NCBI RefSeq assembly: GCF_011059185.1
Contig: NZ_JAALFE010000021.1
Coordinates: 1 to 55,648, forward strand
DNA length: 55,648 nt
From: Paragemmobacter kunshanensis
Lineage (GTDB): Bacteria; Pseudomonadota; Alphaproteobacteria; Rhodobacterales; Rhodobacteraceae
Reading direction: 5' to 3'
Below are positions 1 through 55,648 of this stretch, in pieces (position 1 is the stretch's first letter; the number at the start of each line of letters is the position of its first letter). Under the pieces are notes generated by a model, which saw nothing but the letters and a program-made list of their open reading frames with translations, did not search any database and had not been told where the DNA came from. The position numbers and the translations under genes are program-made.

Positions 1-77
1 CACTGCCCTTTTTGGGGCCAGAGGGTGCGATTGCCCTACGCTTTCTGACCGGCATGGCTCTGGCGGGGGTTTACCCG
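1..77 (+). repeat. Left copy of 77-bp terminal inverted repeat
   Basis: Bases 1-77 are the exact reverse complement of the last 77 bases of the window. Identity stops at base 78 (C here, A in the other copy read on its own strand). The repeat lies inside MFS carrier coding sequence. Exactly 77 bp is a common de Bruijn k-mer overlap length, so this is best read as a contig end at a segment present twice in the genome, not as a transposon end. Confidence 0.95.
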
Positions 78-938
78 CCCGCCCTCAAGTTGATGGCAAC
101 ATGGTTCGTACAGGGGCGTGGACTTGCACTGGGCTTCCTGATTGGCGCGCTGACGCTGGGGTCATCCATGCCGCATCTGGTGCGCGCAATGACCAGTGGG
201 CTGGACTGGCGTGCGGTGGTCTGGGCAACATCGATCTCGGCTCTGGTCGCAGCCCTGATGTTCGCGACCCTGTTACATGAAGGCCCTCATCCTTTTGGCA
301 AGGCCAGCTTCGACCCACGCAAAGCGTTGGCAGTCTTTTCCAACAGGCCGCTGCTTCTGGCCAATATCGGTTATTTCGGGCATATGTGGGAACTCTATGC
401 CATGTGGGCGTGGATTGTGACCTTTGCCACTGCGGCCGAGGCGGGTCTGAATACCTTTCCTTTTGGATCAGCGTCCATGTTCAGCTTTATTGTCATCGCA
501 TCAGGTGTCCTGGGGTGCTTGTTGGGTGGCTGGCTGTCCGATCGCATAGGGCGCTGCCTGACCTGCGCAGGGATGATGCTGGTGTCGGCGGGTTGTGCAG
601 CCCTGATCGGGCTGTTCTTTGATGGCCCCACGTTCATCCTCGGGCTTTTGGCTGTTGTCTGGGGAATTTCGGTGGTCGGTGACAGCGCCCAGTTTTCAGC
701 AGCGGTGACAGAACTGGCCGACAGCGCATTTGTTGGCACCGCCCTGACATTGCAGATGGGGATCGGATTTGCGCTGACCGTGCTGGCCATCTGGGGCCTT
801 CCTCTCTTTGCAGAGCTGATCGGCGGTTGGCAATGGGCCTTTCTCTTTTTGCTGCCGGGGCCGCTGGTTGGAGCATGGGCAATGCTGACTCTGCGTGCCC
901 GCCCTGAAGCCAGAAATCTTGCCCAAGGCGCCCGTTAG
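3..938 (+). CDS. MFS transporter, 5' end missing at contig edge
   Basis: Membrane carrier of the major facilitator superfamily, 311 codons visible. The frame is open to the window edge and the first residues (LPFLGPEGAIALRFLTG) lie in the middle of the N-terminal helix bundle, so the true start is outside. About nine hydrophobic segments follow, with the MFS loop signature near residues 180-190 (GGWLSDRIGR, the GxxxDRxGR pattern). The substrate cannot be read from sequence. The first 25 residues recur in inverted orientation at the right end, where the frame breaks off after VYP. A 9-bp inverted repeat lies 90 bases past the stop codon. Confidence 0.85.
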   Translation: MPFLGPEGAIALRFLTGMALAGVYPPALKLMATWFVQGRGLALGFLIGALTLGSSMPHLVRAMTSGLDWRAVVWATSISALVAALMFATLLHEGPHPFGKASFDPRKALAVFSNRPLLLANIGYFGHMWELYAMWAWIVTFATAAEAGLNTFPFGSASMFSFIVIASGVLGCLLGGWLSDRIGRCLTCAGMMLVSAGCAALIGLFFDGPTFILGLLAVVWGISVVGDSAQFSAAVTELADSAFVGTALTLQMGIGFALTVLAIWGLPLFAELIGGWQWAFLFLLPGPLVGAWAMLTLRARPEARNLAQGAR

Positions 939-1314
939 GCGCAAAACGCCATGGCGTGCGTAAAGCCCTTTGCCAAACGCGGGACAAGATATGTGGGCAC
1001 AGTCAAAGCCTGCCCTGCCGGATCAAGACCCCTGTCAGCAGAATCCCATGCAGGTCATTGCGACAGGGGTGGCAAAGCCCTGCCGCTGACATCCGGGCAT
1101 TGAACATGGCCGTCGGTGCAACTGCTGCCTGTTCTGCCTATTGCGGGATTGTTTGATGTGACCCCATTTGCCGCCGCTTTTGCGGGGTACTGACGCCAAT
1201 TGCAGCCACCGCAAGACGCACCGCAGCTTCCATCGCATCGATGACCACCACACGGTGTTTGCGGCACAAATACGGAACTATGTGAGAAACTTGGTATATC
1301 CGAGGTACGTTGGG
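939..1314. other. Intergenic stretch with one inverted repeat, no gene seen
   Basis: These 376 bases separate the convergent MFS and AAA genes. I see no convincing coding frame. A 9-bp inverted repeat (ACCCCTGTC at 1028-1036, GACAGGGGT at 1062-1070) has a 25-base loop and no T-run, so it is at best a weak terminator. Bases 1160-1260 look like degraded coding or insertion-sequence DNA, but I cannot assign them. Confidence 0.5.
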
Positions 1315-3609
1315 TCAAGTTCTTGAGCAGAATTTCAGCGTGCGCTGTGCATAGCCCACGAGTTCGGCATCGTTGATCAGCACTGTTTGCCAGGCCGGAT
1401 TTGTGTCGTGGTGGAAGCGGTTCGCATACCCAAGAAGCTGCTTTAGCTCCCTCACGTTCGCTTCCGACAGTATCTCGTCTTGAGCGCCGAGTTTCCGCTC
1501 GCATTCAAGAAGAAAATTGCCGAGAAGGCGCTCGGGCGGACAATGGGCGGGGCATGCAACCCGCATATAGCTCTCGAGGATATGCCGGAGGGCAGCGGCA
1601 ACCTCGCGCTCCTTGGTGTGATCAGCGGTATGAAGGTAGTCCCGGACGAGCTTGTGCCGCCGGTCATGCTCGGTCACCGCGTCGGCCGAGACGTCCCATG
1701 CCAAGATCGTTGACCCCGGGTTTGAGCGTGCGATCCGCGCCGATGATCGGCCATTCTTGTCAGCCGACGCCCACAGGTCGCAAAGGAAGGGCTTCGAGTG
1801 GGACAGCACTATTATCTGCCGGACCTTGTCATACAGTTCCCGCATGACCTCCATTGTCGTGAGCGATCGGTGTTCATCCAGACTGGTCATGGGGTCATCG
1901 ATCACGAGGATCTTGTCGGCCAGGTTGCCTGCCTGCTCCAGCGACGAAAAGAAGAACGCTAGAGCGAGCGTGTTTCGGTCGCCCGCGCTCAGCGTTGTTC
2001 GGAACGATGGGCCAGCGTCAGCCGTCAGCGGCACGTTCTCGTTGTTTATCACGACGTGGTAGTTCGCGGCAGAGCCGCCCCGGTTGTTGACCGAGGTCAC
2101 TGATCCCAGCCGGAACCCCGCGTTGAATTTTGCGAGGTAGGCATTGATTGCGACCTCATAAGCCGGAAAAATCGTCTCGCGGTATCTGTCGAGGGCCTCC
2201 CTCGCCTTCGTCCTGGCCGCTTCCGTCCTTGCCTTCTCGGCCTTCTCTTTCAGGTAATCGTCGCACTTCGCCGCCACATCCGGCTCAAAGCGAGCCTTGA
2301 TCGACTTCAGGCGCACAAGGTCGCCTTCCAGAGCCGATACGTCCGCCGAAGCCGCTTGCTCCTTCACCGTCTTGATCGCCTCATTGCAGGCTAGGAACTT
2401 GTCGAACGCCTCGGCTACCGACCTCCGCTGTTCATCGAAAGCGGCGACTGCCTCGACAGCCTGGTCGGGCAGCTTCATGGGCTCCAACGGCGACACTGCT
2501 TTGGCCCGTAGGATCTCGAGAACGCTTTCCCGGGCGGCGGTCCATGCCCGGACTACCGCGGCGGTATCGACGTGGATATCCGGAATCGGCGTGAAGGCCT
2601 TCCAAAAATCTCGGGTCTCCGAGACGTCCCGAATGGATCGCTCGAAGCCGGCCATCACCTCGCCGCCATGGTCCGCAGCGATCCCTCGGCCGAGGGTTCG
2701 AATATCGGCCTTCAACTGGCTGTAGGCATCGCTGAAGTAGGCTTGGTAGTGCGGGATCAGGTTGGAACCCGCGAGGTCTTGAGCGCAAAATGGGCACGCC
2801 TTGTGATCAAGCCCCGCTGAGGCCGCCTCTATCCGAGGCATGCCCTCGGCGACCCAGTTCTCTCCGTCCCGGCCGAGCTTCCGCAGATGCTCCCTTACGA
2901 GGGCTGCCGCTGCGGCCTCCAGCTCCGGAAGGCTCCGAGCCAGCACGGCGCGAATTCGATCAAGGTCGAAGCCTGGCAGGTTGAGGGACTGAAACGCAGT
3001 GCGCTGATGGATCGCACCTGCGGCCTTGGCCGCCGCCAGCCGGCGCTCGGCTTCCTCGATCTCCTGGTCGATGTCCTTTTTCGGGCTAAGGCCGCAGAAG
3101 GCGTCGACGCTAAACGGGCCGCGGGCCGCCGCCGGGATCGCATCCTGTTTCGCGCGCAGGTCTTTGTTGTGTTGCTCGATCCGTTCGACGTGGCCCTGAA
3201 GTGCTTTGCTCAGCGCCACGCCCTTCGCGCCGAGGATCAACTCGTGTAGATTTTGCCTATGACTGGTCTCGATCTCGATCCCTGAACACACGTTTTCTGC
3301 AACAAATGCGTCATCGAAGACATGTATCTCAGGTTGCGTCGCGGACCATGCGCCATTCTGGAAGATTGCCGATGCGCCAGAAAACTGAATTATAACATGC
3401 GGTTCATGCTGGGCCTTCAGACGCTTGCGATTCTGGATGAGGGAAGGATCGCCTGACGAGAGCGACTTTAAAATTGCAGATAACGTTGTCTTGCCACGAC
3501 CGTTTTCCGCGTAAATCACCGAGAAAGGAGTTAGCGGCAACTGTGCGCCAGACGATACATTGTCAAATTGACCCACATTACGAAGTAAAGAAATTCGCTC
3601 AATCGTCAT
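1315..3609 (-). CDS. AAA_13-type ATPase with zinc-hook motif (PrrC/RloC-like)
   Basis: 764-residue SMC/Rad50-like ATPase of the PrrC/RloC superfamily, often found in defence islands. Visible: Walker A variant ENGRGKTT near residue 35; coiled-coil-like arms; a CPFC motif near residue 271 in the arm tip, as in zinc hooks; ABC signature LSAGDRN near 537; Walker B ILVIDDP near 563; switch histidine in VLSHSKPF. The C-terminal helical region has R-x3-E (RHILE) and FHHD about 54 residues later. That recalls the Arg-Glu-His set of anticodon nucleases, but the spacing differs from PrrC, so tRNA cleavage is only a possibility. No hsd restriction genes are adjacent. The upstream Shine-Dalgarno is weak. 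Confidence 0.75.
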   Translation of the reverse strand: MTIERISLLRNVGQFDNVSSGAQLPLTPFSVIYAENGRGKTTLSAILKSLSSGDPSLIQNRKRLKAQHEPHVIIQFSGASAIFQNGAWSATQPEIHVFDDAFVAENVCSGIEIETSHRQNLHELILGAKGVALSKALQGHVERIEQHNKDLRAKQDAIPAAARGPFSVDAFCGLSPKKDIDQEIEEAERRLAAAKAAGAIHQRTAFQSLNLPGFDLDRIRAVLARSLPELEAAAAALVREHLRKLGRDGENWVAEGMPRIEAASAGLDHKACPFCAQDLAGSNLIPHYQAYFSDAYSQLKADIRTLGRGIAADHGGEVMAGFERSIRDVSETRDFWKAFTPIPDIHVDTAAVVRAWTAARESVLEILRAKAVSPLEPMKLPDQAVEAVAAFDEQRRSVAEAFDKFLACNEAIKTVKEQAASADVSALEGDLVRLKSIKARFEPDVAAKCDDYLKEKAEKARTEAARTKAREALDRYRETIFPAYEVAINAYLAKFNAGFRLGSVTSVNNRGGSAANYHVVINNENVPLTADAGPSFRTTLSAGDRNTLALAFFFSSLEQAGNLADKILVIDDPMTSLDEHRSLTTMEVMRELYDKVRQIIVLSHSKPFLCDLWASADKNGRSSARIARSNPGSTILAWDVSADAVTEHDRRHKLVRDYLHTADHTKEREVAAALRHILESYMRVACPAHCPPERLLGNFLLECERKLGAQDEILSEANVRELKQLLGYANRFHHDTNPAWQTVLINDAELVGYAQRTLKFCSRT

Positions 3610-3975
3610 TTTTCTCGGTCATGTCCTTCGGCATCTTTCAGCGGCCTCGATGTCTTGAGAGGTGCTCGGTAGCCATAAGTCCCCAGCGGGCGGCCGCTAT
3701 GTTGGATTGTGTGTGATGCTTGCCAGCGTTTCAAGGGCCACCTGGCGCACCGCCTCGGCCTATTCGCCGCTGATGCAAGACATGAGACGGAGGCAATTTT
3801 GGTCCCTCGTCCACCTGGTTGACTTCTAGTTAGCACCGGCAACGGACGACAACTTCTACGCCCTTCGTGTGATGCAACGGCTCGGCATCAACCGACCGGA
3901 CCGCGCCGCCCCCTTGCTTAAGAAAGCGGCGCGGTCGTCTGCTACAAGGCTCCTACAGGCATCAAGGGCACCCAC
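3610..3975. other. Intergenic stretch with decayed coding DNA and a perfect palindrome
   Basis: These 366 bases lie between the AAA gene and the DUF2958 gene. The plus frame ending at about 3978 reads for roughly 50 residues (DDNFYALRVMQRLGINRPDR and on) after an in-frame stop and without a start, so it may be the tail of a decayed gene. It also holds the inverted repeat listed separately. No RNA gene is seen. Confidence 0.45.
3899..3936. repeat. Perfect 11-bp inverted repeat, 16-base loop
   Basis: GACCGCGCCGC (3899-3909) and GCGGCGCGGTC (3926-3936) are exact reverse complements; the loop contains CTTAAG. No T-run follows on the plus strand, and on the minus strand it sits downstream of the DUF2958 gene. 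It could be a Rho-independent-like terminator for the minus-strand ArdC operon or a protein-binding palindrome. Confidence 0.75.
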
Positions 3976-4362
3976 CTAACCGCTCCTTCCGAAACCCGCG
4001 CCCCCTTCCCTCTGCGCCCGCGCATCCAGAACCCTCTCCGCCGCGCTGATGCTGCCCTCGGCCCGCGCCGCCTCGGCCCAGACCGAGATCGGGAACCGCC
4101 CCTCGAAGTGCAGATCCCGCTCGATCCCCATGCCGAAAGGCAGCCGGATCGCCGCCATCTCGCTCAGCGACCAGGAGCCCAATTCCGGGTAGCCGAGATC
4201 GGCGAGGCCGAAGAGGATGTCGCCGTCTTCATCGAGCTCGGTGGCCAGCCAGGTGCCCTGGCCGAAGGGGTTGAAGAACTTCACGACGGGGAGGTGATCG
4301 GCGTCCGGCATCCGGCCATTGGCGAGAAGCCGGGCGCGCTGGCTGGGGGTCAGGAGGATCAT
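3976..4362 (-). CDS. DUF2958 family protein
   Basis: 128-residue protein recognised as DUF2958 by its pattern: N-terminal LLTPSQRARLLANGR, then VVKFFNPFGQGTWLATELDEDG, then FGLADLGYPELGS. This family is typical of plasmids and integrative elements of Proteobacteria and usually sits next to ArdC-like genes, as here. No biochemical role is established that I know of. The start overlaps the end of the upstream antirestriction gene by 4 bases, so the two are probably translationally coupled. The last 25 residues are low-complexity and may vary. Confidence 0.85.
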   Translation of the reverse strand: MILLTPSQRARLLANGRMPDADHLPVVKFFNPFGQGTWLATELDEDGDILFGLADLGYPELGSWSLSEMAAIRLPFGMGIERDLHFEGRFPISVWAEAARAEGSISAAERVLDARAQREGGAGFGRSG

Positions 4363-5327
4363 GCCGCGACCCTCCCCTGTCCGGTTGCCTCGGCCGCGGC
4401 AGGCTCCGGCACATGGGCAAGCAGCCAGTCCGCGGCCTTGCTCGCCTGCGAGGCTGCACGGACGATGGCGCGGTTGTCCTCGCGCAGCACCTCGAGCCAG
4501 GAGCCGATGTAATCGGCATGGCGCACGGTGGGCACGATCCCCAGCGAGGCGCAGCAGAAGGCCGCATTCATCTCGGCAACCAGTTCCTCGAAGGCATAGG
4601 CCTTGGTCCCGAAACTCCCCGAGAAGTCCCGCCCAAGCCGCGAGGCATGGCCGGTGGCATGCCCGAGTTCATGGAGCGCGGTGCGGTGCCAGTTGATCGG
4701 CTCGAAATAGGCCTGCGGAGGGGGAACCTGGACGTAATCCAGCGCCGGGACGTAGAAGGCCCGGTCTCCCCCGATCCGGAAATCGATGCCGGTGGCGCGG
4801 ATCAGCGCCTCGACCTGCGGCGCGATCATGCCGGGCGGCGGCGGGGGTGCCACGACGGCGATCTCCTCCGGCAGGCCCTCGCATTGGGCGGCGTTGAAGA
4901 CGGTGAACCGCTTGAGGAAGGGGATCTGACCGGGCGTGTCGCCGGTTTCCCGGGCGCGGCGCTTTTCATCCTCGGGGGTGAAGCGGTCGGCATAGACGAC
5001 GGTGGTGCCGCGCTCGCCCTTGCGGACATTGCCGCCGAGCGCCAGCGCCTGGCGGAAGGTCAGCCAGGCTTGCGTCGGAAAGCCCTGCTGGACCACGGCG
5101 CCCCAGAGGATCAGGATGTTGATCCCGGAATACGGACGCTGGGTCGCCGCGTTCCGCGGCAGGGCGAGCGGCGCCTTGGCCGAGGCCGTGCCCCAGGGCT
5201 GGACCCAGGGCAGCCGCCCCGCCTCCAGTTCCGCGATGATCCGGGAGGTGATGTCGTCATAGATGCTGCTGCGGGCGCCGCCGTCGCGGGGCGCGCGGTC
5301 CTGTCTGGCCATCGGGGTGATCTCCAC
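4359..5327 (-). CDS. ArdC-like antirestriction protein (ssDNA-binding N-domain plus zincin)
   Basis: 322 residues. The N-terminal part (about 20-130: SSIYDDITSRIIAELEAGRLPWVQPW, then YSGINILILWG and KGERGTTVVY) matches the ArdC DNA-binding domain. The C-terminal part is a zincin-like metallopeptidase domain with HELGH near residue 218 and a downstream EELVAEM glutamate. ArdC proteins shield incoming plasmid DNA from host restriction during conjugation. Met6 is an alternative start. It lies just ahead of DUF2958 in a minus-strand operon and marks this stretch as plasmid/ICE-derived, which is notable beside a McrBC restriction system. Confidence 0.88.
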   Translation of the reverse strand: MEITPMARQDRAPRDGGARSSIYDDITSRIIAELEAGRLPWVQPWGTASAKAPLALPRNAATQRPYSGINILILWGAVVQQGFPTQAWLTFRQALALGGNVRKGERGTTVVYADRFTPEDEKRRARETGDTPGQIPFLKRFTVFNAAQCEGLPEEIAVVAPPPPPGMIAPQVEALIRATGIDFRIGGDRAFYVPALDYVQVPPPQAYFEPINWHRTALHELGHATGHASRLGRDFSGSFGTKAYAFEELVAEMNAAFCCASLGIVPTVRHADYIGSWLEVLREDNRAIVRAASQASKAADWLLAHVPEPAAAEATGQGRVAA

Positions 5328-5558
5328 GACGGGCGCCGGGGGCCTCTCCCCCGACCCTCAACCCGTCACGGAAATCCCGTCTGCACTCTCCCTCTGAGGG
5401 GGCGTTGCGGGGCCCTCCCCGCTCGAAGGGGGTGCGTCGGCAACGCCAGTGCCGACCAGGGGGAAGGCTTTCCCCCACAAACATCTTCGACCCTCATCCT
5501 ATGGAAACTGTGCCACCTTCCTCCTCATCACGGCCCGGCACTGCCGTTAGCCTTAGCC

Positions 5559-6302
5559 TTACCGCCAGGGCTCCGGCTCATAGGCAGCCTTGGCCACGAC
5601 CTTGCTGGCATCCCCGCGCGACCGGTAGCGGCCGATCATTTCACCGTTGGCGGCATCATCGACCGCCTGCACGCGGTAGAGGGTCAGGCTCTTGTCGCTA
5701 TTGGGTTTGAGCTGGAAGACCCGACCGTTCTTGCGGCAATAGACGAATTTCGAGCCCTTGATCTGGGTCCAGGGACAATCGGCATAGGAGAGGAGCCGCC
5801 GCTCCCGCTCAAGCCGCGCCTCTTCCGAACGGCGCTCGTCCTCCGCCCGCTTTTCATCGCGCAGCCGCTGGAACTGCGCGCTGGTGTAATCCGACAGCCG
5901 CCCGATGATTGCGGGCATCTCCGTGCCCGCCTCCTTCTCGGCCTGATAGATCGCGAGGCACTCGGTCTCGAGCTTCGGTTCGGGATCCCCGAGATATTCC
6001 TCCTCGATCATCGATTTCATGCGCTGCTCGAGATCCGTCATCGTCAGGGCCGGTCCGGGCAGGCTGTTGAGGAAGTCGAGCATGTCCGCCTTAGGGATCC
6101 AGCACTCGATGGCAGCGCCGAGGATCTTGTCGCGCGGCCCTTCCCATTTCTTCCAGATGGAACTTTCCCGATCGAGCTTCGTGACGATCTCGAGCGCCAG
6201 CTTTGCGAGGGACCGCTCCTCCCGCATGTGGCGCAGAGAGGGGCTGCGCACATACTCGGCCAAAAGGCTGTAAACGACCTGGGTCCGCTGGTTCATGAAC
6301 AT
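5559..6302 (-). CDS. Unknown mobile-element-associated protein
   Basis: 247 residues, not recognised. The start is well supported: a full AAGGAGG Shine-Dalgarno (plus strand 6308-6314) sits 5 bases ahead of the ATG. The middle (about residues 140-180) is a charged helical stretch rich in Arg and Glu, probably coiled coil. The C-terminal 70 residues look like a small beta domain (GSKFVYCRKNGRVFQLKP). It has no signal peptide or membrane segment. It is followed, after 231 non-coding bases, by the ArdC-DUF2958 pair and probably belongs to the same transferred block. Confidence 0.7.
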   Translation of the reverse strand: MFMNQRTQVVYSLLAEYVRSPSLRHMREERSLAKLALEIVTKLDRESSIWKKWEGPRDKILGAAIECWIPKADMLDFLNSLPGPALTMTDLEQRMKSMIEEEYLGDPEPKLETECLAIYQAEKEAGTEMPAIIGRLSDYTSAQFQRLRDEKRAEDERRSEEARLERERRLLSYADCPWTQIKGSKFVYCRKNGRVFQLKPNSDKSLTLYRVQAVDDAANGEMIGRYRSRGDASKVVAKAAYEPEPWR

Positions 6303-6316
6303 GTCTTCCTCCTTGA

Positions 6317-6610
6317 ATGCGCCATAGGTTCAACCACGGGTTCCCCCCGTTCAACGCCTTGATTCAGGAGTTTTCCGCGCTGACAGAGCAAGACCCCCCA
6401 GAAGACGGCCCGACCCAGCCAAGCGAATTCGAGGCGTTTCGCGAAAGCATGGTCTTCGAAGGGCCGGAATTGACCTTCACCCCCCATGGGTCGCCCGACC
6501 CAAGATTGATGCGCCTTGTCCGTCTTCTCGCACAGCAGGCGGCGCGCGAATGCTACGAAGAGGAGCTGCGACTGGCGCGGGAAAAGAGGCGCGAGGCTCC
6601 CCCCGCCTGA
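6317..6610 (+). CDS. Possible small protein, divergent
   Basis: 97 codons, acidic in the middle and with a helical C-terminus (RLVRLLAQQAARECYEEELR). No homology recognised and no Shine-Dalgarno ahead of the ATG. The start lies immediately behind the strong ribosome site of the divergent gene, so both could share a promoter region. The amino-acid make-up looks protein-like rather than random, but the call is weak. Confidence 0.35.
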   Translation: MRHRFNHGFPPFNALIQEFSALTEQDPPEDGPTQPSEFEAFRESMVFEGPELTFTPHGSPDPRLMRLVRLLAQQAARECYEEELRLAREKRREAPPA

Positions 6611-6735
6611 ACGCAGGTCAGGGGCGATCGGCCGTCCCGCTTTCTGCGCACTGCAACGACGCGCCGCCGTGGCCACTGACAGGGCACCCGGCTCAACCCG
6701 GGCCCCGCATCATGCCATTTTCTGCATCGCGCGTT

Positions 6736-6741
6736 GTTATG
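6736..6741. repeat. Left target-site duplication of the IS21 element (GTTATG)
   Basis: GTTATG abuts the left terminal TGCGTATTCC of the element and recurs at 9313-9318 directly after its right end. Six bases is within the usual IS21-family range. Confidence 0.9.
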
Positions 6742-6837
6742 TGCGTATTCCGGGGTGATGCGCCCAGCGATTCCGATTTGATGCGCCCACCCGTTCCGAT
6801 TTCATCCGCCCATGGATTCCGGGGTATCCGCCCACCT
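6742..6837. repeat. IS21 left terminal repeats (four tandem copies)
   Basis: Four tandem copies of a motif of the form ATTCCG-n5-ATNCGCCCA, period about 24 bp. IS21-family transposases bind such multiple terminal repeats. Copies start near 6746, 6769, 6792 and 6815. Confidence 0.85.
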
Positions 6838-6907
6838 CTGTGACATGCTGCTGCGAGGCAATCTGTAACCGGCTACCTTCTGCCCTTTTTGGCACGAAGG
6901 ACGCCCG

Positions 6908-8437
6908 ATGAAGAGATTGCCGATGCGGAAGATACGAGATGTTTTGCGGCTATCAGCCGAGGGGCTTTCGACCCGTCAGATTGCTGCGCGCCTTGCGATC
7001 GGTCGAACCACCCTGCGGGGTTACCTCGATCGCGCTGCCGAGGTTGATCTGAGCTGGCCATTATCGCCCGACATGTCTGACACTGACCTTGAGCGCCTGA
7101 TTTACCCACGCATGGCACGTGATATTGCGAAGCGCGCGAGCGAGCCTAACTGGCCCTGCATTCACCGCGAGCTGCGCCGCAAGGGCGTGACGTTGATGCT
7201 CCTATGGGAAGAATATCGCGCTGATCATCCTGATGGGTATGGCTACTCCCGGTTTTGCGAGTTGTACACGCGATGGGAAGGCAAGCTGTCGCCGGTCATG
7301 CGCCAGCGTCATCCTGCAGGTGAGCGCCTATTCGTCGATTACGCCGGCCATACGATCGATGTGATTGACCCCGAGACCGGGGAGGTGCGCACGGCACAGG
7401 TGTTTATCGCTGTTCTGGGGGCATCAAATTATACGTTCGTCGAGGCGACCTGGACGCAATCCCTGCCGGATTGGATCGCAAGCCATGTCCGCGCATTGAA
7501 CTTCTTTGGCGGGGTGCCTGCCCAGATCGTCTCTGACAACTTGAAAGCAGGTGTCACCAAGGCGTGCTTTTACAACCCCGTAATTAACCGCACTTACGCA
7601 GATATGGCCGCGCATTATGACACGGCTGTTGTCCCGGCCAGGCCATATAAGCCCACAGATAAGGCGAAGGCAGAAGGTGGGGTATTGCTGGCTGATCACT
7701 GGATACTCGCACGGCTGCGCAATCGTCAGTTCTTCAGCCTTGCTGAGTTGAACGCGGCCATCAAGCCGCTGCTTGACAGGCTCAACGACAAGGTCTCGCG
7801 TCATCTGGGTGCCAGCCGCAGACAGCTTTTTGAACAGTTGGACAAACCCGCCCTGAAGTCGCTGCCGGTAGCCTCGTATGTTTATGCTGAATGGAAGAAG
7901 TGCCGCGCCGGGCTCGATTACCACGTCGCCATCGACAAGCACTATTATTCCGTGCCCTATCAGCTGCTGAAGAAAGAGCTGTGGGCGCGGATCACTGACC
8001 GCACGATTGAAGTCTTCCATGTCGGCGAGCGTGTCGCCTCTCATGTGAGGACGTCCGGCAACGGGAAGCACTCGACGCTGCGCGATCACATGCCAGCACA
8101 TCACCAATTCCGCGATGACTGGACGCCAGAACGCATCACAGCACGTGCGGCCCGCGTTGGACCAAACGTGGCCACCTTCGTCGAGGTCGTCATGCGTGAT
8201 CGCAAGCACCCTGAACAGGGATATCGGTCATGTCTTGGGGTGATCCGGCTTGCCGACAAGTTTGGCCGCGACCGACTTGAAGCGGCCTGCAGCCGCGCGC
8301 TTGCAATCAACGCCAGATCCTATTCGTCACTCCTGTCCATTCTCAAGAATGGGCTCGAGAGCAGGCCCCGCACCCGCGCCACGGACGAGCCTGCCATCAA
8401 CCACCCCAACATCCGTGGCGCTGATTACTTCCATTGA
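6908..8437 (+). CDS. istA: IS21-family transposase
   Basis: 509 residues, the DDE transposase of the element. An N-terminal helix-turn-helix (about residues 8-45, ILSAEGLSTRQIAARLAIGR-type) precedes an RNase H-like core with acidic residues at FVDYAG (about 143), IVSDN (about 212) and KAEGG (about 256). The C-terminal region has the Mu-type domain pattern YHVAIDKHYYSVPYQL. Full family length, no frameshift. Its stop is followed after 10 bases by the istB start. Confidence 0.95.
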   Translation: MKRLPMRKIRDVLRLSAEGLSTRQIAARLAIGRTTLRGYLDRAAEVDLSWPLSPDMSDTDLERLIYPRMARDIAKRASEPNWPCIHRELRRKGVTLMLLWEEYRADHPDGYGYSRFCELYTRWEGKLSPVMRQRHPAGERLFVDYAGHTIDVIDPETGEVRTAQVFIAVLGASNYTFVEATWTQSLPDWIASHVRALNFFGGVPAQIVSDNLKAGVTKACFYNPVINRTYADMAAHYDTAVVPARPYKPTDKAKAEGGVLLADHWILARLRNRQFFSLAELNAAIKPLLDRLNDKVSRHLGASRRQLFEQLDKPALKSLPVASYVYAEWKKCRAGLDYHVAIDKHYYSVPYQLLKKELWARITDRTIEVFHVGERVASHVRTSGNGKHSTLRDHMPAHHQFRDDWTPERITARAARVGPNVATFVEVVMRDRKHPEQGYRSCLGVIRLADKFGRDRLEAACSRALAINARSYSSLLSILKNGLESRPRTRATDEPAINHPNIRGADYFH

Positions 8438-8447
8438 AAGGAACACA

Positions 8448-9206
8448 ATGCTTGATCATCCAACTCTTCATCACCTCAAGGCTCTCAGGCTGGACGGCAT
8501 GGCCCAAGCTTTTGCCGAACTTCAGATGCAGGATAGAGCTGCCGATCTCAGCCCCGCTGAATGGCTTGGCCTACTCGTTGACCGTGAGGTTGCAAGCCGA
8601 GAAACAAAGCGGTTTGAAGCCCGCATGCGCACAGCCAGGCTGCGCCATGTGGGCGCCAGCCCAGAAAATGTCGATTACCGCGCACGCCGGGGCCTCGATA
8701 AGGCGCTGTTCCAAAGCCTGCTCACAGGCAGATGGATCACCGACAAACGTAATCTGATCATCACTGGCCCCTGTGGCGTCGGCAAGACCTGGCTTGGCTG
8801 CGCACTGGCGCAAGCGGCCTGTCGTGACGGCCTGACTGTGGTTTACAAGCGGATGCCGCGCCTCTTTGAGGAATTGGAGCTGTCCCATGGTGACGGACGC
8901 TTCCCCCGCTTGTTCCGAAACATCACGAAGGCGCAATTGCTGATCTTGGACGACTGGGGCCCAGACAGGCTGACATCACCGCAACGCCGCGATCTCATGG
9001 AGCTTGTCGAAGAGCGTTACGGGCGCGCCTCAACGATGATCACCAGCCAATTACCCATCAAAGCATGGCATGATGTCATCGGCGAACCAACCTTCGCAGA
9101 TGCCATCCTCGATCGCATCGTACACAACGCCTACCGCCTCGAACTTGAGGGCCAGTCCATGCGCAAGACCATCACCAAAATGGGTGACGAAACACATCAG
9201 GACTGA
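8448..9206 (+). CDS. istB: IS21 helper ATPase
   Basis: 252 residues, AAA+ ATPase related to DnaC that assembles on target DNA and activates IstA. Walker A GPCGVGKTW near residue 107 and Walker B LLILDDWGPD near 166 are both intact. I placed the start at the ATG preceded by AAAGGA, with the protein beginning MLDHPTLHHLKALRLDGM as is normal for the family; a longer open frame upstream overlaps istA and is not needed. Confidence 0.95.
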   Translation: MLDHPTLHHLKALRLDGMAQAFAELQMQDRAADLSPAEWLGLLVDREVASRETKRFEARMRTARLRHVGASPENVDYRARRGLDKALFQSLLTGRWITDKRNLIITGPCGVGKTWLGCALAQAACRDGLTVVYKRMPRLFEELELSHGDGRFPRLFRNITKAQLLILDDWGPDRLTSPQRRDLMELVEERYGRASTMITSQLPIKAWHDVIGEPTFADAILDRIVHNAYRLELEGQSMRKTITKMGDETHQD

Positions 9207-9240
9207 TAACCAAAAACGCTGCCTCACGGCAACGCGTCAC

Positions 9241-9312
9241 AGGTGGGCGAATACCCCGGAATAGGTGGGCGGATGTTGTCGGAATGGGTGGGCGCATGCG
9301 CCGGAATACGCA
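9241..9312. repeat. IS21 right terminal repeats (three tandem copies)
   Basis: Three inverted copies of the same motif as at the left end, running inward from the terminal TGCGTATTCCGG (read on the minus strand). Confidence 0.85.
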
Positions 9313-9318
9313 GTTATG
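9313..9318. repeat. Right target-site duplication of the IS21 element (GTTATG)
   Basis: Direct repeat of 6736-6741, immediately outside the right terminus. Confidence 0.9.
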
Positions 9319-9411
9319 ACGGCTTTTCGACGTTCGTGATTGATTTTCGGCGCGATGGGCGTATAAGGATTTTCGACACTGGCCCATGATTTGCGGCCAT
9401 AATCCGCGCAC

Positions 9412-10974
9412 ATGAGGCCTTTTCGACGCATGAGACCCGAGAGCCTGACGCCCTCCTTCTTCCAGGATGAGCCCCTTCCCGAGGGCGCCAGCCTCGCAGG
9501 TTGGGCCGCGCTGGTCTCCGCGTTCGGCATTCCTGCGCCGGTGCGCAACCCCACCTGCATCTCGGAGCGACATGTGCGCGGCAACGTCCGCGCGGATGGG
9601 ATCTGGCAGGTCTATGACAAGCGATACCTGCCAGATGCAACGCTGGAAGGCCATCTCGGCTTTGCCCTGCGGCACGAGAGCATCGACCTCCTGATCCTCA
9701 AGCGTGTGTTCGACGCCGTTCCGCAACAGGACATCGAAGCGATTGTCCGCGCCACGCCGACCGGCGCCTTCTCCCGGCGGCTGTGGTTCTTCTTCGAGAC
9801 CCTGACAGGACGGAGGCTCGATCTCGAGGATGCGCCGACCGTCACGGCGGTCCCGGCTCTGGACCCCGCCCTCTATTTCACCGGCAAGGAGCGCTTCTCG
9901 CAGCGCCACCGCGTCCGGGACAATCTGCTTGGCACCGGCGCCCTCTGCCCGGTGATCCGGCGCACAGAGAAGCTCGAGGCGTTGATCGCGCTCGATCTGG
10001 CCGCGCGGGCCAAGGAGACCATCGGCAAGACGGGCGGCCATGTCGTGGCGCGCGCGGCGAGCTTTATGCTGCTGGCCGACAGCCGTGCGAGCTTCGAGAT
10101 CGAAGGCGAGCGCCCGCCCGTCAACCGCCTGGAACGTTGGGGACGCGCGGTGCTCGAGGCCGGCAAGCGCCCCCTCAACCAAACCGAGATCTACCGCCTG
10201 CACCGCATCCTGATCGGCGACGATCGCCTGACCCCGATCGGCTATCGCGACGACGGGGTTTTTCTGGGCGAACGGGACCACAGCAACGACCCCTTGCCCG
10301 AGTTCATCGGCGCGCGGCCTGAGGATGTTCCCGACCTCATGACGGCGCTGAACGATTGCAACAACCGGTTGCGGCTGACGGATACCGAAGAGGTCGATCC
10401 CGTCTTGCAGGCCGCCATCATCGCCTTCGGCTTCGTCTACATCCACCCATTGGCAGACGGGAATGGCCGCCTGCACCGCTGCCTGATCCATCACGTTCTC
10501 GCCGAGCGGAAGTTCACCCCACCCGGGATGGTCTTCCCGGTCTCGTCCGTGATGCTCGACCGCATCGACGATTACCGGGCGGTGCTGCAAGGGCACTCGG
10601 CACCGCTGATGGACCACATCGCGTGGCGCGCAACGCCCACCGGCAATGTCGAGGTCCTGAACGACACGGCCGACCTCTATCGCTTCTACGACTGCACGGC
10701 GGAGGCCGAATTCCTCTATGACTGCGTCCGCAAGACCATCGAGGAGGACCTGCCGCGCGAAATCGCCTATCTCAAGCGCCACGACGCGGCGATGCGCGGG
10801 ATCATGAACCGCATCGAGATGCCAGACGCTCTGGCACGGCAGGTGATTCTGTTCGTCACCCAGAATGACGGGCGGTTTCCGAAGCGCAGGCGCGACCGCG
10901 ACCCCTTCCTCAAACTCACCGATGCTGAGATCGCCGATCTGGAGGAGATTGTGACGACGGCGTTCTCGAATTGA
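9412..10974 (+). CDS. Fic-domain protein (class II, predicted AMP-transferase)
   Basis: 520 residues. The Fic core carries HPLADGNGRLHR near residues 345-356, the full HPFx(D/E)GNGRxxR catalytic pattern with Leu for Phe. Upstream, SFEIEG near residues 226-231 fits the inhibitory [S/T]xxxE[G/N] helix, placing it in class II (N-terminal self-inhibition). About 200 N-terminal residues look like a target- or DNA-related module of the kind common in Fic proteins that accompany restriction genes. Such proteins usually transfer AMP to a protein hydroxyl; the target is unknown. A second ATG 18 bases downstream is an alternative start. It lies 85 bases ahead of mcrB on the same strand and may be co-transcribed. 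Confidence 0.88.
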   Translation: MRPFRRMRPESLTPSFFQDEPLPEGASLAGWAALVSAFGIPAPVRNPTCISERHVRGNVRADGIWQVYDKRYLPDATLEGHLGFALRHESIDLLILKRVFDAVPQQDIEAIVRATPTGAFSRRLWFFFETLTGRRLDLEDAPTVTAVPALDPALYFTGKERFSQRHRVRDNLLGTGALCPVIRRTEKLEALIALDLAARAKETIGKTGGHVVARAASFMLLADSRASFEIEGERPPVNRLERWGRAVLEAGKRPLNQTEIYRLHRILIGDDRLTPIGYRDDGVFLGERDHSNDPLPEFIGARPEDVPDLMTALNDCNNRLRLTDTEEVDPVLQAAIIAFGFVYIHPLADGNGRLHRCLIHHVLAERKFTPPGMVFPVSSVMLDRIDDYRAVLQGHSAPLMDHIAWRATPTGNVEVLNDTADLYRFYDCTAEAEFLYDCVRKTIEEDLPREIAYLKRHDAAMRGIMNRIEMPDALARQVILFVTQNDGRFPKRRRDRDPFLKLTDAEIADLEEIVTTAFSN

Positions 10975-11059
10975 ATTCAGCCCGCCCCCCGTACGGTACC
11001 CGACCCAAAGACGCGCAAACATCCGATTTGACGGCCCTCGAGAGCACAGGACAGCAGTA

Positions 11060-13867
11060 ATGGCGAGATTCAACCCGCACCAGAAAAGCGCCGCATTGTA
11101 TCCTGTGGTCTCGGACTTCGCCGACCGCTGCTTGCTGCAGGATGGCTCTATCCTTCAGCCCGACCTTCGTCTTTGGACGGCCGAGAACCTCTCGGAGCTG
11201 GACCGCACATTCGTCCAGAATCCCGATGAAGGCACGGACAGCTACTATCAGAAGCTCGAACAGCAGATGTCTTCAGGCACGCCGGAAAGCCGCCAGTTGA
11301 TGGCTGAGCTGCACTGGATCCTGTTCACCTTTCCGAGCGACATGGGCGCGGCGACCAAAGCGCAGAGGGTCAGAGAAATCTGGTCCTGGTCGGGCACCCC
11401 GCTTCCCGAGGGCGTTGCAGCCTTGAGCCCGGAGGTTCTGGAAGGCATCGGGCACGCGGGCACGGCCTATAACACGCACAGATGGCGGGAGCTGAGTTTC
11501 CTGATTGAACTGGTTCGTGACTGGAAAGCGCAGCCGCCTGAGATGCAGGCCCAACAGCGCAAGGACCATGAAGCGTTCTGCGCGTTCCTGGACAAGGTGC
11601 CCAGTGTCGATGGCCGCCAACTGCGTCAGATCCTTCCTCATCTCCTGTTTCCAGATCACTACGAGCGGATTTCAAGCCCGCGGCACAAGCGAGAGATCCT
11701 TGAAGGCTTTGCCGTGGCAACGCGGAAGGACATCCGGAAGATGCGGATTGCCGAGCTGGATGCACATCTCTTTGCCCTGCGGCGCAAGCTCGAGACCGAG
11801 CTCGGCCGGGAGATCGATTTCTATGAGCCGGACATTGAACAGCGCTGGCGCGACGGCGACGCAACCTATCTGATCAGCTGGAATCCGTCACGCTGGGACT
11901 GGGAGACGTTCGCCGAGGATCGCCAGCAGACCGCGTCCGGAGGCACTGTAGTCCATCGGTGGCGCACGAGTTCGAAAAAGCCGAAGCCTGACGACACGGT
12001 CTTCCTGATCCGAACCGGCGATGAACTCCGCGGCATCATCGCAAGGGGACGGGTTGCGAAGGCCGCCTACACCGACCTCCACTGGGACTCAGAGCGCGCC
12101 GCCGCGGGTGAGACCACGGATTTCATCGATGTGGAGTTCGAGGACATACGGGACCCAGGGAAGGATGCCTATATCCCGCATGCGACCTTGACGAGCAAGA
12201 TCAGCGGACAGGACTGGAGTCCTCAGTCTTCCGGAATTCTGATCAAGCCCGCTGCAGCGCGGGCGCTGGAAAAGCTTTGGGAAAACGCGGAACCCGCGAA
12301 AACAGACGTCGAAAGGGCCGTGCCGATCATGGGATCAACCCCTCACAACATCATCCTTTACGGCCCTCCCGGTACCGGAAAGACATACCGGACCGCTGAG
12401 GAGGCCGTTCGGTTGTGCGGGGAACCTGTCCCGGATGACCGCGCCACTCTGATGTCATCCTACCAACGCCTCTTGGCCGCCGGTCGGATTGAATTCGTCA
12501 CCTTCCATCAGTCGATGGCCTATGAAGAGTTCGTCGAGGGTCGCCAGCCGATGACCGGCGCAGATGATGGCGAGGACACATCCTCGGCCGGCTTCCGGCT
12601 GGAGACGGTGCCCGGCATCTTCCGGCGCATCACGAAACGCGCCGAGACCAGCCGTGGGCATTCATCCGAGGAGGACTCGACACGTGTTGAAGGCCGCCAG
12701 GTCTTCAAGATGTCGATTGGCGAAGCGGACAACCCCGAAGACGCACATCTCTTCGAGGAGGCGATCAAGGGCGGTTATACCCTTCTCGGCTTCGAGGACA
12801 TCGACTGGTCGGATGATAAATTCGCCAACCGTGACGCCATCATCGAGGCCTGTAAGGCGAAGGACCAGCGCCATTCCAACGTCGATGCACGCTCCGGCGT
12901 TGTGCAAATGCCCTTCAAGTTCCGGAACGATGTGAAGGAAGGCGACATCGTCATTGTTTCAAAAGGCAATTTGCTGTTTAGAGCCATCGGCGTGTTCACG
13001 GGCGGCTACGAATTCGTTCCGCGACCCGAAGGCGGTTATGCCCATCGTCGCTCCGTCCACTGGCTTTGGATCGACCGCGATGGCGTATCTGTGAGCGAAA
13101 TCTACACACGTAAGTTCTCGCAGAAATCGATTTACGGGATCGATGTGGTCGAACTAAACGTGCCGGCCCTTGAACGCTACATGAACAGCCAGAGGAACGA
13201 GGGGCCCTCAGAGCCTGAACCTTTCGTCCTGATCATCGACGAGATCAACCGGGCCAATATCTCCAAGGTGTTCGGCGAACTGATCACGCTCCTGGAACCG
13301 GACAAGCGGCTCGGCCAGCCCAACCAGCTCAAGGTGCGCCTGCCTTACTCGGGGGATGAGTTCGGTGTTCCGTCGAACCTGCATATCGTCGGCACGATGA
13401 ACACGGCAGACCGCTCCATCGCTCTGCTCGATACGGCGCTGAGGCGGCGGTTCACATTCCGGGAAATCATGCCCAATCCGTCCGTGCTGAAGGACGCAGC
13501 CGACCGTACGGGCATCGATCTGCCGAGCCTTCTAACCGTCATCAATGAACGCATCGAATATCTATACGATCGCGATCACCAGATTGGTCATGCCTATTTC
13601 ACCGGCTGCGACACCCGCGCGGATGTCGACGCGGTGATGCGGCACAAGGTGATCCCTTTGCTGGCCGAGTACTTCTTCGAGGACTGGGGCAAGATCGCCG
13701 CGGTGCTGGGCGATCTCGAGACGCATGACAGGCCCATCGCGGGGGGCTTTCTGAACAGGTCGGTCCTCAAGGCACCACCGGGGCTCGACAATGGTGAGGC
13801 GATGCCGCGTTTCCGGTGGGACGTGCGCGACGACGGCTTCGATTACGCGCGGCTTGTCGGCTCATGA
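11060..13867 (+). CDS. mcrB: McrB-like AAA+ NTPase of a modified-DNA restriction system
   Basis: 935 residues, about twice E. coli McrB. It recognises modified DNA and powers translocation with McrC. Visible: an N-terminal helical part; a PUA/EVE-like reader candidate at about 273-390 (YLISWNPSRWDWETF, VFLIRTGDELRGIIARGRV); Walker A GPPGTGKTY near 435; Walker B FVLIIDEINRA near 722; the McrB signature MNTADRSI and arginine cluster TALRRRF. Between Walker A and B sits an insert of about 150 residues (545-690) that again looks PUA-like (FKFRNDVKEGDIVIVSKG, LLFRAIGVFTGGYEF). AGGA lies 8 bases ahead of the ATG. Its stop overlaps the mcrC start (ATGA). Confidence 0.9.
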   Translation: MARFNPHQKSAALYPVVSDFADRCLLQDGSILQPDLRLWTAENLSELDRTFVQNPDEGTDSYYQKLEQQMSSGTPESRQLMAELHWILFTFPSDMGAATKAQRVREIWSWSGTPLPEGVAALSPEVLEGIGHAGTAYNTHRWRELSFLIELVRDWKAQPPEMQAQQRKDHEAFCAFLDKVPSVDGRQLRQILPHLLFPDHYERISSPRHKREILEGFAVATRKDIRKMRIAELDAHLFALRRKLETELGREIDFYEPDIEQRWRDGDATYLISWNPSRWDWETFAEDRQQTASGGTVVHRWRTSSKKPKPDDTVFLIRTGDELRGIIARGRVAKAAYTDLHWDSERAAAGETTDFIDVEFEDIRDPGKDAYIPHATLTSKISGQDWSPQSSGILIKPAAARALEKLWENAEPAKTDVERAVPIMGSTPHNIILYGPPGTGKTYRTAEEAVRLCGEPVPDDRATLMSSYQRLLAAGRIEFVTFHQSMAYEEFVEGRQPMTGADDGEDTSSAGFRLETVPGIFRRITKRAETSRGHSSEEDSTRVEGRQVFKMSIGEADNPEDAHLFEEAIKGGYTLLGFEDIDWSDDKFANRDAIIEACKAKDQRHSNVDARSGVVQMPFKFRNDVKEGDIVIVSKGNLLFRAIGVFTGGYEFVPRPEGGYAHRRSVHWLWIDRDGVSVSEIYTRKFSQKSIYGIDVVELNVPALERYMNSQRNEGPSEPEPFVLIIDEINRANISKVFGELITLLEPDKRLGQPNQLKVRLPYSGDEFGVPSNLHIVGTMNTADRSIALLDTALRRRFTFREIMPNPSVLKDAADRTGIDLPSLLTVINERIEYLYDRDHQIGHAYFTGCDTRADVDAVMRHKVIPLLAEYFFEDWGKIAAVLGDLETHDRPIAGGFLNRSVLKAPPGLDNGEAMPRFRWDVRDDGFDYARLVGS

Positions 13868-15168
13868 TCCGCCGCACGCTCCGCGAATGGCAGCGCATCG
13901 GCTATGGGGATGACGACACGACCATCCCGACCGCCGAGGGCGATCAGATCGCCGCCGTGGCGGCGCGCTCGAGCTTCGCGGGGCGTGGCGGCGAAGGCGT
14001 GCTCGAACACGGCCGCAAAGGCCTGCGGGCCCGTGGTGTCGTCGGTGTGATTGCTGCGCCCGGCTGTCAGCTGGAGATCCTCCCCAAGATCGAGGGGCTT
14101 GGTGAGCATGACGCATCCGACGAAGCTCTTCGTCTTCGCCTCATCCACATGCTCGCGGTGGTCCACGATCTGCGGATCGATGCAGGCGCGCTGGCCCAGC
14201 TTGGATGGCAAAAGGATTCGATCCTCGAATTGTTGATCCGCTTGTTTTGCGCCCGCCTGATGGAAGCGGTGCGGATGGGTCTGCCGCGCCTGTATGTGGA
14301 TCATGCAGACGACCTCCCCGCCCTGCGCGGCAGGCTCGACGTCACCCGACAGTTTTCCCGCCATGCGGTTGCGCCGCAGCGGCTTGCCTGTCGGTACGAC
14401 GAGCTGTCCTCTGACATCGCGCTGAACCAGGTGATGCGCGCCGCCGTGACCCGTTTGCAGCGTGTGGCTCAGGCCCCCGACAATCAGCGTATCCTGCGCG
14501 AGCTGGGCTTTGCCTATGCGGATGTGACCGAGGTTCCGGTCCCTGCGCTGCGATGGGACCAGATCACCCTGGATCGGACCAATCAGCGGTGGCGCGAGCT
14601 TCTTTCCTTCGCGCGTCTTCTTCTCGGCGATCGGCATCAGCAGACCAGCGCAGGGGCCATGGATGGTCATGCGCTCTTGTTCGAGATGAATGCCTTGTTC
14701 GAGCAATACGTCGCCCGACTGGTCACCCGCGCTCTGGCCGGAAGCGGATACCGGGTTTCATCGCAGGGTGGCCACCGGGACTGCCTGTTCGAAGCCGATA
14801 CGGGGCGGTTTCGGACCAAGCCGGACCTCATCATCCGGCACGGGGATCAAGCCGTCCTCGTCGTCGACACCAAGTGGAAGCGGATGGCCCCTCGCATCGA
14901 CGACCCAAAACAGGGGATCAGCCAGGCAGACGTGTATCAGTTGATGGCCTATAGCCAACTCTATGGCTGCCGGGACGTCATGTTGCTCTACCCCCATCAC
15001 GGCGATCTCCCGCCAGAGCCGATTTGCACCCGCTATGCCATTGCACGTGAAGGCGCCGACGAGGCCCTGCACGTCGCGACACTTGTCATGACCGGTCCCT
15101 CGGGATCGCATGTCGATGCGCTGAAGAAGCTGTTTGCCGGGATGTTGCCGGCTGCAGAGCCGGCCTAG
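13864..15168 (+). CDS. mcrC: McrC-like endonuclease subunit
   Basis: 434 residues from the ATG that overlaps the mcrB stop by 4 bases, a translational-coupling arrangement usual for this pair. The C-terminal PD-(D/E)xK nuclease shows TKPDLII near residue 319 and VVDTKWK near 335 (D-x(n)-DTK). The N-terminal half resembles McrC domains that stimulate McrB hydrolysis. It cuts DNA in complex with McrB, which chooses the modified site. A longer in-frame extension upstream inside mcrB is not needed. Confidence 0.92.
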   Translation: MIRRTLREWQRIGYGDDDTTIPTAEGDQIAAVAARSSFAGRGGEGVLEHGRKGLRARGVVGVIAAPGCQLEILPKIEGLGEHDASDEALRLRLIHMLAVVHDLRIDAGALAQLGWQKDSILELLIRLFCARLMEAVRMGLPRLYVDHADDLPALRGRLDVTRQFSRHAVAPQRLACRYDELSSDIALNQVMRAAVTRLQRVAQAPDNQRILRELGFAYADVTEVPVPALRWDQITLDRTNQRWRELLSFARLLLGDRHQQTSAGAMDGHALLFEMNALFEQYVARLVTRALAGSGYRVSSQGGHRDCLFEADTGRFRTKPDLIIRHGDQAVLVVDTKWKRMAPRIDDPKQGISQADVYQLMAYSQLYGCRDVMLLYPHHGDLPPEPICTRYAIAREGADEALHVATLVMTGPSGSHVDALKKLFAGMLPAAEPA

Positions 15169-15216
15169 CCAAAGCACCGGGCGCGACCAACGAAGTGGCT
15201 ACCTTCGGGGCGGTCA

Positions 15217-16449
15217 TCATCCCGCCTTCACGATGGGCATGCGCCGCAGGTGTGCGTCGATCGCCGTGACGACTTCTTGGTGCATGGGCAGATGATGCTT
15301 TTCGGACGCCCATTTCTCGAGAAAGAGACCGACGGTTTCGCGCGCCGTGGCCAGAACAACGGCTGTCGGCAGCGCTGCTTTTGCCGAGAGGTGCTCCAGC
15401 TCGTCCAGCGTAAAGCCTTCGAAATCCTTCGTGCGGCTGAAGTTCAGCGCCGCGCGGTCTCCCGGGATGTAGGGGATCGTCGACACGAAATCATAAGCGG
15501 GCGCAAGGCGGGCACGGTGGCCATCTGGGTAGATCAACGACCAGTTCTTCAGATGCATGTCACCATTGCCGATCAGCGCCGTGAAGGTCAGCCGCCGGAT
15601 GAACTCGGCGGTGTCGGTGACATCCGACTCCGTCGCAATGACGCGAGCGATGTTCGCTGCGCTTGCGCGTTTGTACTTGTCCTCTGCAAAGACCCCAAAG
15701 ACCTGCGCGAAATCCTCGATATGGACTGCAGCCTTCTCTTGTGTGCGATCGAACCGTTCGATGATGAAGGCCTTGTCGCCGAGCCTCTCGACTCCTGCTG
15801 GAAGATTGCCGATCCGCGTCACGTCAATCAGGTCGACAGCCGGGACGTCGATGCCGATCATGCGGGCAAGGGTCATCATCGAGAATTCGTTCTCGGGGAC
15901 GCCGCGATACTCCTGGGACGGCAGCTTGACGATCCAGTCGCCGCCGACCCCGCTGGCGGGGATGGTCAGGCCGCCAGCCTTGTCGCTGACAGCTGAGAAC
16001 TTGAGCTGCACACCGGCCAGCGAGAACCGCAAGACGTCGTCATGCGCGCCGACCGGCTCCGCCGCGTCAAGGTCCTCGTCCGTCACCGGTGGCCATGCAT
16101 CTCCATCCGCCGGCTCGACGACAAGCGCGCCGGGCAGATCACGCCCCAGCACCCACATGAGGAAGAATTCACGGTCGGGGTGGATATCGACCCTCTCGGC
16201 CAGATATCTTCGCAGATGACCTTCAGGAAGAAGATTAGAAAAGAACGGTAACAGTTTGATTTTATATGGTCGATGGTCAGTGATCAGATCGCCGTTCTGG
16301 TCCTTGAAACTCAGGCTCAGGGTCTGCCGCTGCGGGTTGGCAATGTAGTCGTCAGTAAAGGCAAAGACGGTCCTCTCCCCGCCTAGATAGGTCAGGGTCC
16401 CGATCTTATGGCCATGAAGCAGGACGTTGAGGACCGAGACATCAGGCAT
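15217..16449 (-). CDS. hipA: HipA-family serine/threonine kinase toxin
   Basis: 410 residues. HipA kinases phosphorylate a protein target (in E. coli glutamyl-tRNA synthetase) and slow growth. Visible: N-terminal LSLSFKDQNG; activation segment SLAGVQLKF; catalytic loop GNGDMHLKNW near 293-302; metal-binding APAYDFV. All key residues are present. I chose the ATG that overlaps the last 8 bases of hipB because homology begins there (MPDVSVLNVLLHGHKIG); a longer upstream frame overlaps hipB and reads as shadow. It is convergent with mcrC. Confidence 0.92.
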   Translation of the reverse strand: MPDVSVLNVLLHGHKIGTLTYLGGERTVFAFTDDYIANPQRQTLSLSFKDQNGDLITDHRPYKIKLLPFFSNLLPEGHLRRYLAERVDIHPDREFFLMWVLGRDLPGALVVEPADGDAWPPVTDEDLDAAEPVGAHDDVLRFSLAGVQLKFSAVSDKAGGLTIPASGVGGDWIVKLPSQEYRGVPENEFSMMTLARMIGIDVPAVDLIDVTRIGNLPAGVERLGDKAFIIERFDRTQEKAAVHIEDFAQVFGVFAEDKYKRASAANIARVIATESDVTDTAEFIRRLTFTALIGNGDMHLKNWSLIYPDGHRARLAPAYDFVSTIPYIPGDRAALNFSRTKDFEGFTLDELEHLSAKAALPTAVVLATARETVGLFLEKWASEKHHLPMHQEVVTAIDAHLRRMPIVKAG

Positions 16450-17035
16450 CGTCTTCGTCCAGCGAATAGGCTGGCCTTGGGCTCGCGTCCTCCGGCGGAA
16501 CAAACGGTTGGTGCGCCAGCTGGTTGCGCAGCTTCTGCATCGCATCCTGGCTCCGCGTGAGAGCCTCAATCTGGAAGCTCGGCACCTCGATGCGCTCCAG
16601 CGCCTTGCGCAGGGCTCTGAGGGTTTCAGGTTCGATCGTGGGGAGCTGAAAGCGCTGAAGGTCAGCAAAGGTCTTCTGCAGACGCATGACCCCATCAAGG
16701 TTCGGCATCGCCACCTGCAGCCTGCTCAGGGTTTCCGCGATGCGGGTGATCTCCTTCTGCGACGGGCCGCGCGTTGGGTCCGCCTGCCCGCCGGACTGGC
16801 GCACGATGGACTTCACGGCCGGGACGGCCTTCCGTGGAACGAGGGTCAGTTCCAGGTCGAGTGCATTTGCCATAGCGATGAGGCTCGTGACGCGCGGATC
16901 TACGGTCCCCGCCTCGATGCGCGAGATCTGAGCCTGCGGGATACCTGCAAGCGCACTCAGATCGCGCTGGCTCAACCCCTTCGCGGTTCGGGCCGCCCGG
17001 AGGCTAGCGGCGATGACTTGCGTGGCGTAGCTCAT
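16442..17035 (-). CDS. hipB: HipB-like Xre-family antitoxin and repressor
   Basis: 197 residues, long for HipB. The first 60 residues form an HTH_3 domain (RTAKGLSQRDLSALAGIPQ, then ISRIEAGTVDPR). The remaining 120 residues, partly helical with a hydrophobic heptad-like stretch (ETLSRLQVAMPNLDGVMRLQ), are not part of the standard fold and may hold the toxin or oligomerise. The gene precedes hipA with an 8-base overlap. Three near-identical palindromic sites upstream of it are probably its operators. No clear Shine-Dalgarno is seen ahead of the ATG, so the mRNA could be leaderless. Confidence 0.88.
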   Translation of the reverse strand: MSYATQVIAASLRAARTAKGLSQRDLSALAGIPQAQISRIEAGTVDPRVTSLIAMANALDLELTLVPRKAVPAVKSIVRQSGGQADPTRGPSQKEITRIAETLSRLQVAMPNLDGVMRLQKTFADLQRFQLPTIEPETLRALRKALERIEVPSFQIEALTRSQDAMQKLRNQLAHQPFVPPEDASPRPAYSLDEDDA

Positions 17036-17039
17036 ACTT

Positions 17040-17057
17040 GATGTTCATTTCTGCATC
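17040..17057. promoter_or_regulatory. hipBA operator, site 1
   Basis: GATGTTCATTTCTGCATC, an imperfect palindrome of the form GATGNW-n6-TNCATC, 4 bases ahead of the hipB start codon. Binding here would cover the translation start region. Confidence 0.7.
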
Positions 17058-17070
17058 AGACATATATCAT

Positions 17071-17088
17071 GATGCACAATTCTACATC
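17071..17088. promoter_or_regulatory. hipBA operator, site 2
   Basis: GATGCACAATTCTACATC. Its start lies 31 bases from site 1, close to three helical turns, so the two face the same side of the DNA. Confidence 0.75.
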
Positions 17089-17142
17089 GTCCAGCTTGTC
17101 ACTTCAAGTTCGATACAGACTAGCACATCAAAATCAAAAATC

Positions 17143-17160
17143 GATGCATTATTCTACATC
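17143..17160. promoter_or_regulatory. hipBA operator, site 3
   Basis: GATGCATTATTCTACATC, matching site 2 at 16 of 18 positions. It starts 72 bases from site 2, about seven helical turns, and lies just past the 3' end of the helicase gene. This spacing would allow looping between sites. Confidence 0.75.
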
Positions 17161-17175
17161 GAACACTGTCCACGC

Positions 17176-20100
17176 CTAGACAGCAGAGACTACCACTCGG
17201 AACCGGGCTTGCGTCGTCTTGGTGAGGAACAACTCCGTTGTGGCTAGCAAGCGGAGTATCTCCGGGGTCACGGTCTCTACCGTCGTGCCAGGCTGGACCA
17301 GCACAACCTCAAAATCGACGTCAGACCGCCGCGCCTTTTCCTTGAAATAGGAAAGTAACTTCATGTCGCCCTTTAGAAAGCGCGATGCACCTTGTTTCAA
17401 CCATGTCTCATGGCGCCTCTTTAGGTCTGCATAGAGCCGAGGCAGTCCGCCATGCTTAACCGCCATGCTTTTTTGTGCTTGGCCGCAAAGCGTGTAGAAA
17501 TTCCGAATGTCGGCCGAGATACGCCCTTCATGGGCATTCTTGCAGTGGACGAGACAAAGCCTAATTCCGCCGTCAGTATCCTTCAAGGCGACAAGGTCGG
17601 CGGCTTCACCGTGCCCGTCATCGTTGAAGATCAAGTCAAACTCGTCCTCGATGTTTTGAAAGGCCCGATACTGAATCGTATCCCGGTCAGTGGTTTTGTT
17701 CATCGACTCACGGTTGAGTGGAATACCGGTCCAGTCCCACGCCTCAAGTGACTCCCTTGGAAAGGTCGCGGGTTCGAGCGGGGTCGGTATATGGTAGCAG
17801 TTGTAGGAGTGCGTTCCGTCAGCATAACGGACGATGAAAGGATCGGTGAGGAGATACTCCTCCAGCGGCACAGCTTCAGCAGAATGCGACTTCTTGAATT
17901 TCAGGTGGGGACCTGAGACCCAGTCGTGGCTGTATCCGCCGGGCAGGTCTGCCGCGATGCGTAAACGATAAGTCGAACGGAAGCCCTCGGTTGCGATTTC
18001 GATATCGATTGCGCCATCATCGTCCACAGCCGCGATGCCAAGGTCGATCAGAAAGACCGGCAACTCGATGCTATCAAACAGGATGAACTGCCTGTCACTG
18101 AAACGCATCTGGGCCTGTTCGCCCCATTGCACCGCGATCGGATACGCGTCGTGTGGAGCGGTCAGCTTCTGTGGTCGTAAGAAGTCACGTGTGATGTTGG
18201 AATCCAGTTCGATGTCCGAAGTTACCTTGGTCCAGGTGCGATCGCACCATTCCATCCAAGTGGAGATCGTGCCTGATTTCTGCTGCCAGATTTTCCCTTT
18301 GCGCTGCGTGCCACCCCAAAGGACTCGTTCGCCGTCCTCGTAGCCAATACAAGCGATGTTGTTGAGCTGCGATTCCGCCTTCTCGATGCTCGCCAGCCCC
18401 TCGGTGACGTTTGGCCCGAAATATGACGTGAAGCTGATTGCGCCAATGCGCGATGATCCCATGCTCTTGACGAGAGGCATCTCAACATTGTTGAGAATGC
18501 GAAAGACCGCCGGGCCGCTGAGGAGCTCCGCTTCATCAGAGGTAATCGCCCGGGCCAGGCGTTCCGTGCGGAGCCCCTGGTAATCGCTAGCATAGATAAA
18601 CAGCGCGCCGGCGGCCTGATTCCAGCGAACAAGGATAAGATCGTAGACCGAGTTCTCTAGGTTTTGGTAGTTTCCCCAGTCTACGGTCGAAGTGCGGTGC
18701 ACCACCGCGACAAGCAGGTTGTTCTCCTCGTCAAGGGCGTACCAGCTCTCGGCGCCGCTCGGCAGAACCGCCTCATAGGCAAGCGGCGACCACGACTCGC
18801 ATCTTGTACGGAATATCTGGGTCGACAGAGCCGGGCGAAGATTCCAGAGCGACAGCTGGGAATGAAGGTCGCCCCGTTCCTTCAGGCTCATCACGACATC
18901 CTGAAGTCGCAGCTCCTCGCGGATACGCTCTTCGCTGAGCCGCTTGATGAGCAAGTCCCAGTCAGCCCCTTCGGCATATAGAGCTGCTAGTTTGGTTTCC
19001 GTTTCGGGGTCCGCGATGTTCGCGACGACGGTTGCTTCCCCGATCGTACCGGTGGCGCCCTTTCGCGTGAACCGTCCGATGAACTGAAGGGTGACCGCCA
19101 GTGATTTATGCGTGTCGTGCAGAGCGGCGATCTTCAGATTGGGAAGATCGAACCCCTCACCGAGCATGTCGACGCAGACCACGATGCGCGCGCCGTCCGC
19201 ACTCCGGTCCAGGACCTTATCTAGCGCGGCGGCATTCATTTGTCGTCGCCCGGGGCCGGAGTAGACGATTACCGGATGAAGCTCAGGCGCTAGCTCCGTG
19301 TATAGGGCCCAGACGGCATCCGCGCGATCCTTGTTGCGCGTGCGGGCCATGAGCAGGTGGTCCAAGCCCAGCTCGTCCCGATCCTTGCGCAGGACAGCGA
19401 CCGCCTTCTCGGCGATCGCGCGATCACGGGTCGCCTCATCACCATATTCTTCGACTGTCCGCAGATTGATGGGCCGGTAGTAGCCGGCCTTCTGAGCGTC
19501 ACCGAGCTTGTAGTTGAAGATGATTTTGCCATCGACGCGTTTACCGTCTCGACGGAAAGGTGTTGCTGTGAACTGCAGAATTCGCCGGTCGAGAAACCTG
19601 TCCCGCACCGCCGCCCAAGTCGAGGCAGTTACGTGGTGGGCCTCGTCAACAAAGATATCGCTGCAACGGTCGAGCAGATACTCGAGAGCTTCTGGCGCAA
19701 AGGTGCGTAGGCTGTCGGGCAGCGTCACTATCACATTGGCCTTTTCGACGAGCGAACGGCATTCTTCTAGCGTTTGCAGACCTGTAGTGATTCTTGCGAC
19801 ATGCGGGCCAGGAAGTTGGCCGGGGACGACGCCCGCGGCGGGCAGCACGCCCAAAGAGAGAAACTTTTCGGATATCTGGGTTCGAAGAGCGTCTGACGGC
19901 ACAAGTACAAGGGTCCGCTTCAACTGCCTGTAGACCAGGGTGGCCAACATGGTTTCAGTCTTGCCGGTACCGGTAGGTAGAACGACTGTGGCAGGCTCGA
20001 ACCTTTCGCCTACTGCGAAATGCGCTGCAATTGCGTGCAGAGCTCCGATCTGCGGCATGCGCAGCCCCGGTTCGTGCCCGTCCTCGCTCTCGACGCGGAA

Positions 20101-20475
20101 CCGAAACTTGTTTCGCCAAAGCGCCAGAACTTGCTCCGGGGTCTCAGCATAATGCTCAAGCTTTCCCGCAGAGTCCCAAAATAAATCAGTGCTTTCAGTC
20201 AAATCGCTAACGTCGGACAGTTGCCTCGTAGTCAGAACCGGAAATGGTGAGTCAACGCGCCGGGCACCCTTTTGACGCAGGAGTATTTGGTCAAATGGCG
20301 CAGCTAGGTCCGTCTTTATGAGATCATGCCCCTTGTATTGTGACGGCGCAATCTCCGCTCTACAGCGGGAGCCCCTAAACGGACGCTGGCAAATCATATT
20401 TCCGGCTATTTTTTCCCTACGCTCAGGTAGTGGCGGCAGTATCAGGTAACCTTGCCAAGCCGGAAACAGTGTCAT
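17176..20475 (-). CDS. SF2 DEAH-box helicase with possible C-terminal PD-(D/E)xK-like domain
   Basis: 1099 residues. The N-terminal half is a superfamily 2 helicase: Walker A LPTGTGKTE near 168, VDEAHHV near 276, FTATPFRRD near 300, QFIGRFTRKG near 455. After about 400 residues of unassigned beta-rich sequence, the C-terminus has GEAADLVAL followed by CLVHCKNA near 960-985 and CGQAQKS, an arrangement seen in helicases with a restriction-nuclease-like tail. The start is supported by GGAGAG 5 bases upstream. It stands alone with no methylase or HamA-like partner, but its place beside McrBC, Fic and HipBA argues for a defence role. Confidence 0.8.
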   Translation of the reverse strand: MTLFPAWQGYLILPPLPERREKIAGNMICQRPFRGSRCRAEIAPSQYKGHDLIKTDLAAPFDQILLRQKGARRVDSPFPVLTTRQLSDVSDLTESTDLFWDSAGKLEHYAETPEQVLALWRNKFRFRVESEDGHEPGLRMPQIGALHAIAAHFAVGERFEPATVVLPTGTGKTETMLATLVYRQLKRTLVLVPSDALRTQISEKFLSLGVLPAAGVVPGQLPGPHVARITTGLQTLEECRSLVEKANVIVTLPDSLRTFAPEALEYLLDRCSDIFVDEAHHVTASTWAAVRDRFLDRRILQFTATPFRRDGKRVDGKIIFNYKLGDAQKAGYYRPINLRTVEEYGDEATRDRAIAEKAVAVLRKDRDELGLDHLLMARTRNKDRADAVWALYTELAPELHPVIVYSGPGRRQMNAAALDKVLDRSADGARIVVCVDMLGEGFDLPNLKIAALHDTHKSLAVTLQFIGRFTRKGATGTIGEATVVANIADPETETKLAALYAEGADWDLLIKRLSEERIREELRLQDVVMSLKERGDLHSQLSLWNLRPALSTQIFRTRCESWSPLAYEAVLPSGAESWYALDEENNLLVAVVHRTSTVDWGNYQNLENSVYDLILVRWNQAAGALFIYASDYQGLRTERLARAITSDEAELLSGPAVFRILNNVEMPLVKSMGSSRIGAISFTSYFGPNVTEGLASIEKAESQLNNIACIGYEDGERVLWGGTQRKGKIWQQKSGTISTWMEWCDRTWTKVTSDIELDSNITRDFLRPQKLTAPHDAYPIAVQWGEQAQMRFSDRQFILFDSIELPVFLIDLGIAAVDDDGAIDIEIATEGFRSTYRLRIAADLPGGYSHDWVSGPHLKFKKSHSAEAVPLEEYLLTDPFIVRYADGTHSYNCYHIPTPLEPATFPRESLEAWDWTGIPLNRESMNKTTDRDTIQYRAFQNIEDEFDLIFNDDGHGEAADLVALKDTDGGIRLCLVHCKNAHEGRISADIRNFYTLCGQAQKSMAVKHGGLPRLYADLKRRHETWLKQGASRFLKGDMKLLSYFKEKARRSDVDFEVVLVQPGTTVETVTPEILRLLATTELFLTKTTQARFRVVVSAV

Positions 20476-20697
20476 GTGCTCTCCACACCAAAAATGATGC
20501 CGCAGGAAACCAAGCGCGTCGAAAGGCCGTTAGCCAAATCGCATTGCGCATACCGGAAATTTTGGATCATGCCACACGAAAGGGCTATTGAACAAAACGG
20601 AGCAAGCTTATCTCCATTCCCAGTTCAGGGACACAATCGAGCGAAAGATGATCTAGTCTGAGGCGATCAAGACGCTGCGCGAGTGATACTAACATTC

Positions 20698-21798
20698 CTA
20701 CTCCTGGGAGATAACGTCCCACATAGCCAGCATTTCCCGCATCACACGTTTGTCCGCATCGGATACAACGTAATCATCGTAGAACTGTTGCCCATTGAAG
20801 CGCACCACGACGCGGTCGGCTTCGGCAATTCGGCGCGCAAGGGACACGGCCGCATCACCGCGCAAGCTCGCGAACTCCCAAATCTCGGTATCGTTGTCGC
20901 GAAACCACTGACCGACCGGTACCCGGGTTGTCTCGCCATCGATATTGATCGATGCGCTGTCCACAAACAGCCAACCACTCCGGGAGGTGTAGTTGAAGAA
21001 CAGTTCCATGGTCTGCTGACCGGTGCCGGATTCAATCAGGTACAGGGTCACGTAGTTTCGGATATCCTGATAGCGCGGCGAAGACGGATGCCGAGCCCAG
21101 GAGGATCCATCGAACTCGGCAGTTGTCCTGACCAAGCGCCCCTCCAGCGCTCTGGCGGTTCTTTGCAACTGCTCGCGTTCGGCTTCGATGGCCTGCTCGT
21201 AACGCGCAACTCTGTCTCGGTAGGTCTGGTCTTCTGGATCGATCCTTGCCAGCGCCTGATAGGCGACCAAATTTCGCTCAGCCTGAGCGGCGGGAATGGG
21301 CCGGACGTAAGCGGTGACGGCCGCCTCAAGCGCGTCACGCTCAGGACTTGGGGATGGGGCGAACGTCTGATCTGCCGCGATCTCGCGCACAACCGCGTCG
21401 ATGTCTGCCCCATCTGCCTGAAGCCGAGTTAGGTAATCTGCAAGCCGGGAATCGGCCTCAGGCAATTCTGCAGGTGATGCAGGCGCCTCTGTCGCGAACG
21501 TCCGGTCCCCCTCGTTGGCCAGAGCGGCGGCGCGTTCGCGAGCCGTTTCTAGGTTCGCTCCTTCAATTGTCTCGGCAAACGCGAGGCACAGTTCAACTTC
21601 TCTCGTCCACTCAGGGTTCTGGAGCGCGCCCCAAGCAATCATGGATGCTGCCGCGTCCATATAGGCTTCAGCATCCCGAGCAAGAAACGCGTCGCGGCAC
21701 TCTGAACGAGCAGCGTCGATATCGTCCTGAGAAGGATTTGCGCCAGCAGGAAACGCGAGAAACGCCATCGCAGGCATTGAAAGCATGAACTTGCGCAT
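20698..21798 (-). CDS. Unknown secreted protein
   Basis: 366 residues, family not recognised. A short signal peptide (MRKFMLSMPAMAFLAFPAGA, cleavage likely after PAGA) points to the periplasm. Residues 25-150 are Ala- and Glu-rich helices with two Cys that could pair, then a coiled-coil-like stretch about 195-225 (YEQAIEAEREQLQRTARALEG). The C-terminal 140 residues look like a compact beta domain (MELFFNYTSRSGWLFVDSAS, then VVVRFNGQQFYDDYVV) of the type that measures a response to a substrate pulse. It closes the low-GC island on its right side. Confidence 0.7.
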   Translation of the reverse strand: MRKFMLSMPAMAFLAFPAGANPSQDDIDAARSECRDAFLARDAEAYMDAAASMIAWGALQNPEWTREVELCLAFAETIEGANLETARERAAALANEGDRTFATEAPASPAELPEADSRLADYLTRLQADGADIDAVVREIAADQTFAPSPSPERDALEAAVTAYVRPIPAAQAERNLVAYQALARIDPEDQTYRDRVARYEQAIEAEREQLQRTARALEGRLVRTTAEFDGSSWARHPSSPRYQDIRNYVTLYLIESGTGQQTMELFFNYTSRSGWLFVDSASINIDGETTRVPVGQWFRDNDTEIWEFASLRGDAAVSLARRIAEADRVVVRFNGQQFYDDYVVSDADKRVMREMLAMWDVISQE

Positions 21799-22428
21799 CG
21801 CTCTAACAACTCTTCTTTTTCCGATCCCTCGTCAGGCTAGCGACGCCGGTTTCAACCATCAAGCGAACATGGCCGTTCGGGCGCGGGTCCCTGTCCGAAT
21901 TTGTCACCCATCTCGTCATGGTGCATCCCTCGGCCGGAACGAGGCCAAGGGTCGGTGTTCGCCCCCCGCCTATCGCATGAGACAGGTTGACCAGCCGTCT
22001 CGGCAGGACAGCGCGGCTTCGCAATCCACCCGGTCCGTTTCGTAGGAACATCACTCGGGTCGGAAGCGGGAAAACCGGGTCGGAACTACCCATCTCTCGG
22101 CCTTCACAAAAGCCCGGAAATGCCGGTCGGTCCAGTCATCCAAAAGACCTACTCTTGCCTACGCCAGAGCGCGAAATTATGCGATCAAAACGGGAACATC
22201 CAGTGCACACGCCGCTTTGCAAAGCATTGTTTTTTATATGAAATCCGTCCAGTCCATCATGGGCGCAACCGACAATCGATGCGCGTGATCCGCGGTCATG
22301 GCTCCGGCGCCCTTCCTGCCTTTTGCCCGGAACCTGCGCCCGGGCCTGCCGCCTGCATCCCGCAGGCCCGCCCCCTATAGCCGAACTCCGCCCGGCAGGA
22401 AAACCACCCCCGCCACCCTCCGCGCGGC
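21799..22428. other. 630-bp gene-free stretch at island/core composition boundary
   Basis: No convincing gene on either strand. It contains a 12-bp perfect palindrome, GCTTTGCAAAGC (22214-22225), followed by an AT-rich run. From about 22260 rightwards the sequence changes abruptly to very GC-rich, C-ending-codon DNA. It therefore holds the likely boundary of the left island. I found no tRNA or direct repeat marking an attachment site here. Confidence 0.55.
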
Positions 22429-23472
22429 TCAGCCCGCCTCGCGCGCGGGCCAGCGAAAGGTATTGCCCCGCACGATCACCGGCGCGATCTCCACCGCCTG
22501 CGCCGCCTCGCGCTCGGCCTGCGTGCCGATGGCCGCGCAGGCCGCCGCCTCGCCGACCCGCCGCACCGGCACCTCGAAGGTGGTCAGCCGCGTGCGCAGG
22601 GCATTCTGCAGCGACGTCCCGTTGAACCCGATCACCGACACCGCCTCCGGCACCGAAAGCCCCGCCGCGAACAGGCTCCGCAGGCCGCCGATCGCCATCG
22701 CATCGTTCAGATAATGGATCACCTGCGGCAGGTCCCCCGCCCGCAGCAGCCGCTCGGTCAGGATCTGCCCGCCTTCCGCCGTCCGCGTCAGCTCCGGATC
22801 CTCCACCACCTGGCAGGCGACGCCCGCCATGCCAAGCTCTGCCACGAACCCATCCCGCCGCCGCGCGGCGCACAGATCGCGCTCCAGCTGCGCCCCGACA
22901 TAGCAGGCGCGCGAAAACCCCGCCTCAAGGCAGATCCGCGCCGCCGCGCGCCCCGCCGCCTCATGCGACAGCCCCACCGTCACATCCGGCCCCGCCCTGT
23001 CCCCATCCCAAAGCCGTACCGGCCGCAGCCCGCATTTGCCCAGAAGATGCGCCGTGGCCCCCGTCCGCGGCAGCCCGCCCGCCAGGATCAGGCCTGCGGG
23101 TTTCATCGACAGCATCATCCGCACCAGCCGCTCTTCGGTTTCGCCATCGAAGAAGGTCTCGCCGATCAGGCTGGAAAAGCCGCGCGGGGTCAGCACGGCA
23201 TTGATCCCCGCCAGAACCCCCGAATAGACCTGATCGCTGACCGAAGGGATCAGCACCCCCACCAGCGAACTGCTCTGCTGCGACAGCGCCCCCGCCAGCG
23301 AACTGGGCACATAGCCCATCGCATCGGCGATCTCGGTCACGCGCTGGCGGGTGGCGGCGCTGATCCGCCCGGTGCCGCGCAGCACCTTCGAGACCGTCAT
23401 CCGGCTGACATTTGCCGCCTCGGCCACGTCCGAAAGCGTGGCGGGGCCGCGGCTCGATTGGGATTGACTCAT
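22429..23472 (-). CDS. LacI/GalR-family transcriptional regulator (GntR-I-like)
   Basis: 347 residues. N-terminal LacI helix-turn-helix (TLSDVAEAANVSRMTVSKVL, about 12-31) and hinge (PSSLAGALSQQ), then a periplasmic-binding-protein-like sensor domain (LVGVLIPSVSDQVYSGVL, VSVIGFNGTSLQNAL). It resembles gluconate-type GntR regulators, so a sugar acid is a reasonable guess at the effector. It is divergent from the TRAP carrier genes with a strong palindromic operator in the 102 bases between, so it most likely represses both directions. Confidence 0.9.
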   Translation of the reverse strand: MSQSQSSRGPATLSDVAEAANVSRMTVSKVLRGTGRISAATRQRVTEIADAMGYVPSSLAGALSQQSSSLVGVLIPSVSDQVYSGVLAGINAVLTPRGFSSLIGETFFDGETEERLVRMMLSMKPAGLILAGGLPRTGATAHLLGKCGLRPVRLWDGDRAGPDVTVGLSHEAAGRAAARICLEAGFSRACYVGAQLERDLCAARRRDGFVAELGMAGVACQVVEDPELTRTAEGGQILTERLLRAGDLPQVIHYLNDAMAIGGLRSLFAAGLSVPEAVSVIGFNGTSLQNALRTRLTTFEVPVRRVGEAAACAAIGTQAEREAAQAVEIAPVIVRGNTFRWPAREAG

Positions 23473-23478
23473 GGATTT

Positions 23479-23509
23479 GTTATCGTTACCACCGTGGATT
23501 AACGATAAC
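23479..23509. promoter_or_regulatory. LacI-type operator between regulator and TRAP genes
   Basis: GTTATCGTTA (23479-23488) and TAACGATAAC (23500-23509) form a perfect 10-bp inverted repeat with an 11-base spacer. Each arm also fits the LacI-family TTA-nCGn-TAA half-palindrome with central CG, so this may be two adjacent operators centred 19 bases apart. It starts 7 bases ahead of the regulator's start codon. Confidence 0.8.
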
Positions 23510-23574
23510 CCAAAACGACCAGGCGCGCAAGATGAGGAGGCGCCGGTCGGTCGGGGTCACGGGGGGAACTGCCA

Positions 23575-24063
23575 ATGAAACGCCTTGCCAGGCGCTTGTG
23601 GTCGATTGTCGACATCGTCATCGCCACCCTGCTTGCGGCCATGATCGCGCTCGTCTTCGCCAATGTCGTGCTGCGCTACGGCTTTGCCTCGGGCATCCGG
23701 CAATCGGTGGAACTGGCGCGGCTGTGGTTCGTCTGGTCGGTCATGCTGGGGGCCGCGGTCGTGCTGCGCCGGGGCGAGCATCTGGCGCTGACCGAGGTTT
23801 CCGAGGCGCTCTTTCCCCGCGCCATCCCCCTGCTCAGGCGGCTCTGCTGGGCGGTCGTGATCCTTGCCGTCGTCATGCTGTTCATCGGCGCGCTGAACCA
23901 GACCATCGCGAACTGGTCCAACATCTCGCAACTCACCGGCCTGCCCTCGGGGCTGTTCTACCTCGCGGGCGTGGTCTCGGCGGCGATGATGGCCGCGATT
24001 GCCCTCCTGCGCCTGATCGACCCGATGCAGACCGGCATCGCCCGGCTGGAGGACGGGGAATGA
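23575..24063 (+). CDS. dctQ: TRAP transporter small membrane subunit (DctQ)
   Basis: 162 residues with four predicted membrane helices, the normal DctQ layout. Family pattern: VDIVIATLLAAMIALVFANV, RYGFASGIRQSVELARLWFVW. With DctM and the binding protein it forms a sodium- or proton-driven importer for an organic acid or sugar acid. Its stop overlaps the dctM start (ATGA). Confidence 0.92.
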   Translation: MKRLARRLWSIVDIVIATLLAAMIALVFANVVLRYGFASGIRQSVELARLWFVWSVMLGAAVVLRRGEHLALTEVSEALFPRAIPLLRRLCWAVVILAVVMLFIGALNQTIANWSNISQLTGLPSGLFYLAGVVSAAMMAAIALLRLIDPMQTGIARLEDGE

Positions 24064-25340
24064 CCCTGCTGCTTTTCCTCGGCGTCCTCTTCCTCGCCAT
24101 CCTCGCGGGGCTTCCCGTGGCCTTTGCCCTGCTGCTCGCCGCCATGGCGCTCATGCTGCAACTGGACACGTTCAGCCCCGACATCCTGGCCCAGGGCCTG
24201 ATCAACGGCGTCGACAACTTCCCCCTTCTCGCCATTCCCTTCTTCCTCGTGGCGGGCGAGGTGATGTCGAAGGGCGGCCTGTCCGAACGCATCGTCCGCC
24301 TCGCCATGTCGCTGGTCGGCCATCGCCGCGGCGGTCTGGGCTATGTCGCGGTGCTGACGGCCATCGTGCTGGCAGGCCTGTCCGGCTCGGCCGTGGCGGA
24401 TGCCGCGGCGCTGGTCTCGATCCTCTATCCCATGATGCGCAATGCGGGCTATCCCGAAGGCCGCAGCCTGGGCCTCCTGGCCTCGGGCGGCATCATCGCC
24501 CCGATCATCCCGCCCTCGCTGCCGCTGATCCTCATCGGCGTCGCGGGCAACATCTCCATCGCCAAGCTCTTCATGGCGGGCATCGCGCCGGGCCTGATGA
24601 TGGGCCTCACGCTCATGCTGGTCTGGACGCTGATGATGCGGAAGGAAGACATCGCCACCCTGCCCCGCGCCACCGGCGCCGAACGCCTGGCGGCGCTGCG
24701 CGATGGCATCTGGGCGCTGCTGCTGCCGGTCATCATCATCGGCGGCATCCGCACCGGCATCTTCACCCCAACCGAGGCCGCCGTCGTCGCCGCCGTCTAT
24801 GCCATCCTCGTCTCGGCGCTGGTCTACCGGACGCTGACGCTGGCGATGCTCTATGACGTGCTGCTCGCTGCCGGGCGGTCCACCGCGATGGTCATGTTCC
24901 TCGTCGCCGCGGCCATGGTCGCCGCCTGGCTGATCACCGTCGCGCAACTGCCCCAGCAACTGGCCCTGACCCTGCAACCGCTGATCGACAGCCCGCGCCT
25001 GCTGATGCTGGTCATCATGCTCATCGTTCTCGCGGTCGGCATGGTGATGGACCTGTCGCCCACCATCCTGATCCTCGTGCCCCTGCTCATGCCCGTCGTG
25101 CAGATGGCCGGGATCGACCCGGTCTATTTCGGCCTGATGTTCGTGATGAATTGCTCCATCGGCCTGCTGACCCGGCCGGTCGGCACCGTCCTCAACGTCA
25201 TCTGCGGCGTGGGCAAGGTGCAGATGAGCGTGGCCGTCCGCGGCGTCACGCCCTTCGTCGCCGCCTATGCCGCACTTCTGGGCCTGTTCATCCTTGTTCC
25301 GGAACTGATCACCGTTCCCGCCGCTTTCCTCGGCGGATGA
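24060..25340 (+). CDS. dctM: TRAP transporter large membrane subunit (DctM)
   Basis: 426 residues, about 12 hydrophobic segments. DctM-type motifs: GLPVAFALLL, LLAIPFFLVAGEVMSKGGLS, GLSGSAVADAAAL, GGIIAPIIPPSLPLILIG. The start ATG overlaps the dctQ stop by 4 bases. It forms the transport channel proper. The substrate is not evident from the membrane subunits. Confidence 0.93.
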   Translation: MTLLLFLGVLFLAILAGLPVAFALLLAAMALMLQLDTFSPDILAQGLINGVDNFPLLAIPFFLVAGEVMSKGGLSERIVRLAMSLVGHRRGGLGYVAVLTAIVLAGLSGSAVADAAALVSILYPMMRNAGYPEGRSLGLLASGGIIAPIIPPSLPLILIGVAGNISIAKLFMAGIAPGLMMGLTLMLVWTLMMRKEDIATLPRATGAERLAALRDGIWALLLPVIIIGGIRTGIFTPTEAAVVAAVYAILVSALVYRTLTLAMLYDVLLAAGRSTAMVMFLVAAAMVAAWLITVAQLPQQLALTLQPLIDSPRLLMLVIMLIVLAVGMVMDLSPTILILVPLLMPVVQMAGIDPVYFGLMFVMNCSIGLLTRPVGTVLNVICGVGKVQMSVAVRGVTPFVAAYAALLGLFILVPELITVPAAFLGG

Positions 25341-25368
25341 CACTGCATCTCAAAGGGAGGACCACAGC

Positions 25369-26343
25369 ATGAAACTCTTCAAGACCCTCGGCCTGGCCTC
25401 GGCCTTCGCCCTCGCCGCCTTCGCGGCCCAGGCGCAGACCGAACTGAAACTCGCCCATGCCGCCCCGGAAACCGATCTGCAGCAGACGCTCTCGCTCTTC
25501 TTCAAGGAACAGGTCGAGGCGCGCACCAACGGCTCCGTCACCGTGACGATCTTCCCGCAGGGCCAGCTCGGCAATGACGCGGCCATGATCGACGGCGCGC
25601 GCTCCGGCATCATCGACATCGCCATGTCGGGGCTGAACAACTTCACCGGCCTCGTGCCGCAGGCGGGCGCGCTGGAACTGCCCTTCATGTTTCCCAGCCG
25701 CGACACCGCCTATGCCGCGCTTGACGGCGAAATCGGCCAGGGCATCTCGGCCGAATTCACCCAGCACGGGCTCAAGGTGCTGGGCTTTCCCGAAAACGGC
25801 TACCGCAACATGACCAACAACCGCGGCCCGATCCGCGTTCCGGCCGATCTGGCCGGGCTGAACATGCGCGTGAACAACTCCAAGGCGCTGAACGACATGT
25901 TCGCAGCCCTCGGCGCAAACCCGCTGCAACTGCCGGTCGCCGAACTCTATACCGCGCTGGAAACCGGCGTCGTCGATGCGCAGGACCATCCCATCGGCAT
26001 CGTCCTCTCCTTCAAGTTCAACGAGGTTCAGAAATACCTCAGCCTCACCCAGCATGCCTATTCGGCCCTGGCGCTGGTGATGAACGATGCAAGGTTCAAC
26101 GCCCTCACCGCGGAAGAACAGAAGGTCATCGCCGAAGTCGCCGCCGAAGCCATCGCCATGCAGCGCAAGGCGGTTCAGGAAAAGGAAACCGGCATGATCG
26201 AGGAACTGAAGGCCGCCGGGATGGAGGTGAACACCGATGTCGATGCCGCCGCCTTCCAGGCCGCGGTCAAGCCGGTCTGGGACAGCTTCATCGCCGAAAA
26301 CGGCGATGCCGTGGTCAATGCCATCATGGCCGCACAGCAGTAA
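25369..26343 (+). CDS. dctP: TRAP transporter solute-binding protein (DctP)
   Basis: 324 residues with a signal peptide ending AFAAQA-QT. The periplasmic DctP fold is clear: EQVEARTNGSVTVTIFPQGQ, then AGLNMRVNNSKALNDMFAAL with the conserved carboxylate-binding Arg, then LPVAELYTALETGVVDAQDHP. It follows dctM after 28 bases that carry GGGAGG. No catabolic enzyme gene accompanies this operon, so the ligand stays open; the LacI regulator hints at a sugar acid. Confidence 0.92.
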   Translation: MKLFKTLGLASAFALAAFAAQAQTELKLAHAAPETDLQQTLSLFFKEQVEARTNGSVTVTIFPQGQLGNDAAMIDGARSGIIDIAMSGLNNFTGLVPQAGALELPFMFPSRDTAYAALDGEIGQGISAEFTQHGLKVLGFPENGYRNMTNNRGPIRVPADLAGLNMRVNNSKALNDMFAALGANPLQLPVAELYTALETGVVDAQDHPIGIVLSFKFNEVQKYLSLTQHAYSALALVMNDARFNALTAEEQKVIAEVAAEAIAMQRKAVQEKETGMIEELKAAGMEVNTDVDAAAFQAAVKPVWDSFIAENGDAVVNAIMAAQQ

Positions 26344-26418
26344 CCGCCCCTCACGGGTCAGAATCATCGGGGGGGGGCAGGCAACTGCCCCCCTCTCGCC
26401 CTTCCGGCCCCGCGCGGC

Positions 26419-27150
26419 TCAGCCCAGGGCCTGCGTTCCCGCCCAGACCAGCCCGATCAGCACCGGCTGATGGATCAGATAGAGCAGCAGCGAATGCCGC
26501 CCCGGCCAGGCCAGCCGCCGCAGCCCCGGCCCCGCCCGCAACCCCGCCGCCCGGGTCCAGAGCCCCGCCCCCGCCGCGATCTTGGCCGCCCCCATCCCCG
26601 CCAGCACCGCCCCCAGCCAGGGAAAGACCGGCACGAAATCCACCGCCAGCGGCGCCACGCTGCCAAGGCCCGTCCAGGCCAGCCAGCGCGGGTTCATCAC
26701 CTCCAGCGCCACGCTGCGATCCACCGCCACCACCGCCACCGCCAGCGCCAGCAGCACCAGCCCCGGCAGCCGGATCAGCGCCAGCCCGATCAGGCTGCAC
26801 AGCGCGATGGAATGCAGGATGCCAAAAAAGACGAAGGCCTGCGGAAAGGCCAGCCATGTCGCCCCCGAAACCAGCGCCGCCGCCGCCGCCAGCCGCCCCA
26901 GCCGCCGCCAGACCCCGGGCCAGCGAATCGCCTCGCCATGGGCCAGCACAAGGCTCACCCCCGACAGGAACAGAAAGCTTCCCGCCACCAGCCGCGCAAA
27001 GATCGCCCAGCCGCCGCTGACCGTCGTTCCCGGGGCAAGATGGCCGAACATCTCCAGATCAAAGGCCAGATGGAACACCGCCATCCCCAGCAGCGCCGCC
27101 GTCCGCGCCAGATCGACCATGACCAGCCGATCCCCCGTCCCTGCCGCCAT
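26419..27150 (-). CDS. DUF1624 membrane protein, heparan-glucosaminide acetyltransferase-like
   Basis: 243 residues, about seven membrane helices. The start VMVDLARTAALLGMAVFHLAFD and the middle LVAGSFLFLSGVSLVLAHG fit DUF1624, the bacterial relatives of lysosomal HGSNAT, which pass acetyl groups across membranes. The histidine in the first helix (VFHLAFD) is the conserved candidate. I chose the internal Met, because the longer frame adds an Arg-rich tail ahead of the family's usual start. No sugar-related neighbours help to define the substrate. Confidence 0.75.
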   Translation of the reverse strand: MAAGTGDRLVMVDLARTAALLGMAVFHLAFDLEMFGHLAPGTTVSGGWAIFARLVAGSFLFLSGVSLVLAHGEAIRWPGVWRRLGRLAAAAALVSGATWLAFPQAFVFFGILHSIALCSLIGLALIRLPGLVLLALAVAVVAVDRSVALEVMNPRWLAWTGLGSVAPLAVDFVPVFPWLGAVLAGMGAAKIAAGAGLWTRAAGLRAGPGLRRLAWPGRHSLLLYLIHQPVLIGLVWAGTQALG

Positions 27151-27337
27151 TTTCCGCCCCTTCACACCGCCCGACGCGCCCTTTCTGGGCGCAAACCGCG
27201 CCCCCGGCAAGCCATGCCGGCAGGCCCTGCCCCGGCAGGGCGCGACCATTCGCTGATTGACTTCCGGACCTGCCTATGCGCCCATCATGCAGGGAACCGG
27301 AACGGGGCAGGCGTGCCCCTCATATAAAAACAAGCTC

Positions 27338-28150
27338 ATGTCGGCCGAATACGACGATCAGGGAAGAGGTGCGGGGCTGGCGGAGACCGGCCTTCTCGGC
27401 ATGGTCAAGGTGGATCACCGCGACCACGTCACCGCGCTCGCCTCCGAAGTGCTGCAGCAGGTCGCCCGCCGCGCGGGCGAGGTGCGCCGCAGCCGGGATC
27501 GCCAGGCCATCGTCACCGCAGCCTTCGCCCTCACCTCCGGAACCGAGGACGAGGCGAATGCCGCGCTTGAAGCCGTCGATGATCCGCTGCGCGAACTGGA
27601 CTGGTTCCTGTCCGAACGGCTTGGCCCCATCGCCAAGGAAATCGGCGATCTGTGGAATGCCGACAAGATCTCCTTCCTCGAAGCCACGGTCGGCGCCGCG
27701 CGGATCTATTCCTTCCTGCGCTATCGCCGCCGCCCGCCGCTCCTGGCCGATCACGGATTGCGCAAGTCGGCCACCTTCGCGCTCGTGCCGGGCGACATGC
27801 ACAGCCTCGGGATTTCGGCCGCCACCGATGTCTTCCGCGCCCGCGGCTGGGACATCACCCTTCTCGTCGGCCACAGCCATGCCGAACTGACCGCCCATTT
27901 CGAAACCTCGCGCGACGTGATCTTCGGCTTCTCGGCGGGCTCGCTCCATTCGCTCGAACCGCTGGGCAGGCTGGTCGTCGCGCTCACCGTGGCGCGGCCG
28001 GTCTGTTCGGTGCTGGTCTCGGGCCAGATCGCCACCGATCCCGGCGCCGTGCTGGCCCTGCCGGGCATCGACCATTGCGATGCCGATCTCGAAGCCGCCT
28101 ATCGCTGGTTCGAGGCGCGCACCCTCGCCCAGGCCGCGCCCTCAACCTGA
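27338..28150 (+). CDS. Orphan cobalamin (B12)-binding domain protein
   Basis: 270 residues. The C-terminal half is a B12-binding Rossmann domain with the DxHxxG base-off motif intact (GDMHSLGISA, near residue 155) followed by RGWDITLLVGHSHAEL. The N-terminal half is helical (LRELDWFLSERLGPIAKEIG, LWNADKISFLEATVGAARIYSFLR), as in the cap module of CarH and PpaA/AerR-like proteins. No DNA-binding domain is present, so it likely acts on a partner. PpaA/AerR normally lie in photosynthesis clusters, but none of those genes are here. The start is uncertain: no good Shine-Dalgarno, and 27 more residues are open upstream. Confidence 0.78.
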   Translation: MSAEYDDQGRGAGLAETGLLGMVKVDHRDHVTALASEVLQQVARRAGEVRRSRDRQAIVTAAFALTSGTEDEANAALEAVDDPLRELDWFLSERLGPIAKEIGDLWNADKISFLEATVGAARIYSFLRYRRRPPLLADHGLRKSATFALVPGDMHSLGISAATDVFRARGWDITLLVGHSHAELTAHFETSRDVIFGFSAGSLHSLEPLGRLVVALTVARPVCSVLVSGQIATDPGAVLALPGIDHCDADLEAAYRWFEARTLAQAAPST

Positions 28151-28173
28151 TCACGCCCCGGCCTGATCCGGCC

Positions 28174-29241
28174 TCACGCCTCTGCCGCCGATGCCCCGCC
28201 ATGCCGCGCCGAAAGCCGCCGGGGCGACACGCCATAACGCGCCCGGAACGCCTTGGTGAAGGTATTCGTCGCGTTGAACCCGCAGCCATAGGCCACTTCC
28301 GCCACCGGCAGATCCGTCTCCGTCAGCAATCCCCGCGCCCGCTCCAGCCGCAGCCCGTTCAGATACTGCTTCGGCGACATGCCCACATAGCGCTGGAACA
28401 ACCGCTCCACCTGCCGCCGCGACACCCCGAGCGAGGCCGCCAACCCCTCGATATCCACGCCCTGTTCCAGGTTTTCCTCGAACTGCCGGATCACCTCCAC
28501 CAGAACCGGATTGCGGATCCCCAGGGTCGAGGACAGCGACATCCGCTGCCGCAGGTCCGCCGGGCGCTGCTGGCCATGCAGGCACATCTTCAGCACCGCA
28601 TCCGCCAGCCGGTCACCGAAATTCTTGGCCACGATCTCGATGAACAGATCCGTCGCCGCCGCGCCCCCGGCACTGGTCAGGATGCGCCCGTCGATGCAGT
28701 AAAGCTGCTCCAGCGGGCGCAGATGGCCGAAGGTTTCCATGAAGGGCGGCAGGTTCTCCCAATGCAGGGTGAAACTGCGCCCCTCCAGGATCCCCGCCTT
28801 GGCCAGCGCATAGGCCCCGGTGCAAAGCCCCCCCACCGTCCGCCCCTGCCGCCATTGCCCGCGCAGCCAGTCCGCCACCCTGCGGCTGGCCGATTTCTCC
28901 GGCTCCACCCCGGCGCAGACAAAGACCATCGTCTTGGGCCGCGTCTCCCCCAGCGCCCCGTCCACCTGCAGCTTCACCCCGTTGGAACAGGCCACCGCCG
29001 CCCCCGTCTCGGACAGCACCTCCCACTGGAACAGCGCCTGCCCCGCCAGCTGATTGGCAATCCGCAGCGGCTCGATCGCCGAGGAGAAGGCAATCAGCGA
29101 GAAATTGGGCAGCAGCACAAAGGTCATGCGCAGCGGCTCCGCCACCGGGGCCACGGCCACATGCGCTACCCCCTTGGGAATGAAATTCGCCGTCATGCCC
29201 TTCTCCGTCACCCCCGCCTCCATCACCCCCGTCTCCATCAC
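28174..29241 (-). CDS. GlxA-type AraC-family regulator
   Basis: 355 residues. N-terminal DJ-1/PfpI-like domain (MTFVLLPNFSLIAFSSAIEPL to GGLCTGAYALAKAG, where the usual nucleophile-elbow Cys is kept) and C-terminal AraC double helix-turn-helix (IEGLAASLGVSRRQVERLFQ, VAEVAYGCGFNATNTFTKAF). Relatives such as GbdR, SouR and CdhR sense glycine betaine, sarcosine or carnitine. Creatinase nearby makes sarcosine, so a role in creatine/sarcosine response is a fair inference. The gene starts within the last 4 bases of the LysR gene, so the two form an operon. The first 15 residues may not be translated. Confidence 0.85.
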   Translation of the reverse strand: MMETGVMEAGVTEKGMTANFIPKGVAHVAVAPVAEPLRMTFVLLPNFSLIAFSSAIEPLRIANQLAGQALFQWEVLSETGAAVACSNGVKLQVDGALGETRPKTMVFVCAGVEPEKSASRRVADWLRGQWRQGRTVGGLCTGAYALAKAGILEGRSFTLHWENLPPFMETFGHLRPLEQLYCIDGRILTSAGGAAATDLFIEIVAKNFGDRLADAVLKMCLHGQQRPADLRQRMSLSSTLGIRNPVLVEVIRQFEENLEQGVDIEGLAASLGVSRRQVERLFQRYVGMSPKQYLNGLRLERARGLLTETDLPVAEVAYGCGFNATNTFTKAFRARYGVSPRRLSARHGGASAAEA

Positions 29242-30137
29242 GCCTGCCCGATCCCGTCCCGCGCCGCGAAGGCCCAGTCGCGAAAGGCCCGCGCCGCCTG
29301 CGCCTGCCCCGCCTCCACCCTCTCCCCCGTCACCAGATGATAGCCGTGATCCTCAAGCACCGACAGGTCCGACAATTGCACCAGCCGCCCCGCCTCCAGA
29401 TCCGGGCGGATCATCGCCAGCGGGCACAGCGCCACCCCCTGCCCGGCCAGCGCCGCCGCGCGCAGCAGGTTGAAATCCTCGAACACCGCCGCCCCCTGCT
29501 CCACCGGCATCGGCACCCCCGCCCGCCGGAACCAGGCCGCCCAGCCCGTCAGGTCCGTATCATGCAGCAACCCCAGAGACAGGAATTCCGAAGGTCGCCC
29601 CGGCCGCGTCCCGCCCAGGATCGCCGGGCTGCAGACCGGCACGCTCGCCCCCGGCAGGAAGGGCTCCGTCATCGCCCCCAATCCCTCGGGCCGCCCGCGC
29701 GCAAAGACAAAGGCCATATGCACATCCCGAAAATCCACGTCCCGCCCATGCATCGCGTAAACCACCCGCGTCTCCACCTCCGGATGCGCCGCCCGGAACC
29801 CCGCCAGCCGCGGGATCAGCCAGCACACCGCCACCGACGGGATCGCCGCAATCACCAAAGGCCCCGCCCGCAGCCCGGCCCGCGCCCGGTTGCAGGCCGC
29901 CTCCATCTCGGCCAGCGACAGGCTCAGCGCCCGCGCCAGCTCCGCCCCGTGCGGCAGCAGCCTCGGCCGCCCGCCCGCCCGATCGAACAGCGGGCCGCCC
30001 AGCCAATCCTCCAGATGCCGGATCTGGTGGCTGACCGCCGACTGCGTGACGAAAAGTAAATCCGCCGCCGCCTTGAAGGAACCCGTCTTCACCACCGCCT
30101 CGAACGCACGCAAGGCATTCAACGGAATCTGCATCAT
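29238..30137 (-). CDS. LysR-family regulator (GcvA-like)
   Basis: 299 residues. N-terminal winged helix (LNALRAFEAVVKTGSFKAAA, then LFVTQSAVSHQIRHLEDWLG) and a substrate-binding-like effector domain. The PLNALRAFEA start and SVAVCWLIPRL pattern match GcvA-type regulators. Met2 is an equally good start. It is divergent from the creatinase gene, with 128 bases between, the usual position for a LysR regulator of that gene. Confidence 0.9.
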   Translation of the reverse strand: MMQIPLNALRAFEAVVKTGSFKAAADLLFVTQSAVSHQIRHLEDWLGGPLFDRAGGRPRLLPHGAELARALSLSLAEMEAACNRARAGLRAGPLVIAAIPSVAVCWLIPRLAGFRAAHPEVETRVVYAMHGRDVDFRDVHMAFVFARGRPEGLGAMTEPFLPGASVPVCSPAILGGTRPGRPSEFLSLGLLHDTDLTGWAAWFRRAGVPMPVEQGAAVFEDFNLLRAAALAGQGVALCPLAMIRPDLEAGRLVQLSDLSVLEDHGYHLVTGERVEAGQAQAARAFRDWAFAARDGIGQA

Positions 30138-30265
30138 GCCCCTCCCCGCGTCGAATGAGTATTCCTCACCCTTTCCATGAAAAACCCTCCTTTGACAATC
30201 CCGCCCCGCGGCCCGACCTTCCGCGCCACAAACAGCCGCGACGCGGAACAGACAGAGGGCCTCCG

Positions 30266-31495
30266 ATGGAACGTGAAAGACTGCAGAACTACGTGGGCAA
30301 CGGCGACCGCCCCACCCCCACCTTCTCGGATGCCGAAATGCAGCGCCGGCTTGACGCGATCCGTAAGGTCATGGCCGAGCGGGGCATCGACGCGGCGCTC
30401 TTCTCCTCCTACCACAACATCAACTACTACTCCGATTTCCTCTTCTGCCAGTTCGGCCGCCGCTATGGCCTTCTGGTCGATCACACGATCTCCACCTCCA
30501 TCTCGGCAGGCATCGACGGCGGCCAGCCCTGGCGGCGCACCTTCGGCGGGCGCAACGTCACCTATACCGACTGGCAGAAGGACAACTACTTCCACGCCAT
30601 CCGCCAGCTGACGGCGGGCGTCAAACGGCTGGGCATCGAATACGATCACATCACCATCGACACGCTCAACCTCTTGAAATCCGAATTCCCCCAGATGGAA
30701 TTCGTCGACATCGCCGCCCCCGCCATGCGCCTGCGCATGATCAAGTCGGCCGAAGAAATCGCCCATATCGAAAAGATGACCCGCATCGCCGATATCGGCG
30801 GCGCCGCCTGCGTCGAGGCAACCCAGGTCGGCGTCCCGGAACATGAGGTGGCGCTGCATTCCACCGCCACCATGGTGCGCGAAATCGCCAAGGTCTGGCC
30901 CGCGGGCGAACTGCTCGATACCTGGACATGGTTCCAGTCCGGCATCAACACCGATGGCGCGCATAACCCGGTGACCTCGCGCCGGATCGAACGCGGCGAC
31001 ATCCTCTCGCTCAACTGCTTCCCGATGGTCGCGGGCTATTACGTGGCGCTCGAACGCACGCTTTTTGCCGAAACCGCCACCGACGAACATATCCGGCTGT
31101 GGGAATTCAACTGCAAGGTCCATGATCGCGGCAAGGAACTGCTGGTTCCGGGCAACCGCTGCTCCGACATCGCCAAGGAACTCAACGCCATGTATGCCGA
31201 GGCGGGCCTGCTGCAATATCGCAGCTTCGGCTATGGCCACAGCTTCGGCGTCCTCTGCCACTACTATGGCCGCGAGGCGGGCCTCGAACTGCGCGAGGAT
31301 TGCGACACCGTCCTCGAACCCGGCATGGTCATCTCGATGGAGCCGATGATCACCATCCCGAACCACCTGCCCGGCGCGGGCGGCTACCGGGAACACGACA
31401 TCCTCGTGATCACCGATGACAACAACAAGGGCAACCGCAACATCACGGGCTTCCCCTACGGTCCCGAACATCTGATCGTCGGCAAGCGCGGCTGA
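30266..31495 (+). CDS. Creatinase (creatine amidinohydrolase)
   Basis: 409 residues, close to the 403 of Pseudomonas creatinase, and recognisably similar along the whole length: FSSYHNINYYSDFLFCQFGR, ISAGIDGGQPWRRTF, LDTWTWFQSGINTDGAHNP, GYGHSFGVLCHYYGREAGLE, SMEPMITIPNHLPGAGGY. It hydrolyses creatine to sarcosine and urea. It has the aminopeptidase P (M24) fold but creatinases need no metal; the conserved histidine of the INTDGAHNP segment is the expected general acid-base. I set the start at the ATG where homology begins. A strong terminator follows, so it is probably monocistronic. No urease or sarcosine oxidase is in this window. Confidence 0.93.
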   Translation: MERERLQNYVGNGDRPTPTFSDAEMQRRLDAIRKVMAERGIDAALFSSYHNINYYSDFLFCQFGRRYGLLVDHTISTSISAGIDGGQPWRRTFGGRNVTYTDWQKDNYFHAIRQLTAGVKRLGIEYDHITIDTLNLLKSEFPQMEFVDIAAPAMRLRMIKSAEEIAHIEKMTRIADIGGAACVEATQVGVPEHEVALHSTATMVREIAKVWPAGELLDTWTWFQSGINTDGAHNPVTSRRIERGDILSLNCFPMVAGYYVALERTLFAETATDEHIRLWEFNCKVHDRGKELLVPGNRCSDIAKELNAMYAEAGLLQYRSFGYGHSFGVLCHYYGREAGLELREDCDTVLEPGMVISMEPMITIPNHLPGAGGYREHDILVITDDNNKGNRNITGFPYGPEHLIVGKRG

Positions 31496-31516
31496 TCCCG
31501 GCCCATTCACGCCCGG

Positions 31517-31545
31517 AAGGGGCCGCGCCCGGCGCGGCCCCTTTT
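31517..31545 (+). terminator. Rho-independent terminator after creatinase
   Basis: GGGGCCGCGCC (31519-31529) and GGCGCGGCCCC (31531-31541) are perfect complements, followed by TTTT. It closes the creatinase transcript 22 bases past its stop codon. Confidence 0.88.
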
Positions 31546-31700
31546 GCCATCCCGGGGCCGAATCATGGCATGGTTAACGCCCGCTTCGTGCAGCGTGCGT
31601 CTGCACCGGCTGCTGCACTGCGCCGCTGCACCGGCCGCGGCACGCCCATTTGCCGTGCAACCCGCCTGTTAATCCAGCGTTCTCAGGGGCTTGGCCCGGA

Positions 31701-32246
31701 TCACTCCAGCCAGACCGGCGTCACGCCCAACCCTTCCAGGAACCGCAGCAGATCCGCGGGCCGCATCTCCAGCGTCCGGTCATTGACCAGCGGATGTACA
31801 TAGACCACCTCCGCCGCCCGGATCGCCGCATCCAGCACCAGCGTCACCCCGGTTTCCGCCCCCGTCACCATCGCCAGCGGCGTCACCGCTCCGGGCCGAA
31901 TTCCCAGGAATTCCAACAGCCTGTCCGCCGATCCGAAGGACAGGTTCACCGCCCCGATCCGCTCTCCCAGCGCCTTCAGGTCGATGGGGCGGTCCTGCTC
32001 CACCGTCACCAGAAAATTGCGCTTCTTGCGGTCGCGCAGATACAGGTTGCGCACATGCAGCCCGCCCTGTGAACGGTCACGCATAACCCCTTGAACCTGC
32101 TTGGAATCCTCAACCGTCATCAGGGGCACATGGTCAAACCGCCGATAGGGGATCCCCGCCGCATCCAGCCGCGCCAGCAGCGCATCCGATGACACCGGCA
32201 GGTCTGCCCCGCCCGCCCCGGATCCCGCCATTTCCGCCCTGTCCAT
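31701..32246 (-). CDS. ProX/YbaK-type aminoacyl-tRNA deacylase
   Basis: 181 residues, free-standing editing domain that clears mischarged tRNA (Ala-tRNA-Pro for the ProXp-ala branch). Visible: DHVPLMTVEDSKQVQGVM, then HVRNLYLRDRKKRNFLVTV with the catalytic Lys, then SADRLLEFLGIRPGAVTPLAM and VYVHPLVNDRTLEM. Cytoplasmic, monocistronic, convergent with creatinase. It looks like a housekeeping gene between the two catabolic loci rather than part of either. Confidence 0.88.
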   Translation of the reverse strand: MDRAEMAGSGAGGADLPVSSDALLARLDAAGIPYRRFDHVPLMTVEDSKQVQGVMRDRSQGGLHVRNLYLRDRKKRNFLVTVEQDRPIDLKALGERIGAVNLSFGSADRLLEFLGIRPGAVTPLAMVTGAETGVTLVLDAAIRAAEVVYVHPLVNDRTLEMRPADLLRFLEGLGVTPVWLE

Positions 32247-32412
32247 TCCCCGCCCCCGCCTTGCAACGCTGCCTCAACCGGCTGAAAACCATAAGGATTT
32301 CCGCGCCCCGCACAAGCCCGCGCATCCCCCCGGAACGCCCCGCGCAAATCAGTTGACAGGGCGCCCGACCCGCCCGCAAACTCATGTGCATACCAACAAT
32401 CCCGGTCCCGGC

Positions 32413-33246
32413 ATGAGCTATGCACGCCCCCAGACCCTGACCGAAGCGATCCGCCTCCTCGCCGGATCGCAGATCAGGCTTCTGGCCGGCGGCACCGATC
32501 TCTATCCCGCCACCCAATCCGCCGCCCTGTCCGGCCCGATCCTCGATCTGGCCGATATCGCCGAACTGAACGGCATCACCCCATGGAATGGGGGCCTGCG
32601 CATCGGTGCCACTACATCATGGTCCACCATCGCCGAAGCACCCCTGCCGCCAGCCCTGCGCGCCCTGCAGCAGGCGGCGCTTCAGGTGGGCGGGCGGCAG
32701 ATCCAGAACGCCGGCACAATCGGCGGCAATCTCTGCAACGCCTCGCCCGCCGCCGATGGCGTGCCGCCGCTTCTGGTGCTGGATGCCCGGGTGGAACTGG
32801 CAGGCCCGCTAGGCCGCCGCGACCTGCCGCTTGCGGCCTTCCTCACCGGCCCGCGCCGGACGGCGCGCGCGCCCGATGAAATCGTGACCGCGATTTTCAT
32901 TCCGGAACAATCGCTTGCCGGTCACTCCTCGTTTCTGAAACTGGGCGCGCGGGCCTATCTGGTCATCTCCATCGCCATGGTCGCCGCCCGCCTGACCCTT
33001 GCCGCCGATGGCCGCATCGCCAGGGCCGCCCTCGCCGTGGGCGCCTGCGGCCCGGTCGCCACCCGCCTTGCGGCGCTCGAACCCGCGCTGACCGGCCTCA
33101 CCCCGGCGCAGGCCGCGCAAAGCATCACGCCCGAAACCCTCTCCCCCCCTCTCGCGCCCATCGACGACATCCGCGCCACCGCCGCCTATCGGCTTGAGTC
33201 TGCGGCAGAACTTCTGCGCCGCGCCCTGCTGGATTGTGCCCCATGA
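32413..33246 (+). CDS. Molybdenum hydroxylase FAD-binding subunit
   Basis: 277 residues, the CoxM/XDH-type medium subunit. FAD contacts: LLAGGTDLYPATQ near 25-37 and the TIGGNLCNASPAAD segment near 105; the C-terminal CO-dehydrogenase flavoprotein domain follows. It passes electrons from the Fe-S clusters of its partner to an acceptor. I chose the ATG giving MSYARPQTLTEAIRLL. Its stop overlaps the next start (ATGA). It is the first gene of the long overlapping operon. Confidence 0.92.
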   Translation: MSYARPQTLTEAIRLLAGSQIRLLAGGTDLYPATQSAALSGPILDLADIAELNGITPWNGGLRIGATTSWSTIAEAPLPPALRALQQAALQVGGRQIQNAGTIGGNLCNASPAADGVPPLLVLDARVELAGPLGRRDLPLAAFLTGPRRTARAPDEIVTAIFIPEQSLAGHSSFLKLGARAYLVISIAMVAARLTLAADGRIARAALAVGACGPVATRLAALEPALTGLTPAQAAQSITPETLSPPLAPIDDIRATAAYRLESAAELLRRALLDCAP

Positions 33247-35921
33247 CGCGCTTCATCCTGAACGGCACCCCCCGCCATTGCGACAGCCCCCCCACCCGCC
33301 GCCTGTCCGATGTCCTGCGCGAAGACCTCGGCCTGACCGGCACCAAGGTGGGCTGCGATGCCGGGGATTGCGGCGCCTGCACCGTGCTGATCGACGGCCG
33401 CGCCACCTGCGCCTGCCTCACCCCCGCCGCCCGGGCCGAGGGGCGGCATATCCAGACGGTCGAGGCCCAGACCCCCGAACTAACCCGCCTCCGCGCCGCC
33501 TTCCTGCGCCATGGGGCTGCGCAATGCGGCATCTGCACGCCCGGCATGCTGATGGCCGCCGCCGAACTTATCGCCCGCAATCCCGCCCCGACCGAGGCAG
33601 AGGCCGAAGCCGCCATCGGCGGCGTCCTCTGCCGTTGCACCGGCTATCGCAAGATCCTTGCCGCCATCTGCGACGCGACCGATGCCCCCGCGCCAAGCCT
33701 GCCCCAGGGCCGCGCTACCGGCCAGCCCATCCCCCGCCTTGACGGGGCGGAAAAGGTGGCCGGCGATCTCTTCGGGGCCGATGTCCTGCCGGAAAATGCC
33801 TGTGTTCTCAAGGCGATCCGCTCTCCCCATCCGCATGCGGCCTTTACCTTCGGCGATCTCGCCGCCTATGCCGCGCGGCCCGGGATCGCGGCCGTCTTCA
33901 CCGCCGCCGATATCCCCGGGCGCAATGCCTTTGGCGTCATCCCCCCCTTCGCCGATCAGCCCGCCCTTGCCGAAAGCCCCGCCCGCTTCCGGGGCGAGGC
34001 GGTCGCCCTCGTCGCCTTCGCGCCCGGCCATGATCCGGCGACCGATGATTTCCCGATCACATGGCAACCGCTTCCCGCGCTGACGGATCCCGATGCCGCG
34101 CTGCAGGCAGCCCACCCCCTGCATCCCGGTCGGCCCGACAACATTCTCGTCCAGGGCCTTGTCCGCAAAGGCGATTCCGCCACAGCCATGGACCGCGCCG
34201 CGCATGTCGTCTCGGCCGAGATCACCACCGCCTTCGTCGAACATGCCTATATCGAACCCGAGGCCGGCGCCGCCTGGCTTGAGGGCGAAACCCTCTGCAT
34301 CCGCGCCTGCACCCAGGCCCCCGTGATGGATCGCGACGAAACCGCCGCCATCCTTGCCCTGCCGCCCGACCGTATCCGCATCCTGCCCAGCGCCGTGGGC
34401 GGCGGCTTCGGCTCCAAGCTCGATCTCAGCCTGCAACCGCTGCTCGGCCTTGCCGCGCTGCGGCTGCGCCGCCCGGTGCGGATGGTCTACAGCCGCGCCG
34501 AAAGCATGGCCTCCACCACGAAACGCCACCCCGCGCGGATGCGTGGCCGCATCGGCTGCGACGCGCAAGGCATTGTCACGGCGCTGGAATTCGACGGAAC
34601 CTTCGATACCGGCGCCTATGCCAGCTGGGGGCCCACCGTCGCCAACCGCGTGCCGGTCCATGTGACCGGCCCCTATCACACCCCCCATGTCACGGCCATC
34701 GCCCGGGCCGTGCATACCCATAATCCCGTCTCGGGCGCCTTCCGCGGCTTTGGCGTGCCGCAGGCCGCCATCTGGCAGGAAACGGCCTATGACCGGCTCG
34801 CCGACAGGCTCGGCCTCGACCGGCTGGAATTCCGCCTGAGGAACGCCCTGCGCGATGGCCAGAGCAGCGCCACCGGCCAGGTCCTGCAGGCCACCGGCAT
34901 CGCCCCCTGCCTGACCGCGCTCCGCCCCCACTGGCGGCGCGCGCTGGCCGAGGCATCGGGCCAGCCCGGCCGTGGCGTGGGCCTTGCCTCCTGCTGGTAT
35001 GGCTGCGGCAACACCTCGCTTCCCAATCCCTCCACCATCCGCATCGGCATCACCGCGCGGGGGGAACTGGTCCTGCATCAGGGGGCCACCGATATCGGGC
35101 AGGGCTCCAACACCGTGATCGCCCAGATCGCCGCCGATGCGCTGGGGTTGCCCGTCGGGCAGATCCGCCTGATCGGCCCCGATACCGCCCTGACGCCGGA
35201 TGCGGGCAAGACCTCGGCCAGCCGCCAGACCTTTGTCACCGGCCGCGCGGCGCTGGCCGCCGGGGCCGAACTGCGCGCCGCCATCCTGCGCCGCGCCAAT
35301 GCCTCCGACGCGGCCCGCCTGTCGCTCGACGGCCCCCTCCTTGCCGTCACCGAAGGCGCCACCCGGCACGAGATCGCGCTTGCGGGCCTGCCCCCCGATG
35401 ACATGGGCTATGTGCTGATGGCCGAAGCAAGCTATGATCCCCCCACCGCGCCGCTGGATGAAAACGGTCAGGGTCGCCCCTACGCCCTTTACGGCTATGG
35501 CGCGCAAATGGTTGAACTTTCCGTCGATCCCGCGCTGGGAACGGTGCGCCTGCACCGCATCACCGCGGCGCATGACCTTGGCCTTGCGATCAACCCGCTG
35601 CTCGCCACCGGCCAGATCGAGGGCGGCATCGCCCAGGGCATCGGCCTTGCCCTGATGGAGGAATACCTCCCCGGCCGGACCGAGAACCTGCATGACTACC
35701 TCATTCCCACGGCGGGCGACGTGCCCCCGATCACCTCCCTCCTGATCGAGGTGCCCGATCCCGAAGGTCCCTTCGGGGCCAAGGGCCTTGGGGAACATGT
35801 GCTGATCCCCACGGCCCCGGCCATCCTGAACGCCATCCGCCATGCCACCGGGGCCGAGATCACGCAGCTTCCCGCCCTGCCGCACCGCATCCTTGCCGCG
35901 ATGAGGGCTGCCCGGCCATGA
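33243..35921 (+). CDS. Fused 2Fe-2S and molybdopterin subunit of a molybdenum hydroxylase
   Basis: 892 residues joining the small (residues 1-150) and large (155-892) subunits that are often separate. Two 2Fe-2S sites: C38, C43, C46 and C58 (plant-type), and C95, C98, C130, C132 (QCGICTPG and CRCTGY). Mo-cofactor motifs: VGGGFGSKLD, SGAFRGFGVPQ, GATDIGQGSN, and the catalytic Glu near residue 851 in FGAKGLGEHV. Enzymes of this layout hydroxylate N-heterocycles next to the ring nitrogen, for example nicotinate or purines. The reductase gene downstream suggests a pyridine or pyrimidine-like substrate. Confidence 0.93.
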   Translation: MTRFILNGTPRHCDSPPTRRLSDVLREDLGLTGTKVGCDAGDCGACTVLIDGRATCACLTPAARAEGRHIQTVEAQTPELTRLRAAFLRHGAAQCGICTPGMLMAAAELIARNPAPTEAEAEAAIGGVLCRCTGYRKILAAICDATDAPAPSLPQGRATGQPIPRLDGAEKVAGDLFGADVLPENACVLKAIRSPHPHAAFTFGDLAAYAARPGIAAVFTAADIPGRNAFGVIPPFADQPALAESPARFRGEAVALVAFAPGHDPATDDFPITWQPLPALTDPDAALQAAHPLHPGRPDNILVQGLVRKGDSATAMDRAAHVVSAEITTAFVEHAYIEPEAGAAWLEGETLCIRACTQAPVMDRDETAAILALPPDRIRILPSAVGGGFGSKLDLSLQPLLGLAALRLRRPVRMVYSRAESMASTTKRHPARMRGRIGCDAQGIVTALEFDGTFDTGAYASWGPTVANRVPVHVTGPYHTPHVTAIARAVHTHNPVSGAFRGFGVPQAAIWQETAYDRLADRLGLDRLEFRLRNALRDGQSSATGQVLQATGIAPCLTALRPHWRRALAEASGQPGRGVGLASCWYGCGNTSLPNPSTIRIGITARGELVLHQGATDIGQGSNTVIAQIAADALGLPVGQIRLIGPDTALTPDAGKTSASRQTFVTGRAALAAGAELRAAILRRANASDAARLSLDGPLLAVTEGATRHEIALAGLPPDDMGYVLMAEASYDPPTAPLDENGQGRPYALYGYGAQMVELSVDPALGTVRLHRITAAHDLGLAINPLLATGQIEGGIAQGIGLALMEEYLPGRTENLHDYLIPTAGDVPPITSLLIEVPDPEGPFGAKGLGEHVLIPTAPAILNAIRHATGAEITQLPALPHRILAAMRAARP

Positions 35922-37393
35922 CCCTGATCCCCGATCCCGCCGCACCCCCGGCAACCGGGGCCGCCCCCGAAAAGATCCGCTGCGATGCCTGCCCGGTCAT
36001 GTGCTACATCGCCCCCGGCCAGACCGGGGCCTGCGACCGCTATGCCAACGATGCGGGCCGCATCATCCGCACCGATCCCGTCACCCTGCTGACCAGGGCG
36101 CTTGACCATGGCGGCCGCATCATCCCCTTCGCCGCCGCCACCTGGACCGATGGCCTTGTCCCCGAGGATAGCACCGTCACCGGCATCGGCTCCGGCACCA
36201 CCTATCCGGACTACAAGCCCGCCCCCTTCATCGTCAGCCAGCAGATCGACGGGGCCGACATGGTCACCGTGGTGACAGAGGCGATCTTTTCCTATTGCGG
36301 CGTCAAGGTGAAGATCGACACCGACCGCCACCTTGGCCCCGAAGGCGCCACCGTCCGCCATCAGGGCGAACCCGTTGGCCATGTCACCACCGCCGAATAC
36401 GGCTCGCAGATGCTGTCGCTCGGCGGCGTCCATCACCTGACGGGCGGCAGCAAGGCCGAAGGCCGCCTCACCTGCGCCGCCCTCCTTGCGCTCTGCAATG
36501 GCGAGGCGGTGGATTTGACCATCGACGAAGGCTCCACCGTCACCGTGCAGGCAGGCAAGCCCCCCATCGTGGACGGCATCCCCGAACGGCGGATGCGCGT
36601 CGGCTGCGGTTCGGCCACCATCGGGATGTTCGCCAGCCAGTGGAAGGGTCTTGTCGACGAAGTCGTCGTCGTGGACGACCACATCACCGGCGTCGTGTCG
36701 GAACATCAGGCGGGCAAGGTGATCGGCTGGGAACCGACAGGCATCCGCATCAAGGGCCACCGCTCCACCCCCGGCCGCTATTTCCGCGTCTCCGAACCCG
36801 GCCTGGGCTGGGGCGGCACGCGGCTTTCTGATCCGCTGGAGATATTGGGCGACTGGAACCCCAAGAAAGGCGCGCGGCCCGGCCTGCGGCTGCTGATGGT
36901 CTCCACCACCGGCGAGCAATATGCCTATTACGAACTCGACGACGAATTGAACCCCCGGGCCATGCCCCTGCCCCCGGCGCTGCTGCCCACCGTCGCCCTG
37001 ATCGACGAGAATTGCGAACCCTCGCTCTGCACCGTCCTCTTCATGGGCGGTGCGGGCGGGTCGCTGCGGGCGGGCGTCACCCGCAACCCCGTAAGGCTGA
37101 CCCGCTCGGTCCAGTCGGGGGAAACCCGTCTCACTTCGGGCGGGGCCGAGTGCTTCATCTGGCCGGGCGGCGGGATCACCTTCATGGTCGATGTCACGCG
37201 CCTGCCGCAGGGCGCCTTCGGCCATGTCCCGACCCCGGCCCTTGTCGCGCCGCTGGAATTCACCCTGCCCCGCGACGCCTATCTGCGCCTCGGTGGCCAT
37301 GACGATGCGATCCGGTCGCTGCCCGACATCATCGAGACGGGCGGCGAATACCCCATCGCCGCGAAGCTCCACCCGAAAGGCGGCCCGGTATGA
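35918..37393 (+). CDS. 6-hydroxynicotinate-reductase-like Fe-S protein
   Basis: 491 residues, close to the length of the clostridial 6-hydroxynicotinate reductase, which reduces 6-hydroxynicotinate to 1,4,5,6-tetrahydro-6-oxonicotinate. The N-terminal cysteine cluster C22, C25, C29 and C39 (RCDACPVMCY ... GACDRY) can hold a 4Fe-4S centre. Several glycine-rich stretches follow (GIGSGTTYPDYKPAPF, RMRVGCGSATIGMFASQW). Both ends overlap neighbours by 4 bases. The family name rests on a small number of characterised members, so the true substrate may be another hydroxylated N-heterocycle. Confidence 0.82.
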   Translation: MTLIPDPAAPPATGAAPEKIRCDACPVMCYIAPGQTGACDRYANDAGRIIRTDPVTLLTRALDHGGRIIPFAAATWTDGLVPEDSTVTGIGSGTTYPDYKPAPFIVSQQIDGADMVTVVTEAIFSYCGVKVKIDTDRHLGPEGATVRHQGEPVGHVTTAEYGSQMLSLGGVHHLTGGSKAEGRLTCAALLALCNGEAVDLTIDEGSTVTVQAGKPPIVDGIPERRMRVGCGSATIGMFASQWKGLVDEVVVVDDHITGVVSEHQAGKVIGWEPTGIRIKGHRSTPGRYFRVSEPGLGWGGTRLSDPLEILGDWNPKKGARPGLRLLMVSTTGEQYAYYELDDELNPRAMPLPPALLPTVALIDENCEPSLCTVLFMGGAGGSLRAGVTRNPVRLTRSVQSGETRLTSGGAECFIWPGGGITFMVDVTRLPQGAFGHVPTPALVAPLEFTLPRDAYLRLGGHDDAIRSLPDIIETGGEYPIAAKLHPKGGPV

Positions 37394-38235
37394 CCGCCCA
37401 GATCGCATGGCTGCCCGGCAACCGCCTGCACCTGAACCACGGCCCCATCGACGTGATCCTGCAAGGCTGGGGCGATCCCCGCGCGCTGGCGCAGGGCTAC
37501 GCCGCCGTGGCGGATCGCTTTCCCGCGATCCTGCCCGAACTCTGCGCCGAACTTCCGGCGCTGCGCGCGCCCGATGCCGCCCTTCACGGCCCCGTCGCCC
37601 GCCGCATGGCCGCCGCCGCCGCCCCCTTCCGCCCCGCCTTCATCACCCCCATGGCCGCCGTCGCCGGTGCCGTGGCCGAAGAGATCCTGCGCGCCTTCCT
37701 CCGCCCCGGCATCACCCGCGCCTATGCCAATAACGGCGGCGACATCGCGCTGCATCTCGACCCCGGCGAAAGCCTGACCTGCGCCATCGCAGCCCGCCCC
37801 GGCATGACCGACCGGCTCACGATCCGCCACGCGGATCCCGTCCGCGGCATCGCCACCTCCGGCTGGCGCGGCCGCTCGCATTCGCTAGGCATCGCCGATG
37901 CCGTCACGGTCCTTGCCGCCACCGCCCCCATGGCCGATGCCGCCGCCACCATGATCGCCAATGCCGTCGATCTACCGGGCCATCCCGCCATCACCCGCCG
38001 CCCCGCCCGCGACCTTGCCCCCGACAGCGACCTTGGCCCGCGCCGCGTCACCACCGCAGTCGCGCCGCTTGACCCCACCGAGATCGCCGCCGCCCTTACT
38101 GCCGGCGAGGCCGCCGCGCGCGCCTTCCGCCAACAAGGACTGGTTGAGGCCGCCGCCCTTTTCCTGCACCCTGAATTGCGCATCCTCGGTCCCTTCGCGC
38201 TGACCGCCCAATCACCGGAGCCCGCCCTTGCCTGA
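37390..38235 (+). CDS. UPF0280 family protein (ApbE-like fold)
   Basis: 281 residues. ANNGGDIALHL near 115 and GIATSGWRGRSHSLGIADAV near 157 match UPF0280, relatives of ApbE, the enzyme that attaches FMN to proteins. Its constant company with 6-hydroxynicotinate-reductase-like genes suggests it matures or modifies that enzyme; this is inference. Overlaps the reductase by 4 bases and the next gene by 8. Confidence 0.82.
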   Translation: MTAQIAWLPGNRLHLNHGPIDVILQGWGDPRALAQGYAAVADRFPAILPELCAELPALRAPDAALHGPVARRMAAAAAPFRPAFITPMAAVAGAVAEEILRAFLRPGITRAYANNGGDIALHLDPGESLTCAIAARPGMTDRLTIRHADPVRGIATSGWRGRSHSLGIADAVTVLAATAPMADAAATMIANAVDLPGHPAITRRPARDLAPDSDLGPRRVTTAVAPLDPTEIAAALTAGEAAARAFRQQGLVEAAALFLHPELRILGPFALTAQSPEPALA

Positions 38236-38812
38236 CGCCTTCCCCCTTCGCCGCATCACCCTCCAGATCGAAGAGGTCCATCACGAAGGCGGCCCGCCGG
38301 CCGCGACCCCGCATCTGAAGGGCGCGATCATGGCCGTCTGCGCCAATCCCTTTGCCGGCCGCTATGTCGAGGATCTGCAACCCGCGATGGAAACGCTCAA
38401 GCCCCTGGCGCTGATGCTGACCGACCGCCTCGTCGCGGCGCTTGGCGGGCGCGAGGGGATAGATGCCTATGGCAAGGGCGCGATGGTGGGCGAGAATGGC
38501 GAGGCCGAACACGGCGCGATCTGGCATGTCTCGGGCGGTTACGGGATGCGTGAACGCCTTGGCGAATGCCGGGCCATCGTGCCCTCGGCAATGAAGGTGG
38601 CGGGCGTGGGCGGGATGCTGGACATCCCGCTTGGCCATCTGAACGCGGCCTATGTCCGCTCGCGCTTTGACAGCATCAACATCCGCATCGACGATGCCCC
38701 CCGCGCCAATGAGGTGGTCTTTGCCCTCGCCATGGCCAAGGGCGGGCGCATCCACAGCCGGATGGGCGGGCTGGAGATCTGGCAGGTCAAGGGCGAGGAC
38801 GGGCTGAGATGA
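38228..38812 (+). CDS. DUF1185 ('amino acid synthesis') family protein
   Basis: 194 residues. Recognised by IEEVHHEGG, CANPFAGRYVEDLQPAM, GKGAMVGENGEAEHGAIWH and AKGGRIHSRMGGLEIWQV. As I recall, crystal structures of members show a chorismate-mutase-like trimeric fold related in outline to cyclic-amide hydrolases such as cyanuric acid hydrolase. Its family title is a guess from early annotation. In this operon a ring-opening, isomerising or lyase step is possible. Overlaps on both sides support co-translation. Confidence 0.85.
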   Translation: MPDAFPLRRITLQIEEVHHEGGPPAATPHLKGAIMAVCANPFAGRYVEDLQPAMETLKPLALMLTDRLVAALGGREGIDAYGKGAMVGENGEAEHGAIWHVSGGYGMRERLGECRAIVPSAMKVAGVGGMLDIPLGHLNAAYVRSRFDSINIRIDDAPRANEVVFALAMAKGGRIHSRMGGLEIWQVKGEDGLR

Positions 38813-40221
38813 CGGAACGGCGGCAGCCATGCGGCCCTGACGGCCCGCGTCCCGGCCTTTCCGGGATGCTGGGTCGGTCAGCGCTGCCCGCTGCCGCCCT
38901 GCTGCTGCCCACGGCCGCCTTTGCCTGCGCCCTGCCGCCCTCGGTCATCCTGACGCTGCCGACCGGCTGGTATATCACCGGGGCGGCCATCACCGTGGCC
39001 CTGACGGCCCTTCTGGGTGGCATGGCCCGCACCCTGCCCGATCCGCAACCCCGCCTGATCCTTGAACGCCCGGTGCTGCTGCCGGTCACCCTGACCTCCT
39101 ACCTGTCCTGCCTTGCCTTCCTGGGCCTTGTCTTCGTCGGCTGGTATGGCTCGCGCGATCCGATGCACAACCTGATGACGCTGGTCTTCTGGACGGGCAT
39201 CTGGATTGCCCTGCCGCTCGGCTCGCTGCTCTTCGGTCATCTCTGGCGCCCCATCAACCCCTGGACCGGCCCGGTCCGCATCGCGCGCCTGCTCCTGGGC
39301 CGTCAGGGCGGCATCGGCCTGTCGCGCCTTGGCCATCTGCCCGCCCTTGCAGGCTATGGCGGCTTTGTCTGGTTCCAGATCGTCTCGATGTCGCCCGATG
39401 ATCCGGCGGTCCTCGCCACGGTCGCGCTTGCCTATTGGGCGGTGATCCTGGCCCTCGCCATCCTCGAAGGCGAAGACTGGCTGGAGCAGGGCGAATTCCT
39501 GACCGTCCTCATGGGCTATCTCGCGCGCATCGCGCCGCTCTGGCTGGAATTGCGGGGAACACGCGCCCGCCTCATGCTGGGCTGGCCCGGGGCACAGGTC
39601 CTGCGCATGGCCCCGCTCGGCCCCAGCGCCATCGCCTTCGTCACCATGGCGCTGGCCGCGCTGACCTTCGACGGGTTGGCCGAAACCTTCTGGTGGCTGG
39701 GCCTGATCGGGGAAAACCCGCTGGAACCAACCGGGCGATCCGCCGTCATGGGGGTGAACACGCTGGGCCTGCTGGCCGTCTGGGCGCTGACGGCGGGCAC
39801 GATCCTGGGCGCGATCCGGCTGGGTCAGCGGCTGGGCGGCGGCTTTGCCACGGGGCCCGTGATGCTCTCTTTCCTGGCCATCGCCGCGGGCTATCACGCC
39901 GCGCATTACTTCGTGACGCTGCTCACTGCCGGGCAATACACCCTAGCCGCGCTGAACGATCCGCTCTTTCGCGGCGACAGCTACCTCGGCCTGTCGGAAT
40001 TCTTCGTCTCCTTCGGCTTCCTCACCGATCCCACCCTCATGCCCGCCATCTATGGCACCCAGTTCGCCGCCATCCTGCTGGCCCATCTCCTTGCCGTCTT
40101 CCTGACGCTGAAACTGGCAGGCCCCGTCACGCGCGCGCTTTCGCATCTGCCGATGACGGCGCTGATGGTGGGCTATACCAGCCTCGGCCTCTGGCTCCTG
40201 TCCACGGCCCGCAGCCTATGA
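38809..40221 (+). CDS. Multipass membrane protein of unknown role
   Basis: 470 residues, about 12 hydrophobic segments, and an N-terminal signal-like stretch (PAAALLLPTAAFACALPPS). I recognise no transporter motif. Related proteins are sometimes labelled fenitrothion hydrolase in databases, on thin grounds. Conserved-looking features are HLWRPINPWTGP near 145 and GYHAAHYFVTLLTAGQYTL near 365, with His and Tyr in membrane context. It is co-translated with DUF1185 and followed by the ABC importer, so a role in uptake or electron transfer from the molybdenum enzyme is possible. Confidence 0.7.
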   Translation: MTERRQPCGPDGPRPGLSGMLGRSALPAAALLLPTAAFACALPPSVILTLPTGWYITGAAITVALTALLGGMARTLPDPQPRLILERPVLLPVTLTSYLSCLAFLGLVFVGWYGSRDPMHNLMTLVFWTGIWIALPLGSLLFGHLWRPINPWTGPVRIARLLLGRQGGIGLSRLGHLPALAGYGGFVWFQIVSMSPDDPAVLATVALAYWAVILALAILEGEDWLEQGEFLTVLMGYLARIAPLWLELRGTRARLMLGWPGAQVLRMAPLGPSAIAFVTMALAALTFDGLAETFWWLGLIGENPLEPTGRSAVMGVNTLGLLAVWALTAGTILGAIRLGQRLGGGFATGPVMLSFLAIAAGYHAAHYFVTLLTAGQYTLAALNDPLFRGDSYLGLSEFFVSFGFLTDPTLMPAIYGTQFAAILLAHLLAVFLTLKLAGPVTRALSHLPMTALMVGYTSLGLWLLSTARSL

Positions 40222-40285
40222 CGCCCCCTTTCACCACCCCGAGACGCGCAACAGACGCGCCCGGCCAACAGCGGAGAGAACGACC

Positions 40286-41572
40286 ATGACGAAACACCTG
40301 ATCGGACACGCGCCGAGCCGTCGCTCGGTCCTCAAGGGGATGGGGGCGGGCCTTGTCGCCGCCTCGGCCTTCCCCGGCTATACCTGGGCGCAATCCTCGG
40401 CCCCCATCAAGCTGGGCTTCCAGTTGCACCGCACCGGCATCGGCGCGGCCTATGGGCGCTGGTACGAACGCACCGCGCAGGCCGCGCTCAAGGTGCTGAA
40501 CGATGGCGGCGGCATCAATGGCCGCCCGGTCGAGATCGTCTTCGAGGATGACGCCACCGATCCCAAGCGCGGCGCGGAAGTGGTGGAAAAGCTGGCCTCG
40601 CAGGCCGGTTGCGACGCGATCTTCGGGCCGCTCTTTTCCCATGTCGTCATCGGCTCCGCCCCCCGGGCGGGCGAATTGAAGATCCCCTATCTGGTCTGTT
40701 CCGAAGGCTATCACGTGGCCTCGGGCATGCTGAACCGCTGGACGCTGCAGCCCGGCATCACCGATGTCCGCGCGCAGGTGTCGTCCATGGCGCCCTGGGT
40801 GATGCAGAACCTCGGCAAGAAGGTGACGATGGTCTATCCCGACTACGCCTTCGGCTATGACCACCGCGATTTCTTTACCGAAGCCGTCAAGGCCCAGGGC
40901 GGCGAGGTGATCGCCCAGATCGCCATCCCGCCGACCGAGACCAGCTTCACCCGCTATCTGCCGCAGATCCCGGCCGAGACGGAGGTTCTCTATCACGTCA
41001 TGGTCGGCCCCGCCGTGCTGACCTTCGTCAAGGAACTGGGCGATTTCTACGGATCGGGCGCGCGGCCGCAGATCTTCGGCTTCATCGACAGCCTGGAGGC
41101 CGTCGACACCGCCACGCCCGGCCTTGAATTCCTCGAAGGCACGCATTTCTGGGAAGGCCACAACCGCGTGAAACAGGCCGATGCGTCCGAGGCGGAAACC
41201 TTCTACCGCGCCGCGGTGGGGGTGGATGACAACGGCGCCTCGGTCAGCGATGCCAAGGATGTCTCCACCTATGCCCATATGTTCAGCTGCTGGGAGACGC
41301 TTTTCATCATCAAGCAGGGGATGGAGGCGGCAGGCTATCAGGGCCCGGCAGACCGCCAGAAATTCGTCGAGGCGATCGAGGCGATGACCGCCTTCGAGGC
41401 CGGCAACGACCATCCGCAGGGGGCAAAGATGTTCAACGGCAAGACCCATCAGGTCTTTGGCCATCAGTTCATCTCAAAGGTGGAAGGCGGCAAGCTGATC
41501 CGCGTGCATCAGACCGCGATCGAGGACGGCATGTATCCCGACGCGGTGGATTACACGACCCAATCCTTCTGA
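40286..41572 (+). CDS. ABC importer substrate-binding protein (Liv/urea type)
   Basis: 428 residues. The N-terminus has a twin-arginine signal (SRRSVLKGMGAGLVAASAF, cut near TWAQSS), so it is exported folded by Tat. The mature part is a type I periplasmic binding fold (PIKLGFQLHRTGIGAAYGRW, INGRPVEIVFEDDATDPKRG, VSTYAHMFSCWETLF). Its place ahead of four Liv-type genes makes it their binding protein. The substrate is presumably the heterocycle degraded by the operon. GGAGAG lies 9 bases ahead of the ATG. Confidence 0.9.
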   Translation: MTKHLIGHAPSRRSVLKGMGAGLVAASAFPGYTWAQSSAPIKLGFQLHRTGIGAAYGRWYERTAQAALKVLNDGGGINGRPVEIVFEDDATDPKRGAEVVEKLASQAGCDAIFGPLFSHVVIGSAPRAGELKIPYLVCSEGYHVASGMLNRWTLQPGITDVRAQVSSMAPWVMQNLGKKVTMVYPDYAFGYDHRDFFTEAVKAQGGEVIAQIAIPPTETSFTRYLPQIPAETEVLYHVMVGPAVLTFVKELGDFYGSGARPQIFGFIDSLEAVDTATPGLEFLEGTHFWEGHNRVKQADASEAETFYRAAVGVDDNGASVSDAKDVSTYAHMFSCWETLFIIKQGMEAAGYQGPADRQKFVEAIEAMTAFEAGNDHPQGAKMFNGKTHQVFGHQFISKVEGGKLIRVHQTAIEDGMYPDAVDYTTQSF

Positions 41573-41592
41573 TCCGCGGTCGATCCTGCCCA

Positions 41593-41619
41593 TCGGGGGG
41601 GCGCCCCGCGCCCCCCCGA
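41593..41619 (+). promoter_or_regulatory. GC-rich hairpin between binding-protein and permease genes
   Basis: TCGGGGGGGCG (41593-41603) and CGCCCCCCCGA (41609-41619) are perfect complements around a 5-base loop, with no T-run. Such hairpins after binding-protein genes protect the upstream mRNA or attenuate read-through, keeping the binding protein in excess over the membrane parts. Confidence 0.8.
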
Positions 41620-41645
41620 GCCCCCCCTTGCGCGGAGTGCGATCC

Positions 41646-42527
41646 TTGGGTTTCGGTCCCTTCCTGTTGCTGGCGCTGATGGAAAGCGCCGTCACCGCGG
41701 CGACACTGGCGCTGACGGCGGTCGGCCTGTCGCTGGTCTTTGGCGTGATGCGCGTCGTGAACGTGGCGCATGGCGAATTCTTCATGCTGGGCGCGGTCGC
41801 GGCCTGGTTCATCACGAATTTCATCGGCGGCCCGCCCTGGTTCGCCTTCCTCATGGCGCTTGCCCTGGCGCCGCTGGCCGTTGCGGCCATCGCGGCCCTT
41901 GCCGACCGGCTGATCCTGAAGCGGCTGGATTACGAACCCGAAGCCACCATCGTGGCCACCATCGGCCTGCTCTACATCTTCCAGCAGGCGGCGCTCTCCT
42001 TCTACGGCCCGCAGGCCATGCCGGTGGAGCCGCCCTTCAACTTCCGCATCCAGCTGCCCTGGTTCGGCTATTCGGCCTACAAGCTTTCGGTGATCCTTCT
42101 GGCCGCACTGGTGCTGATCGGCGTCTGGCTGTTCCTGACCCGCAGCAAGGCGGGCCTCGTGATGCGGGCAACCCAGGTGGATCGCGAAACCGCCCAGGCC
42201 TTCGGCATCGACACCGACCGCGTCTATGCCGCCGTCTTCGCCCTTGGCGCGGGCCTGGCGGCCATCGCCGCCGTGCTGATCGTGCCGATTGCCCAGGCGC
42301 ATTACCTGATGGGCCATGATCCCCTGCTGCTGGCCTTCATCACCGTCATCGTGGGTGGCCTCGGCTCGCTGCGCGGCACGGTGATCGCGGCCATCCTGAT
42401 CGGGCTGTCGGACGGGCTGATCGCCTTCTTCTGGTCGCCCACCCTGGCCAAGATCCTGGCCACCCTGCTGGTCGCCATGGTGCTGGTCTTCCGCCCGCAG
42501 GGCCTGTTCGGGGCCAGGACGACATGA
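41646..42527 (+). CDS. ABC importer permease (LivH type)
   Basis: 293 residues from a TTG start that I prefer because GGAG lies 8 bases ahead; other starts a few codons up- or downstream are possible. Family signs: LTAVGLSLVFGVMRVVNVAHGEF, MRATQVDRETAQAFGIDTDRV (EAA-like loop), TVIVGGLGSLRGTVIAAILIG. Eight or so membrane helices. Its stop overlaps livM by 4 bases. Confidence 0.88.
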   Translation: MGFGPFLLLALMESAVTAATLALTAVGLSLVFGVMRVVNVAHGEFFMLGAVAAWFITNFIGGPPWFAFLMALALAPLAVAAIAALADRLILKRLDYEPEATIVATIGLLYIFQQAALSFYGPQAMPVEPPFNFRIQLPWFGYSAYKLSVILLAALVLIGVWLFLTRSKAGLVMRATQVDRETAQAFGIDTDRVYAAVFALGAGLAAIAAVLIVPIAQAHYLMGHDPLLLAFITVIVGGLGSLRGTVIAAILIGLSDGLIAFFWSPTLAKILATLLVAMVLVFRPQGLFGARTT

Positions 42528-43450
42528 AGGTCTGGATCCTGCATGTCGCGGTGCTGCTGGCGCTTCTGGTGCTGCTGCTGGTCCTGCCCGCCTATCACGC
42601 CACCAATCTGGCGCGGATCATGGTGCTGGCGGTCTTTGCCATCGGCTACAACCTTGCCTTCGGCTATACGGGCCTGCTGTCGCTGGGACATGCGCTGTTC
42701 TTCGCGGCCGGGGTCTATGGCGCGGCGCTGCCGGTCACCTATCTGGGCTTTGCGCAACTGCCTGCGCTGATCGCGGGGCTTGTCGCCGGGGCCGTCATGG
42801 CCGGGCTGACCGGCCTTCTGGCCCTGCGCACGGCGGGCGTCAGCTTCATGATCGTCACCCTGATGTTCGCGCAGGCCGGCTATCTGTCGCTTCTTTACTT
42901 CGGCGAGGTGACGGGCGGCGACGAAGGCCTCGTCCTGCCCGGTGCCGCGGGCCTGATCCCCGGGCTTTCCGCCGATGCCGCCCGCACCACCATAGCCTAT
43001 GGCCTCTTTGCCCTTGCCCTGATCGCCTCGCTCCTTCTGGTGCGGGGCCGCTTCGGGCGGACCATGGTCGCCATGCGCGAGAATGAGGAACGCTCGCGCA
43101 TGCTGGGCTACAACCCCTTTGCCGTGAAACTGGCCGCGCTGGTGCTGTCGGGCCTTTTCGCCGGGGCCTCCGGCGCGGCCTATGCGCTGCTTTTCGGCTA
43201 TGCCGGGGCCAGCTTCGCCACCATCCAGTATTCCATCCTGCCCATGCTCTGGGTGCTGATGGGCGGGGCAGGCACCGTGCTGGGGCCGCTGATCGGCACG
43301 GCGGCGATGTTCTACCTTGTCGACATCGCGGGCAGCTATACCACGGCCACGCTTCTCTTTGTCGGGGTGGCGCTGGTGCTGCTGATCCTCTTCGCGCCCA
43401 GGGGCATCCTCGGCACGATCCGCGAAAGGTGGCTGCCATGGCTGCCGTGA
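42524..43450 (+). CDS. ABC importer permease (LivM type)
   Basis: 308 residues, second membrane subunit. Family signs: YNLAFGYTGLLSLGHALFF near 44, MRENEERSRMLGYNPFAVKL near 183, PMLWVLMGGAGTVLGPLIG near 240. Ends 13 bases inside the next gene. Confidence 0.92.
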   Translation: MKVWILHVAVLLALLVLLLVLPAYHATNLARIMVLAVFAIGYNLAFGYTGLLSLGHALFFAAGVYGAALPVTYLGFAQLPALIAGLVAGAVMAGLTGLLALRTAGVSFMIVTLMFAQAGYLSLLYFGEVTGGDEGLVLPGAAGLIPGLSADAARTTIAYGLFALALIASLLLVRGRFGRTMVAMRENEERSRMLGYNPFAVKLAALVLSGLFAGASGAAYALLFGYAGASFATIQYSILPMLWVLMGGAGTVLGPLIGTAAMFYLVDIAGSYTTATLLFVGVALVLLILFAPRGILGTIRERWLPWLP

Positions 43451-44160
43451 TCCTTTCCGCCCGCGCGCTCACGCGGCATTTCGGGGGCCTGCGTGCCGTG
43501 GACGGGGTAGATTTCGACCTGCATCAGGGCGATATCCACGCCCTGATCGGCCCAAATGGCGCGGGAAAGACCACCTTCGTGGGCCTGCTGTCGGGCCGCA
43601 TCCCCGCCCAATCCGGCACCATCACCCTGGCGGGCGAGGATATCACCAGGCTCCCCGCCCATGCCCGCGTCCGGAAGGGCATCGCCTATACCTTCCAGAT
43701 CACCTCGGTCTATCCGCGCCTGTCGGTCTTCGACAATGTCGCCCTCGCCGTGCAACAGGGGACAGACCGCGACCTCGGCCCCGCCGTGATGGCGGCGCTT
43801 TCCCGCGTCAACCTTGCCGACCGCGCCGAGCAGACCGCAGGCACCCTGTCCTATGGCCACCAGCGCCTGCTGGAAATGGGCATGGGCCTTGCCCTGCGCC
43901 CGCGCATCCTGATCCTGGACGAGCCGACACAGGGCCTTGCCAGCGGCGAGATCGCCAATTTCAAGGCCCTGATCCGCAGCCTCGTTCCCGAAACCACCGT
44001 GCTGCTGATCGAACACAACATGGACGTGGTCATGGACCTTGCCACCCGCATCACCGTCCTGAACCTGGGCCAGCACCTCGCCACCGGCACCGCGGCCGAG
44101 ATCCGCGCCAATCCGGCCGTGCAGGATGCCTATCTGGGGGGCCATCATGCTGCGGATTGA
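43438..44160 (+). CDS. ABC importer ATPase (LivG type)
   Basis: 240 residues. Walker A GPNGAGKTT near 37, signature LSYGHQRLLEMG near 138, Walker B ILILDEPTQGLA, H-loop LLIEHNMDVVMD. The signature reads SYGHQ rather than SGGQQ, which is common in LivG proteins. Start at the ATG with AAAGG 8 bases upstream; it overlaps livM by 13 bases and livF by 14. Confidence 0.92.
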   Translation: MAAVILSARALTRHFGGLRAVDGVDFDLHQGDIHALIGPNGAGKTTFVGLLSGRIPAQSGTITLAGEDITRLPAHARVRKGIAYTFQITSVYPRLSVFDNVALAVQQGTDRDLGPAVMAALSRVNLADRAEQTAGTLSYGHQRLLEMGMGLALRPRILILDEPTQGLASGEIANFKALIRSLVPETTVLLIEHNMDVVMDLATRITVLNLGQHLATGTAAEIRANPAVQDAYLGGHHAAD

Positions 44161-44842
44161 CGGCCTCTCGGCAGGCTATGGCCCCGTCGGCGTCCTGCAT
44201 GACCTGACGCTGGAGGCGCGGGCGGCGCAGATCACCTGCATCATGGGACGCAATGGCGCGGGCAAGTCCACGCTGATGAAATGCATCATGGGCCTTGTTC
44301 CGGCCTCGCGCGGGTCGATCACGCTGGACGGCGTCGCCCTGCACAGCCTGCCCGCCCATCGCGTGCCGGGCCATGGCGTGGCCTATGTCCCGCAGGGGCG
44401 CAGGCTCTTTGGCCCGCTGACCGTGGCCGAGAACCTGCAGATCGGCCTGATGACCCGCAACATGGGCGACGAGACGCGCGACCGCGTCCTCGACCTCTTC
44501 CCCCGCCTGCGCGAAAGGCTCGATCAGGTGGCGGCCACGCTTTCGGGGGGCGAGCAGCAGATGCTGGCCATCGGGCGCGCGCTCTGCCTTGAACCCAAGG
44601 TGCTGCTCCTCGACGAACCGACCGAGGGGCTGCAACCCTCGATGATCGCGCTGATCCGCGATGTCGTGCTGCGGCTGAAGGAGACGGGCGTGGCCACCAT
44701 CCTTGTGGAACAGCGCCCCGATGCGGTGCTGCAACTGGCCGATCGTGTGGTCTTCATGGCGAACGGAACCGTGGCCGATTGCAGCGAAAGGGCCGATCTG
44801 TCGCCCGACGCACCGCAATTCATGGCCTATGTGGGGGTTTGA
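44147..44842 (+). CDS. ABC importer ATPase (LivF type)
   Basis: 231 residues. Walker A GRNGAGKST near 36, AYVPQGRRLFGPLTV, signature LSGGEQQMLAIGRAL near 130, Walker B VLLLDEPTEGLQPSM. LivF-specific PQGR is present. Overlaps livG by 14 bases; its TGA abuts the hyuA ATG directly. Confidence 0.93.
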   Translation: MLRIDGLSAGYGPVGVLHDLTLEARAAQITCIMGRNGAGKSTLMKCIMGLVPASRGSITLDGVALHSLPAHRVPGHGVAYVPQGRRLFGPLTVAENLQIGLMTRNMGDETRDRVLDLFPRLRERLDQVAATLSGGEQQMLAIGRALCLEPKVLLLDEPTEGLQPSMIALIRDVVLRLKETGVATILVEQRPDAVLQLADRVVFMANGTVADCSERADLSPDAPQFMAYVGV

Positions 44843-46861
44843 ATGGGCAATCTCGTCGCCGGGGTCGATGTCGGCGGAACCTTCACCGATCTCGTGATCC
44901 TGAACCCCGATACAGGCGCGGTCCGGCTTGCCAAGGTGCCGACCAGCCTGCCCAATCAGGCGCCCGGCGTGCTGAACGCCTTCGATACCGCTGGCGCAGA
45001 CCTGGCCGATCTTGCCCTGATCGTTCACGGCACCACCACCACGACCAATGCGGTGCTGGAACGCGCGCTCTGCAAGACGGGGCTGATCACCACGCTCGGC
45101 TTCCGCGACGTGCTGGAACTGGGCCGCCGCACCCGGCCCCATCCCTATGGCATGACCGGCACCTTCACCCCCGTCATCCCGCGCGACCTGCGCCTTGAAA
45201 TCCCCGAACGGATGGATGCACAGGGCCGCGTCCTGACACCGCTCGACGAAACCGCGCTGCGCGCCGCCATCGCCAGCCTGCTCGACAAGGGCTGCGAAAG
45301 CCTCTGCATCCATTTCCTGCACGCCTATGCCAATCCGGCCCACGAAATCCGCGCCGCCGAAATCGCGCGCGAGCTCTGGCCCAACCCCTACATCACCTGC
45401 GGCCATCACCTTCTGTCGGAAAGCCGCGAATTCGAACGCGGCGTCACCGCCGCCGTCAACGCCGCCGTGCAACCCCTGCTGGAGCGCTATGTCTCGCGCC
45501 TTGCCGGCGAACTTCGCAGGCGCGGCTATCCCCGCGACCTTCTGGTGATGAACGGCAATGGCGGAATGGTCGAAGCCTCGAAGGTCAGCCGCGAGGCGGT
45601 GAAAACCGTCATGTCCGGCCCCGCCTCCGGCGTCATGGCCGCCCTTGCCACAGGCCGCCGCGCCGGTTTCCCCAACCTTCTGACCTATGACATGGGCGGC
45701 ACCTCCACCGATGTCGCCATGATCCGCAATGGTCGCGCCCCCGTCTCGAACGAAATCGAGGTGGAATATGCCATGCCTATCCATGTCCCCATGGTCGATG
45801 TCCGCACCGTGGGCGCGGGCGGCGGGTCCATCGCGCGGGTGGATGCGGGCGGCATGCTGCGCGTCGGCCCCGAAAGCGCAGGCTCCACCCCCGGCCCCAT
45901 CTGCTATGGCCGGGGCGGCACGCGCGTCACCATCTCGGATGCCAACCTGATCCTTGGCCGCCTGCCGCCCGACCGTTTCGGCCAGGCGGCCGAAGATGCC
46001 CGCCGCGCCCTGCAGGACCAGATCGCTGCCCCCCTTGGCCTGTCCGTCGAAGCCGCCGCCGAAGCCGTCATCCGCATCGCCAACACCCATATGGCGGGCG
46101 CGATCCGCATGGTCTCCATCTCGCTCGGGGCCGACCCGCGCGACTTTGCCCTCTTCGCCTTCGGCGGCGCGGGGCCCCTCCATGCCACCGCCCTTGCCCG
46201 CGAACTCGCCATCCCCCGCGTGCTGATCCCCGCCCGCCCCGGCATCACCAATGCGCTGGGCTGCGTCGTGGCCGACCTGCGCCACGATTTCGTGCGCACG
46301 ATCAACCGCCCGCTCGACAGCGCCGACATGGACGCCGTCCACGCCATCCTTGCCGCGCAGGAACAGGAAGGCCGCCGCCTGATCGCGGCCGAACGCATCG
46401 CGCTGACGGGCGTCACCGCCGAATTCTCGGCCGACATGCAGTTCGTGGGGCAGACCCACCTCCTGCGCATCCCCCTCCCCTCGGCCACCCCCACACGGGC
46501 AGAGTTGCAGGAGCGTTTCGAAGCCGCCTATCACGCCCGCTTCCGCGTCAGCCTCCCCTCGATCCGCGCGAACCTCGTGAACCTGAACTGCTCCGTCATC
46601 GGCCACCGCCCGGAAACCGATCTTTCCCGCCTGATCGACCCCGCCCACCGCCGCGCCATTGCGGAACCGACAGGCCACCGCACCGTCTGGTTCGGCACAC
46701 CCCACGAAACCCCCGTCTACTGGCGCGACCACCTGCCGCTTTCCGCCACGATCCACGGCCCCGCCATCATCGAACAGATGGACACCACCACCCTCATCGA
46801 CCCCGGCTGCACCGTCACGCTGGATGCCGAGGCCAACCTCATCGTCAGCGTGCCGCAATGA
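44843..46861 (+). CDS. hyuA: Hydantoinase/oxoprolinase subunit A (ATP-dependent)
   Basis: 672 residues. ASKHA ATPase signs: VDVGGTFTDLVIL near 8-20 and YDMGGTSTDVAMI near 280; also HGTTTTTNAVLER and FAFGGAGPLHATALA. With HyuB it opens cyclic amides (hydantoins, 5-oxoproline, N-methylhydantoin) at the cost of ATP. Here it would hydrolyse the lactam left after ring hydroxylation and reduction. Start directly after the livF stop; stop overlaps hyuB (ATGA). Confidence 0.92.
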   Translation: MGNLVAGVDVGGTFTDLVILNPDTGAVRLAKVPTSLPNQAPGVLNAFDTAGADLADLALIVHGTTTTTNAVLERALCKTGLITTLGFRDVLELGRRTRPHPYGMTGTFTPVIPRDLRLEIPERMDAQGRVLTPLDETALRAAIASLLDKGCESLCIHFLHAYANPAHEIRAAEIARELWPNPYITCGHHLLSESREFERGVTAAVNAAVQPLLERYVSRLAGELRRRGYPRDLLVMNGNGGMVEASKVSREAVKTVMSGPASGVMAALATGRRAGFPNLLTYDMGGTSTDVAMIRNGRAPVSNEIEVEYAMPIHVPMVDVRTVGAGGGSIARVDAGGMLRVGPESAGSTPGPICYGRGGTRVTISDANLILGRLPPDRFGQAAEDARRALQDQIAAPLGLSVEAAAEAVIRIANTHMAGAIRMVSISLGADPRDFALFAFGGAGPLHATALARELAIPRVLIPARPGITNALGCVVADLRHDFVRTINRPLDSADMDAVHAILAAQEQEGRRLIAAERIALTGVTAEFSADMQFVGQTHLLRIPLPSATPTRAELQERFEAAYHARFRVSLPSIRANLVNLNCSVIGHRPETDLSRLIDPAHRRAIAEPTGHRTVWFGTPHETPVYWRDHLPLSATIHGPAIIEQMDTTTLIDPGCTVTLDAEANLIVSVPQ

Positions 46862-48540
46862 TCGACCCCGTCACCCTCGCCGTCATTCAAGCGGGCCTGC
46901 AACAGGTCTGCGACGAGATGGACCTGACCTTCTCGCGCGCCGCCTTCTCGCCCGTGATCGCCGAGGCCGATGACCGCTCCGATGGCATCTATTCCGCCAC
47001 CGACGGATCGCTGATCGCCCAAGGGTCGCGCGGCCTGCCGGTTTTCGTCGGCACCATGCAATTCTCCACCCGCCATCTGGTGGAACGGATCGCCAGCGGC
47101 GAAACCCTGCCGCCAGAGCCGGGCGACATCTACATCGTGAACGACCCCTATCTTGGCGGCACCCACCTGATGGATGTCCGCTTTGCCATGCCCTTCTGGC
47201 GGAATGGCGAAATCTTCTGCTGGCTGTCGAATACCGGCCACTGGCCCGATACCGGCGGCGCGGTTCCCGGCGGATTCTCTGCCTCCGCCATCAGCGCCGA
47301 ACAGGAAGGGCTGCGCCTGCCGCCCGTGAAACTGTTCAAGCGCGGCCAGATGGATGCCGAAATCTACCAGATCATCTGCTCCAACATCCGCGTGTCCGAA
47401 CAGCGGATCGGCGATGTGCAGGCGCAGGCCTCGGCCCTGCTGGTGGGTGCTGACCGCCTGACCCAACTCCTCGACCGCTACGGCGACGCCACGGTGTCAG
47501 AGGCCATCGCCCATATGCGCGCCCTTGCCGCCCGCCAGATGCGGGCCAACCTCGCCCTCATCCCCGAAGGCCGCTACCACGCCACGGCCACCGTGGATTC
47601 CGACGGCGTCATCAACGAACCCCTCACCATCGCCCTTTCCGTCACCCGCGCAGCCGAGAGCCTGACCTTCGACTTCGCCGGATCATCGCCCCCCTGCATG
47701 GGGCCGATGAACTCTGTCCGCGCCACCACGCTCTCCTCCGTCTACCTCGCCATGCGCCACATCTTCCCCGATGTGCCCATCAGCGCGGGCGCCTTCGAAC
47801 CCCTCGTCATCACCGGCATCGAAGGCACCTTCCTCGATGCCCATTACCCCCGCCCCGTCTCGGGCTGCGCGGCCGAAGTGTCCCAGCGCATCGCCGAAGC
47901 CGTCTTCGCCGCGCTGGTGCAGGCCCTCCCCGACCGCGTCACCGCCGCCCCTGCCGGAACCTCGGGCAATTTCGGCCTCGGCGGGCATGATCCCGAAAAG
48001 GGCCGCGACTATGTGATGTATCAGATCTCGGGCGGCGGCTATGGCGGCAATCTCCATCACGACGGCCTGTCCAACGGCTGCTCCACCATCGGCATCTCCA
48101 AGGCCCCCCCGGTCGAGATCATGGAACAGTCCTTCCCCGTCCTCTACCGCCGCTACGCATTGCATGAGGGGTCGGGCGGCGCGGGCCAGCATCGCGGCGG
48201 CTTCGGCCTCGACTACGAAATCGAACTCCTGCGCGGCAGCGCCCGCGCCTCCTTCGTCATGGATCACGGCCGCACCGGCCCGCAGGGCGCGCAGGGCGGG
48301 CAGGATGGCGCGGTCAACCGGGTAGAGGTGATCCGCAACGGCGAAACCCTCATCCCCGAACACCTGTCCAAGGCGCAGGACATCCCCCTGTCGCCCGGCG
48401 ACCGCGTCCGCGTCCGCACCCCCGGCGGGGGCGGCTACGGCAACCCCGCCGACCGCGACCCCGCGCTGGTGGCCGAAGACATCCGCCTTGGCCGCTACGA
48501 TCCTGCCACCGCACGGCGGCTCTGGCCCGGAAAGGCCTAG
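46858..48540 (+). CDS. hyuB: Hydantoinase/oxoprolinase subunit B
   Basis: 560 residues, full family length. Visible: TFSRAAFSPVIAEADDRSDG, DIYIVNDPYLGGTHLMDV near 82-100, the GGFSASAISAEQEGLRLPPV segment, and the Gly-rich end VRVRTPGGGGYGNP. Partner of HyuA in ATP-dependent cyclic amide hydrolysis. It is the last gene of the tightly overlapping run; 117 bases separate it from the sulfatase gene. Confidence 0.93.
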   Translation: MIDPVTLAVIQAGLQQVCDEMDLTFSRAAFSPVIAEADDRSDGIYSATDGSLIAQGSRGLPVFVGTMQFSTRHLVERIASGETLPPEPGDIYIVNDPYLGGTHLMDVRFAMPFWRNGEIFCWLSNTGHWPDTGGAVPGGFSASAISAEQEGLRLPPVKLFKRGQMDAEIYQIICSNIRVSEQRIGDVQAQASALLVGADRLTQLLDRYGDATVSEAIAHMRALAARQMRANLALIPEGRYHATATVDSDGVINEPLTIALSVTRAAESLTFDFAGSSPPCMGPMNSVRATTLSSVYLAMRHIFPDVPISAGAFEPLVITGIEGTFLDAHYPRPVSGCAAEVSQRIAEAVFAALVQALPDRVTAAPAGTSGNFGLGGHDPEKGRDYVMYQISGGGYGGNLHHDGLSNGCSTIGISKAPPVEIMEQSFPVLYRRYALHEGSGGAGQHRGGFGLDYEIELLRGSARASFVMDHGRTGPQGAQGGQDGAVNRVEVIRNGETLIPEHLSKAQDIPLSPGDRVRVRTPGGGGYGNPADRDPALVAEDIRLGRYDPATARRLWPGKA

Positions 48541-48657
48541 CGCGTCTATCCGATCCGTTATCAGTCTGATTGCCCCGGCACGGCAGCGCCGTTATCCTGC
48601 CGCCCAGGATCGGCCCCGGCGCAACAAGCCCGGCCCCCAGGAAACAGGACCCGGCGC

Positions 48658-50001
48658 TTGAAGAATATCCTGATCGTCAGCTTCGATGACGCCGTCGCCC
48701 CCTGGCCCTATCGCAGCTGCTTTGGCGAACCCCTGCAGATGCCCAATCTCGACGCGCTCTGCGAACAGGCGACGGTCTTCCTCTCGGCCTATGCCCAGGC
48801 CCCGATCTGCGGGCCGTCCCGCGCCTCGATGATGTCCTCGCGCCTGCCGCATCAGCTGGATATCCTGAACAATTCCACCTTCCTCTTCGACAGGGTCAAA
48901 CCACAGGCCTGCTGGATCCACGATCTGAAGGCGGGCGGCTATTTCTGCTCCTCGGGCGGCAAGATCCACCACAAGCCCACACTCATGCGCGGCCATCACC
49001 GCAAGCTCTATTCCGATGACCGCAAGATCTTTGACGGCGACATGCGCCTGCCGCGCGAATTGCGCAAACGCTCCCGCTCTTTCGGCGGGCACCGCCTTGG
49101 CCGCGGAACGGTCGATGGCACAGATGACGCCTTCTTCTTCGATCATCAGGTGGCCGAATCCGCCATCGAATTCCTCGACAGCTACCAAGGCGACCAACCC
49201 TTCTACCGCGAGGTGGGCTTCTACAGCCCGCATGGCCCCTTCATCACCCCCGCCCGCTTCAAGGAGGCCTATGACGCCACCAATCTCCGCCCGCCCGGGG
49301 ATTGGGCAGGCTATGTCGCCGACAGCCCCCATGTGATCCGCAACATCCCCGAGAACACGGATCTCCGCGATCTCGACTACTGGCAGAAAAGCGTGCGGAA
49401 CTACTTCTCCGCCTATAGTCACGGCGATTACCATCTGGGCCGCGTCCTGGCCGCGCTCCGCGCCTCGCGCCATGCCGACAACACCATTGTCGTCGTCCTG
49501 TCCGATCACGGCTTCCACCTTGGCAACCGCAATCTCTTCCGCAAGTCGACGCTGTGGGAACAGACCTTGCACGTCCCCCTGATCATCCATGACCCATCCC
49601 GCAAGGGCGCGCAGGTGATCACGGATCCCGTGGCGCTTGTGGATGTCGGGCCGACCCTTCTCGATCTGGCGGGGATTCCCTGCCCGGAAATGGCGGCGGG
49701 CCGCTCGCTCCGCCCGATGATGGAGGAAGGCAGCCGCGATCCAGACCGGATCATCCCCTCCTTCTATGGGCGGATCCTGTCCATCCGCAAAGGCGACTAT
49801 CGCCTCATCCGCTATGCGGGCGATGATCTGCAACTCTTCGATCTGCGCAGCGATTACTGGCAGTTGCGCGATCTGGGCCGGGATCATCCCGCCTTTGCAC
49901 CGATGCTGCGCGCCATGGATGACTGGGCGGCCTCCGTCGGCTATTCCTATCCCGAAGCCGAAGCCGATCCCGCCCTCGCCCCCGCGGATGAGGAAGAATG
50001 A
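48658..50001 (+). CDS. Cytoplasmic sulfatase, cysteine type
   Basis: 447 residues from a TTG start with AGGA about 9 bases upstream. Active-site motif CGPSRASMMSSR with Cys51 (C-x-P-S-R), to be turned into formylglycine; metal ligands Asp10-Asp11 and VVLSDHGFHLGNRN near 277-290. No signal peptide, so it acts on an imported sulfate ester, as choline sulfatases and their kin do. The formylglycine-generating enzyme gene overlaps its end, so enzyme and activator are made together. The substrate is not evident, nor is its link to the heterocycle operon upstream. Confidence 0.9.
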   Translation: MKNILIVSFDDAVAPWPYRSCFGEPLQMPNLDALCEQATVFLSAYAQAPICGPSRASMMSSRLPHQLDILNNSTFLFDRVKPQACWIHDLKAGGYFCSSGGKIHHKPTLMRGHHRKLYSDDRKIFDGDMRLPRELRKRSRSFGGHRLGRGTVDGTDDAFFFDHQVAESAIEFLDSYQGDQPFYREVGFYSPHGPFITPARFKEAYDATNLRPPGDWAGYVADSPHVIRNIPENTDLRDLDYWQKSVRNYFSAYSHGDYHLGRVLAALRASRHADNTIVVVLSDHGFHLGNRNLFRKSTLWEQTLHVPLIIHDPSRKGAQVITDPVALVDVGPTLLDLAGIPCPEMAAGRSLRPMMEEGSRDPDRIIPSFYGRILSIRKGDYRLIRYAGDDLQLFDLRSDYWQLRDLGRDHPAFAPMLRAMDDWAASVGYSYPEAEADPALAPADEEE

Positions 50002-50969
50002 CCTCCTCCCCCAAGGATCCCTGCTGCGCGCCCTCCTCCGGCCTGACCGTGCCCAGGGAAACAACGCCCCTCCCACCCGAAGGTGGTGCCTCAACGGAAT
50101 TGCGCGCCGAGATCCGCGCCCTGATGCGCCCCATCCCCGGCGGTTTCTGCGAGATGGGCAGCCCGCGCGCGCGCTATGCCGTGGATCGCGACAGCCCGCG
50201 CCGCCGTGTCCGCCTCGATGAATTCCGGATGACGGCAACCACCATCACGAACCGCCTCTTCGCGCGCTTCGTGCAGGAAAGCGGCCATCGCAGCACCGCC
50301 GAACGGGCGGGCTGGTCCTTCGTCTTCCACCTGCATCTGGCCCGGCCCGATCGCCACCTGGCCCATCCCCCCGGCACCCCCTGGTGGCGGCAGGTGCAGG
50401 GCGCGGACTGGGCCCATCCCGAAGGCCCCGACAGCAGCATCGCGGATCGCCCCGATCACCCGGTCGTGCATGTCTCATGGGAGGATGCGGCAGCCTTCGC
50501 CCGCTTCACCGGCACCGCCCTGCCGACCGAGGCGCAATGGGAACATGCCGCACGCGGCGGCCTGCGCCGGATGCGCTTTCCCTGGGGCAACGAGATGGCC
50601 CCCGCGGGCCAGCACCGCCACAACACCTGGCAGGGCGATTTCCCCCTGCGCGACACGGGCGAAGACGGCTTTGCCGGCACCGCCCCGGCCCTCAGCTTCG
50701 CGCCGAACGGATACGGGCTTTACAACATGACGGGCAATGTCTGGGAATGGGTGGCCGACTGGTTCGGCGACCTGCCACCCAGCCGCCTGCCCCCGGTCGC
50801 CAACCCGTCAGGCCCGCCCCAGGGCACGGCGCGCGTGATGCGGGGCGGATCGCATCTCTGCCACGCCTCCTATTGCGAACGCTACTTCGTCCATTCCCGC
50901 AGCCACAACACGCCCGACAGCACGACAGGCCATATCGGCTTCCGCCTCGCCCTTCCCGCGGAAGGCTGA
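49998..50969 (+). CDS. Formylglycine-generating enzyme (SUMF1/FGE family)
   Basis: 323 residues. FGE-sulfatase fold signs: MRPIPGGFCEMGSPRARYAVD, PVVHVSWEDAAAFARFTG, LPTEAQWEHAARGG, NMTGNVWEWVADW. The active-site cysteine pair is present as Cys288 and Cys293 (GGSHLCHASYCERY), so it is likely a true oxygen-dependent FGE rather than a cysteine-free relative. Cytoplasmic, like its sulfatase partner, with which it shares an ATGA overlap. It is the last core-type gene before the tRNA remnant. Confidence 0.9.
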   Translation: MTSSPKDPCCAPSSGLTVPRETTPLPPEGGASTELRAEIRALMRPIPGGFCEMGSPRARYAVDRDSPRRRVRLDEFRMTATTITNRLFARFVQESGHRSTAERAGWSFVFHLHLARPDRHLAHPPGTPWWRQVQGADWAHPEGPDSSIADRPDHPVVHVSWEDAAAFARFTGTALPTEAQWEHAARGGLRRMRFPWGNEMAPAGQHRHNTWQGDFPLRDTGEDGFAGTAPALSFAPNGYGLYNMTGNVWEWVADWFGDLPPSRLPPVANPSGPPQGTARVMRGGSHLCHASYCERYFVHSRSHNTPDSTTGHIGFRLALPAEG

Positions 50970-50993
50970 CCCGGCTTTCCAGATTTGGGATGA

Positions 50994-51038
50994 TGGTGCC
51001 CCCAGAGGGGCTCGAACCCCCGACCCCCTGATTACAAA
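50994..51038 (-). tRNA. 3'-terminal fragment of tRNA-Thr(UGU), attachment-site remnant
   Basis: Read on the minus strand, 45 bases give anticodon loop TTTGTAA (anticodon TGT), the 3' anticodon arm, variable loop, T-arm with TTCGAGC loop, acceptor strand TGGGGGC, discriminator A and encoded CCA. The matching 5' half is absent: the bases before the loop do not pair with TCAGG and there is no GCCCCCA acceptor strand. This is the duplicated 3' end an integrase leaves at one junction; the intact gene should be at the far end of the element, outside the window. Confidence 0.85.
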
Positions 51039-51212
51039 ACACAATCTGGCCGTTGTCCTAGGTGATGCGGAAAAGTCCAACAAAGGCCACGGAGGTTTTC
51101 ATCTACCAATAAAAACAAGGGCGTGAGTGCTTTCTCGCACGCACGGCACGTCCCGGGTCGTCCATTGCCGTCCACCAAGAGCCACCCGTCCCGTGCAAGA
51201 TTTCTGCAAGAG

Positions 51213-52496
51213 ATGGAAGCCATGAAGACCAACCTAACGGACACCTTCATCAGGGGCATCAAACCTCCAAAGGCCCGCTACGACACCTACTTCGACGCCA
51301 AGCATCCGGGTCTTTGCCTTCGCGTCAGCTTCACCGGATCGATGGTCTGGGTTGTCCAAAAGAAGGTGAAGGGTGGCCCGCGTATCCATGTCACCCTTGG
51401 CAGCTACCCTGCCGTTTCGCTCAAGGCGGCACGGGAACAGGCGTATGCCATTCAGGCGGAGGCAGAGGCCGGGATCGACCGCGTGGCAAAGGCCAAGGAA
51501 GCTGCCGCAGCGAAAGAGGCCGCAAAGCTTGCTGCACGAAGCGTGAAGGACATTCTGGACATCTACATCGCCTCGCACCTTGAACAGAACCTGAAGCCCG
51601 GAAAGGCACGGGAAGATCGGATTGCCCAACTGCGCCGTCACTTGGGGCCGCTCATGACTACGCGCATCAACAGTGTCACCCGCGCACAGTTGCAGATGAT
51701 CGTCGATGCCAAGGCAGCCGAAGGCAAGCCGGTGATGGCGAACCGCATTCGCGCTGCCTTTACGGCCTTCTTCGGTTGGGCAGAGAAGCGCGGGCACATT
51801 GACCAAGACCCTTCGCAGCGCTTGCAGAAGGCGGCGAAGGAAAAACCTCGGACGCGTACCCCTTCCATAGAAGAGGTCCGGGAAATCTGGGCCGCTACGT
51901 TCGAACAAGGCCCGCTGTGGGGGGCCTACTTCCGGCTTTGCATCCTTACCGGCCAGCGTTCGCGGTCCGATGTCATGGCGATGCGATGGGAATGGATCGA
52001 CTGGGAAAAGACCCGTTACTGCATTCCCGACCCGAAAAACGGACAGCCGCACGTGGTGCATCTCAGCCCCGCTGCCCTAAAGGAAATCTTGACGCTTCGC
52101 CCCGACGGGATCACCCCGAAGACAGGGTTGGTTCTGTCGACAAACGGAAAGACCCCCATGTCGGGCTTCGCCAAACCCAAGCACCGTCTGGACACCACCG
52201 TGAACGCTGAAAGGGCGAAGCTTGGAAAGCCTGCGATGCCTGAATGGTGGATGCACGACCTACGGCGCGCCCAAGCGACTGCCTTGGCTGAGGCGGGTGT
52301 CGATGAAGGTGTGGTCGACCGCATTCAGAACCACGTCGCCGTTGGAAGCCGTGCAAGCGCTGTGGCGGGGGTCTACAATCGCGCCCAAAAGCTGGTCGAA
52401 CGCGCCAAGGCGCTGGACCTGTGGGCGGACATGGTCACAGGAGATCGTGCTGTTGTCGTCAGCCTTGGCGAAAGCAAACATCACCTAAGCGCATAG
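51213..52496 (+). CDS. P4-type tyrosine integrase
   Basis: 427 residues. N-terminal arm-binding domain of the DUF4102 type (LTDTFIRGIKPPKARYDTYF, LCLRVSFTGSMVWVVQKK), a SAM-like core-binding domain (about 110-190), and a catalytic domain with ILTGQRSRSDVMAMRW (first Arg), MHDLRRAQAT (His-x-x-Arg), QNHVA and VYNRA (nucleophile Tyr). All catalytic residues are present. Met at 51222 is an alternative start; a longer upstream frame lacks family similarity. Integrases of this class use tRNA 3' ends, in line with the tRNA-Thr remnant 175 bases upstream. Confidence 0.93.
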   Translation: MEAMKTNLTDTFIRGIKPPKARYDTYFDAKHPGLCLRVSFTGSMVWVVQKKVKGGPRIHVTLGSYPAVSLKAAREQAYAIQAEAEAGIDRVAKAKEAAAAKEAAKLAARSVKDILDIYIASHLEQNLKPGKAREDRIAQLRRHLGPLMTTRINSVTRAQLQMIVDAKAAEGKPVMANRIRAAFTAFFGWAEKRGHIDQDPSQRLQKAAKEKPRTRTPSIEEVREIWAATFEQGPLWGAYFRLCILTGQRSRSDVMAMRWEWIDWEKTRYCIPDPKNGQPHVVHLSPAALKEILTLRPDGITPKTGLVLSTNGKTPMSGFAKPKHRLDTTVNAERAKLGKPAMPEWWMHDLRRAQATALAEAGVDEGVVDRIQNHVAVGSRASAVAGVYNRAQKLVERAKALDLWADMVTGDRAVVVSLGESKHHLSA

Positions 52497-52501
52497 CATA
52501 A

Positions 52502-52522
52502 CGGCCCCGGATGCCGGGGCCG
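52502..52522 (+). terminator. Hairpin terminator after the integrase
   Basis: CGGCCCCGG-ATG-CCGGGGCCG, a perfect 9-bp stem with 3-base loop, 6 bases past the integrase stop codon. The following bases are only weakly T-rich, so termination efficiency is uncertain. Confidence 0.75.
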
Positions 52523-52630
52523 AAGATAGGTTTCTGACAGCCTATAAAAAGGAACTATCGCCCCACAGAAACCCGCTCGGGCTGAGCAATCTAGGCGACA
52601 ACACCGTTTTACCCGCCGTTCCTTTTTGGC

Positions 52631-52897
52631 TCACGATCTGCGCGGTGAGTAATGGGCTGCAAGCGCCAGTGCGACCGCAGCCAACCAAAGAACCGCTGCT
52701 AGAAACTGGTCACCGAAAGCTAGGGGCCTCGACCCTGCCCAAGCCAGAGCGACCACACAAAAGCCGAGCAAACAGATGACCCCGAGGGTTGCCCAAAGGT
52801 CGCGGGCTCGAATGGCAAATGCCAACGGTAGAACCAGCGACGGCAAGCCGAAGACAAGGGACAACAAGAAAAGCAAGTCAGTAGCACCACTGTGCAT
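52631..52897 (-). CDS. Small membrane protein, unknown
   Basis: 88 residues with three hydrophobic segments (LLFLLSLVFGLPSLVLPLAF, LGVICLLGFCVVALAWAG, FLAAVLWLAAVALALAAH). No family recognised. AGGAGATG-type sequence lies just upstream of the ATG on the minus strand (GGAGATGAAACATG). It is 43 bases downstream of the phosphatase/glycohydrolase fusion on the same strand and could be its operon partner. Confidence 0.6.
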   Translation of the reverse strand: MHSGATDLLFLLSLVFGLPSLVLPLAFAIRARDLWATLGVICLLGFCVVALAWAGSRPLAFGDQFLAAVLWLAAVALALAAHYSPRRS

Positions 52898-52940
52898 GTT
52901 TCATCTCCTGTAGTTGATGAGTTGGGTTGGCTTTTCCGGC

Positions 52941-54794
52941 TTAGCGGCGACGGATGGTCAACAGCGCTTCGGCCAAATCCAGTGCGTCGTCTGCCCAGAA
53001 CGTCGATGGGCGCGGATGCGCAACTCCTTGCCCCCGAACAGCGCGACACGACAGCACGCGAAGCAGCCACGCTTGGGGAACGGCTTCCCGACCTAGGGCA
53101 GCCCCCAGCAACGCACCTGCAATGGCGGCGTTTGTGTCCGTGTCCCCTCCAGACATCACCGTTTCCACAAGTGCTTCGGTGAAGTCCTGCTCGCCCCACA
53201 GCCTATGGAAGGCGTTGCCGAAGGCGATCAGTACCCAGCCCTGCTGACGGGTGAAACTGGCAGGCAAGCTGTGCCGGGCCTCAAGCAAGGTCCGTCGGAT
53301 TTCTGCAGCACCTGCATCGTCGCCTGCGTTCGCGTAAGCCTCGGCCCACATGGCTCGCCGGTTCGCCCCGGCCACGCCTGCTGCGATGGCTGCCGCGAAG
53401 GCGGCAGAGGCCGCTTGGCACACAGGATGGGGATGGGTCATCGCCGCGTCCTGCCGCGCCCATGCAGCTGCCTTCGAGGGATCGCCTGCTGATGCAATCC
53501 CGATAGGCGCGACCCGCATCAATGCCCCATTCGCCTGACTTGGGGACTTCCCCTTACCTCGACCCGCCAAAGCCTTGATGCCTTCTGCGGTGGTGGACCC
53601 CGCGTCGAATGGGTGTGAAGCCAGCCAGTCGATGTACCCCTTTGCTACACGCTCCTGTTCAAAACCATCGCCAGCAACCAAGGCACGGGCCAAAGTCAGC
53701 GCCAACTCGCCATCGTCGGTCGGCTGCCCTGCCAGCAGGTTCCATGTCCCGCCCGGCAGCAGGTGGCGTAGGCCGCCCGGATGGCGTGAACGGATCGTCG
53801 AAGGGTCCAGGAACTCTACCTGCGACCCTAGCGCATCGCCTGCCAGCAGGCCCACCAGAGCCCCCTGTGCCCGCCGCAGCGGGCCAATGGCCGCAGTTCG
53901 AACCTTGGGCAGCACAGGATGCCGTTCCACGCGAGAACCACCTTTTACGCCACGCTCCTGCACCACCTGCACGATCTCTGGCCGACCACCTATGCAGCCG
54001 TGGACATGCAGTTTCTGACCGTGGCTGATGGGCGCACCGTTCAAGTCGACCAATGTCCCGCCCACAGCGTTCAGCAGCGCGTGGCCAGCGGCAACATCGT
54101 AGCTGTCGAGAGCCGGTGTAAGGCTGACCGCCACATCGACCTCCCCCGCAGCAGCCAGCGCTAGACGGTAGGCAATGGACGGCATGGCCAGCACGCCTGC
54201 CGGTGCGAAGGTGGAATGGTTGTGGGCGGCATAGTCGCCCGCCTGTTCGTTCAGGCAGATCAGCGTGGAGTGGTCATAGCCTTTGGCGGTCGCGGGTTGG
54301 GCGGGCCAAGGTGCACGGGTTGTGGGCACGTACGGCGCAGGACGCGGACCGACAGGCAGCATTGGCTTGCCGTTCCGCGTCGGGACCATGCCTTCCGCCC
54401 AGACGAACAGGTCGCCTCCATCATCCGGCGCAGTCGGTGCGTACACGACACCCAGCACCGGCTGCCCTTGCCGCACAAGCGCAACGGACATAGCAGAGCC
54501 ACGAAGGCCCCTCTGGAAGGCCGTGGTGCCGTCCTGCGGATCGACCATCCAGCAGTCGGCGTGGCCCTGTTTACGACGAGGCAGTTCCTCTCCATGCCAG
54601 TCGCAGGGATGCAAGGCCAGAAGGGCCTGCATCAATTCGGCTTCTACCTGCATGTCGACAGGACATTTGCCGGGCGTCCCGCGCGGGCCACCAGGACGGT
54701 GGAACTCCGCTCGGATCAGCGCGCCCGCAGACACCACGGCCTGCACAACAGCAGGCAGAAGGTGGGCGGGATGGGGAACGTTTTCGTTTGACAT
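52941..54794 (-). CDS. Fusion of inositol-monophosphatase-like and ADP-ribosylglycohydrolase domains
   Basis: 617 residues. Residues 1-285 are an IMPase/CysQ-type phosphatase: GEE 68-70, DPQDGT 85-90 and SYDVAAG 231-237 supply the metal ligands. Residues 300-617 are an ADP-ribosylglycohydrolase: LLAGDALGSQVEF near 316, TDDGE 359-363, ANGALMRVAP near 421, SGGDTDTNAAI 548-558 with both metal aspartates. Both sites look intact. Known members of the two families remove phosphate from sugar or nucleotide phosphates and ADP-ribose from proteins, nucleic acids or small molecules. One chain doing both suggests processing of a phosphorylated ADP-ribose compound. Cytoplasmic; on a mobile element, divergent from a recombinase-like gene. 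Confidence 0.88.
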   Translation of the reverse strand: MSNENVPHPAHLLPAVVQAVVSAGALIRAEFHRPGGPRGTPGKCPVDMQVEAELMQALLALHPCDWHGEELPRRKQGHADCWMVDPQDGTTAFQRGLRGSAMSVALVRQGQPVLGVVYAPTAPDDGGDLFVWAEGMVPTRNGKPMLPVGPRPAPYVPTTRAPWPAQPATAKGYDHSTLICLNEQAGDYAAHNHSTFAPAGVLAMPSIAYRLALAAAGEVDVAVSLTPALDSYDVAAGHALLNAVGGTLVDLNGAPISHGQKLHVHGCIGGRPEIVQVVQERGVKGGSRVERHPVLPKVRTAAIGPLRRAQGALVGLLAGDALGSQVEFLDPSTIRSRHPGGLRHLLPGGTWNLLAGQPTDDGELALTLARALVAGDGFEQERVAKGYIDWLASHPFDAGSTTAEGIKALAGRGKGKSPSQANGALMRVAPIGIASAGDPSKAAAWARQDAAMTHPHPVCQAASAAFAAAIAAGVAGANRRAMWAEAYANAGDDAGAAEIRRTLLEARHSLPASFTRQQGWVLIAFGNAFHRLWGEQDFTEALVETVMSGGDTDTNAAIAGALLGAALGREAVPQAWLLRVLSCRAVRGQGVAHPRPSTFWADDALDLAEALLTIRRR

Positions 54795-54885
54795 CGGGGC
54801 ATCCTTTCCGGTTTCTGGATGACACCTTTTGCACCTTCCCCTGACGTGCCCGACCTTCCGTCGGAATTTTCCGCATTGGAGCTAT

Positions 54886-55497
54886 ATGGACTACCTAGGC
54901 TTTTACTGGACATTGCCCGTCAACTGGGCAGGCTTCACTTCACTACCCAAAGACGCCGATGAAGCCGCAAAGGCCAGCCGCACGATCCGTTACCAAGTGG
55001 AACGTGTGAGGCGCTGGGTTAAGGACAATAAGGGCAACCTCTTGCGCGAAGTGGTCTTTATGGATGTCCGGCCCGACAGAGGAACTAAGGCCATACAGTC
55101 AGAGATTGGCAAACTGCTTACCGAAGCCGGAAAGAGATCCGCTGGGCTTGTTCTTGTTGACTTCACACAGGCCTTCGGCTGGCGACCGCACGGACCGTTG
55201 TTTGACATGATCCTGCAAAAGGATAACTGCGTGCTGTTGCCACCCGAACCGATGCTTCTTGAGGGAAAGCTCTGGGACCCGGTTGAACACTTTCGTGCAT
55301 GGCGAGAGGTGGACTTCGCCCACCGATCCGCGAAACAACAGGCCAAGGACACCGTGCTCGCTGCAATGACCGACCTCAAGGTCGATGGTGCTAGCTATGC
55401 AAGCATAGCCCAAGAGTTGAATGGTATGGGCGTCAAAACCGTCAATGGCCGGCCTTGGACAGCTGATAACGTCAGAAAATTCATGGCACAGGCCTAA
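54886..55497 (+). CDS. Recombinase-like protein lacking the serine catalytic motif
   Basis: 203 residues from the ATG that has GGAG 5 bases upstream; a longer frame upstream lacks this. The C-terminal part (SYASIAQELNGMGVKTVNGR, then PWTADNVRKFM) matches the recombinase DNA-binding domain of large serine recombinases. The N-terminal 140 residues have the general alpha/beta order of a resolvase domain (RRWVKDNKGNLLREVVFMD, SAGLVLVDFTQAFGWRPHGP) but not the YxRVS serine motif or the usual DRxxR arginines. It may be a DNA-binding regulator derived from a recombinase. Divergent from the fusion gene, 91 bases apart. Confidence 0.7.
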   Translation: MDYLGFYWTLPVNWAGFTSLPKDADEAAKASRTIRYQVERVRRWVKDNKGNLLREVVFMDVRPDRGTKAIQSEIGKLLTEAGKRSAGLVLVDFTQAFGWRPHGPLFDMILQKDNCVLLPPEPMLLEGKLWDPVEHFRAWREVDFAHRSAKQQAKDTVLAAMTDLKVDGASYASIAQELNGMGVKTVNGRPWTADNVRKFMAQA

Positions 55498-55505
55498 CGC
55501 CAATA

Positions 55506-55648
55506 TCACGTTTTCGTGATTTGGATGGGCGCGCTTGTATCACACCCATGATAACGTCGAAGCGCATTTATCGGGTAAACCCCCGCCAGAGCCATGCCGG
55601 TCAGAAAGCGTAGGGCAATCGCACCCTCTGGCCCCAAAAAGGGCAGTG
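55506..55648 (-). pseudogene. Truncated MFS carrier fragment
   Basis: Read on the minus strand from the window edge, 25 residues equal those at the left end of the window (LPFLGPEGAIALRFLTG to GVYP). The frame then runs into 21 unrelated residues (INALRRYHGCDTSAPIQITK and so on) and a TGA at 55506-55508. The gene has therefore lost its 3' part at this locus, or a rearrangement joined its 5' part to the element. Confidence 0.75.
55572..55648 (-). repeat. Right copy of 77-bp terminal inverted repeat
   Basis: Exact reverse complement of bases 1-77; see the left copy. It encodes the same MFS segment, reading inward. Confidence 0.95.

What the first reader, a model, noticed from the sequence alone, without database searches (positions are those of the whole stretch)
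32413..48540. Probable uncharacterised N-heterocycle catabolic operon with its own importer
Eleven of the 12 genes overlap or abut a neighbour and all read the same way: molybdenum hydroxylase (two genes), a 6-hydroxynicotinate-reductase-like Fe-S enzyme, UPF0280, DUF1185, a membrane protein, a full Liv-type ABC importer and ATP-dependent HyuA/HyuB. The logic is uptake, hydroxylation beside ring N, ring reduction to a lactam, then ATP-driven ring opening. Unlike the known reductive nicotinate route there is no enamidase in sight; HyuAB (and perhaps DUF1185) would replace it. The substrate and the order of steps are inference.
Basis: partly seen in the sequence, partly recalled or inferred. Interest (0 to 1): 0.85.

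Follow-up and report, generated by a model that had tools for sequence, protein, structure and literature searches.

The report
Vitamin B3 breakdown operon, swapped ring-opener
This is a 13-gene bacterial operon that most likely imports and breaks down nicotinate (vitamin B3), and it appears to open the reduced ring with an ATP-driven enzyme pair in place of enamidase, the enzyme known for that step.

Summary
The operon is real: 13 same-strand genes (32413-48540), 10 of 12 junctions overlapping or abutting. It encodes a two-gene Mo hydroxylase, a 6-hydroxynicotinate-reductase-like protein (Hnr), UPF0280, DUF1185, a membrane protein, a Liv-type importer and HyuAB. The main evidence is a gene swap. 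Of 68 Hnr genomes in an Alphaproteobacteria sample, 29 have a close enamidase, 39 a close HyuB, none both or neither at the limits I chose. In 38 further Hnr genomes none has neither; two carry both, the enamidase more diverged. The label changes at least 8 times on the Hnr tree. The nearest relative (Hnr 92%, binding protein 91%) lacks HyuAB and carries enamidase elsewhere. Nicotinamidase sits beside HyuAB-type clusters. So the substrate is most likely nicotinate, and HyuAB most likely opens tetrahydro-6-oxonicotinate. A nicotinate cluster with Hnr is in print (PMC3511419); I found no mention of the HyuAB replacement. UPF0280 follows Hnr in 167 of 171 loci (4 cut off), suggesting it matures Hnr. 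No step has been assayed.

The parts
32413..33246 (+). Mo hydroxylase FAD subunit (xanthine-dehydrogenase family, subunit M)
   Evidence: PF00941 E=8e-43, PF03450; ATG at 32413
33243..35921 (+). Mo hydroxylase, 2Fe-2S domains fused to Mo-cofactor domains
   Evidence: PF00111, PF01799, PF01315, PF02738, PF20256; best NCBIfam TIGR03311 552.6 bits, below its 830 cut-off; ATG at 33243
35918..37393 (+). 6-hydroxynicotinate-reductase-like Fe-S protein (Hnr)
   Evidence: named 6-hydroxynicotinate reductase in 17 of 26 matching plasmid records, 58-80% identity; no Pfam or NCBIfam model reaches its cut-off; six Cys invariant in 172 of 172 rows: 22, 25, 29, 39, 230, 366
37390..38235 (+). UPF0280 / COG2122 protein, ApbE-related; proposed Hnr maturation factor
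   Evidence: NF003322 370.6 bits over cut-off 290; matches PDB 2o34 E=3.4e-6; next to Hnr in 167 of 171 loci; 0 of 80 chosen Hnr-negative genomes
38228..38812 (+). DUF1185 / AA_synth; proposed helper after ring opening
   Evidence: PF06684 E=2.5e-65; solved relatives 3byq and 2qtp
38809..40221 (+). polytopic membrane protein of unknown family
   Evidence: no Pfam or NCBIfam hit; AlphaFold2 pLDDT 84.6, many helices; no PDB fold match at E<=0.001
40286..41572 (+). Liv-type ABC importer, substrate-binding protein
   Evidence: PF13458 E=8e-52
41628..42527 (+). Liv-type permease 1
   Evidence: PF02653
42524..43450 (+). Liv-type permease 2
   Evidence: PF02653
43429..44160 (+). Liv-type ATPase 1
   Evidence: PF00005, PF12399
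44126..44842 (+). Liv-type ATPase 2
   Evidence: PF00005
44843..46861 (+). HyuA, ATP-binding subunit of an oxoprolinase/caprolactamase-type ATP-dependent lactamase
   Evidence: PF05378, PF01968, PF19278; NF050156 490 bits, below cut-off 1000
46858..48540 (+). HyuB, metal-site subunit of the same enzyme
   Evidence: PF02538 E=6e-155; caprolactamase CapB 6yra_B E=4e-74; D39, D42, H103, D106, H128 conserved

Best explanation
A self-contained nicotinate catabolic operon of the reductive (6-hydroxynicotinate) kind. The Liv-type importer takes up nicotinate or a close precursor. The Mo hydroxylase makes 6-hydroxynicotinate, and Hnr, matured or assisted by UPF0280, reduces it to 1,4,5,6-tetrahydro-6-oxonicotinate (THON). 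HyuA spends ATP to activate the ring lactam and HyuB hydrolyses it, giving 2-(aminomethylene)glutarate, which becomes 2-formylglutarate and ammonia. DUF1185 probably acts on that ring-opened product on the way to glutarate. Shown here by sequence: the gene content, the near one-for-one replacement of enamidase by HyuAB, and the Hnr-UPF0280 linkage. Inferred: the substrate, each reaction, and the roles of UPF0280, DUF1185 and the membrane protein.
For: Replacement: of 68 Hnr genomes in a class sample of 385, 29 have a close enamidase (70% identity or more to the query) and 39 a close HyuB (64% or more to the window's), none both, none neither; of the 317 others, 1 has the enamidase and 0 the HyuB at those levels. 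Second set of 38 Hnr genomes, all candidates scored: HyuB at 71-93% in 21, enamidase at 67-74% in the other 17. In 160 fetched Hnr loci: HyuA and/or HyuB in view in 74, enamidase in 22, both in 0, neither in 64. The label changes at least 8 times on the Hnr tree, 6 forced by well-supported branches, and in all 6 independent pairs the two enzymes go opposite ways. Enamidase identity: 375.9 bits to PDB 2vun over nearly its full length. Substrate: nicotinamidase over its curated cut-off in 7 of 7 HyuAB-type neighbours scanned, 12 HyuAB-in-view loci by similarity, two of them the same contig; nicotinate phosphoribosyltransferase beside L052, also HyuAB-type. Strain SG-6C, which carries a published Hnr cluster, degrades nicotinate and 6-hydroxynicotinate (PMC3511419). 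A HyuAB-family pair opens the six-ring lactam delta-valerolactam with ATP (PMC11033972, passages).
Against: No assay, growth or expression data. The window itself has no nicotinamidase or phosphoribosyltransferase beside it. Two of 38 genomes (G513, G578) carry HyuAB and a diverged enamidase (61-63%), so exclusion is not absolute. The identity limits were chosen after seeing the class sample; at exactly 70% for enamidase, G405 (69%) and G715 (67%) would count as neither. In the class sample only the best 3 (HyuB) or 4 (enamidase) candidates per genome were scored. Four Hnr-negative genomes of one family have HyuB at 61-63%, so near relatives of this HyuAB work outside this pathway. In a few genomes hyuA lies by Hnr and hyuB elsewhere. 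Hnr identity to the E. barkeri enzyme could not be measured here, and PMC3511419 does not use the word enamidase.
Confidence: 0.8

Rival explanations
1. Same route, different substrate: HyuAB-type clusters act on another pyridine or lactam (for example a substituted nicotinate, a 2-pyridone or a picolinate), so the ring opener changed because the substrate changed.
For: The Mo hydroxylase and the importer also vary between clusters: the window-type Mo enzyme is in 28 of 42 enamidase-type and 40 of 49 HyuAB-type tree loci. Four Hnr-negative genomes have a 61-63% HyuB, in one of the two fetched near another Mo enzyme (L210).
Against: The window and R. amnigenus share a 91% identical binding protein and 92% identical Hnr yet differ in the ring opener. 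The two labels are interleaved on the Hnr tree. Nicotinamidase is present at HyuAB-type loci.
Confidence: 0.13
2. HyuAB hydrolyses a different lactam or a by-product, and THON is opened by something else (an unrecognised amidohydrolase or DUF1185).
For: Some HyuAB-type genomes keep HyuAB, or HyuB alone, away from Hnr. DUF1185 is in the operon.
Against: It would not explain 29 + 39 = 68 with no overlap. DUF1185 is found in 29 of 29 enamidase genomes and is missing in 9 of 39 HyuAB genomes.
Confidence: 0.05
3. UPF0280 is not a maturation factor but a catalytic or electron-delivery partner of Hnr (a question apart from the ring opener).
For: ApbE's D-x-x-[S/T]-G-A-[S/T] target motif (PMC12052999, passages) is not conserved in Hnr: [ST]GA[TS] in 5 of 172 rows. 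In Desulfovibrio COG2122 is needed for homocysteine formation, and its homology is said not to reach ApbE's flavin-binding region (PMC5764234, passages).
Against: GGD and the A, D, A and T of ADxxAT (recalled as ApbE motifs, from no call) are kept in 165-167 of 167 rows. E. barkeri Hnr carries a covalent flavin (recalled, abstract of Alhapel 2006; paper not held).
Confidence: 0.45

Closest known systems
Nicotinate cluster of Azorhizobium, Bradyrhizobiaceae and strain SG-6C (PMC3511419)
   Same: Hnr homologue, putative ABC transporter, genes for the first three steps, two conserved unknown proteins (not named in the parts read; UPF0280 and DUF1185 fit)
   Different: genes were assigned there by BLAST from the E. 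barkeri cluster. Unnamed large genomes of one family (f171) that look like that type carry enamidase and no close HyuB, and loci L159, L172, L173 and L175 have a Mo enzyme clustered with a cytochrome-c-linked one; that f171 is Bradyrhizobium is my guess
Eubacterium barkeri nicotinate fermentation (recalled; paper not held)
   Same: hydroxylation, reduction to THON, ring opening to 2-formylglutarate
   Different: uses enamidase, then 2-hydroxymethylglutarate; here no enamidase match in the genome
Caprolactamase CapAB / oxoprolinase OplAB (PMC8453981, PMC11033972, passages)
   Same: two-subunit ATP-dependent lactam hydrolase; CapB metal ligands H99, D102, H124 match H103, D106, H128 in spacing
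   Different: scores 490 and 303 bits against curated cut-offs of 1000, so not caprolactamase itself; sits in a pyridine route
ApbE flavin transferases / COG2122
   Same: UPF0280 family, GGD and ADxxAT motifs (motif role recalled)
   Different: no canonical target motif in Hnr
TgnF / HcdD DUF1185 proteins (PMC7913881, passages)
   Same: DUF1185 in catabolic clusters
   Different: different substrates; HcdD's effect could not be shown there

Membership tests
Reductive nicotinate pathway (E. barkeri type) | nicotinate-type Mo hydroxylase | tested here: inconclusive
   MoCoBD, 2Fe-2S and FAD domains present; nicotinate specificity not tested
Reductive nicotinate pathway (E. barkeri type) | 6-hydroxynicotinate reductase | tested here: inconclusive
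Reductive nicotinate pathway (E. barkeri type) | enamidase | tested here: not met
   G000 has no match at E<=1e-60, best 4 of 14 candidates scored; HyuAB present instead
Reductive nicotinate pathway (E. barkeri type) | 2-hydroxymethylglutarate / methyleneglutarate steps | not tested
   A. caulinodans goes via glutarate according to PMC3511419
HyuA/HyuB ATP-dependent lactamases | Hydantoinase_A and Hydantoinase_B domains | tested here: met
HyuA/HyuB ATP-dependent lactamases | metal-site residues of HyuB/CapB | tested here: met
   H103, D106, H128, D39, D42 at >=97% in 42 rows against ligands in PMC8453981; matched by motif and spacing, not by structure
HyuA/HyuB ATP-dependent lactamases | ATP-dependent THON hydrolysis | not testable with these tools
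   needs an enzyme assay
Caprolactamase CapAB | curated equivalog score | tested here: not met
   490.4 and 302.7 bits against 1000
UPF0280 (PRK04334.1-2) | curated score | tested here: met
   370.6 bits over 290
ApbE flavin transferase system | D-x-x-[S/T]-G-A-[S/T] motif in the target | tested here: not met
   [ST]GA[TS] in only 5 of 172 Hnr rows; motif from PMC12052999
DUF1185 / AA_synth | PF06684 over cut-off | tested here: met
   219.7 bits, cut-off 27

The most novel reading that the evidence does not exclude
Two new functions in one operon: an ATP-dependent 'THONase' (HyuAB) that has repeatedly been exchanged with enamidase in the nicotinate pathway, and UPF0280 as a dedicated partner that installs the covalent flavin of 6-hydroxynicotinate reductase by a route that does not use the known ApbE target motif, with DUF1185 acting on the ring-opened formyl acid.
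Probability: 0.3. Interest if true: 0.82.

Novelty: new variant of a known kind. Interest (0 to 1): 0.64.

Why it matters
Hnr occurs in 68 of 385 sampled Alphaproteobacteria, so this is a widespread vitamin B3 degradation route, and 39 of those 68 genomes have no close match to the textbook ring-opening enzyme. It gives a defined candidate substrate to a HyuAB subfamily otherwise named only 'hydantoinase/oxoprolinase', and it raises the question of why cells would spend ATP where a hydrolase suffices. It also gives UPF0280 and DUF1185 concrete partners and testable roles.

Tried and rejected
DUF1185 as the enamidase substitute: rejected, because it is present in 29 of 29 enamidase genomes and absent from 9 of 39 HyuAB genomes.

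UPF0280 as a plain ApbE acting on the known motif: not supported, since only 5 of 172 Hnr rows have [ST]GA[TS].

Fold of Hnr and of the membrane protein: AlphaFold2 gave pLDDT 73.5 and 84.6, but Foldseek found no PDB match at E<=0.001 for either; no claim is made from this. The membrane protein stays unexplained.

Neighbours of HyuB in 20 HyuAB-type genomes where it was away from Hnr or out of view: besides the importer, DUF1185/UPF0280, HyuA and weak Mo-enzyme matches, no other partner recurred in more than 3. In L141 and L145 hyuA is by Hnr with room after it but no hyuB match, and hyuB lies elsewhere; L112 and L126 look alike but end too soon to tell.

Promoter and terminator scan: no promoter-like site and 2 terminator-like sites (1 on each strand), both counts below shuffle means.

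A Firmicutes comparison (does E. barkeri-type Hnr also have UPF0280?) was not possible: no handle for that phylum was obtained.

Literature: searches listed no paper linking 6-hydroxynicotinate or THON with HyuAB, and one search found none holding UPF0280 (open-licence PMC papers only; lists were capped, e.g. 25 of 36 shown and 30 of 34). One listed paper (PMC6346535, listing only) holds both 6-hydroxynicotin- and oxoprolinase; it is a fungal nicotine transcriptome and was not opened.
Full report
Observation. The stretch holds 13 genes on the + strand from 32413 to 48540: FAD subunit and fused 2Fe-2S/Mo subunit of a xanthine-dehydrogenase-family Mo hydroxylase, a 6-hydroxynicotinate-reductase-like protein (Hnr), UPF0280, DUF1185, a membrane protein, a five-gene Liv-type importer, HyuA and HyuB. 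Ten of 12 junctions overlap or abut; the binding-protein gene has gaps of 64 and 55 bp. The two first starts were read from the sequence. Upstream, beyond a divergent YbaK-like gene, lie an M24 peptidase gene on the + strand, where the - strand frame has no family, and LysR and AraC regulators on the - strand; downstream a sulfatase, its maturase and an integrase.

Conservation. The Hnr protein found at least 588 relatives in one genome collection, of which the best 80 were kept. In sampled whole genomes Hnr matched in 71 of 385 Alphaproteobacteria (3 of these are weak, E above 1e-4, and are dropped here: G182, G288, G365; of the remaining 68, G028 has Hnr in two pieces and G231 a piece cut at a contig end), 14 of 41 near relatives and 32 of 398 from the phylum (the three sets overlap). 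Some species occur in both the named and the unnamed sets. UPF0280 directly follows Hnr on the same strand in 167 of 171 loci; the other 4 end too soon. The curated UPF0280 model matched 0 of 80 Hnr-negative genomes; these were picked by me, mostly from those with some HyuB match, not at random.

The ring-opening enzyme. An amidohydrolase beside some relatives matches the solved E. barkeri enamidase (2vun) with 375.9 bits over nearly its full length (the species of 2vun is recalled). Within the fetched stretches of 160 Hnr loci, HyuA and/or HyuB is in view in 74, enamidase in 22, both in 0, neither in 64. Whole-genome searches remove the 'neither' class: among the 68 Hnr genomes of the class sample, 29 have an enamidase at 70% identity or more to the query and 39 a HyuB at 64% or more to the window's, none both and none neither (tallied). 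These searches scored the best 4 and 3 candidates per genome. In the enamidase genomes no HyuB above 45% is listed. Of the 317 remaining genomes 1 (G082) has the enamidase and none the HyuB at that level; the nearest HyuB are 61-63% in four genomes of one family. A further 38 Hnr genomes, not used to set the limits and with every candidate scored, gave HyuB at 71-93% in 21 and enamidase at 67-74% in the other 17; two of the 21 (G513, G578) also have an enamidase at 61-63% on another contig. At a strict 70% two of the 17 (69%, 67%) would be missed.

Phylogeny. On a quick tree of Hnr proteins from 91 of these 106 genomes (the rest were not fetched or not full length) the two labels change at least 8 times, 6 forced by well-supported branches, and in all 6 independent pairs one enzyme is exchanged for the other (sign test p = 0.03). 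The same enamidase-DUF1185-DUF1185 group recurs in L195 and L197. A named enamidase-type example is a Sulfitobacter pontiacus plasmid: enamidase 82% to a query, two DUF1185 genes, Rieske gene, importer.

Substrate. In 21 of 80 named loci an isochorismatase-family gene lies in the fetched stretch; in all 27 loci of both sets it is 1.6-7.7 kb from Hnr, and 12 loci with HyuAB in view have it, one of them (L180) matching L074 in contig length. All seven proteins scanned from such loci pass the curated cut-off of the nicotinamidase model NF008623. A nicotinate phosphoribosyltransferase sits at L052 (HyuAB-type) and at an enamidase-type locus, L172. Strain SG-6C, which carries a published Hnr cluster, degrades nicotinate and 6-hydroxynicotinate (PMC3511419, sections 7 and 13 read). 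This points to nicotinate, probably often supplied as nicotinamide. The window itself lacks both marker genes beside the operon.

Mechanism. HyuAB belongs to the ATP-dependent lactam hydrolases: it passes the Pfam models but not the caprolactamase cut-offs. The CapB metal ligands H99, D102, H124 (PMC8453981, passages) have counterparts H103, D106, H128 with the same spacing, conserved in at least 97% of 42 rows. A family member opens delta-valerolactam, a six-membered lactam, with ATP (PMC11033972, passages). THON is a six-membered lactam. ATP-driven hydrolysis to 2-(aminomethylene)glutarate, then 2-formylglutarate, is the natural reading; it is inference. In G066 and G028 hyuA lies by Hnr while hyuB lies elsewhere, so the two subunits need not be adjacent.

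UPF0280 and DUF1185. E. barkeri Hnr has a covalently bound flavin (recalled from the abstract of Alhapel 2006, not held). [quoted passage not shown] The GGD and ADxxAT motifs are near invariant in 167 rows, but Hnr lacks the ApbE target motif. So a maturation role is plausible, and if it is flavinylation it is not the standard one. DUF1185 is in 29 of 29 enamidase genomes and 30 of 39 HyuAB genomes and is missing from the operon together with HyuAB in R. amnigenus, so it probably acts at or after ring opening. DUF1185 proteins occur in other catabolic clusters (TgnF, HcdD; PMC7913881 passages).

Known or new. The reductive nicotinate route and a nicotinate cluster with Hnr in Azorhizobium and Bradyrhizobiaceae are known or predicted. 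The exchange of enamidase for an ATP-dependent HyuAB, its near-exclusivity across 106 Hnr genomes, and the strict Hnr-UPF0280 pairing were not found in print in searches (open-licence papers only, lists capped). Verdict: new variant of a known kind.

Noticed in passing
38809-40221: Membrane protein of unknown family, found in 42 of 80 named loci, typically before the Liv-type binding protein; good AlphaFold2 model, no PDB fold match.
   Followed up: partly
L191:9408-11918; also L195, L197: A recurring group of enamidase plus two DUF1185 genes away from the Hnr locus.
   Followed up: partly
L209, L210 (genomes G307, G217): Close HyuAB (57-62%) in genomes without Hnr, in L210 near another Mo enzyme: perhaps a sister pathway for a different heterocycle.
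   Followed up: no
L141, L145 with L227, L198 (genomes G066, G028): hyuA stays in the Hnr cluster while hyuB lies elsewhere; in L216, L222 and L227 hyuB is instead next to a weak Mo-enzyme match.
   Followed up: partly
L188:12921-13991 and 12 other loci: A Rieske oxygenase (VanA_C type) in 13 Hnr loci, 11 of them enamidase-type: possible N-demethylase for trigonelline or another N-methyl pyridine.
   Followed up: partly
window 6908-20475: IS21-type transposase and IstB, Fic, McrBC, HipA and a ResIII helicase, in a stretch of 57-63% GC against 65-70% in the operon: a mobile or defence region.
   Followed up: no
window 48658-52496: Sulfatase, formylglycine-generating enzyme and a phage-type integrase directly after the operon.
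   Followed up: no
genome G082 (L194): One genome with a close enamidase and DUF1185 but no Hnr match and no UPF0280.
   Followed up: partly
L172, L173 and six further enamidase-type tree loci, plus one HyuAB-type: The first-step Mo enzyme is also exchanged: a cytochrome-c-linked, NicAB-like form (name recalled) in place of the xanthine-dehydrogenase-like one.
   Followed up: partly
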